From Pythium myriotylum (lineage: Eukaryota; Oomycota; Peronosporomycetes; Pythiales; Pythiaceae), in contig JALJCQ010000014.1 of the NCBI GenBank assembly GCA_023091665.1, forward strand, positions 1,612,001-1,676,000: a DNA stretch of 64,000 bases. The letters run 5' to 3'. Numbering within the stretch: the stretch's first letter is position 1; the number at the start of each line of letters is the position of its first letter. This document shows positions 1 to 64,000 of the stretch, one piece after another. The translations under genes were made by a program, and so were the position numbers. The notes below the pieces were generated by a model. It made no database searches. It had not been told where the DNA came from and saw nothing but the letters and a program-made list of their open reading frames with translations.

Positions 1-220
1 GATACACAGCTCCTTCCGAATGCGTGTGACCCCGCACTGCTGTCAAACACCCGACCCAAATGCCATCCATCCATCCGACGCCGTCCACGACTCGATTGGC
101 CTATACGTCTGCCTACCGATCATGCTTGTCAGCCCGTTATCTCGTCGTACTATCATTCTCTCACGCATGATGAGTGCTATCCTCACATCAACGAAACCAA
201 AAGCCAAACTGAACTCGGAA

Positions 221-256
221 CCGCGACCGCGACCGCGACCGCGACCGCGACCGCGA
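221..256. repeat. CCGCGA hexamer microsatellite (first unit)
   Basis: Six perfect CCGCGA copies followed by degenerate CCGAAA/CCGATA copies to about position 293. The same tract occurs at the same place in every unit with about 4 to 8 perfect copies. The longest I counted is eight, at 20,420-20,467. Because the period is six bases, copy changes never shift an overlapping reading frame. That is enough to explain why long overlapping open frames survive here. Confidence 0.95.
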
Positions 257-897
257 CCGAAACCGATACCGAAACCGCGACCGAAACCGAAACGAGCATC
301 CCGCTTGCCTTCCGGTTGATGCCACCCCACACAGGTGGGCTGATCCGTCCTTCATCCTTCGCCTCGTGTCGTCTGTGCGAGCTGAGCGAAGGTGTCTATT
401 GTCCACACAGGATCTCGACTCAACTGCGCGTATGTGTTGGCACGACAGACTCGAACGACTACACCAACCTGAACGTGGTCGATGGACTCGTAGTTGGGAC
501 CCACCCACTCACCCACCCACGCTGGGTCCGCGGTGAGGGGCTAGAACCAACGAGTGCGAGGGGATTGAAGCCGCATGCGTGGGAACAAGTGCGGGGGTTG
601 GTGCCGACTCCTGGTTCACCTTGTCAGCTGAACGCACACGCTGGTTAGATGGTGACATGCTCGTCAAATGGAGCCAACATGCGGGCAGCGGTGGAGTGTG
701 GAAAGAAAGACAAGCAAGCACGACGAAGAGCGAGCATTGTCGAGGATAGGATGAGGGTGACGGGAAGGAGGTGATAGATAATGTGCTGGTGTGTGTGTTT
801 GTGTTTGATTGTGTGGTGATTAGTTGTGTTGTTTTATTGTTTTGGTTGTTGTAGTATGCGGTGTGTTTGTGTATGTGAGTGGAGTCGGGCGTGGATC

Positions 898-902
898 AAA
901 AA
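898..902 (-). terminator. Pol III T5 terminator of tRNA-Cys
   Basis: Three bases beyond the tRNA 3' end, on the tRNA strand, there is a run of five T. This is the usual RNA polymerase III stop signal. The same TTCTTTTTGA context follows every tRNA-Cys copy in the array, including the two copies that abut a retrotransposon. Confidence 0.8.
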
Positions 903-905
903 GAA

Positions 906-976
906 GCGCGAGACCGGGTTCGAACCAGTGACCCTTCGAGCTGCAATCGAAAGCTCTACCACTGAGCTACCCGCGC
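906..976 (-). tRNA. tRNA-Cys (GCA)
   Basis: The minus strand folds as a complete cloverleaf of 71 nt. It has a 7-bp acceptor stem with one G-U pair, D arm GCTC/GAGC, a 5-bp anticodon stem TTCGA/TCGAA around loop TTGCAGC (anticodon GCA), variable loop GGGTC and T arm with loop TTCGAAC. There is no intron. The base after the acceptor stem is T, the U73 discriminator that cysteinyl-tRNA synthetases recognise. Internal A box (TAGCTCAGTGG) and B box (GGTTCGAACC) are intact and a T5 terminator follows. It is the reference copy for the array. Confidence 0.96.
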
Positions 977-2188
977 GTCGAAACCAGACTCCTACGCTCA
1001 CTCAACAAACCCCGCTTTGACAATACACTTGGACAACTTTCACATTACACCAACAACAACACAATACACACATCATCGCCTCCACGCGAACAACTAACCA
1101 ACAAACCGCCACAACCAGATACACACACGCCACCACACGCCGCACCGGCGCACACGGATCCCAACAACCCAACACAACGCTCCCCACACTACACCCCCAC
1201 CGCATGCCATTGCTTTACCCTCTACGCACACATTACCCAGACCCCAGACCCCAGATCCATCTGACCATCCATCCCTACGTGGTGATACACAGCTCCTTCC
1301 GAATGCGTGTGACCCCGCACTGCTGTCAAACACCCGACCCAAATGCCATCCATCCATCCGACGCCGTCCACGACTCGATTGGCCTATACGTCTGCCTACC
1401 GATCATGCTTGTCAGCCCGTTATCTCGTCGTACTATCATTCTCTCACGCATGATGAGTGCTATCCTCACATCAACGAAACCAAAAGCCAAACTGAACTCG
1501 GAACCGCGACCGCGACCGCGACCGCGACCGCGACCGCGACCGAAACCGATACCGAAACCGCGACCGAAACCGAAACGAGCATCCCGCTTGCCTTCCGGTT
1601 GATGCCACCCCACACAGGTGGGCTGATCCGTCCTTCATCCTTCGCCTCGTGTCGTCTGTGCGAGCTGAGCGAAGGTGTCTATTGTCCACACAGGATCTCG
1701 ACTCAACTGCGCGTATGTGTTGGCACGACAGACTCGAACGACTACACCAACCTGAACGTGGTCGATGGACTCGTAGTTGGGACCCACCCACTCACCCACC
1801 CACGCTGGGTCCGCGGTGAGGGGCTAGAACCAACGAGTGCGAGGGGATTGAAGCCGCATGCGTGGGAACAAGTGCGGGGGTTGGTGCCGACTCCTGGTTC
1901 ACCTTGTCAGCTGAACGCACACGCTGGTTAGATGGTGACATGCTCGTCAAATGGAGCCAACATGCGGGCAGCGGTGGAGTGTGGAAAGAAAGACAAGCAA
2001 GCACGACGAAGAGCGAGCATTGTCGAGGATAGGATGAGGGTGACGGGAAGGAGGTGATAGATAATGTGCTGGTGTGTGTGTTTGTGTTTGATTGTGTGGT
2101 GGTTAGTTGTGTTGTTTTATTGTTTTGGTTGTTGTAGTATGCGGTGTGTTTGTGTATGTGAGTGGAGTCGGGCGTGGATCAAAAAGAA

Positions 2189-2259
2189 GCGCGAGACCGG
2201 GTTCGAACCAGTGACCCTTCGAGCTGCAATCGAAAGCTCTACCACTGAGCTACCCGCGC
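2189..2259 (-). tRNA. tRNA-Cys (GCA), array copy 2
   Basis: Same 71-nt sequence as the copy at 906-976, with U73 and the T5 terminator. Confidence 0.96.
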
Positions 2260-3478
2260 GTCGAAACCAGACTCCTACGCTCACTCAACAAACCCCGCTT
2301 TGACAATACACTTGGACAACTTTCACATTACACCAACAACAACACAATACACACATCATCGCCTCCACGCGAACAACTAACCAACAAACCGCCACAACCA
2401 GATACACACACGCCACCACACGCCGCACCGGCGCACATGGATCCCAACAACCCAACACAACGCTCCCCACACTACACCCCCACCGCATGCCATTGCTTTA
2501 CCCTCTACGCACACATTACCCAGACCCCAGACCCCAGACCCCAGATCCATCTGACCATCCATCCCTACGTGGTGATACACAGCTCCTTCCGAATGCGTGT
2601 GACCCCGCACTGCTGTCAAACACCCGACCCAAATGCCATCCATCCATCCGACGCCGTCCACGACTCGATTGGCCTATACGTCTGCCTACCGATCATGCTT
2701 GTCAGCCCGTTATCTCGTCGTACTATCATTCTCTCACGCATGATGAGTGCTATCCTCACATCAACGAAACCAAAAGCCAAACTGAACTCGGAACCGCGAC
2801 CGCGACCGCGACCGCGACCGCGACCGCGACCGAAACCGATACCGAAACCGCGACCGAAACCGAAACGAGCATCCCGCTTGCCTTCCGGTTGATGCCACCC
2901 CACACAGGTGGGCTGATCCGTCCTTCATCCTTCGCCTCGTGTCGTCTGTGCGAGCTGAGCGAAGGTGTCTATTGTCCACACAGGATCTCGACTCAACTGC
3001 GCGTATGTGTTGGCACGACAGACTCGAACGACTACACCAACCTGAACGTGGTCGATGGACTCGTAGTTGGGACCCACCCACTCACCCACCCACGCTGGGT
3101 CCGCGGTGAGGGGCTAGAACCAACGAGTGCGAGGGGATTGAAGCCGCATGCGTGGGAACAAGTGCGGGGGTTGGTGCCGACTCCTGGTTCACCTTGTCAG
3201 CTGAACGCACACGCTGGTTAGATGGTGACATGCTCGTCAAATGGAGCCAACATGCGGGCAGCGGTGGAGTGTGGAAAGAAAGACAAGCAAGCACGACGAA
3301 GAGCGAGCATTGTCGAGGATAGGATGAGGGTGACGGGAAGGAGGTGATAGATAATGTGCTGGTGTGTGTGTTTGTGTTTGATTGTGTGGTGGTTAGTTGT
3401 GTTGTTTTATTGTTTTGGTTGTTGTAGTATGCGGTGTGTTTGTGTATGTGAGTGGAGTCGGGCGTGGATCAAAAAGAA

Positions 3479-3549
3479 GCGCGAGACCGGGTTCGAACCA
3501 GTGACCCTTCGAGCTGCAATCGAAAGCTCTACCACTGAGCTACCCGCGC
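3479..3549 (-). tRNA. tRNA-Cys (GCA), array copy 3
   Basis: Same 71-nt sequence as the copy at 906-976. Confidence 0.96.
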
Positions 3550-4768
3550 GTCGAAACCAGACTCCTACGCTCACTCAACAAACCCCGCTTTGACAATACA
3601 CTTGGACAACTTTCACATTACACCAACAACAACACAATACACACATCATCGCCTCCACGCGAACAACTAACCAACAAACCGCCACAACCAGATACACACA
3701 CGCCACCACACGCCGCACCGGCGCACACGGATCCCAACAACCCAACACAACGCTCCCCACACTACACCCCCACCGCATGCCATTGCTTTACCCTCTACGC
3801 ACACATTACCCAGACCCCAGACCCCAGACCCCAGATCCATCTGACCATCCATCCCTACGTGGTGATACACAGCTCCTTCCGAATGCGTGTGACCCCGCAC
3901 TGCTGTCAAACACCCGACCCAAATGCCATCCATCCATCCGACGCCGTCCACGACTCGATTGGCCTATACGTCTGCCTACCGATCATGCTTGTCAGCCCGT
4001 TATCTCGTCGTACTATCATTCTCTCACGCATGATGAGTGCTATCCTCACATCAACGAAACCAAAAGCCAAACTGAACTCGGAACCGCGACCGCGACCGCG
4101 ACCGCGACCGCGACCGCGACCGAAACCGATACCGAAACCGCGACCGAAACCGAAACGAGCATCCCGCTTGCCTTCCGGTTGATGCCACCCCACACAGGTG
4201 GGCTGATCCGTCCTTCATCCTTCGCCTCGTGTCGTCTGTGCGAGCTGAGCGAAGGTGTCTATTGTCCACACAGGATCTCGACTCAACTGCGCGTATGTGT
4301 TGGCACGACAGACTCGAACGACTACACCAACCTGAACGTGGTCGATGGACTCGTAGTTGGGACCCACCCACTCACCCACCCACGCTGGGTCCGCGGTGAG
4401 GGGCTAGAACCAACGAGTGCGAGGGGATTGAAGCCGCATGCGTGGGAACAAGTGCGGGGGTTGGTGCCGACTCCTGGTTCACCTTGTCAGCTGAACGCAC
4501 ACGCTGGTTAGATGGTGACATGCTCGTCAAATGGAGCCAACATGCGGGCAGCGGTGGAGTGTGGAAAGAAAGACAAGCAAGCACGACGAAGAGCGAGCAT
4601 TGTCGAGGATAGGATGAGGGTGACGGGAAGGAGGTGATAGATAATGTGCTGGTGTGTGTGTTTGTGTTTGATTGTGTGGTGATTAGTTGTGTTGTTTTAT
4701 TGTTTTGGTTGTTGTAGTATGCGGTGTGTTTGTGTATGTGAGTGGAGTCGGGCGTGGATCAAAAAGAA

Positions 4769-4839
4769 GCGCGAGACCGGGTTCGAACCAGTGACCCTTC
4801 GAGCTGCAATCGAAAGCTCTACCACTGAGCTACCCGCGC
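4769..4839 (-). tRNA. tRNA-Cys (GCA), array copy 4
   Basis: Same 71-nt sequence as the copy at 906-976. Confidence 0.96.
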
Positions 4840-6058
4840 GTCGAAACCAGACTCCTACGCTCACTCAACAAACCCCGCTTTGACAATACACTTGGACAAC
4901 TTTCACATTACACCAACAACAACACAATACACACATCATCGCCTCCACGCGAACAACTAACCAACAAACCGCCACAACCAGATACACACACGCCACCACA
5001 CGCCGCACCGGCGCACATGGATCCCAACAACCCAACACAACGCTCCCCACACTACACCCCCACCGCATGCCATTGCTTTACCCTCTACGCACACATTACC
5101 CAGACCCCAGACCCCAGACCCCAGATCCATCTGACCATCCATCCCTACGTGGTGATACACAGCTCCTTCCGAATGCGTGTGACCCCGCACTGCTGTCAAA
5201 CACCCGACCCAAATGCCATCCATCCATCCGACGCCGTCCACGACTCGATTGGCCTATACGTCTGCCTACCGATCATGCTTGTCAGCCCGTTATCTCGTCG
5301 TACTATCATTCTCTCACGCATGATGAGTGCTATCCTCACATCAACGAAACCAAAAGCCAAACTGAACTCGGAACCGCGACCGCGACCGCGACCGCGACCG
5401 CGACCGCGACCGAAACCGATACCGAAACCGCGACCGAAACCGAAACGAGCATCCCGCTTGCCTTCCGGTTGATGCCACCCCACACAGGTGGGCTGATCCG
5501 TCCTTCATCCTTCGCCTCGTGTCGTCTGTGCGAGCTGAGCGAAGGTGTCTATTGTCCACACAGGATCTCGACTCAACTGCGCGTATGTGTTGGCACGACA
5601 GACTCGAACGACTACACCAACCTGAACGTGGTCGATGGACTCGTAGTTGGGACCCACCCACTCACCCACCCACGCTGGGTCCGCGGTGAGGGGCTAGAAC
5701 CAACGAGTGCGAGGGGATTGAAGCCGCATGCGTGGGAACAAGTGCGGGGGTTGGTGCCGACTCCTGGTTCACCTTGTCAGCTGAACGCACACGCTGGTTA
5801 GATGGTGACATGCTCGTCAAATGGAGCCAACATGCGGGCAGCGGTGGAGTGTGGAAAGAAAGACAAGCAAGCACGACGAAGAGCGAGCATTGTCGAGGAT
5901 AGGATGAGGGTGACGGGAAGGAGGTGATAGATAATGTGCTGGTGTGTGTGTTTGTGTTTGATTGTGTGGTGATTAGTTGTGTTGTTTTATTGTTTTGGTT
6001 GTTGTAGTATGCGGTGTGTTTGTGTATGTGAGTGGAGTCGGGCGTGGATCAAAAAGAA

Positions 6059-6129
6059 GCGCGAGACCGGGTTCGAACCAGTGACCCTTCGAGCTGCAAT
6101 CGAAAGCTCTACCACTGAGCTACCCGCGC
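6059..6129 (-). tRNA. tRNA-Cys (GCA), array copy 5
   Basis: Same 71-nt sequence as the copy at 906-976. Confidence 0.96.
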
Positions 6130-7348
6130 GTCGAAACCAGACTCCTACGCTCACTCAACAAACCCCGCTTTGACAATACACTTGGACAACTTTCACATTA
6201 CACCAACAACAACACAATACACACATCATCGCCTCCACGCGAACAACTAACCAACAAACCGCCACAACCAGATACACACACGCCACCACACGCCGCACCG
6301 GCGCACATGGATCCCAACAACCCAACACAACGCTCCCCACACTACACCCCCACCGCATGCCATTGCTTTACCCTCTACGCACACATTACCCAGACCCCAG
6401 ACCCCAGACCCCAGATCCATCTGACCATCCATCCCTACGTGGTGATACACAGCTCCTTCCGAATGCGTGTGACCCCGCACTGCTGTCAAACACCCGACCC
6501 AAATGCCATCCATCCATCCGACGCCGTCCACGACTCGATTGGCCTATACGTCTGCCTACCGATCATGCTTGTCAGCCCGTTATCTCGTCGTACTATCATT
6601 CTCTCACGCATGATGAGTGCTATCCTCACATCAACGAAACCAAAAGCCAAACTGAACTCGGAACCGCGACCGCGACCGCGACCGCGACCGCGACCGCGAC
6701 CGAAACCGATACCGAAACCGCGACCGAAACCGAAACGAGCATCCCGCTTGCCTTCCGGTTGATGCCACCCCACACAGGTGGGCTGATCCGTCCTTCATCC
6801 TTCGCCTCGTGTCGTCTGTGCGAGCTGAGCGAAGGTGTCTATTGTCCACACAGGATCTCGACTCAACTGCGCGTATGTGTTGGCACGACAGACTCGAACG
6901 ACTACACCAACCTGAACGTGGTCGATGGACTCGTAGTTGGGACCCACCCACTCACCCACCCACGCTGGGTCCGCGGTGAGGGGCTAGAACCAACGAGTGC
7001 GAGGGGATTGAAGCCGCATGCGTGGGAACAAGTGCGGGGGTTGGTGCCGACTCCTGGTTCACCTTGTCAGCTGAACGCACACGCTGGTTAGATGGTGACA
7101 TGCTCGTCAAATGGAGCCAACATGCGGGCAGCGGTGGAGTGTGGAAAGAAAGACAAGCAAGCACGACGAAGAGCGAGCATTGTCGAGGATAGGATGAGGG
7201 TGACGGGAAGGAGGTGATAGATAATGTGCTGGTGTGTGTGTTTGTGTTTGATTGTGTGGTGATTAGTTGTGTTGTTTTATTGTTTTGGTTGTTGTAGTAT
7301 GCGGTGTGTTTGTGTATGTGAGTGGAGTCGGGCGTGGATCAAAAAGAA

Positions 7349-7419
7349 GCGCGAGACCGGGTTCGAACCAGTGACCCTTCGAGCTGCAATCGAAAGCTCT
7401 ACCACTGAGCTACCCGCGC
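7349..7419 (-). tRNA. tRNA-Cys (GCA), array copy 6
   Basis: Same 71-nt sequence as the copy at 906-976. Confidence 0.96.
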
Positions 7420-8638
7420 GTCGAAACCAGACTCCTACGCTCACTCAACAAACCCCGCTTTGACAATACACTTGGACAACTTTCACATTACACCAACAAC
7501 AACACAATACACACATCATCGCCTCCACGCGAACAACTAACCAACAAACCGCCACAACCAGATACACACACGCCACCACACGCCGCACCGGCGCACACGG
7601 ATCCCAACAACCCAACACAACGCTCCCCACACTACACCCCCACCGCATGCCATTGCTTTACCCTCTACGCACACATTACCCAGACCCCAGACCCCAGACC
7701 CCAGATCCATCTGACCATCCATCCCTACGTGGTGATACACAGCTCCTTCCGAATGCGTGTGACCCCGCACTGCTGTCAAACACCCGACCCAAATGCCATC
7801 CATCCATCCGACGCCGTCCACGACTCGATTGGCCTATACGTCTGCCTACCGATCATGCTTGTCAGCCCGTTATCTCGTCGTACTATCATTCTCTCACGCA
7901 TGATGAGTGCTATCCTCACATCAACGAAACCAAAAGCCAAACTGAACTCGGAACCGCGACCGCGACCGCGACCGCGACCGCGACCGCGACCGAAACCGAT
8001 ACCGAAACCGCGACCGAAACCGAAACGAGCATCCCGCTTGCCTTCCGGTTGATGCCACCCCACACAGGTGGGCTGATCCGTCCTTCATCCTTCGCCTCGT
8101 GTCGTCTGTGCGAGCTGAGCGAAGGTGTCTATTGTCCACACAGGATCTCGACTCAACTGCGCGTATGTGTTGGCACGACAGACTCGAACGACTACACCAA
8201 CCTGAACGTGGTCGATGGACTCGTAGTTGGGACCCACCCACTCACCCACCCACGCTGGGTCCGCGGTGAGGGGCTAGAACCAACGAGTGCGAGGGGATTG
8301 AAGCCGCATGCGTGGGAACAAGTGCGGGGGTTGGTGCCGACTCCTGGTTCACCTTGTCAGCTGAACGCACACGCTGGTTAGATGGTGACATGCTCGTCAA
8401 ATGGAGCCAACATGCGGGCAGCGGTGGAGTGTGGAAAGAAAGACAAGCAAGCACGACGAAGAGCGAGCATTGTCGAGGATAGGATGAGGGTGACGGGAAG
8501 GAGGTGATAGATAATGTGCTGGTGTGTGTGTTTGTGTTTGATTGTGTGGTGATTAGTTGTGTTGTTTTATTGTTTTGGTTGTTGTAGTATGCGGTGTGTT
8601 TGTGTATGTGAGTGGAGTCGGGCGTGGATCAAAAAGAA

Positions 8639-8709
8639 GCGCGAGACCGGGTTCGAACCAGTGACCCTTCGAGCTGCAATCGAAAGCTCTACCACTGAGC
8701 TACCCGCGC
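8639..8709 (-). tRNA. tRNA-Cys (GCA), array copy 7
   Basis: Same 71-nt sequence as the copy at 906-976. Confidence 0.96.
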
Positions 8710-9916
8710 GTCGAAACCAGACTCCTACGCTCACTCAACAAACCCCGCTTTGACAATACACTTGGACAACTTTCACATTACACCAACAACAACACAATAC
8801 ACACATCATCGCCTCCACGCGAACAACTAACCAACAAACCGCCACAACCAGATACACACACGCCACCACACGCCGCACCGGCGCACACGGATCCCAACAA
8901 CCCAACACAACGCTCCCCACACTACACCCCCACCGCATGCCATTGCTTTACCCTCTACGCACACATTACCCAGACCCCAGACCCCAGACCCCAGATCCAT
9001 CTGACCATCCATCCCTACGTGGTGATACACAGCTCCTTCCGAATGCGTGTGACCCCGCACTGCTGTCAAACACCCGACCCAAATGCCATCCATCCATCCG
9101 ACGCCGTCCACGACTCGATTGGCCTATACGTCTGCCTACCGATCATGCTTGTCAGCCCGTTATCTCGTCGTACTATCATTCTCTCACGCATGATGAGTGC
9201 TATCCTCACATCAACGAAACCAAAAGCCAAACTGAACTCGGAACCGCGACCGCGACCGCGACCGCGACCGCGACCGATACCGAAACCGCGACCGAAACCG
9301 AAACGAGCATCCCGCTTGCCTTCCGGTTGATGCCACCCCACACAGGTGGGCTGATCCGTCCTTCATCCTTCGCCTCGTGTCGTCTGTGCGAGCTGAGCGA
9401 AGGTGTCTATTGTCCACACAGGATCTCGACTCAACTGCGCGTATGTGTTGGCACGACAGACTCGAACGACTACACCAACCTGAACGTGGTCGATGGACTC
9501 GTAGTTGGGACCCACCCACTCACCCACCCACGCTGGGTCCGCGGTGAGGGGCTAGAACCAACGAGTGCGAGGGGATTGAAGCCGCATGCGTGGGAACAAG
9601 TGCGGGGGTTGGTGCCGACTCCTGGTTCACCTTGTCAGCTGAACGCACACGCTGGTTAGATGGTGACATGCTCGTCAAATGGAGCCAACATGCGGGCAGC
9701 GGTGGAGTGTGGAAAGAAAGACAAGCAAGCACGACGAAGAGCGAGCATTGTCGAGGATAGGATGAGGGTGACGGGAAGGAGGTGATAGATAATGTGCTGG
9801 TGTGTGTGTTTGTGTTTGATTGTGTGGTGGTTAGTTGTGTTGTTTTATTGTTTTGGTTGTTGTAGTATGCGGTGTGTTTGTGTATGTGAGTGGAGTCGGG
9901 CGTGGATCAAAAAGAA

Positions 9917-9987
9917 GCGCGAGACCGGGTTCGAACCAGTGACCCTTCGAGCTGCAATCGAAAGCTCTACCACTGAGCTACCCGCGC
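9917..9987 (-). tRNA. tRNA-Cys (GCA), array copy 8
   Basis: Same 71-nt sequence as the copy at 906-976. Confidence 0.96.
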
Positions 9988-11187
9988 GTCGAAACCAGAC
10001 TCCTACGCTCACTCAACAAACCCCGCTTTGACAATACACTTGGACAACTTTCACATTACACCAACAACAACACAATACACACATCATCGCCTCCACGCGA
10101 ACAACTAACCAACAAACCGCCACAACCAGATACACACACGCCACCACACGCCGCACCGGCGCACATGGATCCCAACAACCCAACACAACGCTCCCCACAC
10201 TACACCCCCACCGCATGCCATTGCTTTACCCTCTACGCACACATTACCCAGACCCCAGACCCCAGATCCATCTGACCATCCATCCCTACGTGGTGATACA
10301 CAGCTCCTTCCGAATGCGTGTGACCCCGCACTGCTGTCAAACACCCGACCCAAATGCCATCCATCCATCCGACGCCGTCCACGACTCGATTGGCCTATAC
10401 GTCTGCCTACCGATCATGCTTGTCAGCCCGTTATCTCGTCGTACTATCATTCTCTCACGCATGATGAGTGCTATCCTCACATCAACGAAACCAAAAGCCA
10501 AACTGAACTCGGAACCGCGACCGCGACCGCGACCGCGACCGAAACCGATACCGAAACCGCGACCGAAACCGAAACGAGCATCCCGCTTGCCTTCCGGTTG
10601 ATGCCACCCCACACAGGTGGGCTGATCCGTCCTTCATCCTTCGCCTCGTGTCGTCTGTGCGAGCTGAGCGAAGGTGTCTATTGTCCACACAGGATCTCGA
10701 CTCAACTGCGCGTATGTGTTGGCACGACAGACTCGAACGACTACACCAACCTGAACGTGGTCGATGGACTCGTAGTTGGGACCCACCCACTCACCCACCC
10801 ACGCTGGGTCCGCGGTGAGGGGCTAGAACCAACGAGTGCGAGGGGATTGAAGCCGCATGCGTGGGAACAAGTGCGGGGGTTGGTGCCGACTCCTGGTTCA
10901 CCTTGTCAGCTGAACGCACACGCTGGTTAGATGGTGACATGCTCGTCAAATGGAGCCAACATGCGGGCAGCGGTGGAGTGTGGAAAGAAAGACAAGCAAG
11001 CACGACGAAGAGCGAGCATTGTCGAGGATAGGATGAGGGTGACGGGAAGGAGGTGATAGATAATGTGCTGGTGTGTGTGTTTGTGTTTGATTGTGTGGTG
11101 GTTAGTTGTGTTGTTTTATTGTTTTGGTTGTTGTAGTATGCGGTGTGTTTGTGTATGTGAGTGGAGTCGGGCGTGGATCAAAAAGAA

Positions 11188-11258
11188 GCGCGAGACCGGG
11201 TTCGAACCAGTGACCCTTCGAGCTGCAATCGAAAGCTCTACCACTGAGCTACCCGCGC
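11188..11258 (-). tRNA. tRNA-Cys (GCA), array copy 9
   Basis: Same 71-nt sequence as the copy at 906-976. The unit to its right has a 1-bp deletion (near 11,500) that breaks one of the long spurious frames without touching the tRNA. Confidence 0.96.
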
Positions 11259-12457
11259 GTCGAAACCAGACTCCTACGCTCACTCAACAAACCCCGCTTT
11301 GACAATACACTTGGACAACTTTCACATTACACCAACAACAACACAATACACACATCATCGCCTCCACGCGAACAACTAACCAACAAACCGCCACAACCAG
11401 ATACACACACGCCACCACACGCCGCACCGGCGCACACGGATCCCAACAACCCAACACAACGCTCCCCACACTACACCCCCACCGCATGCCATTGCTTTAC
11501 CTCTACGCACACATTACCCAGACCCCAGACCCCAGATCCATCTGACCATCCATCCCTACGTGGTGATACACAGCTCCTTCCGAATGCGTGTGACCCCGCA
11601 CTGCTGTCAAACACCCGACCCAAATGCCATCCATCCATCCGACGCCGTCCACGACTCGATTGGCCTATACGTCTGCCTACCGATCATGCTTGTCAGCCCG
11701 TTATCTCGTCGTACTATCATTCTCTCACGCATGATGAGTGCTATCCTCACATCAACGAAACCAAAAGCCAAACTGAACTCGGAACCGCGACCGCGACCGC
11801 GACCGCGACCGAAACCGATACCGAAACCGCGACCGAAACCGAAACGAGCATCCCGCTTGCCTTCCGGTTGATGCCACCCCACACAGGTGGGCTGATCCGT
11901 CCTTCATCCTTCGCCTCGTGTCGTCTGTGCGAGCTGAGCGAAGGTGTCTATTGTCCACACAGGATCTCGACTCAACTGCGCGTATGTGTTGGCACGACAG
12001 ACTCGAACGACTACACCAACCTGAACGTGGTCGATGGACTCGTAGTTGGGACCCACCCACTCACCCACCCACGCTGGGTCCGCGGTGAGGGGCTAGAACC
12101 AACGAGTGCGAGGGGATTGAAGCCGCATGCGTGGGAACAAGTGCGGGGGTTGGTGCCGACTCCTGGTTCACCTTGTCAGCTGAACGCACACGCTGGTTAG
12201 ATGGTGACATGCTCGTCAAATGGAGCCAACATGCGGGCAGCGGTGGAGTGTGGAAAGAAAGACAAGCAAGCACGACGAAGAGCGAGCATTGTCGAGGATA
12301 GGATGAGGGTGACGGGAAGGAGGTGATAGATAATGTGCTGGTGTGTGTGTTTGTGTTTGATTGTGTGGTGATTAGTTGTGTTGTTTTATTGTTTTGGTTG
12401 TTGTAGTATGCGGTGTGTTTGTGTATGTGAGTGGAGTCGGGCGTGGATCAAAAAGAA

Positions 12458-12528
12458 GCGCGAGACCGGGTTCGAACCAGTGACCCTTCGAGCTGCAATC
12501 GAAAGCTCTACCACTGAGCTACCCGCGC
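12458..12528 (-). tRNA. tRNA-Cys (GCA), copy abutting retrotransposon 1
   Basis: Complete 71-nt tRNA-Cys identical to the array copies. Its first base (12,528) is directly followed by the retrotransposon that starts at 12,529. The native 5' flank is therefore replaced by element sequence while the internal A and B boxes, U73 and terminator remain. It should still be transcribable by pol III, now reading leftwards away from the element. Confidence 0.95.
12513..12528. repeat. Left target-site duplication of element 1
   Basis: ACTGAGCTACCCGCGC, the complement of the first 16 nt of tRNA-Cys. It is repeated exactly at 19,870-19,885 on the other side of the element. Confidence 0.93.
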
Positions 12529-12622
12529 CACTTCTCGTTTTGCCTCGTCGAGCACAAGTCGATCCAAGCAAACAGCCGAAGTAACCAGCCAACCAGCCTC
12601 CCAGCCTTCCCGTCGAACGAAG

Positions 12623-15340
12623 ATGAAGCCAGCGAACCAGATCGACTCGGCTCGCCCATCCCCCTCCGACCTCGACTTTGTGGGTGAGAACCCTCCCGCG
12701 CAGCTGCTCCGTCCCGTCTCTGCACAAGATTCGGGAAGTCTCACGCATTGTGAGCCACCATCTGGTCTGGATGGTGCCAGTAACACTGCCGACGACTCTG
12801 CGACGCCTGCGCCCGTATCTCACGTGACTTCGAAGTCAGTGAATGCGCAAGCCCCAGTCAGCTCCGGCACGACCACCACCTCCGCGGTCGACGACGCCGA
12901 CGCTCCTTCAACCGCCGACGGACCCGCCTCTACCGCCCGCATCGTGGATGTCGGTGCCGGTATGACGGTGCTCGTGACAGGCTCCGCTCCGGTGGCGTCT
13001 GGAGTCGAGATCTCCGTTGCGCTTTCCAGTTCGACCGACTCGCCCGCGAACACTGGGACTACTGCTGTCTCCGGTGGCGACGATGACGACGACGACTTGA
13101 TGATGGCGGCGACCTCGCTCCAGCTCAGTCTCGCCTCAAGCCCCGACGAATCAACTGTTGAAGACTCGACTACGACTGATTCGACCCCGGATCCGATTCC
13201 GGATGCTCAGCAACCGCCTGCCAGTGCGGCAGGTGCGACGCCTTCGCTTGGTGCTCTTCTACGCCGTCCAACCGAGATTCGCCGTGACAGAACTCCCGTC
13301 TCGGCGACCAGTCGTGTGGTGCTGCCTCGACCGTGTGCTGCGGATATCGAAGCGATTGACGCGCTGTACGAGAACGGTGGCGACTGGGCCTCGCTCTTCA
13401 CGTCAGTTGAACAAGCGCGCCCGTACGAGCTCCCGCGCGCTCGTTACGTCATGACCATCGACACTGGTCGCGCGTTCGAGCGTACCGGCATCAACAAGAT
13501 CATGGCGTCTTTTCTCAAGGACAACGGGAGCCCCGTGGTCACCGAGCAGATCAAGCTTCAAGAACTCGGCCAGATCTCCAAGGGTCGTGGCGGAGAAATC
13601 CGCGTCAAGGTCAAGTCACGTGCTGCGTGCGAACGCCTCGCGCGTCAGGAAGTCAAGATCCTCGGTGGCAAGTACATGTTCCAAGACTTCGACGTCCTCG
13701 CCGATCGCTTCTACATCGACATCTCGAGCGTCGACAGCAACTTCGACAACGAAGGTCTTCTGCGCGCGTTCTTCGACATCGGCAGCGAGCCGATTTACGA
13801 CACGTTCCGCGACGTCAACCTCGCGTCCGGAATGACGACAGCAACGTGGCGCGTCTACTTTCGAAGTGCGACGTGCCCACGAGCGCTGTGTGTGCAAGGC
13901 TTCACGTGCGACCAAGTCATCTTCGGCAACCGCATGTACCCAGCTTTGGCGCGCGACGCCGCGTTCCCGTCCCAGCGACGTGGTTTCGGTCAGGTGTCGC
14001 CACACGCTTTGGACTTGGACAAGATCAACCAGCCTACTCCGCCAGCACCAGTGCAACCGTCCGAGCCGGCTGCTCCGACTTCGTACGCAGACGCGGTGAA
14101 GAACGGTGTCTCGCAAGCGGAGTCCAAGTCGCAAGACTCTGCAAGCGTCATCTCGGTCGGTACGCACGCGGGATCGCTGTTGACGCCTCCGGGTAGTCCG
14201 CAGCCTGGAGCCAAGTCTCTGCCGCCGCCGCCACCGCCGCTCGGTCTGTCCGCGTCCAACGCAGATCGTCCGGAAAACGGAACCAAATCGACCAAGTCCA
14301 AGGGCAAGCGCTCGCGTTACGCCGACGACTTTGCCGACATGTTACAGAAGGCGCGACCGAAGCCCGTGCAAGGCATCGCGACAAGCAACTACTTCGAAGT
14401 GTTGAACTCCATCGAGTTCGAACTCGACTGCTGCAATGCGGCGCTCAACGAGTCGAGCCTGCCGCGGTTCCAGGTCGTGCCTCGCAAGGTCAAGGGTCCC
14501 GACACGATCAAGACCAGCAAGGAGTCGAGTCACTTCTTGACCAAGCACCACACTCTGGTCATGAAGACGAAGGAACCGACGTCAATCCAAGAGATCCTCG
14601 CCGAACTCGAGACGACCGAGCCCACCGCCGACCTCCAGCTCCAGTCGAACCATATCGCTGCAGCGGACGTTCGTGCGGAATCACTTCGGAAGACTCTCCG
14701 CAACACGGCCAACCCGGACACGATCGGCCATCTTGCCGGTGGGAAGTCTCCGCTCGCGTTCAACTCTGTGCTGCTCGGCGAGATGAGTGACCTCAGCGGC
14801 AACGTCAAGGAACTCGCACAGCTCCACATGATCAATCGTGTGTTGAGCGCGACTGATCCAAACTCGTGTACGACCTTCGCGCACAAGTGGGCTGCGCACT
14901 ACGGTGAGAAGCTGCCGAAGGATCGCAATGACATCTTCAAGATGACGGGACGGTGGTATCGTGATGAGCGGATGTCGGCGCTCTTGCGAGCCACGTGCGC
15001 GCTCTCGTTGTTCGAGTTGATGCTCATGTGCACGGCGCCGCAGATCTTCCAGAGCGACATGTGGATCCAGCGCCTTACCGGAGCTCCAGTCGGGTGGATT
15101 CCAGCACTCAACGGTCGTTTGCTCCACCCCAACGTGTTGTTGGCACTGCTGCGCTCCGACTTGGGCGCACAGATCTTTGCCGTGTGGGAGAAGATCCAGT
15201 GGCAAGGCGAGCTTCTCGACGACCTCGAATATCTTCGCACGTGCGGCTTGTACTTCTCCGACGACGAAGCGGTTCTCCAGCTTACGGCTGTCAACGGCGT
15301 CGCAACACTAGGTGCCGGACCGCTCTGCCTCGACTGCTAA
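12623..15340 (+). CDS. Retrotransposon ORF1 protein (copy 1)
   Basis: A 905-aa protein starting at the first ATG of the element. Residues 1 to about 190 are low-complexity, rich in Ala, Ser, Thr, Asp and Pro, with an acidic Asp run. Residues from about 265 to 440 look like a folded region of alternating strands and helices with conserved basic and aromatic positions. I suspect an RNA-binding fold like the RRM of L1-type ORF1 proteins, but I cannot prove it. A Pro-rich linker with a run of seven prolines and a Lys-rich patch follow, then a helical C-terminal part with the final Cys pair. No clear CCHC gag knuckle was found. In family terms it would coat the element RNA and act as chaperone in the ribonucleoprotein. 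It ends with TAA at 15,338-15,340, inside the ORF2 frame. Confidence 0.85.
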   Translation: MKPANQIDSARPSPSDLDFVGENPPAQLLRPVSAQDSGSLTHCEPPSGLDGASNTADDSATPAPVSHVTSKSVNAQAPVSSGTTTTSAVDDADAPSTADGPASTARIVDVGAGMTVLVTGSAPVASGVEISVALSSSTDSPANTGTTAVSGGDDDDDDLMMAATSLQLSLASSPDESTVEDSTTTDSTPDPIPDAQQPPASAAGATPSLGALLRRPTEIRRDRTPVSATSRVVLPRPCAADIEAIDALYENGGDWASLFTSVEQARPYELPRARYVMTIDTGRAFERTGINKIMASFLKDNGSPVVTEQIKLQELGQISKGRGGEIRVKVKSRAACERLARQEVKILGGKYMFQDFDVLADRFYIDISSVDSNFDNEGLLRAFFDIGSEPIYDTFRDVNLASGMTTATWRVYFRSATCPRALCVQGFTCDQVIFGNRMYPALARDAAFPSQRRGFGQVSPHALDLDKINQPTPPAPVQPSEPAAPTSYADAVKNGVSQAESKSQDSASVISVGTHAGSLLTPPGSPQPGAKSLPPPPPPLGLSASNADRPENGTKSTKSKGKRSRYADDFADMLQKARPKPVQGIATSNYFEVLNSIEFELDCCNAALNESSLPRFQVVPRKVKGPDTIKTSKESSHFLTKHHTLVMKTKEPTSIQEILAELETTEPTADLQLQSNHIAAADVRAESLRKTLRNTANPDTIGHLAGGKSPLAFNSVLLGEMSDLSGNVKELAQLHMINRVLSATDPNSCTTFAHKWAAHYGEKLPKDRNDIFKMTGRWYRDERMSALLRATCALSLFELMLMCTAPQIFQSDMWIQRLTGAPVGWIPALNGRLLHPNVLLALLRSDLGAQIFAVWEKIQWQGELLDDLEYLRTCGLYFSDDEAVLQLTAVNGVATLGAGPLCLDC

Positions 15341-18300
15341 AGCGGTCGAGGCGGACGCGGCCGAGGTCTCGTGGGAGAACATCAGTCTTTTGACGGTGAA
15401 CACCAACGGGATCAAGAAGAACGGCCACCTGTTGATCGAGAACCAGCTCATCAAGAACAGTCTCTCGTGCGTCCAAGAGACCAAGCTGCGCGACTCGCAT
15501 CATCGTGCAACGCTCCAATTCCACCATGACTCAAGATTTCAACACCGCCTCTTCGTCAGCGACACCAACGCGCACAGTCCAGTTGCCGTTGCTGCACGAT
15601 CGGGTGGCGTCATGACAGTGCTCCGCTCCGACTTTCCCGGCTTTCAGTCTGCTTGTGAGCAGTCTTCGTTGACTATTCAAGGCCGCTACTTGGTCGTCCG
15701 GGTCGTCGCGAACGGTGCTCCGATCTACATCCACAACGTGTACGCGCCAGTCGATAACTTCGAGAAGAAGGGGTTCTTCGAAGCGCTACCGTACGAAGTG
15801 TTCGAAGACAATGCGACTCACCTGGTGCTCGGTGACCTCAACACGCCACTTGACCCCCTCGTCGATGCGTCGGATCCAAGGGCGACAGGAACGACCGGCG
15901 GTAACGCGTGTGTGGCGTGGTTGGCCCAACTCGGTGTCGTGGATGCCTGGCGAATCCACCATCCCGACGAACGCGTCTACACTGGTCCACAGCCTCGACA
16001 CAACCGTCTCGACTACATCCTCATGTCGGAGGACTTCTGCACCGCGCTATACGGTGACTCCTCGTACTTTGAGCCCAAGGGTGCCGGCGACCATCTCGCA
16101 CATCAAGTTGTGTTGCGCGCGATGAGCCAGCCTCAAGGCCACGGGTACTGGCGTTTCCAGTCGGCGATGCTCGACTTCCCCGATATCGTTGAAGCTATCC
16201 AAGGCGAAGCGACGACTGTGCTTGCTGCGTTACGGCGCTCCTCCAACCCGGGCAAGGTGTGGCACAAGTGGAAGAAGGACATGCGTCGTCAGCTTCAAGC
16301 TCTGCAGCGCAAGCTGAAGCGTCAAGGTGAGACCGCCATCACCGAAGCTCGTCAGGCACTTGCCCACGCGGCTGCGGCATACCGGTCGGAGCGAAGCGAT
16401 CGCGCGCAGACGGTGTTCCAGACCGCACTGACGGCATACCAAGACAGCATCAACTCGGCGCGGCTTTACAACCAGGACTCGGCTTTCGACTTCCAGGCTC
16501 AACACGCGGAGATGTCATCCAAGTACTTCTTTCGACCGCTGGACGGATCCTTGCGGAGAGTCAGCATCGAGGAAGTGCGGCTTCGAGATGGCTCTGCCTC
16601 CAGCAACCCCGCGGATATCGCGGCTGTCTTCGGTCAGCACTGGGGCGGTATCATGGGCGATGTTGAGCGCGGTGGTGTTGTCGTCCAAGAGCCTGAGCAG
16701 AGCCAGATTGACCGGATGCTCGACACGATCGACCGCCGACTGTCTGAAGACGAGCAAAATATCCTCAACGCTCCGATCACAGCGGCGGACCTTGCTAGTG
16801 CAATCAAGAAGATGCGGGCATCGTCTGCACCCGGGATGGATGGGCTTCCAGCTTCGTTCTACCAAGTGGCTCCTGACGTCTTCGGTGAATGCCTCGAGAT
16901 CGTGTTCAACTACCAGCTTCAGCGAGGAGAGCTCCTTCGGTGTCAGCGCCAGTCTGCGATCAGTCTGCTGCACAAGAAGGGATCCCGAGCTGACCCAGGC
17001 AACTATCGCCCAATTGCTTTGATGGGTGTCGACGTGAAGGCACTGTCAAAGGTTCTCGCTTTCCGACTGCAGTTGTTCCTGACCAAGCTTGTGCACCAAG
17101 ACCAGAAGGCTTTCGTGCGTGGTCGCTCTCTGCATCACCACGTTCGTTTCGTGAGTGACCTGCAAGACCTCGTCACCGCGCGCGACGAGGAAGCCTACGC
17201 CATGTTCCTCGACTTTGAGAAGGCGTACGACCGCGTCAACTGGAACTACATGTTTCAGGTGCTCGATCGGATGGGATGTGGCGGGGCGTTCTCGGGGTGG
17301 GTGAAGCTCCTGTACACTCGACCACACGCGCATCTCATGATCAACGGATTCGTGCAAGACCCGCTCTGCCCAACGCGCGGAGTCAAGCAAGGTGATCCGC
17401 TGTCGGCGCTGCTGTTCTTGCTTGTTATCGAGCCACTCGGTAACCTGCTCCGCCAGCACGAAGAACATGGGATCTGCTTGACAGCGGATGCCACCGTCGC
17501 GAGTATTTTCTTCGCCGACGACTCGACGTTACTGTCGGGCTCTATCGCTGGTGTCGAGGCGCAACTTGGGTTGGTCGAAGAATACTGTCAAGGCTCCGGC
17601 GCCAAGCTCAACGTGAACAAGTGTGTGCTGATGTCGCTGCATCGAACGCGGCGATGCCCGGGCATACCAGGTGTGCAGGTTCTCGATGAAGACTCCACGG
17701 TCAAGTTCCTCGGTCTCCTGTTCGGTCAACGACGCACAACGGAATTGATTGTTGAAGACCTCGATCGACGCTTCTTTGACGGGTTCAAGCAGTGGTTTCG
17801 GCGCGCACGGACGCTCCAAGGCAGGCTCCTCGTCGCCCAGACCATGGTGCTCTCACGTCTGTGGCACTACACTGCTCACGTTGTTGTGCCGCCAGGACGA
17901 GTGAAGAAGTGGCAAGCCGCGCTACACCGGTTCGTCTTGAGTCGGCGCTACGAACGCGACGCTCGGCATGTCCAGTTGATCTCGAACGAATTTGTCAACC
18001 TGCCGCGCGAGTCTGGGGGTCTGCAGGTACCGAGTCTCGACGGTGTGCTCAAGCGACAGTCACTGCAGCTCCTGCTTCAGTTCACGGCAGCTTCGGCATC
18101 GACGACCGGCAACTGGACGGTAGCAGGAGTCGAGCTGCTGCGGATCAGTCTTCCGCGGTGGGGCCCGCAGAGGCCACTCGACTTTCTCTACGTCAGTCCG
18201 TGGCGGCATCGAGGCTCGATCGAGTGGGACCAGCTCTCTTCGTGGTGGCGTGCGGCCTGGAAGACTTGGTACGCTATCAAGTGGCCGGTGTCGTGGCTCG

Positions 18301-19478
18301 ACCTCCCTCCAGAAGACCGTCTTGCGTTTGCACTCGACCAACCGATCTGGTTCCATGGCGACAAGAACTTCCAGTTCCTCCCAACCAGCCGTTCCGACAC
18401 AACGCCGTCCCAGCATCGTTCTCTCAGCATGATTGCAGAGCCGCAACGAAGCTTCCGTCGGCAAGTTGCCCGTGTCTTTCAGTTGCGATCTCTTCGTGAC
18501 TTCGCTGGTGAAGGCGACAAGTGGCCGAGCGCGATCGAGTTTGCTGAGCGACATGTCGACTACACCCAAGTCTCCATCACCCCGTATCGACAGTACACGT
18601 GGCTGCTCAAGCTTCACGAGGAAGCCACGCAAGTTTTCGGGCGTCTCTGCACAATGTGCTCTGTCCCAGTCGATGGAGTGCTACCGACGGCGCCTGAGCA
18701 CCAACATCCGCGAGTCGGTGTGAAGATCAACGACCGTGTGTGCTGGGTGCCGCGCATTCCACGATCCCAACTGCTCCGCCTGGTGTGGCAAGCTCCAGAG
18801 CCGACGAGAACGCATCCGCTGTTCTTCCACGACCCTCGAGCGCCTACAGACGTGGTCCTCCGATTCAACAAGCTACGCAAGCGGCTTCGTGTGTTGCTTC
18901 TCCCGATATACGAAGACCTCCAGTTCCGCTTGGCGTACGGCTTGTTACCGACTCGCTCACGCTTCTCGTTCATGACGGTGGCAAATCCCGGCATCGTGTA
19001 CTGTGTTCGACCAGGCTGCAACTCAGTGGAGACGGCGCGTCATTTGTTCTTCGAGTGTGTGCTGCCGACTGTGATATGGCGCGACATCTTCCGTGATATG
19101 TCGGTGTTCTTCACATCTCGACCCTCCTGGACCGACATTGTCTTCGGTAAAGCCATCCGCGTTGCTCCCGTGTGGAAGGACCACACAGAAGAAATCCAAG
19201 ACCTGTGGCAAGTCATCCGTGCTGTGGTGCTTCACCTGTTGTGGACTGAACGCAATGGGCGACTGTTCAACGGGCGGTCCCCGATGCCAACAATTGCAGC
19301 ACTGCGTGTGGTGTATACGACTGTGGGTGCTCATGTGCGTGCGTGTCTTCGACGTGTGTACGACGATGCGCAGCGTGCTTCGCTTCAGGTTGTGTTGTCA
19401 AGTCTCCAGTCTACGCCTTCGCTTGGTGCCTTCATGCAAAACAACATGGGGTTGTTTGCAGTTCGCTTTTTGGCATAA
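15312..19478 (+). CDS. Retrotransposon ORF2: AP endonuclease, reverse transcriptase, zinc knuckle (copy 1)
   Basis: An open frame of 1388 codons between a TAG at 15,309-15,311 and the stop at 19,478. The N-terminal 250 residues are an exonuclease-endonuclease-phosphatase domain: VNTNG near residue 28, QETKL at 55-59, YAPV, LGDLN and a terminal GDH. The reverse transcriptase follows, with NYRPIAL, LDFEKAYDRV (Asp634), GVKQGDPLSALLF and the catalytic FADD at 734-737. Near the C-terminus C1231-X4-C1236-X7-H1244-X4-C1249 forms a zf-RVT-type knuckle. The endonuclease should nick the tRNA-Cys gene and the RT prime from the nick. The first ATG (Met101) lies after the NTNG and QETKL motifs. Normal initiation would therefore lose the endonuclease, and expression probably needs a +1 frameshift from ORF1 or a non-AUG restart. 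Confidence 0.93.
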   Translation: MPDRSASTAKAVEADAAEVSWENISLLTVNTNGIKKNGHLLIENQLIKNSLSCVQETKLRDSHHRATLQFHHDSRFQHRLFVSDTNAHSPVAVAARSGGVMTVLRSDFPGFQSACEQSSLTIQGRYLVVRVVANGAPIYIHNVYAPVDNFEKKGFFEALPYEVFEDNATHLVLGDLNTPLDPLVDASDPRATGTTGGNACVAWLAQLGVVDAWRIHHPDERVYTGPQPRHNRLDYILMSEDFCTALYGDSSYFEPKGAGDHLAHQVVLRAMSQPQGHGYWRFQSAMLDFPDIVEAIQGEATTVLAALRRSSNPGKVWHKWKKDMRRQLQALQRKLKRQGETAITEARQALAHAAAAYRSERSDRAQTVFQTALTAYQDSINSARLYNQDSAFDFQAQHAEMSSKYFFRPLDGSLRRVSIEEVRLRDGSASSNPADIAAVFGQHWGGIMGDVERGGVVVQEPEQSQIDRMLDTIDRRLSEDEQNILNAPITAADLASAIKKMRASSAPGMDGLPASFYQVAPDVFGECLEIVFNYQLQRGELLRCQRQSAISLLHKKGSRADPGNYRPIALMGVDVKALSKVLAFRLQLFLTKLVHQDQKAFVRGRSLHHHVRFVSDLQDLVTARDEEAYAMFLDFEKAYDRVNWNYMFQVLDRMGCGGAFSGWVKLLYTRPHAHLMINGFVQDPLCPTRGVKQGDPLSALLFLLVIEPLGNLLRQHEEHGICLTADATVASIFFADDSTLLSGSIAGVEAQLGLVEEYCQGSGAKLNVNKCVLMSLHRTRRCPGIPGVQVLDEDSTVKFLGLLFGQRRTTELIVEDLDRRFFDGFKQWFRRARTLQGRLLVAQTMVLSRLWHYTAHVVVPPGRVKKWQAALHRFVLSRRYERDARHVQLISNEFVNLPRESGGLQVPSLDGVLKRQSLQLLLQFTAASASTTGNWTVAGVELLRISLPRWGPQRPLDFLYVSPWRHRGSIEWDQLSSWWRAAWKTWYAIKWPVSWLDLPPEDRLAFALDQPIWFHGDKNFQFLPTSRSDTTPSQHRSLSMIAEPQRSFRRQVARVFQLRSLRDFAGEGDKWPSAIEFAERHVDYTQVSITPYRQYTWLLKLHEEATQVFGRLCTMCSVPVDGVLPTAPEHQHPRVGVKINDRVCWVPRIPRSQLLRLVWQAPEPTRTHPLFFHDPRAPTDVVLRFNKLRKRLRVLLLPIYEDLQFRLAYGLLPTRSRFSFMTVANPGIVYCVRPGCNSVETARHLFFECVLPTVIWRDIFRDMSVFFTSRPSWTDIVFGKAIRVAPVWKDHTEEIQDLWQVIRAVVLHLLWTERNGRLFNGRSPMPTIAALRVVYTTVGAHVRACLRRVYDDAQRASLQVVLSSLQSTPSLGAFMQNNMGLFAVRFLA

Positions 19479-19610
19479 AAGCGATTTCCTGCCGTTTCTT
19501 CTTCTTCAGTGCGGGTGCTTGCTTTCAATACTGGCTCGAAACCAACCTCGTTTTGGAATCAGAGCGTACCCTCGCGGCCGAAGTCAAGCGAAACCACTAG
19601 CACAAGAAAC

Positions 19611-19687
19611 CTCCCCGAGGTGGGGATCGAACCCGCGCGACCGACAACATCGGGGTCCACGCTCATAACCATTTGAGCTAACCGCAG
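19611..19687 (-). other. tRNA-like segment in 3' UTR (element copy 1)
   Basis: On the minus strand, antisense to the element, there is an A-box-like TTAGCTCAAATGG, a possible D arm GCTC/GAGC, an anticodon-like loop ATGTTGT and a T-arm-like GCGGGTTCGATCCCC with a good B box. The acceptor stem does not pair, and I see only three good pairs in the anticodon stem. I call it a degenerate tRNA-derived sequence, not a tRNA gene. The loop would read GTT if aligned as a tRNA. Confidence 0.5.
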
Positions 19688-19869
19688 TTATCCAACCGAT
19701 GTGCTAAAACAAGTACCTAGACCAGTCAAGACCAACGGAAGTCAACCAACAACTCAACAATTGAAGCTCCCAGCCTCGTCACATACTAGTCAAGTGTATA
19801 ATATTCATCGACGAGGTAGATTAGAGTAGTCATAGTCGCATTAATTTTAGTTAATACAGACGCCTTGAA

Positions 19870-19885
19870 ACTGAGCTACCCGCGC
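19870..19885. repeat. Right target-site duplication of element 1
   Basis: Same 16 bp as 12,513-12,528. It is an isolated 5' fragment of tRNA-Cys, joined to the native tRNA 5' flank (GTCGAAACC and onwards). The remaining 55 nt of the tRNA are absent here, so this is a fragment and not a gene. Confidence 0.93.
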
Positions 19886-21110
19886 GTCGAAACCAGACTC
19901 CTACGCTCACTCAACAAACCCCGCTTTGACAATACACTTGGACAACTTTCACATTACACCAACAACAACACAATACACACATCATCGCCTCCACGCGAAC
20001 AACTAACCAACAAACCGCCACAACCAGATACACACACGCCACCACACGCCGCACCGGCGCACACGGATCCCAACAACCCAACACAACGCTCCCCACACTA
20101 CACCCCCACCGCATGCCATTGCTTTACCCTCTACGCACACATTACCCAGACCCCAGACCCCAGACCCCAGATCCATCTGACCATCCATCCCTACGTGGTG
20201 ATACACAGCTCCTTCCGAATGCGTGTGACCCCGCACTGCTGTCAAACACCCGACCCAAATGCCATCCATCCATCCGACGCCGTCCACGACTCGATTGGCC
20301 TATACGTCTGCCTACCGATCATGCTTGTCAGCCCGTTATCTCGTCGTACTATCATTCTCTCACGCATGATGAGTGCTATCCTCACATCAACGAAACCAAA
20401 AGCCAAACTGAACTCGGAACCGCGACCGCGACCGCGACCGCGACCGCGACCGCGACCGCGACCGCGACCGATACCGAAACCGCGACCGAAACCGAAACGA
20501 GCATCCCGCTTGCCTTCCGGTTGATGCCACCCCACACAGGTGGGCTGATCCGTCCTTCATCCTTCGCCTCGTGTCGTCTGTGCGAGCTGAGCGAAGGTGT
20601 CTATTGTCCACACAGGATCTCGACTCAACTGCGCGTATGTGTTGGCACGACAGACTCGAACGACTACACCAACCTGAACGTGGTCGATGGACTCGTAGTT
20701 GGGACCCACCCACTCACCCACCCACGCTGGGTCCGCGGTGAGGGGCTAGAACCAACGAGTGCGAGGGGATTGAAGCCGCATGCGTGGGAACAAGTGCGGG
20801 GGTTGGTGCCGACTCCTGGTTCACCTTGTCAGCTGAACGCACACGCTGGTTAGATGGTGACATGCTCGTCAAATGGAGCCAACATGCGGGCAGCGGTGGA
20901 GTGTGGAAAGAAAGACAAGCAAGCACGACGAAGAGCGAGCATTGTCGAGGATAGGATGAGGGTGACGGGAAGGAGGTGATAGATAATGTGCTGGTGTGTG
21001 TGTTTGTGTTTGATTGTGTGGTGGTTAGTTGTGTTGTTTTATTGTTTTGGTTGTTGTAGTATGCGGTGTGTTTGTGTATGTGAGTGGAGTCGGGCGTGGA
21101 TCAAAAAGAA

Positions 21111-21181
21111 GCGCGAGACCGGGTTCGAACCAGTGACCCTTCGAGCTGCAATCGAAAGCTCTACCACTGAGCTACCCGCGC
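21111..21181 (-). tRNA. tRNA-Cys (GCA), middle block copy 1
   Basis: Same 71-nt sequence as the copy at 906-976. Confidence 0.96.
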
Positions 21182-22388
21182 GTCGAAACCAGACTCCTAC
21201 GCTCACTCAACAAACCCCGCTTTGACAATACACTTGGACAACTTTCACATTACACCAACAACAACACAATACACACATCATCGCCTCCACGCGAACAACT
21301 AACCAACAAACCGCCACAACCAGATACACACACGCCACCACACGCCGCACCGGCGCACACGGATCCCAACAACCCAACACAACGCTCCCCACACTACACC
21401 CCCACCGCATGCCATTGCTTTACCCTCTACGCACACATTACCCAGACCCCAGACCCCAGACCCCAGATCCATCTGACCATCCATCCCTACGTGGTGATAC
21501 ACAGCTCCTTCCGAATGCGTGTGACCCCGCACTGCTGTCAAACACCCGACCCAAATGCCATCCATCCATCCGACGCCGTCCACGACTCGATTGGCCTATA
21601 CGTCTGCCTACCGATCATGCTTGTCAGCCCGTTATCTCGTCGTACTATCATTCTCTCACGCATGATGAGTGCTATCCTCACATCAACGAAACCAAAAGCC
21701 AAACTGAACTCGGAACCGCGACCGCGACCGCGACCGCGACCGCGACCGATACCGAAACCGCGACCGAAACCGAAACGAGCATCCCGCTTGCCTTCCGGTT
21801 GATGCCACCCCACACAGGTGGGCTGATCCGTCCTTCATCCTTCGCCTCGTGTCGTCTGTGCGAGCTGAGCGAAGGTGTCTATTGTCCACACAGGATCTCG
21901 ACTCAACTGCGCGTATGTGTTGGCACGACAGACTCGAACGACTACACCAACCTGAACGTGGTCGATGGACTCGTAGTTGGGACCCACCCACTCACCCACC
22001 CACGCTGGGTCCGCGGTGAGGGGCTAGAACCAACGAGTGCGAGGGGATTGAAGCCGCATGCGTGGGAACAAGTGCGGGGGTTGGTGCCGACTCCTGGTTC
22101 ACCTTGTCAGCTGAACGCACACGCTGGTTAGATGGTGACATGCTCATCAAATGGAGCCAACATGCGGGCAGCGGTGGAGTGTGGAAAGAAAGACAAGCAA
22201 GCACGACGAAGAGCGAGCATTGTCGAGGATAGGATGAGGGTGACGGGAAGGAGGTGATAGATAATGTGCTGGTGTGTGTGTTTGTGTTTGATTGTGTGGT
22301 GGTTAGTTGTGTTGTTTTATTGTTTTGGTTGTTGTAGTATGCGGTGTGTTTGTGTATGTGAGTGGAGTCGGGCGTGGATCAAAAAGAA

Positions 22389-22459
22389 GCGCGAGACCGG
22401 GTTCGAACCAGTGACCCTTCGAGCTGCAATCGAAAGCTCTACCACTGAGCTACCCGCGC
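22389..22459 (-). tRNA. tRNA-Cys (GCA), middle block copy 2
   Basis: Same 71-nt sequence as the copy at 906-976. Confidence 0.96.
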
Positions 22460-23678
22460 GTCGAAACCAGACTCCTACGCTCACTCAACAAACCCCGCTT
22501 TGACAATACACTTGGACAACTTTCACATTACACCAACAACAACACAATACACACATCATCGCCTCCACGCGAACAACTAACCAACAAACCGCCACAACCA
22601 GATACACACACGCCACCACACGCCGCACCGGCGCACACGGATCCCAACAACCCAACACAACGCTCCCCACACTACACCCCCACCGCATGCCATTGCTTTA
22701 CCCTCTACGCACACATTACCCAGACCCCAGACCCCAGACCCCAGATCCATCTGACCATCCATCCCTACGTGGTGATACACAGCTCCTTCCGAATGCGTGT
22801 GACCCCGCACTGCTGTCAAACACCCGACCCAAATGCCATCCATCCATCCGACGCCGTCCACGACTCGATTGGCCTATACGTCTGCCTACCGATCATGCTT
22901 GTCAGCCCGTTATCTCGTCGTACTATCATTCTCTCACGCATGATGAGTGCTATCCTCACATCAACGAAACCAAAAGCCAAACTGAACTCGGAACCGCGAC
23001 CGCGACCGCGACCGCGACCGCGACCGCGACCGAAACCGATACCGAAACCGCGACCGAAACCGAAACGAGCATCCCGCTTGCCTTCCGGTTGATGCCACCC
23101 CACACAGGTGGGCTGATCCGTCCTTCATCCTTCGCCTCGTGTCGTCTGTGCGAGCTGAGCGAAGGTGTCTATTGTCCACACAGGATCTCGACTCAACTGC
23201 GCGTATGTGTTGGCACGACAGACTCGAACGACTACACCAACCTGAACGTGGTCGATGGACTCGTAGTTGGGACCCACCCACTCACCCACCCACGCTGGGT
23301 CCGCGGTGAGGGGCTAGAACCAACGAGTGCGAGTGGATTGAAGCCACATGCGTGGGAACAAGTGCGGGGGTTGGTGCCGACTCCTGGTTCACCTTGTCAG
23401 CTGAACGCACACGCTGGTTAGATGGTGACATGCTCATCAAATGGAGCCAACATGCGGGCAGCGGTGGAGTGTGGAAAGAAAGACAAGCAAGCACGACGAA
23501 GAGCGAGCATTGTCGAGGATAGGATGAGGGTGACGGGAAGGAGGTGATAGATAATGTGCTGGTGTGTGTGTTTGTGTTTGATTGTGTGGTGGTTAGTTGT
23601 GTTGTTTTATTGTTTTGGTTGTTGTAGTATGCGGTGTGTTTGTGTATGTGAGTGGAGTCGGGCGTGGATCAAAAAGAA

Positions 23679-23749
23679 GCGCGAGACCGGGTTCGAACCA
23701 GTGACCCTTCGAGCTGCAATCGAAAGCTCTACCACTGAGCTACCCGCGC
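23679..23749 (-). tRNA. tRNA-Cys (GCA), middle block copy 3
   Basis: Same 71-nt sequence as the copy at 906-976. Confidence 0.96.
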
Positions 23750-24968
23750 GTCGAAACCAGACTCCTACGCTCACTCAACAAACCCCGCTTTGACAATACA
23801 CTTGGACAACTTTCACATTACACCAACAACAACACAATACACACATCATCGCCTCCACGCGAACAACTAACCAACAAACCGCCACAACCAGATACACACA
23901 CGCCACCACACGCCGCACCGGCGCACACGGATCCCAACAACCCAACACAACGCTCCCCACACTACACCCCCACCGCATGCCATTGCTTTACCCTCTACGC
24001 ACACATTACCCAGACCCCAGACCCCAGACCCCAGATCCATCTGACCATCCATCCCTACGTGGTGATACACAGCTCCTTCCGAATGCGTGTGACCCCGCAC
24101 TGCTGTCAAACACCCGACCCAAATGCCATCCATCCATCCGACGCCGTCCACGACTCGATTGGCCTATACGTCTGCCTACCGATCATGCTTGTCAGCCCGT
24201 TATCTCGTCGTACTATCATTCTCTCACGCATGATGAGTGCTATCCTCACATCAACGAAACCAAAAGCCAAACTGAACTCGGAACCGCGACCGCGACCGCG
24301 ACCGCGACCGCGACCGCGACCGAAACCGATACCGAAACCGCGACCGAAACCGAAACGAGCATCCCGCTTGCCTTCCGGTTGATGCCACCCCACACAGGTG
24401 GGCTGATCCGTCCTTCATCCTTCGCCTCGTGTCGTCTGTGCGAGCTGAGCGAAGGTGTCTATTGTCCACACAGGATCTCGACTCAACTGCGCGTATGTGT
24501 TGGCACGACAGACTCGAACGACTACACCAACCTGAACGTGGTCGATGGACTCGTAGTTGGGACCCACCCACTCACCCACCCACGCTGGGTCCGCGGTGAG
24601 GGGCTAGAACCAACGAGTGCGAGGGGATTGAAGCCGCATGCGTGGGAACAAGTGCGGGGGTTGGTGCCGACTCCTGGTTCACCTTGTCAGCTGAACGCAC
24701 ACGCTGGTTAGATGGTGACATGCTCATCAAATGGAGCCAACATGCGGGCAGCGGTGGAGTGTGGAAAGAAAGACAAGCAAGCACGACGAAGAGCGAGCAT
24801 TGTCGAGGATAGGATGAGGGTGACGGGAAGGAGGTGATAGATAATGTGCTGGTGTGTGTGTTTGTGTTTGATTGTGTGGTGATTAGTTGTGTTGTTTTAT
24901 TGTTTTGGTTGTTGTAGTATGCGGTGTGTTTGTGTATGTGAGTGGAGTCGGGCGTGGATCAAAAAGAA

Positions 24969-25039
24969 GCGCGAGACCGGGTTCGAACCAGTGACCCTTC
25001 GAGCTGCAATCGAAAGCTCTACCACTGAGCTACCCGCGC
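24969..25039 (-). tRNA. tRNA-Cys (GCA), middle block copy 4
   Basis: Same 71-nt sequence as the copy at 906-976. Confidence 0.96.
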
Positions 25040-26264
25040 GTCGAAACCAGACTCCTACGCTCACTCAACAAACCCCGCTTTGACAATACACTTGGACAAC
25101 TTTCACATTACACCAACAACAACACAATACACACATCATCGCCTCCACGCGAACAACTAACCAACAAACCGCCACAACCAGATACACACACGCCACCACA
25201 CGCCGCACCGGCGCACATGGATCCCAACAACCCAACACAACGCTCCCCACACTACACCCCCACCGCATGCCATTGCTTTACCCTCTACGCACACATTACC
25301 CAGACCCCAGACCCCAGACCCCAGATCCATCTGACCATCCATCCCTACGTGGTGATACACAGCTCCTTCCGAATGCGTGTGACCCCGCACTGCTGTCAAA
25401 CACCCGACCCAAATGCCATCCATCCATCCGACGCCGTCCACGACTCGATTGGCCTATACGTCTGCCTACCGATCATGCTTGTCAGCCCGTTATCTCGTCG
25501 TACTATCATTCTCTCACGCATGATGAGTGCTATCCTCACATCAACGAAACCAAAAGCCAAACTGAACTCGGAACCGCGACCGCGACCGCGACCGCGACCG
25601 CGACCGCGACCGCGACCGAAACCGATACCGAAACCGCGACCGAAACCGAAACGAGCATCCCGCTTGCCTTCCGGTTGATGCCACCCCACACAGGTGGGCT
25701 GATCCGTCCTTCATCCTTCGCCTCGTGTCGTCTGTGCGAGCTGAGCGAAGGTGTCTATTGTCCACACAGGATCTCGACTCAACTGCGCGTATGTGTTGGC
25801 ACGACAGACTCGAACGACTACACCAACCTGAACGTGGTCGATGGACTCGTAGTTGGGACCCACCCACTCACCCACCCACGCTGGGTCCGCGGTGAGGGGC
25901 TAGAACCAACGAGTGCGAGGGGATTGAAGCCGCATGCGTGGGAACAAGTGCGGGGGTTGGTGCCGACTCCTGGTTCACCTTGTCAGCTGAACGCACACGC
26001 TGGTTAGATGGTGACATGCTCGTCAAATGGAGCCAACATGCGGGCAGCGGTGGAGTGTGGAAAGAAAGACAAGCAAGCACGACGAAGAGCGAGCATTGTC
26101 GAGGATAGGATGAGGGTGACGGGAAGGAGGTGATAGATAATGTGCTGGTGTGTGTGTTTGTGTTTGATTGTGTGGTGGTTAGTTGTGTTGTTTTATTGTT
26201 TTGGTTGTTGCAGTATGCGGTGTGTTTGTGTATGTGAGTGGAGTCGGGCGTGGATCAAAAAGAA

Positions 26265-26336
26265 GCGCGAGACCGGGTTCGAACCAGTGACCCTTCGAGC
26301 TGCAATACAGACGCCTTGAAACTGAGCTACCCGCGC
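26265..26336 (-). pseudogene. tRNA-Cys pseudogene with element 3'-end scar
   Basis: The 3' half (T arm, variable loop, anticodon loop GCA) and the first 16 nt are normal. The middle, which should complete the D arm and half of the anticodon stem, is replaced by TACAGACGCCTTGAA. That is exactly the 3' terminus of the two retrotransposons. The D stem and anticodon stem cannot form and the A box is broken, so no functional tRNA is expected. The junction sits at a shared AAT, consistent with deletion between a tRNA copy and an element 3' end. Confidence 0.93.
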
Positions 26337-27562
26337 GTCGAAACCAGACTCCTACGCTCACTCAACAAACCCCGCTTTGACAATACACTTGGACAACTTT
26401 CACATTACACCAACAACAACACAATACACACATCATCGCCTCCACGCGAACAACTAACCAACAAACCGCCACAACCAGATACACACACGCCACCACACGC
26501 CGCACCGGCGCACACGGATCCCAACAACCCAACACAACGCTCCCCACACTACACCCCCACCGCATGCCATTGCTTTACCCTCTACGCACACATTACCCAG
26601 ACCCCAGACCCCAGACCCCAGACCCCAGATCCATCTGACCATCCATCCCTACGTGGTGATACACAGCTCCTTCCGAATGCGTGTGACCCCGCACTGCTGT
26701 CAAACACCCGACCCAAATGCCATCCATCCATCCGACGCCGTCCACGACTCGATTGGCCTATACGTCTGCCTACCGATCATGCTTGTCAGCCCGTTATCTC
26801 GTCGTACTATCATTCTCTCACGCATGATGAGTGCTATCCTCACATCAACGAAACCAAAAGCCAAACTGAACTCGGAACCGCGACCGCGACCGCGACCGCG
26901 ACCGCGACCGCGACCGAAACCGATACCGAAACCGCGACCGAAACCGAAACGAGCATCCCGCTTGCCTTCCGGTTGATGCCACCCCACACAGGTGGGCTGA
27001 TCCGTCCTTCATCCTTCGCCTCGTGTCGTCTGTGCGAGCTGAGCGAAGGTGTCTATTGTCCACACAGGATCTCGACTCAACTGCGCGTATGTGTTGGCAC
27101 GACAGACTCGAACGACTACACCAACCTGAACGTGGTCGATGGACTCGTAGTTGGGACCCACCCACTCACCCACCCACGCTGGGTCCGCGGTGAGGGGCTA
27201 GAACCAACGAGTGCGAGGGGATTGAAGCCGCATGCGTGGGAACAAGTGCGGGGGTTGGTGCCGACTCCTGGTTCACCTTGTCAGCTGAACGCACACGCTG
27301 GTTAGATGGTGACATGCTCGTCAAATGGAGCCAACATGCGGGCAGCGGTGGAGTGTGGAAAGAAAGACAAGCAAGCACGACGAAGAGCGAGCATTGTCGA
27401 GGATAGGATGAGGGTGACGGGAAGGAGGTGATAGATAATGTGCTGGTGTGTGTGTTTGTGTTTGATTGTGTGGTGGTTAGTTGTGTTGTTTTATTGTTTT
27501 GGTTGTTGTAGTATGCGGTGTGTTTGTGTATGTGAGTGGAGTCGGGCGTGGATCAAAAAGAA

Positions 27563-27630
27563 GCGCGAGACCGGGTTCGAACCAGTGACCCTTCGAGCTG
27601 CAATCGAAAGCTCTACTGAGCTACCCGCGC
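27563..27630 (-). pseudogene. tRNA-Cys with 3-nt D-loop deletion
   Basis: 68 nt instead of 71. Three bases are missing so the D arm reads GCTCAGTAGAGC, removing the conserved GG of the D loop that docks with the T loop and shortening the A box. Everything else is intact. Probably non-functional or poorly transcribed, but a weak tRNA cannot be excluded. Confidence 0.8.
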
Positions 27631-28855
27631 GTCGAAACCAGACTCCTACGCTCACTCAACAAACCCCGCTTTGACAATACACTTGGACAACTTTCACATT
27701 ACACCAACAACAACACAATACACACATCATCGCCTCCACGCGAACAACTAACCAACAAACCGCCACAACCAGATACACACACGCCACCACACGCCGCACC
27801 GGCGCACACGGATCCCAACAACCCAACACAACGCTCCCCACACTACACCCCCACCGCATGCCATTGCTTTACCCTCTACGCACACATTACCCAGACCCCA
27901 GACCCCAGACCCCAGATCCATCTGACCATCCATCCCTACGTGGTGATACACAGCTCCTTCCGAATGCGTGTGACCCCGCACTGCTGTCAAACACCCGACC
28001 CAAATGCCATCCATCCATCCGACGCCGTCCACGACTCGATTGGCCTATACGTCTGCCTACCGATCATGCTTGTCAGCCCGTTATCTCGTCGTACTATCAT
28101 TCTCTCACGCATGATGAGTGCTATCCTCACATCAACGAAACCAAAAGCCAAACTGAACTCGGAACCGCGACCGCGACCGCGACCGCGACCGCGACCGCGA
28201 CCGCGACCGAAACCGATACCGAAACCGCGACCGAAACCGAAACGAGCATCCCGCTTGCCTTCCGGTTGATGCCACCCCACACAGGTGGGCTGATCCGTCC
28301 TTCATCCTTCGCCTCGTGTCGTCTGTGCGAGCTGAGCGAAGGTGTCTATTGTCCACACAGGATCTCGACTCAACTGCGCGTATGTGTTGGCACGACAGAC
28401 TCGAACGACTACACCAACCTGAACGTGGTCGATGGACTCGTAGTTGGGACCCACCCACTCACCCACCCACGCTGGGTCCGCGGTGAGGGGCTAGAACCAA
28501 CGAGTGCGAGGGGATTGAAGCCGCATGCGTGGGAACAAGTGCGGGGGTTGGTGCCGACTCCTGGTTCACCTTGTCAGCTGAACGCACACGCTGGTTAGAT
28601 GGTGACATGCTCGTCAAATGGAGCCAACATGCGGGCAGCGGTGGAGTGTGGAAAGAAAGACAAGCAAGCACGACGAAGAGCGAGCATTGTCGAGGATAGG
28701 ATGAGGGTGACGGGAAGGAGGTGATAGATAATGTGCTGGTGTGTGTGTTTGTGTTTGATTGTGTGGTGGTTAGTTGTGTTGTTTTATTGTTTTGGTTGTT
28801 GTAGTATGCGGTGTGTTTGTGTATGTGAGTGGAGTCGGGCGTGGATCAAAAAGAA

Positions 28856-28926
28856 GCGCGAGACCGGGTTCGAACCAGTGACCCTTCGAGCTGCAATCGA
28901 AAGCTCTACCACTGAGCTACCCGCGC
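28856..28926 (-). tRNA. tRNA-Cys (GCA), middle block copy 7
   Basis: Same 71-nt sequence as the copy at 906-976. Confidence 0.96.
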
Positions 28927-30151
28927 GTCGAAACCAGACTCCTACGCTCACTCAACAAACCCCGCTTTGACAATACACTTGGACAACTTTCACATTACAC
29001 CAACAACAACACAATACACACATCATCGCCTCCACGCGAACAACTAACCAACAAACCGCCACAACCAGATACACACACGCCACCACACGCCGCACCGGCG
29101 CACACGGATCCCAACAACCCAACACAACGCTCCCCACACTACACCCCCACCGCATGCCATTGCTTTACCCTCTACGCACACATTACCCAGACCCCAGACC
29201 CCAGACCCCAGATCCATCTGACCATCCATCCCTACGTGGTGATACACAGCTCCTTCCGAATGCGTGTGACCCCGCACTGCTGTCAAACACCCGACCCAAA
29301 TGCCATCCATCCATCCGACGCCGTCCACGACTCGATTGGCCTATACGTCTGCCTACCGATCATGCTTGTCAGCCCGTTATCTCGTCGTACTATCATTCTC
29401 TCACGCATGATGAGTGCTATCCTCACATCAACGAAACCAAAAGCCAAACTGAACTCGGAACCGCGACCGCGACCGCGACCGCGACCGCGACCGCGACCGC
29501 GACCGAAACCGATACCGAAACCGCGACCGAAACCGAAACGAGCATCCCGCTTGCCTTCCGGTTGATGCCACCCCACACAGGTGGGCTGATCCGTCCTTCA
29601 TCCTTCGCCTCGTGTCGTCTGTGCGAGCTGAGCGAAGGTGTCTATTGTCCACACAGGATCTCGACTCAACTGCGCGTATGTGTTGGCACGACAGACTCGA
29701 ACGACTACACCAACCTGAACGTGGTCGATGGACTCGTAGTTGGGACCCACCCACTCACCCACCCACGCTGGGTCCGCGGTGAGGGGCTAGAACCAACGAG
29801 TGCGAGTGGATTGAAGCCACATGCGTGGGAACAAGTGCGGGGGTTGGTGCCGACTCCTGGTTCACCTTGTCAGCTGAACGCACACGCTGGTTAGATGGTG
29901 ACATGCTCGTCAAATGGAGCCAACATGCGGGCAGCGGTGGAGTGTGGAAAGAAAGACAAGCAAGCACGACGAAGAGCGAGCATTGTCGAGGATAGGATGA
30001 GGGTGACGGGAAGGAGGTGATAGATAATGTGCTGGTGTGTGTGTTTGTGTTTGATTGTGTGGTGGTTAGTTGTGTTGTTTTATTGTTTTGATTGTTGTAG
30101 TATGCGGTGTGTTTGTGTATGTGAGTGGAGTCGGGCGTGGATCAAAAAGAA

Positions 30152-30222
30152 GCGCGAGACCGGGTTCGAACCAGTGACCCTTCGAGCTGCAATCGAAAGC
30201 TCTACCACTGAGCTACCCGCGC
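30152..30222 (-). tRNA. tRNA-Cys (GCA), middle block copy 8
   Basis: Same 71-nt sequence as the copy at 906-976. Confidence 0.96.
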
Positions 30223-31436
30223 GTCGAAACCAGACTCCTACGCTCACTCAACAAACCCCGCTTTGACAATACACTTGGACAACTTTCACATTACACCAAC
30301 AACAACACAATACACACATCATCGCCTCCACGCGAACAACTAACCAACAAACCGCCACAACCAGATACACACACGCCACCACACGCCGCACCGGCGCACA
30401 CGGATCCCAACAACCCAACACAACGCTCCCCACACTACACCCCCACCGCATGCCATTGCTTCACCCTCTACGCACACATTACCCAGACCCCAGACCCCAG
30501 ACCCCAGACCCCAGATCCATCTGACCATCCATCCCTACGTGGTGATACACAGCTCCTTCCGAATGCGTGTGACCCCGCACTGCTGTCAAACACCCGACCC
30601 AAATGCCATCCATCCATCCGACGCCGTCCACGACTCGATTGGCCTATACGTCTGCCTACCGATCATGCTTGTCAGCCCGTTATCTCGTCGTACTATCATT
30701 CTCTCACGCATGATGAGTGCTATCCTCACATCAACGAAACCAAAAGCCAAACTGAACTCGGAACCGCGACCGCGACCGCGACCGCGACCGAAACCGATAC
30801 CGAAACCGCGACCGAAACCGAAACGAGCATCCCGCTTGCCTTCCGGTTGATGCCACCCCACACAGGTGGGCTGATCCGTCCTTCATCCTTCGCCTCGTGT
30901 CGTCTGTGCGAGCTGAGCGAAGGTGTCTATTGTCCACACAGGATCTCGACTCAACTGCGCGTATGTGTTGGCACGACAGACTCGAACGACTACACCAACC
31001 TGAACGTGGTCGATGGACTCGTAGTTGGGACCCACCCACTCACCCACCCACGCTGGGTCCGCGGTGAGGGGCTAGAACCAACGAGTGCGAGGGGATTGAA
31101 GCCGCATGCGTGGGAACAAGTGCGGGGGTTGGTGCCGACTCCTGGTTCACCTTGTCAGCTGAGCGCACACGCTGGTTAGATGGTGACATGCTCGTCAAAT
31201 GGAGCCAACATGCGGGCAGCGGTGGAGTGTGGAAAGAAAGACAAGCAAGCACGACGAAGAGCGAGCATTGTCGAGGATAGGATGAGGGTGACGGGAAGGA
31301 GGTGATAGATAATGTGCTGGTGTGTGTGTTTGTGTTTGATTGTGTGGTGGTTAGTTGTGTTGTTTTATTGTTTTGATTGTTGTAGTATGCGGTGTGTTTG
31401 TGTATGTGAGTGGAGTCGGGCGTGGATCAAAAAGAA

Positions 31437-31507
31437 GCGCGAGACCGGGTTCGAACCAGTGACCCTTCGAGCTGCAATCGAAAGCTCTACCACTGAGCTA
31501 CCCGCGC
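31437..31507 (-). tRNA. tRNA-Cys (GCA), middle block copy 9
   Basis: Same 71-nt sequence as the copy at 906-976. Confidence 0.96.
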
Positions 31508-32714
31508 GTCGAAACCAGACTCCTACGCTCACTCAACAAACCCCGCTTTGACAATACACTTGGACAACTTTCACATTACACCAACAACAACACAATACAC
31601 ACATCATCGCCTCCACGCGAACAACTAACCAACAAACCGCCACAACCAGATACACACACGCCACCACACGCCGCACCGGCGCACACGGATCCCAACAACC
31701 CAACACAACGCTCCCCACACTACACCCCCACCGCATGCCATTGCTTTACCCTCTACGCACACATTACCCAGACCCCAGACCCCAGACCCCAGATCCATCT
31801 GACCATCCATCCCTACGTGGTGATACACAGCTCCTTCCGAATGCGTGTGACCCCGCACTGCTGTCAAACACCCGACCCAAATGCCATCCATCCATCCGAC
31901 GCCGTCCACGACTCGATTGGCCTATACGTCTGCCTACCGATCATGCTTGTCAGCCCGTTATCTCGTCGTACTATCATTCTCTCACGCATGATGAGTGCTA
32001 TCCTCACATCAACGAAACCAAAAGCCAAACTGAACTCGGAACCGCGACCGCGACCGCGACCGCGACCGAAACCGATACCGAAACCGCGACCGAAACCGAA
32101 ACGAGCATCCCGCTTGCCTTCCGGTTGATGCCACCCCACACAGGTGGGCTGATCCGTCCTTCATCCTTCGCCTCGTGTCGTCTGTGCGAGCTGAGCGAAG
32201 GTGTCTATTGTCCACACAGGATCTCGACTCAACTGCGCGTATGTGTTGGCACGACAGACTCGAACGACTACACCAACCTGAACGTGGTCGATGGACTCGT
32301 AGTTGGGACCCACCCACTCACCCACCCACGCTGGGTCCGCGGTGAGGGGCTAGAACCAACGAGTGCGAGTGGATTGAAGCCACATGCGTGGGAACAAGTG
32401 CGGGGGTTGGTGCCGACTCCTGGTTCACCTTGTCAGCTGAACGCACACGCTGGTTAGATGGTGACATGCTCATCAAATGGAGCCAACATGCGGGCAGCGG
32501 TGGAGTGTGGAAAGAAAGACAAGCAAGCACGACGAAGAGCGAGCATTGTCGAGGATAGGATGAGGGTGACGGGAAGGAGGTGATAGATAATGTGCTGGTG
32601 TGTGTGTTTGTGTTTGATTGTGTGGTGGTTAGTTGTGTTGTTTTATTGTTTTGGTTGTTGTAGTATGCGGTGTGTTTGTGTATGTGAGTGGAGTCGGGCG
32701 TGGATCAAAAAGAA

Positions 32715-32785
32715 GCGCGAGACCGGGTTCGAACCAGTGAACCTTCGAGCTGCAATCGAAAGCTCTACCACTGAGCTACCCGCGC
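32715..32785 (-). tRNA. tRNA-Cys (GCA), variable-loop variant
   Basis: 71 nt, identical to the reference except that the variable loop reads GGTTC instead of GGGTC (position 46, G to U). Stems are unaffected. Position 46 normally takes part in a tertiary contact with the D stem, so stability could be slightly lower. Confidence 0.93.
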
Positions 32786-34004
32786 GTCGAAACCAGACTC
32801 CTACGCTCACTCAACAAACCCCGCTTTGACAATACACTTGGACAACTTTCACATTACACCAACAACAACACAATACACACATCATCGCCTCCACGCGAAC
32901 AACTAACCAACAAACCGCCACAACCAGATACACACACGCCACCACACGCCGCACCGGCGCACACGGATCCCAACAACCCAACACAACGCTCCCCACACTA
33001 CACCCCCACCGCATGCCATTGCTTCACCCTCTACGCACACATTACCCAGACCCCAGACCCCAGACCCCAGATCCATCTGACCATCCATCCCTACGTGGTG
33101 ATACACAGCTCCTTCCGAATGCGTGTGACCCCGCACTGCTGTCAAACACCCGACCCAAATGCCATCCATCCATCCGACGCCGTCCACGACTCGATTGGCC
33201 TATACGTCTGCCTACCGATCATGCTTGTCAGCCCGTTATCTCGTCGTACTATCATTCTCTCACGCATGATGAGTGCTATCCTCACATCAACGAAACCAAA
33301 AGCCAAACTGAACTCGGAACCGCGACCGCGACCGCGACCGCGACCGCGACCGCGACCGAAACCGATACCGAAACCGCGACCGAAACCGAAACGAGCATCC
33401 CGCTTGCCTTCCGGTTGATGCCACCCCACACAGGTGGGCTGATCCGTCCTTCATCCTTCGCCTCGTGTCGTCTGTGCGAGCTGAGCGAAGGTGTCTATTG
33501 TCCACACAGGATCTCGACTCAACTGCGCGTATGTGTTGGCACGACAGACTCGAACGACTACACCAACCTGAACGTGGTCGATGGACTCGTAGTTGGGACC
33601 CACCCACTCACCCACCCACGCTGGGTCCGCGGTGAGGGGCTAGAACCAACGAGTGCGAGTGGATTGAAGCCACATGCGTGGGAACAAGTGCGGGGGTTGG
33701 TGCCGACTCCTGGTTCACCTTGTCAGCTGAACGCACACGCTGGTTAGATGGTGACATGCTCATCAAATGGAGCCAACATGCGGGCAGCGGTGGAGTGTGG
33801 AAAGAAAGACAAGCAAGCACGACGAAGAGCGAGCATTGTCGAGGATAGGATGAGGGTGACGGGAAGGAGGTGATAGATAATGTGCTGGTGTGTGTGTTTG
33901 TGTTTGATTGTGTGGTGGTTAGTTGTGTTGTTTTATTGTTTTGGTTGTTGTAGTATGCGGTGTGTTTGTGTATGTGAGTGGAGTCGGGCGTGGATCAAAA
34001 AGAA

Positions 34005-34075
34005 GCGCGAGACCGGGTTCGAACCAGTGAACCTTCGAGCTGCAATCGAAAGCTCTACCACTGAGCTACCCGCGC
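34005..34075 (-). tRNA. tRNA-Cys (GCA), variable-loop variant
   Basis: Same G46U variable-loop variant as the copy at 32,715-32,785. Confidence 0.93.
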
Positions 34076-35282
34076 GTCGAAACCAGACTCCTACGCTCAC
34101 TCAACAAACCCCGCTTTGACAATACACTTGGACAACTTTCACATTACACCAACAACAACACAATACACACATCATCGCCTCCACGCGAACAACTAACCAA
34201 CAAACCGCCACAACCAGATACACACACGCCACCACACGCCGCACCGGCGCACACGGATCCCAACAACCCAACACAACGCTCCCCACACTACACCCCCACC
34301 GCATGCCATTGCTTTACCCTCTACGCACACATTACCCAGACCCCAGACCCCAGACCCCAGATCCATCTGACCATCCATCCCTACGTGGTGATACACAGCT
34401 CCTTCCGAATGCGTGTGACCCCGCACTGCTGTCAAACACCCGACCCAAATGCCATCCATCCATCCGACGCCGTCCACGACTCGATTGGCCTATACGTCTG
34501 CCTACCGATCATGCTTGTCAGCCCGTTATCTCGTCGTACTATCATTCTCTCACGCATGATGAGTGCTATCCTCACATCAACGAAACCAAAAGCCAAACTG
34601 AACTCGGAACCGCGACCGCGACCGCGACCGCGACCGAAACCGATACCGAAACCGCGACCGAAACCGAAACGAGCATCCCGCTTGCCTTCCGGTTGATGCC
34701 ACCCCACACAGGTGGGCTGATCCGTCCTTCATCCTTCGCCTCGTGTCGTCTGTGCGAGCTGAGCGAAGGTGTCTACTGTCCACACAGGATCTCGACTCAA
34801 CTGCGCGTATGTGTTGGCACGACAGACTCGAACGACTACACCAACCTGAACGTGGTCGATGGACTCGTAGTTGGGACCCACCCACTCACCCACCCACGCT
34901 GGGTCCGCGGTGAGGGGCTAGAACCAACGAGTGCGAGTGGATTGAAGCCGCATGCGTGGGAACAAGTGCGGGGGTTGGTGCCGACTCCTGGTTCACCTTG
35001 TCAGCTGAACGCACACGCTGGTTAGATGGTGACATGCTCGTCAAATGGAGCCAACATGCGGGCAGCGGTGGAGTGTGGAAAGAAAGACAAGCAAGCACGA
35101 CGAAGAGCGAGCATTGTCGAGGATAGGATGAGGGTGACGGGAAGGAGGTGATAGATAATGTGCTGGTGTGTGTGTTTGTGTTTGATTGTGTGGTGGTTAG
35201 TTGTGTTGTTTTATTGTTTTGGTTGTTGTAGTATGCGGTGTGTTTGTGTATGTGAGTGGAGTCGGGCGTGGATCAAAAAGAA

Positions 35283-35353
35283 GCGCGAGACCGGGTTCGA
35301 ACCAGTGAACCTTCGAGCTGCAATCGAAAGCTCTACCACTGAGCTACCCGCGC
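35283..35353 (-). tRNA. tRNA-Cys (GCA), variable-loop variant
   Basis: Same G46U variable-loop variant as the copy at 32,715-32,785. Confidence 0.93.
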
Positions 35354-36560
35354 GTCGAAACCAGACTCCTACGCTCACTCAACAAACCCCGCTTTGACAA
35401 TACACTTGGACAACTTTCACATTACACCAACAACAACACAATACACACATCATCGCCTCCACGCGAACAACTAACCAACAAACCGCCACAACCAGATACA
35501 CACACGCCACCACACGCCGCACCGGCGCACACGGATCCCAACAACCCAACACAACGCTCCCCACACTACACCCCCACCGCATGCCATTGCTTTACCCTCT
35601 ACGCACACATTACCCAGACCCCAGACCCCAGACCCCAGATCCATCTGACCATCCATCCCTACGTGGTGATACACAGCTCCTTCCGAATGCGTGTGACCCC
35701 GCACTGCTGTCAAACACCCGACCCAAATGCCATCCATCCATCCGACGCCGTCCACGACTCGATTGGCCTATACGTCTGCCTACCGATCATGCTTGTCAGC
35801 CCGTTATCTCGTCGTACTATCATTCTCTCACGCATGATGAGTGCTATCCTCACATCAACGAAACCAAAAGCCAAACTGAACTCGGAACCGCGACCGCGAC
35901 CGCGACCGCGACCGAAACCGATACCGAAACCGCGACCGAAACCGAAACGAGCATCCCGCTTGCCTTCCGGTTGATGCCACCCCACACAGGTGGGCTGATC
36001 CGTCCTTCATCCTTCGCCTCGTGTCGTCTGTGCGAGCTGAGCGAAGGTGTCTATTGTCCACACAGGATCTCGACTCAACTGCGCGTATGTGTTGGCACGA
36101 CAGACTCGAACGACTACACCAACCTGAACGTGGTCGATGGACTCGTAGTTGGGACCCACCCACTCACCCACCCACGCTGGGTCCGCGGTGAGGGGCTAGA
36201 ACCAACGAGTGCGAGTGGATTGAAGCCGCATGCGTGGGAACAAGTGCGGGGGTTGGTGCCGACTCCTGGTTCACCTTGTCAGCTGAACGCACACGCTGGT
36301 TAGATGGTGACATGCTCGTCAAATGGAGCCAACATGCGGGCAGCGGTGGAGTGTGGAAAGAAAGACAAGCAAGCACGACGAAGAGCGAGCATTGTCGAGG
36401 ATAGGATGAGGGTGACGGGAAGGAGGTGATAGATAATGTGCTGGTGTGTGTGTTTGTGTTTGATTGTGTGGTGGTTAGTTGTGTTGTTTTATTGTTTTGG
36501 TTGTTGTAGTATGCGGTGTGTTTGTGTATGTGAGTGGAGTCGGGCGTGGATCAAAAAGAA

Positions 36561-36631
36561 GCGCGAGACCGGGTTCGAACCAGTGAACCTTCGAGCTGCA
36601 ATCGAAAGCTCTACCACTGAGCTACCCGCGC
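36561..36631 (-). tRNA. tRNA-Cys (GCA), variable-loop variant
   Basis: Same G46U variable-loop variant as the copy at 32,715-32,785; last of four adjacent units with it. Confidence 0.93.
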
Positions 36632-37831
36632 GTCGAAACCAGACTCCTACGCTCACTCAACAAACCCCGCTTTGACAATACACTTGGACAACTTTCACAT
36701 TACACCAACAACAACACAATACACACATCATCGCCTCCACGCGAACAACTAACCAACAAACCGCCACAACCAGATACACACACGCCACCACACGCCGCAC
36801 CGGCGCACACGGATCCCAACAACCCAACACAACGCTCCCCACACTACACCCCCACCGCATGCCATTGCTTTACCCTCTACGCACACATTACCCAGACCCC
36901 AGACCCCAGATCCATCTGACCATCCATCCCTACGTGGTGATACACAGCTCCTTCCGAATGCGTGTGACCCCGCACTGCTGTCAAACACCCGACCCAAATG
37001 CCATCCATCCATCCGACGCCGTCCACGACTCGATTGGCCTATACGTCTGCCTACCGATCATGCTTGTCAGCCCGTTATCTCGTCGTACTATCATTCTCTC
37101 ACGCATGATGAGTGCTATCCTCACATCAACGAAACCAAAAGCCAAACTGAACTCGGAACCGCGACCGCGACCGCGACCGCGACCGCGACCGATACCGAAA
37201 CCGCGACCGAAACCGAAACGAGCATCCCGCTTGCCTTCCGGTTGATGCCACCCCACACAGGTGGGCTGATCCGTCCTTCATCCTTCGCCTCGTGTCGTCT
37301 GTGCGAGCTGAGCGAAGGTGTCTATTGTCCACACAGGATCTCGACTCAACTGCGCGTATGTGTTGGCACGACAGACTCGAACGACTACACCAACCTGAAC
37401 GTGGTCGATGGACTCGTAGTTGGGACCCACCCACTCACCCACCCACGCTGGGTCCGCGGTGAGGGGCTAGAACCAACGAGTGCGAGTGGATTGAAGCCAC
37501 ATGCGTGGGAACAAGTGCGGGGGTTGGTGCCGACTCCTGGTTCACCTTGTCAGCTGAACGCACACGCTGGTTAGATGGTGACATGCTCATCAAATGGAGC
37601 CAACATGCGGGCAGCGGTGGAGTGTGGAAAGAAAGACAAGCATGCACGACGAAGAGCGAGCATTGTCGAGGATAGGATGAGGGTGACGGGAAGGAGGTGA
37701 TAGATAATGTGCTGGTGTGTGTGTTTGTGTTTGATTGTGTGGTGGTTAGTTGTGTTGTTTTATTGTTTTGGTTGTTGTAGTATGCGGTGTGTTTGTGTAT
37801 GTGAGTGGAGTCGGGCGTGGATCAAAAAGAA

Positions 37832-37902
37832 GCGCGAGACCGGGTTCGAACCAGTGACCCTTCGAGCTGCAATCGAAAGCTCTACCACTGAGCTACCCGC
37901 GC
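37832..37902 (-). tRNA. tRNA-Cys (GCA), copy abutting retrotransposon 2
   Basis: Complete reference-type 71-nt tRNA. Its 5' end at 37,902 touches the second retrotransposon, exactly as at 12,528. Internal promoter, U73 and terminator are intact. Confidence 0.95.
37887..37902. repeat. Left target-site duplication of element 2
   Basis: ACTGAGCTACCCGCGC, repeated at 45,259-45,274. Confidence 0.93.
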
Positions 37903-38005
37903 TCACTTCTCGTTTTGCCTCGTCGAGCACAAGTCGATCCAAGCAAACAGCCGAAGTAACCAGCCTCCCAGCCTCCCGGCCTCCCAGCCTTCCCGCCGAA
38001 CGAAG

Positions 38006-40723
38006 ATGAAGCCAGCGAACCAGATCGACTCGGCCCCCCCATCTCCCTCCGACCTCGACTTTGTGGGTGAGAACCCTCCCGCGCAGCTGCTCCGTCCCGT
38101 CTCTGCACAAGATTCGGGAAGCCTCACCCATTGTGAGCCACCATCTGGTCCGGATGGTGCCAGTGCGACTGCCGACGACCCTGCGACGCCCGCGCCCGTA
38201 TCTCACGTGACTTCGAAGTCAGTGAATGCGCAAGCCCCAGTCAGCTCCGGCACGACCACCACCTCCGCGGTCGACGACGCCGACGCTCCTTCAACCGCCG
38301 ACGGACCCGACTCTACCGCCTGCATCGTGGATGTCGGTGCCGGTATGACGGTGCTCGTGACAGGCTCCGCTCCGGTGGCGTCTGGAGTCGAGATCTCCGT
38401 TGCGCTTTCCAGTTCGACCGACTCGCCCGCGAACACTGGGACTACTGCTGTCCCCGGTGGCGACGATGACGACGACGACTTGATGATGGCGGCGACCTCG
38501 CTCCAGCTCAGTCTCGCCTCAAGCCCCGACGAATCAACTGTTGAAGACTCGACTACGACTGATTCGACCCCGGATCCGATTCCGGATGCTCAGCAACCGC
38601 CTGCCAGTGCGGCAGGTGCGACGCCTTCGCTTGGTGCTCTTCTACGCCGTCCAACCGAGATTCGCCGTGACAGAACTCCCGTCTCGGCGACCAGTCGTGT
38701 GGTGCTGCCTCGACCGTGTGCTGCGGATATCGAAGCGATTGACGCGCTGTACGAGAACGGTGGCGACTGGGCCTCGCTCTTCACGTCAGTTGAACAAGCG
38801 CGCCCGTACGAGCTCCCGCGCGCTCGTTACGTCATGACCATCGACACTGGTCGCGCGTTCGAGCGTACCGGCATCAACAAGATCATGGCGTCTTTTCTCA
38901 AGGACAACGGGAACCCCGTGGTCACCGAGCAGATCAAGCTTCAAGAACTCGGCCAGATCTCCAAGGGTCGTGGCGGAGAAATCCGCGTCAAGGTCAAGTC
39001 ACGTGCTGCGTGCGAACGTCTCGCGCGTCAGGAAGTCAAGATCCTCGGTGGCAAGTACATGTTCCAAGACTTCGACGTCCTCGCCGATCGCTTCTACATC
39101 GACATCTCGAGCGTCGACAGCAACTTCGACAACGAAGGTCTTCTGCGCGCGTTCTTCGACATCGGCAGCGAGCCGATCTACGACACGTTCCGCGACGTCA
39201 ACCTCGCGTCCGGAATGACGACAGCAACGTGGCGCGTCTACTTTCGAAGTGCGACGTGCCCAAGAGCGCTGTGTGTGCAAGGCTTCACGTGCGACCAAGT
39301 CATCTTCGGCAGCCGCATGTACCCAGCTTTGGCGCGCGACGCCGCGTTCCCGTCCCAGCGACGTGGTTTCGGTCAGGTGTCGCCACACGCTTTGGACTTG
39401 GACAAGATCAACAAGCCTACTCCGCCAGCACCAGTGCAACCGTCCGAGCCGGCTGCTCCGACTTCGTACGCAGACGCGGTGAAGAACGGTGTCTCGCAAG
39501 CGGAGTCCAAGTCGCAAGACTCTGCAAGCGTCATCTCGGTCGGTACGCACGCGGGATCGCTGTTGACGCCTCCGGGTAGTCCGCAGCCTGGAACCAAGTC
39601 TCTGCCGCCGCCGCCACCGCCGCTCGGTCTGTCCGCGTCCAACGCAGATCGTCCGGAAAACGGAACCAAATCGACCAAGTCCAAGGGCAAGCGCTCGCGT
39701 TACGCCGACGACTTTGCCGACATGTTACAGAAGGCGCGACCGAAGCCCGTGCAAGGCATCGCGACAAGCAACTACTTCGAAGTGTTGAACTCCATCGAGT
39801 TCGAACTCGACTGCTGCAATGCGGCGCTCAACGAGTCGAGCCTGCCGCGGTTCCAGGTCGTGCCTCGCAAGGTCAAGGGTCCCGACACGATCAAGACCAG
39901 CAAGGAGTCGAGTCACTTCTTGACCAAGCACCACACCAAGGTGATGAAGACGAAGGAAGCGACGTCGATCCAAGAGATCCTCGCCGAACTCGAGACAACC
40001 GAGCCTACCGCCGACCTCCAGCTCCAGTCGAACCACATCGCTGCAGCGGACGTTCGTGCGGAATCACTTCGGAAGACTCTCCGCAACACGGCCAACCCGG
40101 ACACGATCGGCCATCTTGCCGGTGGGAAGTCTCCGCTCGCGTTCAACTCTGTGCTGCTCGGCGAGATGAGTGACCTCAGCGGCAACGTCAAGGAACTCGC
40201 ACAGCTCCACATGATCAATCGTGTGTTGAGCGCGACTGATCCAAACTCGTGTACGACCTTCGCGCACAAGTGGGCTGCGCACTACGGTGAGAAGCTGCCG
40301 AAGGATCGCAATGACATCTTCAAGATGACGGGACGGTGGTATCGTGATGAGCGGATGTCGGCGCTCTTGCGAGCCACGTGCGCGCTCTCGTTGTTCGAGT
40401 TGATGCTCATGTGCACGGCGCCGCAGATCTTCCAGAGCGACATGTGGATCCAGCGCCTTACCGGAGCTCCAGTCGGGTGGATTCCAGCACTCAACGGTCG
40501 TTTGCTCCACCCCAACGTGTTGTTGGCACTGCTGCGCTCCGACTTGGGCGCACAGATCTTTGCCGTGTGGGAGAAGATCCAGTGGCAAGGCGAGCTTCTC
40601 GACGACCTCGAATATCTTCGCACGTGCGGCTTGTACTTCTCCGATGACGAAGCGGTTCTCCAGCTTACGGCTGTCAACGGCGTCGCAACACTAGGTGCCG
40701 GACCGCTCTGCCTCGACTGCTAA
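38006..40723 (+). CDS. Retrotransposon ORF1 protein (copy 2)
   Basis: 905 aa, the same length and layout as the copy-1 protein at 12,623: acidic Ser/Thr/Ala-rich N-terminus, presumed RNA-binding middle region and Pro/Lys-rich linker. Only about twenty substitutions were seen by eye, mostly in the low-complexity N-terminus (for example Leu to Pro and Asn to Ala around residues 49-53) and near residue 645. The concentration of changes outside the presumed folded part fits purifying selection or recent origin. The stop again lies inside the ORF2 frame. Confidence 0.85.
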   Translation: MKPANQIDSAPPSPSDLDFVGENPPAQLLRPVSAQDSGSLTHCEPPSGPDGASATADDPATPAPVSHVTSKSVNAQAPVSSGTTTTSAVDDADAPSTADGPDSTACIVDVGAGMTVLVTGSAPVASGVEISVALSSSTDSPANTGTTAVPGGDDDDDDLMMAATSLQLSLASSPDESTVEDSTTTDSTPDPIPDAQQPPASAAGATPSLGALLRRPTEIRRDRTPVSATSRVVLPRPCAADIEAIDALYENGGDWASLFTSVEQARPYELPRARYVMTIDTGRAFERTGINKIMASFLKDNGNPVVTEQIKLQELGQISKGRGGEIRVKVKSRAACERLARQEVKILGGKYMFQDFDVLADRFYIDISSVDSNFDNEGLLRAFFDIGSEPIYDTFRDVNLASGMTTATWRVYFRSATCPRALCVQGFTCDQVIFGSRMYPALARDAAFPSQRRGFGQVSPHALDLDKINKPTPPAPVQPSEPAAPTSYADAVKNGVSQAESKSQDSASVISVGTHAGSLLTPPGSPQPGTKSLPPPPPPLGLSASNADRPENGTKSTKSKGKRSRYADDFADMLQKARPKPVQGIATSNYFEVLNSIEFELDCCNAALNESSLPRFQVVPRKVKGPDTIKTSKESSHFLTKHHTKVMKTKEATSIQEILAELETTEPTADLQLQSNHIAAADVRAESLRKTLRNTANPDTIGHLAGGKSPLAFNSVLLGEMSDLSGNVKELAQLHMINRVLSATDPNSCTTFAHKWAAHYGEKLPKDRNDIFKMTGRWYRDERMSALLRATCALSLFELMLMCTAPQIFQSDMWIQRLTGAPVGWIPALNGRLLHPNVLLALLRSDLGAQIFAVWEKIQWQGELLDDLEYLRTCGLYFSDDEAVLQLTAVNGVATLGAGPLCLDC

Positions 40724-43700
40724 AGCGGTCGAGGCGGACGCGGCCGAGGTCTCGTGGGAGAACATCAGTCTTTTGACGGTGAACACCAACGGGATCAAGA
40801 AGAACGGCCACCTGTTGATCGAGAACCAGCTCATCAAGAACAGTCTCTCGTGCGTCCAAGAGACCAAGCTGCGCGACTCGCATCATCGTGCAACGCTCCA
40901 ATTCCACCATGACTCAAGATTTCAACACCGCCTCTTCGTCAGCGACACCAACGCGCACAGTCCAGTTGCCGTTGCTGCACGATCGGGTGGCGTCATGACA
41001 GTGCTCCGCTCCGACTTTCCCGGGTTTCAGTCTGCTTGTGAGCAGTCTTCGTTGACTATTCAAGGCCGCTACTTGGTCGTCCGGGTCGTCGCGAACGGTG
41101 CTCCGATCTACATCCACAACGTGTACGCGCCAGTCGATAACTTCGAGAAGAAGGGGTTCTTCGAAGCGCTACCGTACGAAGTGTTCGAAGACAATGCGAC
41201 TCACCTGGTGCTCGGTGACCTCAACACGCCACTCGACCCCCTCGTCGATGCGTCGGATCCAAGGGCGACAGGAACGACCGGCGGTAACGCGTGCGTGGCG
41301 TGGTTGGCCCAGCTCGGTGTCGTGGATGCCTGGCGAATCCACCATCCCGACGAACGCGTCTACACTGGTCCACAGCCTCGACACAACCGTCTCGACTACA
41401 TCCTCATGTCAGAAGACTTCTGCACCGCGCTGTACGGTGACTCCTTGTACTTTGAGCCCAAGGGTGCCGGCGACCATCTCGCACATCAAGTTGTGTTGCG
41501 CGCGATGAGCCAGCCTCAAGGCCACGGGTACTGGCGTTTCCAGTCGGCGATGCTCGACTTCCCCGATATCGTTGAAGCTATCCAAGGCGAAGCGACAACT
41601 GTGCTTGCTGCGTTACGGCGCTCCTCCAACCCGGGCAAGGTGTGGCACAAGTGGAAGAAGGGCATGCGTCGTCAGCTTCAAGCTCTGCAGCGCAAGCTGA
41701 AGCGTCAAGGCGAGACCGCCACCACCGAAGCTCGTCAGGCACTTGCCCACGCGGCTGCGGCATACCGGTCGGAGCGAAGCGATCGCGCGCAGACGGTGTT
41801 CCAGACCGCACTGACGGCATACCAAGACAGCATCAACTCGGCGCGTCTTTACAACCAAGACTCGGCTTTCGACTTCCAGGCTCAACACGCGGAGAAGTCA
41901 TCCAAGTACTTCTTTCGACCGCTAGACGGATCCTTGCGGAGAGTCAGCATCGAAGAAGTGCGGCTTCAAGATGGCTCAGCATCAAGCAACCCCGCGGATA
42001 TCGCGGCTGCCTTCAATCAGCACTGGGGCGGTATCATGGGCGATGTTGAGCGCGGTGGTGTTGTCGTCCAAGAGCCTGAGCAGAGCCAGATTGACCGGAT
42101 GCTCGACACGATCGACCGCCGACTGTCTGAAGACGAGCAAAATATCCTCAACGCTCCGATCACAGCGGCGGACCTCGCCAGTGCAATCAAGAAGATGCGA
42201 GCATCGTCAGCGCCCGGGATGGACGGGCTTCCAGCTGCCTTCTACCAGGTGGCTCCTGACGTGTTCGGTGAATGCCTGGAGATCGTGTTCAACTACCAAC
42301 TTCAGCGAGGCGAGCTTCTTCGGTGCCAACGCCAGTCGGCGATCAGTCTGCTGCACAAGAAGGGATCCCGAGCTGACCCAGGCAACTATCGCCCAATTGC
42401 TTTGATGGGTGTCGACGTGAAGGCACTGTCAAAGGTTCTCGCTTTCCGACTGCAGTTGTTCCTGACCAAGCTTGTGCACCAAGACCAGAAGGCTTTCGTG
42501 CGTGGTCGCTCTCTGCATCACCACGTTCGTTTCGTGAGTGACCTGCAAGACCTCGTCACCGCGCGCGACGAGGAAGCCTACGCCATGTTCCTCGACTTTG
42601 AGAAGGCGTACGACCGCGTCAACTGGAACTACATGTTTCAGGTGCTCGATCGGATGGGATGTGGCGGGGCGTTCTCGGGGTGGGTGAAGCTCCTGTACAC
42701 TCGACCACACGCGCATCTCATGATCAACGGATTCGTGCAAGACCCGCTCTGCCCAACGCGCGGAGTCAAGCAAGGTGATCCGCTGTCGGCGCTGCTGTTC
42801 TTGCTTGTTATCGAGCCACTCGGTAACCTGCTCCGCCAGCACGAAGAACATGGGATCTGCTTGACAGCGGATGCCACCGTCGCGAGTATTTTCTTCGCCG
42901 ACGACTCGACGTTACTGTCGGGCTCTATCGCTGGTGTCGAGGCGCAACTTGGGTTGGTCGAAGAATACTGTCAAGGCTCCGGCGCCAAGCTCAACGTGAA
43001 CAAGTGTGTGCTGATGTCGCTGCATCGAACGCGGCGATGCCCGGGCATACCAGGTGTGCAGGTTCTCGATGAAGACTCCACGGTCAAGTTCCTCGGTCTC
43101 CTGTTCGGTCAACGACGCACAACGGAATTGATTGTTGAAGACCTCGATCGACGCTTCTTTGACGGGTTCAAGCAGTGGTTTCGGCGCGCACGGACGCTCC
43201 AAGGCAGGCTCCTCGTCGCCCAGACCATGGTGCTCTCACGTCTGTGGCACTACACTGCTCACGTTGATGTGCCGCCAGGACGAGTGAAGAAGTGGCAAGC
43301 CGCGCTACACCGGTTCGTCTTGAGTCGGCGCTACGAACGCGACGCTCGGCATGTCCAGTTGATCTCGAACGAATTTGTCAACCTGCCGCGCGAGTCTGGG
43401 GGTCTGCAGGTACTGAGTCTCGACGGTGTGCTCAAGCGACAGTCACTGCAGCTCCTGCTTCAGTTCACGGCAGCTTCGACATCGACGACCGGCAACTGGA
43501 CGGTAGCAGGAGTCGAGCTGCTGCGGATCAGTCTTCCGCGGTGGGGCCCGCAGAGGCCACTCGACTTTCTCTACGTCAGTCCGTGGCGGCATCGAGGCTC
43601 GATCGAGTGGGGGCAGCTCTCTTCGTGGTGGCGTGCGGCCTGGAAGACTTGGTACGGTATCAAGTGGCCGGTGTCGTGGCTCGACCTCCCCCCAGAAGAA

Positions 43701-44861
43701 CGACTTGCGTCTGCACTCGACCAACCGATCTGGTTCCATGGCGACAAGAACTTCCAGTTCCTCCCAACCAGCCATTCCGACACAACGCCGTCCCAGCATC
43801 GTTCTCTCAGCATGATTGCAGAGCCGCAACGAAGCTTCCGTCGGCAAGTTGCCCGTGTCTTTCAGTTGCGATCTCTTCGTGACTTCGCTGGTGAAGGCGA
43901 CAAGTGGCCGAGCGCGATCGAGTTTGCTGAGCGACATGTCGACTACACCCAAGTCTCCATCACCCCGTATCGACAGTACACGTGGCTGCTCAAGCTTCAC
44001 GAGGAAGCCACGCAAGTTTTCGGGCGTCTCTGCACAATGTGCTCTGTCCCAGTCGATGGAGTGCTACCGACGGCGCCTGAGCACCAACATCCGCGAGTCG
44101 GTGTGAAGATCAACGACCGTGTGTGCTGGGTGCCGCGCATTCCACGATCCCAACTGCTCCGCCTGGTGTGGCAAGCTCCAGAGCCGACGAGAACGCATCC
44201 GCTGTTCTTCCACGACCCTCGAGCGCCTACAGACGTGGTCCTCCGATTCAACAAGCTACGCAAGCGGCTTCGTGTGTTGCTTCTCCCGATATACGAAGAC
44301 CTCCAGTTCCGCTTGGCGTACGGCTTGTTACCGACTCGCTCACGCTTCTCGTTCATGACGGTGGCAAATCCCGGCATCGTGTACTGTGTTCGACCAGGCT
44401 GCAACTCAGTGGAGACGGCGCGTCATTTGTTCTTCGAGTGTGTGCTGCCGACTGTGATATGGCGCGACATCTTCCGTGATATGTCGGTGTTCTTCACATC
44501 TCGACCCTCCTGGACCGACATTGTCTTCGGTAAAGCCATCCGCGTTGCTCCCGTGTGGAAGGACCACACAGAAGAAATCCAAGACCTGTGGCAAGTCATC
44601 CGTGCTGTGGTGCTTCACCTGTTGTGGACTGAACGCAATGGGCGACTGTTCAACGGGCGGTCCCCGATGCCAACAATTGCAGCACTGCGTGTGGTGTATA
44701 CGACTGTGGGTGCTCATGTGCGTGCGTGTCTTCGACGTGTGTACGACGATGTGCAGCGTGCTTCGCTTCAGGTTGTGTTGTCAAGTCTCCAGTCTACGCC
44801 TTCGCTTGGTGCCTTCATGCAAAACAACATGGGGTTGTTTGCAGTTCGCTTTTTGGCATAA
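40695..44861 (+). CDS. Retrotransposon ORF2: AP endonuclease, reverse transcriptase, zinc knuckle (copy 2)
   Basis: 1388 codons, same organisation as the copy-1 frame at 15,312, with all endonuclease, RT (FADD) and zinc-knuckle motifs intact. The overlap with ORF1 (29 nt, +1 frame) and the absence of an early ATG are conserved. Differences from copy 1 cluster: about 10 percent of bases differ around 42,170-42,340, just before the core RT motifs, whereas the next roughly 900 bases appear identical. The reading frame starts at a GTG codon after a TAG. The true translation mechanism is unknown. Confidence 0.93.
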   Translation: MPDRSASTAKAVEADAAEVSWENISLLTVNTNGIKKNGHLLIENQLIKNSLSCVQETKLRDSHHRATLQFHHDSRFQHRLFVSDTNAHSPVAVAARSGGVMTVLRSDFPGFQSACEQSSLTIQGRYLVVRVVANGAPIYIHNVYAPVDNFEKKGFFEALPYEVFEDNATHLVLGDLNTPLDPLVDASDPRATGTTGGNACVAWLAQLGVVDAWRIHHPDERVYTGPQPRHNRLDYILMSEDFCTALYGDSLYFEPKGAGDHLAHQVVLRAMSQPQGHGYWRFQSAMLDFPDIVEAIQGEATTVLAALRRSSNPGKVWHKWKKGMRRQLQALQRKLKRQGETATTEARQALAHAAAAYRSERSDRAQTVFQTALTAYQDSINSARLYNQDSAFDFQAQHAEKSSKYFFRPLDGSLRRVSIEEVRLQDGSASSNPADIAAAFNQHWGGIMGDVERGGVVVQEPEQSQIDRMLDTIDRRLSEDEQNILNAPITAADLASAIKKMRASSAPGMDGLPAAFYQVAPDVFGECLEIVFNYQLQRGELLRCQRQSAISLLHKKGSRADPGNYRPIALMGVDVKALSKVLAFRLQLFLTKLVHQDQKAFVRGRSLHHHVRFVSDLQDLVTARDEEAYAMFLDFEKAYDRVNWNYMFQVLDRMGCGGAFSGWVKLLYTRPHAHLMINGFVQDPLCPTRGVKQGDPLSALLFLLVIEPLGNLLRQHEEHGICLTADATVASIFFADDSTLLSGSIAGVEAQLGLVEEYCQGSGAKLNVNKCVLMSLHRTRRCPGIPGVQVLDEDSTVKFLGLLFGQRRTTELIVEDLDRRFFDGFKQWFRRARTLQGRLLVAQTMVLSRLWHYTAHVDVPPGRVKKWQAALHRFVLSRRYERDARHVQLISNEFVNLPRESGGLQVLSLDGVLKRQSLQLLLQFTAASTSTTGNWTVAGVELLRISLPRWGPQRPLDFLYVSPWRHRGSIEWGQLSSWWRAAWKTWYGIKWPVSWLDLPPEERLASALDQPIWFHGDKNFQFLPTSHSDTTPSQHRSLSMIAEPQRSFRRQVARVFQLRSLRDFAGEGDKWPSAIEFAERHVDYTQVSITPYRQYTWLLKLHEEATQVFGRLCTMCSVPVDGVLPTAPEHQHPRVGVKINDRVCWVPRIPRSQLLRLVWQAPEPTRTHPLFFHDPRAPTDVVLRFNKLRKRLRVLLLPIYEDLQFRLAYGLLPTRSRFSFMTVANPGIVYCVRPGCNSVETARHLFFECVLPTVIWRDIFRDMSVFFTSRPSWTDIVFGKAIRVAPVWKDHTEEIQDLWQVIRAVVLHLLWTERNGRLFNGRSPMPTIAALRVVYTTVGAHVRACLRRVYDDVQRASLQVVLSSLQSTPSLGAFMQNNMGLFAVRFLA

Positions 44862-45005
44862 AAGAATTTCGTGCCGATTCTTCTTCTTCTTCTTGGCTGT
44901 GGAGGGTTTTCAACCAATCGCAGTTCGAGTTCGTCCCGAACACAAGCCAGAGGAGACCCGCGCGACCGAAGTCAAGCACCAGAATTTTAGACCACAAGGC
45001 AAGTG

Positions 45006-45076
45006 TCCGAGCCGGGGTTCGAACCCGCGACCAGTAACTTCGGATCCACACTCTTAAACGTCTGAGCTACCCGCAG
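45006..45076 (-). other. tRNA-like segment in 3' UTR (element copy 2)
   Basis: Minus-strand sequence with a good A box (GGTAGCTCAGACG), D arm GCTC/GAGT, anticodon-like loop AAGTTAC and a strong B box and T loop (GCGGGTTCGAACCCC). The acceptor ends do not pair, so it is tRNA-like only. It lies at the same place as the tRNA-like segment of copy 1 but differs strongly in sequence from it. Confidence 0.5.
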
Positions 45077-45258
45077 CTATTGAACCGACATGTTAAAACA
45101 AGTACCTAAACCAGTCAAGACCAACGGAAGTCGACCACCAACTCAACAACTGAAGCCCCCAGCCTCGTGACACATTAGTCAAGTGTATAATATTCATCGA
45201 CGAGGTAGATTAGAGTACTCATAGTCGTACTAATTATAGTTAATACAGACGCCTTGAA

Positions 45259-45274
45259 ACTGAGCTACCCGCGC
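45259..45274. repeat. Right target-site duplication of element 2
   Basis: Same 16 bp as 37,887-37,902, an isolated 5' fragment of tRNA-Cys joined to native array flank. Confidence 0.93.
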
Positions 45275-46493
45275 GTCGAAACCAGACTCCTACGCTCACT
45301 CAACAAACCCCGCTTTGACAATACACTTGGACAACTTTCACATTACACCAACAACAACACAATACACACATCATCGCCTCCACGCGAACAACTAACCAGC
45401 AAACCGCCACAACCAGATACACACACGCCACCACACGCCGCACCGGCGCACACGGATCCCAACAACCCAACACAACGCTCCCCACACTACACCCCCACCG
45501 CATGCCATTGCTTTACCCTCTACGCACACATTACCCAGACCCCAGACCCCAGACCCCAGATCCATCTGACCATCCATCCCTACGTGGTGATACACAGCTC
45601 CTTCCGAATGCGTGTGACCCCGCACTGCTGTCAAACACCCGACCCAAATGCCATCTATCCATCCGACGCCGTCCACGACTCGATTGGCCTATACGTCTGC
45701 CTACCGATCATGCTTGTCAGCCCGTTATCTCGTCGTACTATCATTCTCTCACGCATGATGAGTGCTATCCTCACATCAACGAAACCAAAAGCCAAACTGA
45801 ACTCGGAACCGCGACCGCGACCGCGACCGCGACCGCGACCGCGACCGAAACCGATACCGAAACCGCGACCGAAACCGAAACGAGCATCCCGCTTGCCTTC
45901 CGGTTGATGCCACCCCACACAGGTGGGCTGATCCGTCCTTCATCCTTCGCCTCGTGTCGTCTGTGCGAGCTGAGCGAAGGTGTCTATTGTCCACACAGGA
46001 TCTCGACTCAACTGCGCGTATGTGTTGGCACGACAGACTCGAACGACTACACCAACCTGAACGTGGTCGATGGACTCGTAGTTGGGACCCACCCACTCAC
46101 CCACCCACGCTGGGTCCGCGGTGAGGGGCTAGAACCAACGAGTGCGAGTGGATTGAAGCCACATGCGTGGGAACAAGTGCGGGGGTTGGTGCCGACTCCT
46201 GGTTCACCTTGTCAGCTGAACGCACACGCTGGTTAGATGGTGACATGCTCGTCAAATGGAGCCAACATGCGGGCAGCGGTGGAGTGTGGAAAGAAAGACA
46301 AGCAAGCACGACGAAGAGCGAGCATTGTCGAGGATAGGATGAGGGTGACGGGAAGGAGGTGATAGATAATGTGCTGGTGTGTGTGTTTGTGTTTGATTGT
46401 GTGGTGATTAGTTGTGTTGTTTTATTGTTTTGGTTGTTGTAGTATGCGGTGTGTTTGTGTATGTGAGTGGAGTCGGGCGTGGATCAAAAAGAA

Positions 46494-46565
46494 GCGCGAG
46501 ACCGGGTTCGAACCAGTGACCCTTCGAGCTGCAATACAGACGCCTTGAAACTGAGCTACCCGCGC
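46494..46565 (-). pseudogene. tRNA-Cys pseudogene with element 3'-end scar (second)
   Basis: Same structure as the pseudogene at 26,265-26,336, with the identical junction (GCAATACAGACGCCTTGAAACTGAGC). The two disrupted copies therefore derive from one event that spread by exchange, or from two identical deletions. It is the last tRNA position before the array ends. Confidence 0.93.
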
Positions 46566-47360
46566 GTCGAAACCAGACTCCTACGCTCACTCAACAAACC
46601 CCGCTTTGACAATACACTTGGACAACTTTCACATTACACCAACAACAACACAATACACACATCATCGCCTCCACGCGAACAACTAACCAACAAACCGCCA
46701 CAACCAGATACACACACGCCACCACACGCCGCACCGGCGCACACGGATCCCAACAACCCAACACAACGCTCCCCACACTACACCCCCACCGCATGCCATT
46801 GCTTTACCCTCTACGCACACATTACCCAGACCCCAGACCCCAGACCCCAGATCCATCTGACCATCCATCCCTACGTGGTGATACACAGCTCCTTCCGAAT
46901 GCGTGTGACCCCGCACTGCTGTCAAACACCCGACCCAAATGCCATCCATCCATCCGACGCCGTCCACGACTCGATTGGCCTATACGTCTGCCTACCGATC
47001 ATGCTTGTCAGCCCGTTATCTCGTCGTACTATCATTCTCTCACGCATGATGAGTGCTATCCTCACATCAACGAAACCAAAAGCCAAACTGAACTCGGAAC
47101 CGCGACCGCGACCGCGACCGCGACCGCGACCGAAACCGAAACGAGCATCCCGCTTGCCTTCCGGTTGATGCCACCCCACACAGGTGGGCTGATCCGTCCT
47201 TCATCCTTCGCCTCGTGTCGTCTGTGCGAGCTGAGCGAAGGTGTCTATTGTCCACACAGGATCTCGACTCAACTGCGCGTATGTGTTGGCACGACAGACT
47301 CGAACGACTACACCAACCTGAACGTGGTCGATGGACTCGTAGTTGGGACCCACCCACTCA

Positions 47361-47731
47361 TCCACTCACCAGCTGCGCGAGACTGAGGTTTCTTCGCTTC
47401 TGTCGTGTTGGTGCGGCCGTCAGCTCCAGTTTGAGTTCTTAACGAAGGGTCAAACCGAAAATGGGCCGAGGACACGAATTTTGAGAGGTCATATCTCCGA
47501 AACCACGGCGCCAAAAAGCGCGCGAAAGGTACCAGAAGAACCGCAAAGAATTCAGCTTTCTTTTAAGCCAATCAGATTAGCAAAAGAGCGTCATTGGCGC
47601 TCAATCGGAATTTTTTGTGTTGGAACCGCTTATTTCGGGACAGATGAAATAGTAAATAAATGGAACAATTTGTGTATTTTCGTGTTTATTTGTGTTCTGA
47701 TGTTTGGTTGTCATTTTTGTTCATCGGGTCA
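47361..47731. other. Array edge to first gene, AT-rich spacer
   Basis: Unique sequence of 371 bp between the array and the sarcosine-oxidase-like gene. It becomes AT-rich towards the gene and probably holds its promoter. No RNA gene or convincing reading frame was seen. Confidence 0.6.
47711..47724 (+). promoter_or_regulatory. Possible oomycete-type initiator
   Basis: TCATTTTTGTTCAT lies about 20 bp upstream of the ATG at 47,732. It resembles the TCATT-plus-T-rich initiator/flanking element typical of oomycete core promoters, where leaders are often very short. This is a motif match only. Confidence 0.3.
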
Positions 47732-48928
47732 ATGAGTCCCCGGCATTACGACGTCGTGGTTATCGGAGGTGGCCTCATGGGCAGCGCCGCTGCGTTCTAC
47801 GCCAGCACCGAAGGCCAGCGAGTGCTCCTCCTTGAGCAATTCCCGCTGCTCCATAGCAAAGGGTCGAGCCATGGGACGAGTCGCATCTTCCGCGTGGCCT
47901 ACACGAACTCCACCTACACCAAGATGTGCATCGAGTCCCTAAAAATGTGGCGCGACATTGAAGAGCGAGCTGGTGTGCAGCTATTGGAGATGACAGGAGA
48001 GCTGGACTTCGTGGAGCGATCTCACAGCTCGCAACTGGACGAAGTCGCCACCGTTCTCGAGGCTAACGGGCAGCCGCGCGAAATACTGACCGGCGCACAA
48101 GTCAATGAGCGCTTCCCGGGCTTCTCTCTTCCCGCAAACAGCCATGCAGTTTTTAGCCCGAACGCTGGAATCTTGAACCCATCACTTGCAATGCAGACAC
48201 TTCAGGAACTGGCGGCGAAGCAAGGGGCCGATGTTCGTGACAACAGTCGCGTCATTTCTGTCTCCCAGGGAAGCAGCAGCCAAGACGAGTTCGTGATCGT
48301 TGAAGTTGAAGGTGGGGGCATTTTCCACGCGAAGCAGTGCATCGTGACGGCTGGTCCGTGGACGAGAAAGTTGCTGGGTGGCAAAGCCAGTGATATTCCG
48401 ATCAAACCCATTGCGACCTTTGGTACCTACTGGAAGTGCACCCCGAACAACGAGCAGCTCTACACGCCCCAGCGCTTTCCTGTGTTCATCAACTATGAGG
48501 ATCCTTGGGTTTACGGCCTGCCGATGCAGACCCAAGAGGACGGTGTCAAAGTTTGTATGCACAGTGGTCCGAGCGTTGATCCGGACGCTCGCCAACATAT
48601 TACGGAGCAACCTGTTGAAGATCTTGCCAAAGTACAGCACTTTCTCGAGCAATTCCTGCCACACGTGGATGCGAGCGCAACCAGCAAAGTGGATCTGTGC
48701 ATGTACTCGATGACTGAAGATGAGGACTTCATACTTGACTTTGCTAGTATTCCTGGAGCGTCATCTTCGTCCAAGAAGCTCATTGTGGGAGCAGGATTCA
48801 GTGGTCATGGTGCCAAGATGACACCTGTGATTGGGAAAATCCTCGCGGATCTTGCTGTCTCTGGAGAGACGTCGTATCCCATCGACAAGTTCTCGTTGGC
48901 GAGGTTTTCATTCCAGCCAACTCACTAA
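47732..48928 (+). CDS. FAD-dependent amine oxidase, sarcosine/pipecolate oxidase family
   Basis: A single-exon gene for 398 aa. I start at the ATG at 47,732, because the frame upstream (24 codons) lies in AT-rich leader and the FAD fold begins directly after this Met. Residues 8-17 are the Rossmann dinucleotide motif VVIGGGLMG. GSSHGTSRIFRVAY (44-57) is the signature of monomeric sarcosine oxidase and L-pipecolate oxidase. Cys323 in the sequence CMYSMTEDEDFILD matches the cysteine that binds FAD covalently. The C-terminal GAGFSGHGAKMTPVIG closes the FAD site. The enzyme should oxidise a secondary N-methyl or cyclic amino acid and release hydrogen peroxide. The exact substrate cannot be read from sequence. 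No C-terminal SKL-type peroxisomal signal is present (it ends QPTH). Confidence 0.88.
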   Translation: MSPRHYDVVVIGGGLMGSAAAFYASTEGQRVLLLEQFPLLHSKGSSHGTSRIFRVAYTNSTYTKMCIESLKMWRDIEERAGVQLLEMTGELDFVERSHSSQLDEVATVLEANGQPREILTGAQVNERFPGFSLPANSHAVFSPNAGILNPSLAMQTLQELAAKQGADVRDNSRVISVSQGSSSQDEFVIVEVEGGGIFHAKQCIVTAGPWTRKLLGGKASDIPIKPIATFGTYWKCTPNNEQLYTPQRFPVFINYEDPWVYGLPMQTQEDGVKVCMHSGPSVDPDARQHITEQPVEDLAKVQHFLEQFLPHVDASATSKVDLCMYSMTEDEDFILDFASIPGASSSSKKLIVGAGFSGHGAKMTPVIGKILADLAVSGETSYPIDKFSLARFSFQPTH

Positions 48929-49038
48929 AATAGTAGAACGTGGATGAGACGTGATTGGTTGATCGCTCGCCTTGAACCTTGGAGAAACCGCTGCGTCAAC
49001 GTGTCCTTGATCGCCCTCACGGTCTCACCTTGGTAGCG

Positions 49039-49806
49039 ATGGAAGGCCCTATCCGCATCGTCAACGCAGCCACTCTCGTGTGTTTGCGCCGCTCGAATGC
49101 ACCCGCCGTCTCGTGGGATGTGTTGCTTGGCCAGAGCGAGGTCAAAAATTGGCTCCGGTCGACCCCATCGTCGACTCGCATCATGCGGTACCCAGGCGAG
49201 TGGAAGTTTCCCGGCGGGGTCGTGGACGACGTCGATATGTCATTAGAGGCGACTGCGTTGAGAGAGTTGGAGGAGGAGTTTCTGGGTCTCGAGCCGTCAG
49301 GAGACTGCCCAGCTCGGATCTACTTCCTAGGGTCCAAGCTCACGCGGCCGATCCAGAAGCGGCGCCACCGCATGTTCAACTTTGTCGCCTTCGAAGACGA
49401 AAACGAATCATGGCTCAATCACGCTGCTTTGGAGCGCGTGAATGAGGCGCTGGCGATGAAGCGTGAAGAGTTCGCCGCCCACCTCGCTTCAGGTCGCTTC
49501 TGGTCCATGAGCGACGATGAGAAGATGTCGGTGTCACCAGAGATTCACCGAGTGCAGTGGTTCCCCATCGACGATGCTATCCAGATGATGGGTGCATCGC
49601 TCGTAGATCCCCACACCCCGATCGACGCGTGGCAGGAGCAGCAATTCGACAAGCACGGAGTCGCTAAGCGCGACCCGATGTACATCAGCATGCGGGTCCT
49701 TCGCGACATTGCCGAGTTTGAGTCGAGAGAGCACCTGCGCACATTCGTCAAGAATCAACAGGTGCCAACGCTTGCTAGCGTCTTCGATGCGCAGAGCAGT
49801 TTGTAG
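49039..49806 (+). CDS. Nudix hydrolase domain protein
   Basis: A single-exon frame of 255 aa from the first in-frame ATG; the frame is open for 20 more codons upstream but without an ATG. The Nudix box lies at residues 59-84 with the metal-binding core RELEEE (75-80) after a GG (59-60). The Glu usually found earlier in the box is not at its canonical spacing. The long spacing between strands and the C-terminal helix remind me of the NUDT19-like group, which hydrolyses CoA-type diphosphates, but that is weak. It sits 110 bp downstream of the flavoenzyme on the same strand, and 78 bp before the rRNA methyltransferase gene. There is no sign of a shared pathway. Confidence 0.75.
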   Translation: MEGPIRIVNAATLVCLRRSNAPAVSWDVLLGQSEVKNWLRSTPSSTRIMRYPGEWKFPGGVVDDVDMSLEATALRELEEEFLGLEPSGDCPARIYFLGSKLTRPIQKRRHRMFNFVAFEDENESWLNHAALERVNEALAMKREEFAAHLASGRFWSMSDDEKMSVSPEIHRVQWFPIDDAIQMMGASLVDPHTPIDAWQEQQFDKHGVAKRDPMYISMRVLRDIAEFESREHLRTFVKNQQVPTLASVFDAQSSL

Positions 49807-49859
49807 CCAGGTCAAGCTAGCGTCGCTGTGTACTGATATGAGTGAATATCATCAACTCG

Positions 49860-49874
49860 TCCATTTCGCTTTGA
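49860..49874 (+). promoter_or_regulatory. Possible oomycete-type initiator
   Basis: TCCATTTCGCTTTGA lies about 10-25 bp upstream of the ATG at 49,885 and resembles the CATT plus CTTT-type initiator and flanking element of oomycete genes. Low confidence. Confidence 0.3.
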
Positions 49875-49884
49875 CCATTCAAAA

Positions 49885-51224
49885 ATGGGGATCGACAATG
49901 GGAAGAGAGGGGGCACCGGAGGGAAGCGCAAGCGCCACAGCAAGAAGGTGACGCTTCCACGTATGGCACATTCGTGCGCGCAGGTGTCTGACTTTCGTTA
50001 TAGAAAGTAGCCTCGTCGGCCCCGTTGGAGGAGCAAGTGAGGAGCTCCATCAAAACCCAGACCAACGCACTGCTCAATCTCGCGTCCTTCTCGAATCCAA
50101 ACCCGAAGACTCTGGGCCCATTTTCTGATCGCCAACAAATCCTTGTCGTTGGGGACGGAGATTTCTCTTTTTCGCTGGCACTCGCCGTGTATTTCGTAGG
50201 TCCATGGCGGAAGAATGGCTTAGTGGATGGGATCAAGTGATCAAGCTTGCCTTGCTTTAGGGAGGGCGGAACATCACAGCAACATGTTACGACTCCAAGA
50301 GCGAGCTTCGCGAAAAGTACAGCAATGCACTCGTAAATGCTGATGCGCTCGAAACTGCAGGGGTGAGCGAGCTTGATCAACGCCGAGGGAATTTGGTACC
50401 CTTCAATGCTGAAAGTCAGCCGTATTGAACAGGCCAATGTGTATTTTGATGTCGACGCTACAGCGCTAGAAAAGCAGCCGTGGATTCACAAAATCAAGCA
50501 TTTCAATGCTGTAGCGTTCAACTTCCCTCACCTCGGTGGCGCAACAGAGGCTGATGTCGAGAAGAATCAGCATCTCCTGCGCAGCTTTTTCTACTCGGCT
50601 CGACCGTTCCTGCATCCCAAGCAAGGTCAAGTGCTTGTTGCATTGCGCGATACCCCTTTTTACAACAGATGGAAGATAGAGGAGCAAGCAAAACTAAGCG
50701 GGTTCAAGCTGGAACGGTTCGTGATGGTTGCTCTCTGTTACCGACGATGTGAACCCGAACTGAGCAGATATTGACTGTGCTAGGGTGGAGGCCTTCGATT
50801 CCACGATCTACTCAGGCTATCAAGCCCAGCGCACGCACCCAGCGTCGTATCGTGGAGAACCGCCATCAACCACTGGAGCGAGATACTTCATCTTCGTTCA
50901 AGACTTCACCATCCACCCGGAAGATCCACGTCTGAGCTCTACCCCACCAAAGTTGGAAGACAAGGTCCCCGCCAAGGAAGGGAGGATTAATGCCAAGCCG
51001 ACCAAAAAGGTTGGTTTCTTTTGCTGTAATTGGCTTCTCTGGACCGTGACGTAACAACCATCGTCCTTGTTGTCGTGCAGAACAAAGCAAAACCAGATGA
51101 CATCATCACCCTCAACTGCAAAGTGTGCGGGATTTCTTTTCGAGACAGCAAGAAGTTCAACGGCCACATGAACTCAGCCAAGCACGCGCGCAAGGTTAAG
51201 CAACAGAAGAAGGGTGGGAAGTAG
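49885..51224 (+). CDS. Bmt5-like 25S rRNA uridine-N3 methyltransferase with C2H2 finger
   Basis: Six exons by GT-AG and frame continuity: 49885-49947, 50004-50195, 50261-50362, 50433-50716, 50784-51009, 51081-51224; 336 aa. A Lys/Arg-rich start suits a nucleolar protein. ILVVGDGDFSFSLAL (about residues 67-81) is the SAM-binding signature of the Bmt5/DUF2431 family, which methylates U2634 of yeast 25S rRNA. Downstream, HFNAVAFNFPHLGG and the F-D-S-x-x-Y-S-G-Y motif fit the same fold. The last exon adds a U1-type C2H2 zinc finger (Cys302, Cys305, His318, His324) and a basic tail. The fourth donor (GTTCGT at 50,717) is unusual but is the only choice I found that restores the family sequence. Confidence 0.85.
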
Positions 51225-51330
51225 CCCATGTACTGATGTAACATGATAATTCGTCGTGTGACCCACATCATGATCATCTTGGCGATGCGCAAATCCTCAT
51301 TCGGAGATCTGCTCGAAGACAAGTCGCCCA

Positions 51331-52796
51331 ATGCTCGCATTGCTACGCCGCGCGTCCTCCCCTGCGCACACTGTGAAGTCCATGGCAGTGACGCCTTTCT
51401 CGTCTCGTCCAGCGTCTGGGCTCTCGGCGCTCCTCTCGACTGACGAGGTGCAGACGCTACTGGATGGCCACAAAGGGAAAGTCAAGCTCGTCGATGGCTC
51501 GTGGTACCTGGACAAGAACCGCAACGGGCGCCAGGAGTTCGCCCTGGAGCGCCTCCCAGATGCCCGTTTCTTTGACATCGCGGAGATCTCGGACAAAACG
51601 TCCACGCTGCCGCACATGTTGCCGACTGGTGAGACTTGTTTTCGACTTCCGTGGATTTCGGCGTTAACACGATATCTTGTCACAGTGGAGACATTCGAGA
51701 CAGCAATGAAATACCTCGGAATTGCCAACGATGACATTGTTGTGGTTTACGGTGGCCCGAACTGCTTTAGGTCCTTGACTCGTTACGGATTCCTCGTCTC
51801 TATTACAGGAAAATCTCTGATTTATTGTATCTTTTAGTGCTGCACGATGCTGGTGGACGTTCAAGTTCTTTGGTCACCAGAATGTCCACGTTCTAAACGG
51901 AGGCCTGGCAAAGTGGAAGAAAGAGCAGCGTGACATTGTGTCAGGAACCCCCAGCGCTGAAGTCAGTGGTTCTGTGTCGTACAAAGCGGAACCCCAGCAC
52001 GACCTTGTCGTATCCTGGGAAGAGGTGCGATAACATTATTGTTCTCATAATATCTGTTAAGGATTAATAGTGATGAATGGATCTAGTTGCTTGCAAAGCT
52101 GAACTCTGAGACGCAGATTGCTGATGCGCGCGGTCCTGGACGATTTAATGGCACTGATCCGGTAGGTTATCCTGGCTATCGTTCAAGCATCTCGTCTAAG
52201 TGATTGATACTGACCAGGAACCTCGCCCTGGTATGCGAAGTGGCCACATGCCGGGCGCCGTAAATGTACCTTTCTCCAAGCTTGTGTCAAAAGACGATTA
52301 CTCTGTATGTGTCGAATCACCCTCATGCTGATCGTGTTGCTACTGACCCTTCGAGCTTCGTCGTTATATAGCTCTTCCGTGACTTAGACGAGATCAAGAA
52401 AGCCTTCGATGACACTGGTATGTACTAAGTTAACGTTTTTCCAATCTGCCGTGCAGCACAACCAAGCCCTTATCCTGATTAGACGTCAAGTTGGATACAA
52501 CCAGCCCGGTCATCACGAGGTGAGTTCAAGTAAATGCATCACACTGTAATTTCACTCGTCTTATCAATATGGTCACAATGGGAATAGCTGTGGCTCTGGT
52601 GTCACCGCTTGCGTCCTTACGTTTGGTCTTCACCTGCTCGGTAAACCGCTGAACAAGTATGCTTGCATGCTCTGGCTTTATTATCGAGTGCCGTTCTCAC
52701 CAATCCATTGCTCATTCATCCAGGGCTCCAGTGTATGATGGGTCGTGGTCAGAATGGGGACTACGCGAAGATCTGCCTATCACAACCTCGAAGTAA
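51331..52796 (+). CDS. 3-mercaptopyruvate/thiosulfate sulfurtransferase, two rhodanese domains
   Basis: Nine exons: 51331-51628, 51686-51770, 51838-52024, 52087-52161, 52218-52304, 52372-52417, 52483-52519, 52588-52656, 52724-52796; 318 aa, the usual family length. The N-terminus (about 30 residues, Arg/Ser/Ala) looks like a mitochondrial presequence. The first rhodanese domain has LVDGSWYLD, RFFDIAEISD and LPHMLPT. The second has DARGPGRFNG, SGHMPGAVNVPF and the active-site loop CGSGVTAC with the catalytic cysteine near residue 273. A loop of the form CG-S/T-GV is typical of 3-mercaptopyruvate sulfurtransferases rather than of thiosulfate rhodaneses (CRKGV). It would transfer sulfur to thiols or cyanide in cysteine breakdown. 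It ends about 100 bp from a convergent gene. Eight introns of 56-68 nt in 1.47 kb is high. Confidence 0.9.
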
Positions 52797-52898
52797 CCGG
52801 GCGGGAAACGTGGCCAGGAAAAAAGAGTATGCCCACACTGGCTGATATCAAGTCGTCTATAGTTGATTTATCCGAGAAGATCTATGATCGATTTACTT

Positions 52899-54203
52899 TC
52901 AGACGGGCGTTTGGACTGCGCCGTCGTAGGTAGTCGGGCTACCAAGGTTAAAATCATCACTGGGTTGACGCTTCTTCCAAACAAAACCAGCTACTGCCAC
53001 CGCCGCGACAGCGCCGACGATAGCAGCGCCGATTGCAATCGCGTGCGAGTTGCTTTGAGTTTGTATAGAAGTTGTCTCCGCTGCCGACAGCTGGACAGCT
53101 TTGACTGCGATCGCTGGGGCAACTGCCGTCGGAGATTTCGTCGGAGTTCCAGTCGTCGAGGGAGTAGGTGTTGGGATTGTCGGTGTTGTCGCTGGAACTG
53201 TGGTTGGAGTACTCGAAGGAGTTGGAGTAGTTGGGAGAGGAGTGGGAGTAGTCTCAATACGCTTTTCCCAACCTGGAACCACTGGACCTGGTGTCGAAGG
53301 AGCAGGTGTGGGCTTCTCCGAACCTGAGATCACTGGGGCTAGCGTCGAAGGAGCAGGTGTGGGCTTCTCCGAACCTGAGATCACTGGGGCTAGCGTCGAA
53401 GGAGCGGGCGTTGGCTTTTCCCAACCTGGGATCACTGGGCAGGGAGTGGAAGGAGCAGGTGTGGGCTTCTCCGAACCTGAAACCACCGGACCTGGTGTCG
53501 AAGGAGCAGGTGTGGGCTTCTCGGAACCTGAGATCACTGGGGCTAGCGTCGAAGGAGCAGGTGTGGGCTTCTCCGAACCTGGGATCACTGAACCTGGTGT
53601 CGAGGGAGCAGGTGTCGGCTTTTCCCAACCTGGAATCACTGGGCAAGGAGTGGAAGGAGCTGGAGTGGGCTTCTCCACTGGGATCACTGGACCTGGCGTC
53701 GAAGGAGCAGGTGTCGGCTTTTCCCAACCTGGAATCCCAGTGCAAGGAGTGGCATGGTTATTCGTTTGCCAGCCAGGGATCCCAGGACAAGGTGACCCCA
53801 CCGTAGGCTTCTCCCAGCCGGGAACACCTGGGCATGGTGTAGAAGGTTTCGCCGTCGGCGTCTCCTTTTCCCACCCCGGAACGCCAGGGAACGGAGTGGT
53901 CTTCGTTGAGGCTTCACCCCACACGCATCCCCAGGCACCAGTCTTGATCTTCGCACACTTCGCATCCATGGGGGCAACGCACTTGTCTCCTTCAGCATAG
54001 CTCTTGAGATACTTCAAACAATCCTTGATCGCGACGTCACCCTTCTTTGGACAGAGCACGCCGGCGGGCGTCGACCCGGTGCCACTGCAGATCGGACCAG
54101 CGATGCAGAAGGTGGCGTCGCCTTCGACGCTCACCTCAACGCACGCTGCAGCCGCCGAGACCGCGAGCGCAGCCACCGCCAAGATCGCGCTCGTCGCCTT
54201 CAT
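52899..54203 (-). CDS. Secreted mucin-like type I membrane protein with PGWEKPTPAPST repeats
   Basis: A single-exon frame of 434 aa. Residues 1-20 form a clear signal peptide (hydrophobic Ala-rich core, then AAAC). Residues 21-95 are a Cys-rich domain with about eight cysteines and the segment CIAGPICSG, which I do not recognise as a named family. Residues 100-330 are tandem copies of a 16-17-residue repeat, roughly PGWEKPTPAPSTPCPVI with SGSEKPTPAPSTLAPVI variants. A Thr/Pro stretch, one membrane helix (about 388-409) and a short KKR cytoplasmic tail follow. The Thr/Ser/Pro repeats suggest heavy O-glycosylation, as in wall-anchored or adhesin proteins of oomycetes. Function unknown. The repeat is nearly perfect at DNA level, so its length probably varies between strains. 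Confidence 0.8.
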   Translation of the reverse strand: MKATSAILAVAALAVSAAAACVEVSVEGDATFCIAGPICSGTGSTPAGVLCPKKGDVAIKDCLKYLKSYAEGDKCVAPMDAKCAKIKTGAWGCVWGEASTKTTPFPGVPGWEKETPTAKPSTPCPGVPGWEKPTVGSPCPGIPGWQTNNHATPCTGIPGWEKPTPAPSTPGPVIPVEKPTPAPSTPCPVIPGWEKPTPAPSTPGSVIPGSEKPTPAPSTLAPVISGSEKPTPAPSTPGPVVSGSEKPTPAPSTPCPVIPGWEKPTPAPSTLAPVISGSEKPTPAPSTLAPVISGSEKPTPAPSTPGPVVPGWEKRIETTPTPLPTTPTPSSTPTTVPATTPTIPTPTPSTTGTPTKSPTAVAPAIAVKAVQLSAAETTSIQTQSNSHAIAIGAAIVGAVAAVAVAGFVWKKRQPSDDFNLGSPTTYDGAVQTPV

Positions 54204-54714
54204 CTCGCCGCCTCAAATTCGAAAGTGCGCTGCGTGCAGCGCATCGGCTCGCCCGTGGCCGCGGGGTGTAGCCACGCCGCGAGCGCACGCGAAAGTGGCG
54301 TCGTTGCATCGTTGTCATGTGGGTACGGGTTCGGATTCTAAAGCATTACTCGTGCCGGCATCCATTACCAGTGGCGAGAATCTTTGATACTGAAACAACG
54401 GAGAGACGCAAATATTTGCCCCTGGTGCAGCGCCAGGGCGTTTTCTACAGTGCCATCCATCTCTTTCCTTCGGGGAGAAGCATTCGCAGGCGCTCGCTGC
54501 AGTTTGTGGGAGAGTGGAGCATTGGCCAACGCAACGAGACCTTCTCTCGCGATTCGCGTGGGAGTCGCAGCAGCAGAAGCCCAGCGTCCATGGCTGAGAA
54601 CCACGCTCCGGCCCCGGAGAGCTCCTGCCGCTTGGGATCTTTTTCAAGGGACAATATCTCTCAGGGCAGACGCGGGTCGAGCCAGATGGCCGCGTCGGGA
54701 GGTCTCATCGAGGC
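54204..54714. other. Divergent intergenic region
   Basis: 511 bp between the divergently transcribed secreted protein and RING-protein genes, presumably holding both promoters. A plus-strand frame crosses it but shows no recognisable protein. An upstream exon of the RING gene cannot be ruled out. Confidence 0.5.
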
Positions 54715-57700
54715 ATGATCCCCATGTGTCTCAAGAGGACCATGTCCACGGCGGCCTGTAACTCAATTAAGGTGGTCCACGCTAGTGTCGGAGACTCGTC
54801 CGACTCAGACTCCGACACCTGGTTTTGGTTTCGCGCGGCGGCGGAGGGAAGACCCGGCGACGCCCAGCGCGAGCCCGACGAAGCGCCGCCTCTCCCTGCA
54901 CGTGTGGATGGCGCACGGATCGGACCCATGAGCCAGTCGGAGACGTCGCGATTCGAGGCGCAGGCCCCGCGGCGGCGCCATTCCGCGGACGTGGCGCTGG
55001 CGACGCGGCCGACTTCAGCCGAGCGCAAGGCGTCTCTGCGACCGAACCAGCAACACGCCGAGCGGCTCGACGAACGCAGAGACGAAGAGGCGCGGAGCCT
55101 GGAGCGCAGCGCCGTCGAGAGCGCAGCCGACGCGCTGCTCCAGCGCCTGCGCCTGCGGGCGCGTGCTGCCAAACCGCCAGCGAGAGACGGAGAGGAACAC
55201 GACGCCTCGCTGGACAATCAGCACTGTTCCTTCGAGCTCACAGACGGCCCGGAATCCATGAGAGAACTACCGCCTCCACGTAAGTGACCGGGAGTCGGCA
55301 CTGTCCACGTACTTCATTCTCACCATTCACTTTTTTTTTTCGGTTCCAGTGACTGTGACACAGCTGCGAGTTTCAGGGCGTGTCCATCATGATGCATCGG
55401 TCTCACCAATTGAATCCCCTCAGCTAGGGCAGTCGCTTATTTCGAACGATAGCTCGGAAATCAATATCGCCCGTCTTGCAAATCCACCCCACTCGCTACT
55501 CTATCGATCACCGAACGCGCTCCAGACTCGCGCGGACTGGCACATGGCCTTCATGGCTCGCGCCAACCAAGCCCAACTGCCCGGAGAACAGATTGACCTA
55601 CCCGATTTCGCTGATGGGACAGCGAGTGACATGAGTAGTCAAGACCAAGTGAATGACTACCTAGGCGAAAGTGCCATCAGCGACGGCGAGCTAATGCTCT
55701 CCCACGGAGGAATTGATCAAGGAAGCGAAAGCGATGCGTTTGTGCATTCCGACGACGAGCAACAGGATCAAGAATACGGCGACACCAACGATGAGGAACT
55801 GAACATCGCAGGGCACGATCACAGACGAAGTAATCTTTCAACTGCGAGTGTATCCAACCGCGATGTGAACACATCGAAAGCGATCGCATTGAAAAATGCC
55901 ATGCATCCTGGCTTAGTTCGACTCGGATTCGACCAGGACTTGGCTCGCGCCGCGCTTGATGCAGGCGTCCACGACATCGAGCAGTACGATTCGGACTGCG
56001 AGCTTGCGTACCTTGACATCTTCATCACACTTGTCAAGCTTGTGTGTGATGCACATCAGGACATCATCCAACCGCCACCGGCCTCTACACTATCTGCTCA
56101 AGGAGACCAGAATCTGCTCGATAGTTTTGGTGGCGATTCTCCTCGAGCACCTTTCAAATGGCCCGTATTTGACATGGCCCAGTTTGAATTCGGCAACGCT
56201 CGAGCTGGAACGTGTTTCGAAAGCGTTTGCGTGCTCATTCACCTCCCCAAGGTGACAGTAGACCGTACAGAGGAGCTCATGGAGCTTCTCTCCAGCTGCT
56301 TATTTTGCATGATCGGTGACCCCATCCAGGTTCTAATACCGTCGGTCAGCAGCACTGGTCGAACTAAGGGGCACGCATTCCTTGAATTTGACGACCCATC
56401 CATGGCTCAAGCGTGCGCGGCTGCAATTGATGGGCTTACTTGGGGGCGTGGGCCGTACGGTCGCATCCGAGCGAAGCTTTTCCGACAGTATCAAGTCAAA
56501 TCGCCGACGCCACCGAGGGATACACAACCGTCCGCCATACCCCCTCTGCTCCGTGAAAACCACTCAAATCACTCACACGAACCAAGGTCATCACGCTCAC
56601 AGCTCTCAGGCTTCCAGCAGTTTACCTCTCCGTACGCACAAGTCACTAGCGAGCCTGAACTTCTTCGCGAATCTCGCGAATTATCAAGAGAAGACCTCAA
56701 CGCATCAGATGCCAGCAACAGTGCCTCGTGGAATACGGATTCCCAGGCTTCCGTGGGATTTGAAGAAGGAGAAAGACGCAGACGTCCCCTTTTCCAACTC
56801 AACTTCACGAGGGACGGGCGCAGTATACAGCACTCATTGTCCTCTCTGGACGAACTCACATTTCATCAATCTCGAGGAGACGGTGCAATGCACCTTGGAG
56901 AGCTAAGGTTATCTAGCGATGGTGAAGATGACGATGGGGGTAGCTCAACAACGGAAAGCGACTTGGAGCTTGCTGAAGCGATTCTAAATCGTGCCAACAC
57001 TGAGGATTTAGCGTCATCCAATCCGACTCGAAGGATCCAGTTGCTCCAGCAGTCTTTACTTCGCAGAGAACCTTTGGTGCCCTTTCCAAGGTATATACCC
57101 AACGGGAGCCCCTCAGTTTTGATGTCTACATCCAATGCATCTCCAGCGAGACCGCCTCCCTCGGGTGTCGATATCGAAGGCCCATGGAAAGCATACTGTG
57201 AAGAACTAATTCAGCGAAACCGTGAGATGCAAGATCAAGTTGCGTATGCACGAAGAAGAATCGCTGCTCTGAGTCACAACAACCAGAAGTTGCATTTGCT
57301 AGTCGACCGGATGGAGCGTGATCGAGACGGTTTGATGTTCGAGAACGACCTCTTGCAGACACAGTTGCACGGTTACGAAGACCACGAGCGTCAACAGGAA
57401 GCTCTTATGAAGGAGCTTTCAGCTCTTCGCCGTCGTATGAAGCGTCGAGACCAGCGCATTGAACGCGGACTTCTCGATAGTGGGCTGATTGGGAATGCCA
57501 ACCGGGGTGTTGCAGTGGATCTAGAAGGCGGTGTGATGTCGTTGGACGAGCTCGAAGAGCAGCTTATCCAGAATATCGTTTCCTCTCGACGACTAGATGA
57601 TCTGAAAGAGTGGGAGCAAATGCTCGAAGGTTCTCTAGTGCGGGTGCGATCCATTAAGGAAGAAATTGCGCTGGAACTGCAAAAGAAAGTTGCGCAACAG

Positions 57701-57880
57701 TCAGGCGATCAAGTGCACGACCATAAGCTTTGCGTCGTCTGCCTCTCCAACGAGAAGAGCATCCTTTGCCTTCCATGTCGCCATCTCTGTCTCTGTCAAG
57801 AGTGTTCGCAGCATGCGGGGCTCGACAAGTGCCCAATTTGCCGCCTCGTGGTCGAGAACATGCTGCTCGTATACGCGTGA
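54715..57880 (+). CDS. Large RRM and RING-finger protein, probable E3 ubiquitin ligase
   Basis: Two exons, 54715-55279 and 55350-57880, joined in frame across a 70-nt intron with a long T tract before its AG; 1031 aa. A disordered Arg/Glu-rich N-terminus is followed by acidic Ser-rich sequence, a short helical stretch around residues 370-420 (perhaps UBA-like) and an RRM-like domain from about 478 (VLIHLPKVTVDR, then KGHAFLEFDDPSMAQA). That RRM resembles the one in eIF3b. Long Ser/Arg-rich linkers and a coiled coil (about 770-960) precede a C-terminal C3HC4 RING from Cys983 (CVVCLSN to CPICR), of the type found at the C-terminus of IAP/MUL1-like ligases. It could be an RNA-guided ligase. Partners unknown. 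AATAAA lies 21 bp after the stop. The start could also be one of several nearby ATGs. Confidence 0.8.
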
Positions 57881-58368
57881 ACAGAGTCCAAACGATATAC
57901 AATAAAACTACATTACTTTGCGAGTCAGGCTTTGAGACAATGGTTTGGCCTTCGCGGGAGCTGCCGCTACTTTCGCTGAGGGACGGCTATCAGATGGCTC
58001 ATTCTGCGAGAGCGTTTAGATACCCAATGCAGGTTCGGAGGCAAACTGGGAGTCGCTACGGTACTTTTGGATGATGATCTCTAGTATCTTCTGCAGACTC
58101 CAACCATATCTTCCATCAATACAGGTGCACCATTGCAAAGGAGATTAATTTTCTGCTCGGTTCCTGGACAAAATTTTCGAGCGCATCGTCTCGAAGTTGG
58201 CTGTGCCTGACCTCTCAGCTGCGTGGCCCATCCTTGAAGTTTGTCGATGGGGGGCGATCTCCCACACAGAAAGACCGAGCGTACCAGTCTGAAGTCGAAG
58301 CAGTCTTCAATTTCCCCGCAACAACGCACACACGGATCCCATCCAACGACTAGTGGACCCGTGAGAGA
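57881..58368. other. Intergenic region
   Basis: 488 bp after the RING gene. AATAAA at 57,901-57,906 is a candidate poly(A) signal of that gene. The rest shows no convincing frame or RNA and likely contains the promoter of the next gene. Confidence 0.5.
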
Positions 58369-58957
58369 ATGGGAGCCAAGGCCTCCCGAGCATCTGCCAC
58401 CGAGGCGCCGGACGATACGAAGAAGCGAGCAGAGCCGTCCATGACCGTCGTCACGGCTGGCACGGGAGCGACCACGACCGCAGCGCTGCCCCGCAAGAAC
58501 TATGGAGCATACGGCTGCGCTGTGGGGCTGGCAATCCAAGCGAACGCCAAGCAGCACGAGGTGCGCGAACGCCGCGAGCGCCTGGCCGCAACCACCAAGT
58601 CGTGAGTCCGCATGCTAGTAGGGGGCGTAATACATCTGCTGCGTTTCTCCACGAGGACTTAGACATGCTGTGCGCTGTGTGGCCAAGCACTGTCCTAAAG
58701 CAGAGGCTTCTCCAGAGACACGACTGCAGATCAGAGTACACGGTTGGCAATCTCGCCACGTTGACGTGCAGCGGCAGAAAGTCGGAGAGCCCGAACCAGC
58801 ACAACGAGGAGATCCAGTTCAAATTAAATCACTATATTCGCAAGGTTATAATTTATCAAGTCCGTTTGTACGTGATCTTGCATTAGTATTCGAATCTATT
58901 ATTAGCGGTATACGTGTGATGGAGGTTACAGATGACCCGGAAACTGGATACAAGTGA
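58369..58957 (+). CDS. Small hypothetical protein with N-myristoylation motif
   Basis: Two exons, 58369-58601 and 58663-58957, joined in frame across a 61-nt GT-AG intron; 175 aa. The start MGAKASRAS fits the N-myristoylation consensus (Gly2, Ser6), and neutral and basic residues follow, so membrane attachment is plausible. A Tyr/Gly/Ala segment (NYGAYGCAVGLAIQ) and a charged helix come next. The second exon has CVAKHCPK and a moderately hydrophobic stretch ending in MEVTDDPETGYK. I do not recognise a domain. Without the splice, exon 1 would end at a TGA right at the donor; the continued frame and good intron support splicing. Confidence 0.6.
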
Positions 58958-59176
58958 CCGAGTTTTTGACTTGCTCATCCAGTCAGCTGTGATGAACAGC
59001 CTAGGTGCCGCTCATGGGCACCCGCCTTGAGACCGCGCCTTTTCGGCGCTCTGCAGAGGCGCGGCAGTGGCCATGCAGCGGCGATGCACCGGTGCCCGAC
59101 CGAATGCCGCAATTCCGTTTTCTTCCGCGCCGCGAGCACTCGCTGTATTCCACGAACCTCTCTGGGATCTCGTACC

Positions 59177-60145
59177 ATGGCTCGCATCGTCTCAGTCGTC
59201 GTCCTCGCCCTCTGCGCCGCGATTTCACGCGCGCAAGATCTCTCCACAGTCCCCGGGCTCGCCTCGCTCCCTGCACGCGAGAACGCCCAAGACGCCGGCT
59301 CTTTCTTCGTGAACGACGCCAACTCCCTCCGCGCTGCTGCGGAATCGACGGGAAACGGCTTCGGTCTCGGTTTGCCAGAGTCGCGAGCTGCGGTCACCGA
59401 CTACTCGTCGCCACTTCTCGTCGCCCCACACACCGATGCACTCCCGGAACCAGTTCCCCAGAACGCACTCGCGTCGGATCTCACCACGGCGGCTGCCTCC
59501 GATGCCGACGCCGTCGCGGCTCTGACCAACATCCAGCCTCTTCCAGGGTCTTCTGCTGACGTGCCGACCGAGGCTCGCTCGATCCCGGATGCTCCAGCAC
59601 CTCTGGCCGCGGCTGCCCAGCCTGCTCCGGCCGAGGCGCGCTCCATTGCTGATGACCAGCCTCGACCTCTCGCGGCTGCTGCCGCCGCTGCCCCGAACGA
59701 GGTGCGCGCAGCCTCTGACAGCGACGTCCAACCAGTCGCTGCTGTTGCTGCCGCTCTCCCCACTGAGGACCGTGCCGCTGCCGAGCCAGTCCAGCCTGTG
59801 GCTGCTGCTACCCCTGCTGAGCCTCAGACTCCAGTCGTTGCCGCACCGGCCCAGGACGCCAACCCCGCGCCGGCTCTACGCGAAGGCGCTCCGTCGCCTG
59901 CATCAGAAACCGCCTCCAAGGGAACCAACTTCAAGTCCGGCGATGCCGAGTCTAGCGAAGGCAGCGGCGGCCACGTCGCGACCTTCTTCGCCGTCGGCGC
60001 CGCCTGTGTGCTCGCTGTCGCGGCTGTCGCAATCGCCCGCAAGCGCAAGAACCTGAAGAAGAAGGGATCAAAGACGCCGGGCACGCCCAAGAACGAGATG
60101 ACGTTCTTCCACGTCCAGTCAAGGCTTACACCGCCGGCCGTGTGA
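59177..60145 (+). CDS. Secreted Ala/Pro-rich type I membrane protein
   Basis: A single-exon gene of 322 aa from the ATG at 59,177. An upstream in-frame ATG adds 50 residues that look like leader, whereas MARIVSVVVLALCAAISRA is a good signal peptide. The ectodomain (20-265) is low-complexity Ala/Pro/Glu/Val with loose repeats of the form AEARSI/PTEDRA plus PVAAAA, and contains essentially no cysteine. A membrane helix (about 267-287) is followed by a strongly basic cytoplasmic tail (RKRKNLKKKGSK). The layout parallels the mucin-like protein at 52,899-54,203, but the sequences are not obviously related. No known domain. A cell-surface or wall-associated role is inference. Confidence 0.75.
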   Translation: MARIVSVVVLALCAAISRAQDLSTVPGLASLPARENAQDAGSFFVNDANSLRAAAESTGNGFGLGLPESRAAVTDYSSPLLVAPHTDALPEPVPQNALASDLTTAAASDADAVAALTNIQPLPGSSADVPTEARSIPDAPAPLAAAAQPAPAEARSIADDQPRPLAAAAAAAPNEVRAASDSDVQPVAAVAAALPTEDRAAAEPVQPVAAATPAEPQTPVVAAPAQDANPAPALREGAPSPASETASKGTNFKSGDAESSEGSGGHVATFFAVGAACVLAVAAVAIARKRKNLKKKGSKTPGTPKNEMTFFHVQSRLTPPAV

Positions 60146-60522
60146 GCCAGTCGATGACGTCGTTGATGGTATTTTAGCTGCTTGTCGTCGATGGAGTCTG
60201 TTCCGTGACCAGACATGGAGCCTCAAGGGAGGGCTCGTTAGTGTCTGTGCACAGTAGTGAGTACGCTGGTGTAAAATGTCAGTAGTGATTGAATCGGGTC
60301 TTCGTTGCTGCCCTCAAAGTCCATCGCTGAGTCCGAGATGTGCTCCCTAGGAGTTACAGATATTTACCTGGTGATTTTTACGAAAGGACGTGGAGCTTGA
60401 CCAAAGCAGATCCCAACAGGCGTCGACCGACCAGTTGCATCGGCTCGGGTCCTGGAGTCGATCGACGAGCACCAGGCGCGAAAGGAGATCGTCGGGAAGC
60501 AGAGAGCGAGCAAGGAACTCGG
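60146..60522. other. Intergenic region upstream of DAW1
   Basis: 377 bp. A frame open from 60,340 runs into the DAW1 start, but its extra N-terminus has no counterpart in the family, so I treat it as leader or promoter. No RNA gene seen. Confidence 0.5.
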
Positions 60523-62087
60523 ATGAAGCTGAAGCGATTTCTACTGAGATATTACCCACCAGGAATCATTCTCGAATACGAGCTGCGAGATGGAACGCGC
60601 GAAATGAAGGAGATCGATCTGTTACATCTCACAGCCGAGTGCGTATGACCGGAAGCAGTTCTATTACATGTCGATAACCTGACTCGCCGCTACCACCCAG
60701 ATCTGACGTCGAAGTTCTCGTGAATCAAATCGTGTTCGAGGAGCCGTTAATTTCTGAATCGAGAAAGCCGCAGCTGCGTCGCCTCATTTACAGTACGTGG
60801 GGCGTGGAATGGGTCAGCAAGATCGATATTGATTGATTGTGGCGACTAGAGCTCATCGAAAAGCTGGAGACCAACGATAGCAACGACTTCTACCTCTTCA
60901 AGATTCTCCGAGCACATATCTTACCTCTCACGAACTGTGCATTCAACAAGTCAGGAGACAAGTAAGGAGCAACGCAACTTACTTTTTCGCTGTGTGTTAA
61001 CGCGAGGGTTTGCTCCTCATCTCTCGAAGATTTATTACAGGAAGCTATGACCGGACTTGCAAGGTCTGGGACACTCAGACTGGTGATGAACTGCTCACAC
61101 TGGAAGGTCACAAGAACGTCGTATACGCTATCGCGTTCAACAATCCTTACGGGTGAGTCTATCGACACAATCTCAAGTGGATCCACAGATCTGAGTGTTG
61201 CTCTGGTAGCGACAAGATCATCACAGGTTCCTTCGATAAGACATGCAAGCTGTGGAGCGCGGAAACGGGTCAACTGTACCATACCTTTCGAGGCCACTCG
61301 ACCGAGATTGTTTGTCTCTCATTCAATCCTCAGGGCACGGTGATTGCTACGGGATCGATGGACAACACGGCAAAGCTGTGGGATGTCGAGACAGGACAAG
61401 AACTCCATACGCTTTTTGGTCACACAGCTGAGATCGTGAGTCTAAACTTCGACACGCAAGGAGAGCGAATTATCACTGGCTCGTTTGATCACACCGTCAA
61501 AGTTTGGGATGTGCGTAGTGGAAGATGCATCCACACGCTTGCGGGTCACCATGGCGAAATTTCAAGTACGCAGTTCAACTACACGGGCGAGTTATGCATC
61601 AGTGGCTCAATCGACCGAACTTGCAAGATCTGGGACGTAGCCTCCGGCCAAAATGTTCAGACGCTGCGCGGACACAACGATGAGATTCTCGACGTGAGCT
61701 TCAATGCCACAGGTACCAAGCTTGTCACAGCTTCGGCTGATGGCACGTCACGCATCTACAACACGATGACTGGCGCTTGCCAAGCCATTCTCATCGGCCA
61801 CGAGGCAGAGATATCGAAAGTATGCTTCAACCCGCAAGGATCGAAAGTGCTAACGGCGAGCAGCGACAAGGTGGCTCGGTTGTGGGAGGTCGAAACCGGT
61901 GATTGCCTACAGATGCTTGAGGGTCACACGGACGAGATCTTCAGTTGCGCATTTAACTATGAAGGAGACACGATCATCACAGGTCTGAGTCTCCGCTGCC
62001 AAATGTTCACTTGGTGGATAAGGACAAGCTTAACACTGCATCCTTGTAGGTTCCAAGGACAATACATGCCGAATCTGGAAGTGCTGA
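60523..62087 (+). CDS. DAW1: Dynein assembly factor with WD repeats (DAW1/ODA16/WDR69)
   Basis: Six exons: 60523-60638, 60701-60792, 60850-60961, 61030-61152, 61210-61982, 62050-62087; 417 aa, close to the human protein. The start [20 protein letters not shown] is the hallmark N-terminus of the family, and '[20 protein letters not shown]' leads into the WD repeats. About eight repeats follow, with [73 protein letters not shown] and the terminal [10 protein letters not shown]. It is a cargo adaptor that loads outer-arm dyneins onto intraflagellar transport, so it indicates motile flagella (zoospores). All six exons join in phase and each restores conserved residues, so I regard the model as reliable. 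Confidence 0.95.
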
Positions 62088-62417
62088 GCCTGCGTCGTGC
62101 TGTGGACCACGGCCAGAACGTAAGTCAGGTCGCCCGGAGCACCGAGAGGAATAGGAACCAAGTAGAGCCGGACGAACACAACGAGCTTGCTTCTCCTTGC
62201 TTTATTCAGTTGCAAAATGATCATGATCTCTCGCAAGGATGCGCGAGAAATAATATAAAGTGAAAACCCACGTCGAGCTAGCTGTGCATGGATCGTGAGG
62301 TCTACCCACTGAGCGCCAACAGTAATCGCAACAATCGACTGGCTCCACTTCAGGCCGCGTCGTATTACTCGCGACTCTCGGTCTGAGTTACGTGTCAACC
62401 TTGCGACTCTAAGTGAC
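62088..62417. other. Convergent intergenic region
   Basis: 330 bp between the 3' ends of DAW1 (plus) and the TOM7-like gene (minus). Nothing recognisable beyond presumed 3' UTRs. Confidence 0.5.
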
Positions 62418-62654
62418 TTACTGCATCGCAGCCTCACTCGGCGAGGCGAGCGGGAAGAGGATCTGCCACAGCCTGCCGAAGTCCAAGTCAGCCATTTGCA
62501 TTCCGACAGCTTCGCGAGCACGGCGCACTCACGTGAGGTCCTTCTCCTGCTTCATCGCGATGTAGATGATCAGCGGCACGAAGCCGATGTGCACGATGGG
62601 CTTGATGACCTTGAGCGCCTTGTTCGGCGCGGTCTTCCAGATCTTGTCGGCCAT
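62418..62654 (-). CDS. TOM7-like small mitochondrial outer-membrane translocase subunit
   Basis: Two minus-strand exons, 62533-62654 and 62418-62472, with a 60-nt intron; 58 aa. After a basic N-terminus (MADKIWKTAPNKALKVIK) there is one membrane helix, IVHIGFVPLIIYIAMKQ. It matches the G-F-(I/V)-P-L-(V/I)-I-Y core of TOM7, the small subunit that modulates assembly of the mitochondrial import pore. The tail (LTLWQILFPLASPSEAAMQ) is short, like the family. The gene is far below usual length cut-offs and would be missed by simple ORF calling. The identification rests on one motif, so other single-span mitochondrial proteins remain possible. Confidence 0.65.
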
Positions 62655-62823
62655 GGTCTCGTGCGTCGAGTCTGCGTCGCTTCTCCGATGAGCTCTTCGC
62701 TACTCCAGCCTGTCATTGACGGAACGTTTCCACCAATCAGAAGTTACAATTGTATCTTAGTATATTTGGATTGGATAAATACAACAGTCAGGGAAGCACA
62801 ATGGTTGGTCAATATAGCGAACC

Positions 62824-64000
62824 TCATCCTCCCCGCCGAGGCGACGACGCCGGCGACTGCGGCTCGACGGAGAAGCGGCGGAAGCGCGCCTCGACGAACG
62901 GCGCGTTGGCCCCCGGCAGCCCGAAGCGGTCGTTCTGCGCCACAGAGCCACGTCAGCGAGTCGGAGCAGGGCACTCGCGCGAGGGGACTTACGTGCTGCG
63001 GCATCATGATGAAGTTGACGCCTTCTTGCGTCGCCGGCCGCGCCGGGCCGAACGCCGGCGGTTGCGTGACGTACGCGCCTGGCCCGATGGCCTCTTTCGT
63101 GGCGCTCGATAGGATGGGGAGGTTGGGCATGTTGTGGACCATGGACGCCTCCTGAGACGTCGTGCACGCTATCAGCCACATGTGAAAAGTATCCGAAGGA
63201 GAAGACCGCAGCGTACCGACGACAAGCGCAGTGCACGCGACTGCATAGTCGCGCACTTGAAGTTTGAGCTCTTGACCGACGAGTCGATCGTGAACTTGCA
63301 CGAGGCGCTGATGTCGTAGAACCGATCGGGGGCGTCGTGCTGAAGCTGGTGCTGCTTTGAAGACACATATTGCTCTGCCCGTGGATACATACGCCAGTGA
63401 GCAAGGATGTGAGCAATCGGTGGTAGCTGCAGACGCTTACCCGGAAAGAGGCCGGACTTGAAGCGTGGGGTGGGCGATATGAGCGGGCCTTTCATCTTGC
63501 TGGGGGGACTTGAAGGAGAGGCCGCCCGGGGCGGGTGGGGGTCATGAACATGTCCGGCCAGAACCGCCTGGACATTCGATCTTGCTTCTTCGAATCGCGA
63601 CGTCTTGCTGACATATGCTGGTGTGGGCACTTGCTTGCGTTTGATCTCAATCGCACGCTTCTTCGCGCGATAGGTGCCAGGACCAATAGCGTCAGGATCA
63701 GCGTAAGGCTCCTTGACGACACTGGCGAAAGTAGATGCCCGGTATGCTGCAGCACTGGCGAAGCGGTCTTTTGAAGAGCTAAATGCGCTCGAGTACGGGT
63801 TCGCTGCGTCGTCGACGCTGCGCTGCAGGGACTTCTTGTTGCCACAATCCGTGTTATAGTACGCGTCTGGGGTGTTGTTGATCTTTTGCGTGAGGGTGAC
63901 GGCTGGGTCAATGGCGTGGCGACCATTCGTATCACCAAGATTACGTGCTGTTTGCGCTCCTCGCAAGAATCGATGGGCTTTTCGTTGTTCGTCTTTCTTA
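62824..64000 (-). CDS. Sperm-tail PG-rich repeat (STPG/SHIPPO) protein, 5' end outside window
   Basis: Minus-strand exons 63441-64000 (open to the window edge), 63217-63374, 62993-63151 and 62824-62934 join in phase to about 328 residues ending at TGA. The start codon lies beyond 64,000. PG-rich repeats are visible: DAIGPGTYR, LISPTPRFKSGLFP, and near the C-terminus SSATKEAIGPGAYVTQPPAF with NMPNLP before it. Such proteins bind microtubules, many of them inside the doublets of motile flagella. The C-terminal NDRFGLPG segment is also typical of short repeat-like motifs. Introns are 58-66 nt. The neighbouring DAW1 gene supports a flagellar theme, although they need not be co-regulated. Confidence 0.82.

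Follow-up and report, generated by a model that had tools for sequence, protein, structure and literature searches.

The window, a stretch of 64,000 nucleotides from the genome of Pythium myriotylum, carries two full-length copies of a LINE inserted in tRNA-Cys units, both on the plus strand. Copy 1 (12530..19869) consists of 7337 bp and the tail GAA, while copy 2 (37905..45258) has a 3′ UTR of a second type and ends with the same tail. Both are enclosed by the same 16-nt target site duplication (TSD), ACTGAGCTACCCGCGC (12513..12528 and 19870..19885 for copy 1, 37887..37902 and 45259..45274 for copy 2), which represents nt 1-16 of tRNA-Cys in antisense. Between the 5′ TSD and the element there are extra nucleotides, C in copy 1 and TC in copy 2. 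A regenerated tRNA-Cys gene on the minus strand adjoins the 5′ end of each copy (12455..12529, tRNA-Cys(GCA), and 37829..37903); both genes were called intact by ARAGORN and recognized by Rfam (for the former, RF00005 with 62.1 bits over 12457-12528).

Each copy contains two plus-strand open reading frames, ORF1 of 905 AA (12623..15340 and 38006..40723) and ORF2 of 1388 AA (15312..19478 and 40695..44861). The TSDs and the element coordinates agree with a sequence-only reading of the window, which had placed two full-length elements here, each flanked on both sides by a 16-bp repeat of the first 16 nt of the tRNA. ORF2 comprises an APE-type endonuclease, a reverse transcriptase (RT) and a C-terminal CX4CX7HX4C motif, the last identified by eye. 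In Pfam it matched RVT_1 with an E-value of 3e-33, and the match of copy 1 ORF2 to Exo_endo_phos (E 3e-5) scored 24.3 bits, slightly below the cut-off of 24.5. Residues 50-849 aligned with human L1 ORF2p (E 3.7e-57); R2 and R2-like chains matched over the RT alone (E 1e-22 to 2e-20). No Pfam match was obtained for ORF1, and the fold search, which covered mainly residues 274-446, predicted tandem RRM-like folds in that region; the C-terminal domain is predicted to be mostly helical. The region of the ORF1/ORF2 overlap in copy 1 (15290-15380) has a predicted folding energy of -47.9 kcal/mol (z -4.35), with an RNA stem-loop at 15317..15362 on the plus strand whose loop would contain UAA, the stop codon of ORF1.

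Twenty-two full copies were read on both sides, 20 from the 40 scored genome matches and the two in the window. All lack LTRs and have TSDs and a simple 3′ tail, and the short inverted repeat of the overlap stem-loop is present in 22 of 22. The family is thus an APE-type non-LTR retrotransposon of the L1 group, in which an APE-like endonuclease is followed by RT. In an RT tree from which named L1, Tx1 and TRE references were absent, it fell into a 61-row clade with the tree's oomycete-named hits (support 100/97). An open frame of 1388 AA without stops holds 30 of the 104 RT matches and one of 1385 AA another three, and the LINE family has been recently active in P. myriotylum. Matching proteins, at about 40-70%, occur in related oomycetes such as Globisporangium, Pythium, Lagenidium and Peronospora. 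A search of viral contigs with ORF2 gave no match.

Target sites across the genome

We examined 41 LINE 5′ ends genome-wide, which is a lower bound, as 40 of 63 candidate matches were scored. As many as 38 of them lie at tRNA genes of 15 isoacceptors (six of these 38 assignments rest on a pattern text that agrees, exactly or almost so, with a flank read at another place), two at tRNA-derived sequence, and one adjoins a tRNA by coordinates only. Seven ends were found at Ala-AGC, six at Lys-CTT, five at Cys, four at Trp, three at Asn, two each at Phe, Thr-AGT and Arg-ACG, and one each at Ile-TAT, Ile-AAT, Tyr, Pro-AGG, Pro-TGG, Met and Val. Copy L032 stands at a tRNA-like start whose isotype (Glu-like) is a guess from the first 13-16 nt. 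The genome scan with RF00005 scored 63 of 3081 candidates and does not amount to a tRNA census.

The sequence-only reading had described the element as specific for tRNA-Cys, which indeed holds both window copies and five of the 41 5′ ends. Yet tRNA genes of 14 other isoacceptors account for 33 ends, and with one tRNA-like site, one stack and one site adjoining a tRNA by coordinates, 36 of 41 ends lie outside tRNA-Cys; this outcome tells against specificity for that gene, to which we give virtually no credence. The LINE enters tRNA genes of many kinds, at a position that hardly varies. The broader description in that reading, of a site-specific oomycete non-LTR element of the APE type that lies within the A-box half of the tRNA and duplicates its 5′ part, was supported.

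Exact LINE 5′ ends numbered 39 in 58.7 Mb, and in 33 of these CTGAGCTA stands 4-14 nt ahead of the element. The remaining six lie at or near tRNA genes for Arg (two), Pro (two), Met and Val; at Met the element is 11 nt from the tRNA, and at Val it is 16 nt upstream of the tRNA 5′ end, with both cuts just outside a tRNA in which the A box is present. As for the two inexact ends, one on contig C12 adjoins an Rfam tRNA by coordinates, its isotype unread, and the other, on contig C11, lies within the TSD that follows a non-autonomous copy, forming the stack.

A single ancestral insertion multiplied together with its tandem array could also place many copies at one base. The tRNA genes do lie in tandem arrays, and the pairs L027/L028, L013/L014 and L009/copy 1 are near-identical, flanks included; L027/L028 and L009/copy 1 are block or allelic duplicates. 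Since many copies are in such arrays and some are duplicates, 41 5′ ends do not stand for 41 events. However, the two window copies are 97.44% identical (164 mismatches, 15 gap openings), whereas their flanks are 99.1% (7 of 799 positions mismatched) and 98.9% identical (3 mismatches and 2 gap openings in 800). With elements differing by 2.6% and flanks by about 1%, copy 2 is not a block duplicate of copy 1 with its surroundings. Two further pairs at the same base gave the same picture, at Lys (L013/L019, flanks 99.75-99.9%, elements 97.9%) and at Trp (L016/L024, flanks 99.6-100%, elements 97.5%). Element divergence of 2-3% against 0-1% in the flanks, junction nucleotides that vary between copies and the use of 15 isoacceptor families on many contigs make array duplication highly improbable as the general explanation, although it holds for some pairs. 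By our count from junctions and divergence, the 22 full copies trace back to 14-17 independent events.

Insertion site and proposed mechanism

Junctions of the 22 full copies showed TSDs of 15-18 nt, 0-2 extra nucleotides at the 5′ end and a tail of GA, GAA or GAAA, with a repeated GAAACT-type tail in one of the 22. The tail ends in ACT, which matches ACTGAGC at most targets. At the tRNA-Arg target the 3′ junction reads ACTGGGCCA and the tRNA itself ATTGGGCCA, so there the ACT was supplied by the element.

The position, orientation, TSDs, tail repeats, recurrent independent insertions, a stack, the 3′ end held in common with the non-autonomous element and the intact ORFs are seen directly in the sequence; we infer the strand and order of the cuts, the primer pairing, mobilisation in trans and, from indirect evidence, Pol III tethering. 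The ORF2 endonuclease would nick the sense strand of the tRNA gene after about nt 13, within the Pol III A box, at a loose motif (YYY^AR). The freed 3′ end, able to pair with the (GAA)ACU 3′ tail of the element RNA, would then prime reverse transcription. The cut in the second strand would usually fall where the mature tRNA begins, making the duplicated 15-18 nt essentially tRNA nt 1-16. Insertion is in antisense and leaves the tRNA gene whole, with its internal promoter, beside the 5′ end of the element, and the regenerated gene remains a target, giving rise to stacks. Site choice most likely needs Pol III marking (TFIIIC/TFIIIB, perhaps via ORF1) in addition to local sequence. We consider it very probable that the family integrates by such a scheme, using the A boxes of tRNA genes generally.

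The nearly fixed cut might instead reflect sequence recognition by the ORF2 endonuclease and annealing of the ...ACU tail, with no part for the Pol III machinery. In nearly every copy the cut varies by no more than a base or two, the ACT tail matches most targets, and at tRNA-Arg the ACT comes from the element. In addition, one of the 32 LINE 3′ ends read (C12:1745328) is followed by CTGAGCAGCTCCAGTG, with no recognisable tRNA, so that a GCTCAG word with no tRNA around it can apparently be entered too. Nevertheless, the genome has 1,748 copies of TAGCTCAG, the target word used most often; extrapolating from contig C1 (3.65 Mb), on which CTGAGCTA has 60 dispersed copies, we estimated that about 965 of these sites are dispersed and about 780 lie in tRNA, TSD or 3′ UTR contexts. 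The reversed word was unfit as a composition background (4,271 hits vs. 1,748), and the C1 count was used in its place. All 33 LINE 5′ ends at TAGCTCAG are in tRNA or tRNA-like sequence, and quite different A boxes (TGGCCCAA and TGGTCTAG) are used as well. As the word is common outside tRNA but none of these 5′ ends lies there, and divergent A boxes are used, the tRNA or Pol III context probably helps to choose the site, and sequence alone is unlikely to be its whole basis. With a nick motif that is loose as well, the earlier proposal that the ORF2 endonuclease recognizes sequence is only partly supported.

The closest known systems are dictyostelid TRE5 and NLTR-A and the Dada DNA transposons. 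According to passages of the TRE5 papers, TRE5-A of Dictyostelium is an APE non-LTR element of the L1 clade with two overlapping ORFs that targets tRNA genes of many kinds; TRE5 inserts upstream in opposite orientation, about 40-54 bp from the tRNA, requires the B box, and mobilises a non-autonomous variant in trans (PMC5391098, PMC5633606, PMC5911963). The Pythium LINE likewise sits in opposite orientation at tRNA genes of many isotypes, but in the 22 full copies it lies 0-2 nt from the TSD/tRNA instead of in a 40-54 bp window, and its putative nick is inside the A box, with the tRNA 5′ part duplicated. NLTR-A of Dictyostelium purpureum, as excerpts describe it, is located 2-6 bp upstream of the start of the mature tRNA (PMC5006619, PMC5911963), close to the usual 0-2 nt seen here, and has an RNase H domain, whereas Pfam found none in the Pythium LINE. 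Sections of the report on Dada in Perkinsus and fish describe several DNA transposon lineages, each called after the tRNA it mainly targets, that use tRNA nt 8-13 in the A box, also the putative TSD (PMC8869645). This site is nearly the same as that of the LINE, which differs in that a single family uses 15 isoacceptors, duplicates 15-18 nt and has no transposase.

Among site-specific elements, parts of PMC4640811 describe APE-type LINEs in the Tx1 and R1 clades, which the Pythium LINE resembles in both respects, and the oomycete non-LTR family Utopia. Utopia is similarly site-specific for a small RNA gene, but has a restriction-like endonuclease and targets U2, while the Pythium LINE has an APE endonuclease and targets tRNA genes. 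Among the literature matches listed, which exclude subscription literature and Repbase Reports, no title or opening of an abstract described a LINE of oomycetes that targets tRNA genes. Two related families (RT identity 47% and 39%) showed no tRNA in the 3′ region, in one copy each. For the C4 family we had suspected a 5S-like word in that region, but Rfam gave no 5S match there.

By such a route a LINE could multiply without gene breakage, cutting into an essential gene family and rebuilding the gene via target duplication. Few promoter sequences of eukaryotes are as conserved as this target, so the endonuclease/RT offers a starting point for inserting sequence at tRNA genes from an RNA template. 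With many near-identical copies carrying intact ORFs, the roles of endonuclease sequence preference and Pol III factors are directly testable.

Antisense tRNA-like sequences, a non-autonomous element and footprints

The 3′ UTRs of both window copies contain tRNA-like sequence in antisense, type 1 at 19610..19690 in copy 1 and type 2 at 45003..45077 (approximate ends) in copy 2, both on the minus strand. Two distinct versions of tRNA origin stand at the same position and retain A- and B-box motifs, which is consistent with a working Pol III promoter or a decoy, and a type-2 sequence on contig C18 has served as the insertion site of another LINE copy. Against such a function, neither ARAGORN at default settings nor Rfam called a tRNA there, and of the 12 distinct 3′ UTRs compared, that of L032 no longer has the B-box core. 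We lean somewhat towards a relic. ARAGORN output at the relaxed -ps70 setting was mostly noise and was set aside. In TRE5-A the 3′ C module is described as carrying an antisense promoter in the available part of PMC5633606. A fuller cycle, in which the A box, the best-conserved internal promoter element of tRNA genes in eukaryotes, would be a universal, self-renewing landing pad, Pol III-guided, cut so as to duplicate the 5′ end of the tRNA and shared with the LINE's own parasite, and in which the antisense 3′ UTR promoter would take part, seems to us rather doubtful.

A non-autonomous element of 0.73 kb has its last ~18 bp in common with the LINE and uses the same insertion site, and is probably mobilised in trans. 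We counted 121 of its 3′ ends at CTGAGCTA, mostly array repeats and with the tRNA context read for a minority; one full-length copy was read through (L024). The 163 3′ junctions found initially are not all LINE copies, exact LINE 3′ ends numbering 44.

Together with the truncated footprints and a deletion where the cut falls, stacks may bear on the evolution of oomycete tRNA arrays. Within the window, about 17 bp of an element 3′ end (26305..26321, plus strand), which could derive from the LINE or the non-autonomous element, lie in a tRNA-Cys missing about 14 nt, and a second footprint is located in another tRNA-Cys unit (46534..46550, plus strand); ARAGORN called no tRNA at either. One of the 23 ARAGORN tRNAs in the window, a tRNA-Cys on the minus strand (27562..27630), lacks 3 nt at the insertion point (TAGCTCAGT-AGAGC), as could result if a nick was repaired imprecisely.

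Target spectrum across tRNA genes

A tRNA-Cys array with 23 tRNAs and a unit length of mostly ~1.27–1.29 kb fills the left two thirds of the window, and two of its units hold a 7.3-kb LINE (copy 1, 12,530–19,869; copy 2, 37,905–45,258). Both elements are antisense to the tRNA, which is complete at each, and the element 3′ end bears a repeat of tRNA-Cys nt 1–16. Because the duplicated bases are those of tRNA nt 1–16, the gene is whole again and open to another insertion. At window positions 26305 and 46534, the tRNA-Cys gene is interrupted by a 17-bp remnant of the 3′ end that the LINE shares with a non-autonomous element. One tRNA-Cys unit (27562–27630) lacks 3 nt where the LINE cuts, perhaps as a scar of repair. 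Between 2487 and 46236, many array units also contain a ~244-aa open frame, nearly invariant with 0–2 differences among nine units compared.

The genome of the window (58.7 Mb, 55 contigs; window on contig C14) was searched for further copies. The scan gave 39 exact LINE 5′ ends; with two inexact ones from another scan the total is 41, a lower bound because that other scan scored 40 of 63 candidates. Judging from these junctions, the family targets the A box in tRNA genes of many kinds, a wider range than the tRNA-Cys specificity proposed in the sequence-only reading. Thirty-eight of the 41 5′ ends lie at tRNA genes of 15 isoacceptors: Ala-AGC (7), Lys-CTT (6), Cys (5), Trp (4), Asn (3), Phe, Thr-AGT and Arg-ACG (2 each), and Ile-TAT, Ile-AAT, intron-bearing Tyr, Pro-AGG, Pro-TGG, Met and Val (1 each), six assignments (Lys 2, Ala 3, Asn 1) being made by pattern text that equals or nearly equals a flank read elsewhere, without a tRNA call of their own. 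The remaining three comprise one at a tRNA-like sequence, one in a stack and one adjoining an Rfam tRNA of unread isotype. Downstream bases were read or pattern-matched at 32 of 44 exact LINE 3′ ends, and 31 lead into a tRNA start (for Val, just upstream of the tRNA), two of them by the pattern CTGAGCTA alone and one, locus L032, by a Glu-like start; the other (C12:1745328) has no tRNA start downstream.

On sequence grounds, copies 1 and 2 are separate insertions: the elements differ at 2.6% of positions and their flanks at ~1%, the 3′-UTR types are not the same, and copy 1 has C but copy 2 TC as additional 5′ nucleotides. The same pattern was seen in the Lys and Trp arrays (elements 97.5–97.9% identical, flanks 99.6–100%). 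Two other pairs, L027/L028 and L009/copy 1, seem to have arisen by block or allelic duplication.

Cut geometry and the 3′ UTR

Across the 22 full copies with both flanks read, target site duplications measured 15–18 nt. Comparison of the tRNA-Arg sequence ATTGGGCCA with its LINE 3′ junction ACTGGGCCA places the element's own end at ...GAAACT and the target start near GGGCC, and therefore a putative nick on the tRNA sense strand after ~nt 13. The inferred nick motifs are GCTC^A, GCCC^A and GTCT^A, plus GGTC^A in Val, located a few nt before the tRNA. The presumed second-strand cut coincides with the mature tRNA 5′ end in most copies; in Met and Val the element lies 11 and 16 nt out, respectively. 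Repeated GAAACT units in the tails of L018, L029, L030 and L039 fit slippage during priming. On contig C11, a tRNA (1632621–1632692) is followed by ~0.75 kb that ends in the non-autonomous 3′ end and then by a LINE from 1631836, the order expected if the LINE had inserted later into a regenerated tRNA.

The LINE 3′ UTR carries a degenerate antisense tRNA in which A- and B-box motifs can be seen; it occurs in two versions, each derived from a different tRNA. On C18, one LINE is inserted into the tRNA-like sequence of another at the corresponding A-box position; the nesting follows from the coordinates of the outer copy, which bracket the inner LINE: the outer 5′ end is near 633510, its ORF2 match extends to 626554 and its 3′ remnant occupies 618795–619000.

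A short non-autonomous element

In addition to those of the LINE, 121 3′ ends of the non-autonomous element were found at CTGAGCTA, with tRNA context read for a minority; most represent array repeats, not independent events, since the listed places are mostly in regular arrays. The copy read through at L024 (~0.73 kb) starts with (T)CACTTCGCAATTTGCTCG, compared with (T)CACTTCTCGTTTTGCCTCG for the LINE, has no significant match to the LINE except the last 14–18 bp, and sits at the base used by the LINE, here in tRNA-Thr-CGT. The L026 copy has the same spacing, and further copies (L016 and L017, 5′-truncated; L013 and L014, partly read) occupy Thr-CGT and Lys-CTT arrays. We infer that the element is mobilised in trans. 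It contains internal tandem repeats (L024, reverse complement, ~8981–9699) and a possible short reading frame close to its 5′ end.

Coding capacity and relatives

ORF1 (905 aa) and ORF2 (1388 aa, in the +1 frame) overlap by 29 nt. A strong RNA hairpin lies over this overlap (window 15317–15362, z −4.35) and presents the ORF1 stop codon in its loop, which suggests programmed reinitiation or frameshifting for ORF2. ORF2 aligned to human L1 ORF2p across both the endonuclease and the RT (E 3.7e-57); read by eye, the alignment retains the catalytic residues of the L1 endonuclease and the F-A-D-D box of the RT. Among named matches, the close relatives of ORF1/ORF2 are all oomycete (Globisporangium splendens, Peronospora matthiolae, Lagenidium giganteum, Pythium insidiosum, [Pythium] brassicae), a truncated name beginning with 'Plasmo' being left out of the count. 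All named matches of a neighbouring gene are oomycete as well. In the RT tree (103 of 119 sequences, those with >280 RT residues; midpoint-rooted for drawing), the family falls within a 61-row clade holding the tree's oomycete-named matches (100/97), and plant-, fungus- and insect-named matches fall outside it.

Two related families of the same genome (C4:3058340–3087146, RT identity 39%; C27:24571–27144, 47%) showed no tRNA in the 601 bp at the 3′ end predicted for a single copy of each, so perhaps only some members of the clade target tRNA genes, or these ends were missed. The C4 family has four copies inside 30 kb and is possibly site-specific for another repeat.

tRNA-targeted LINEs are already known in Dictyostelids, where they lie beside tRNA genes. 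The A box is a known target of Dada elements, which are DNA transposons. In the literature searched, outside Repbase Reports, we found no LINE described as entering the A box in tRNA genes of different isoacceptors, and none of this kind from an oomycete.

Among the 63 tRNA matches scored genome-wide, those on contig C2 repeat every 72,126 bp and also in inverted order, as though more than two tandem copies of a mitochondrial genome with inverted repeats had been assembled there.
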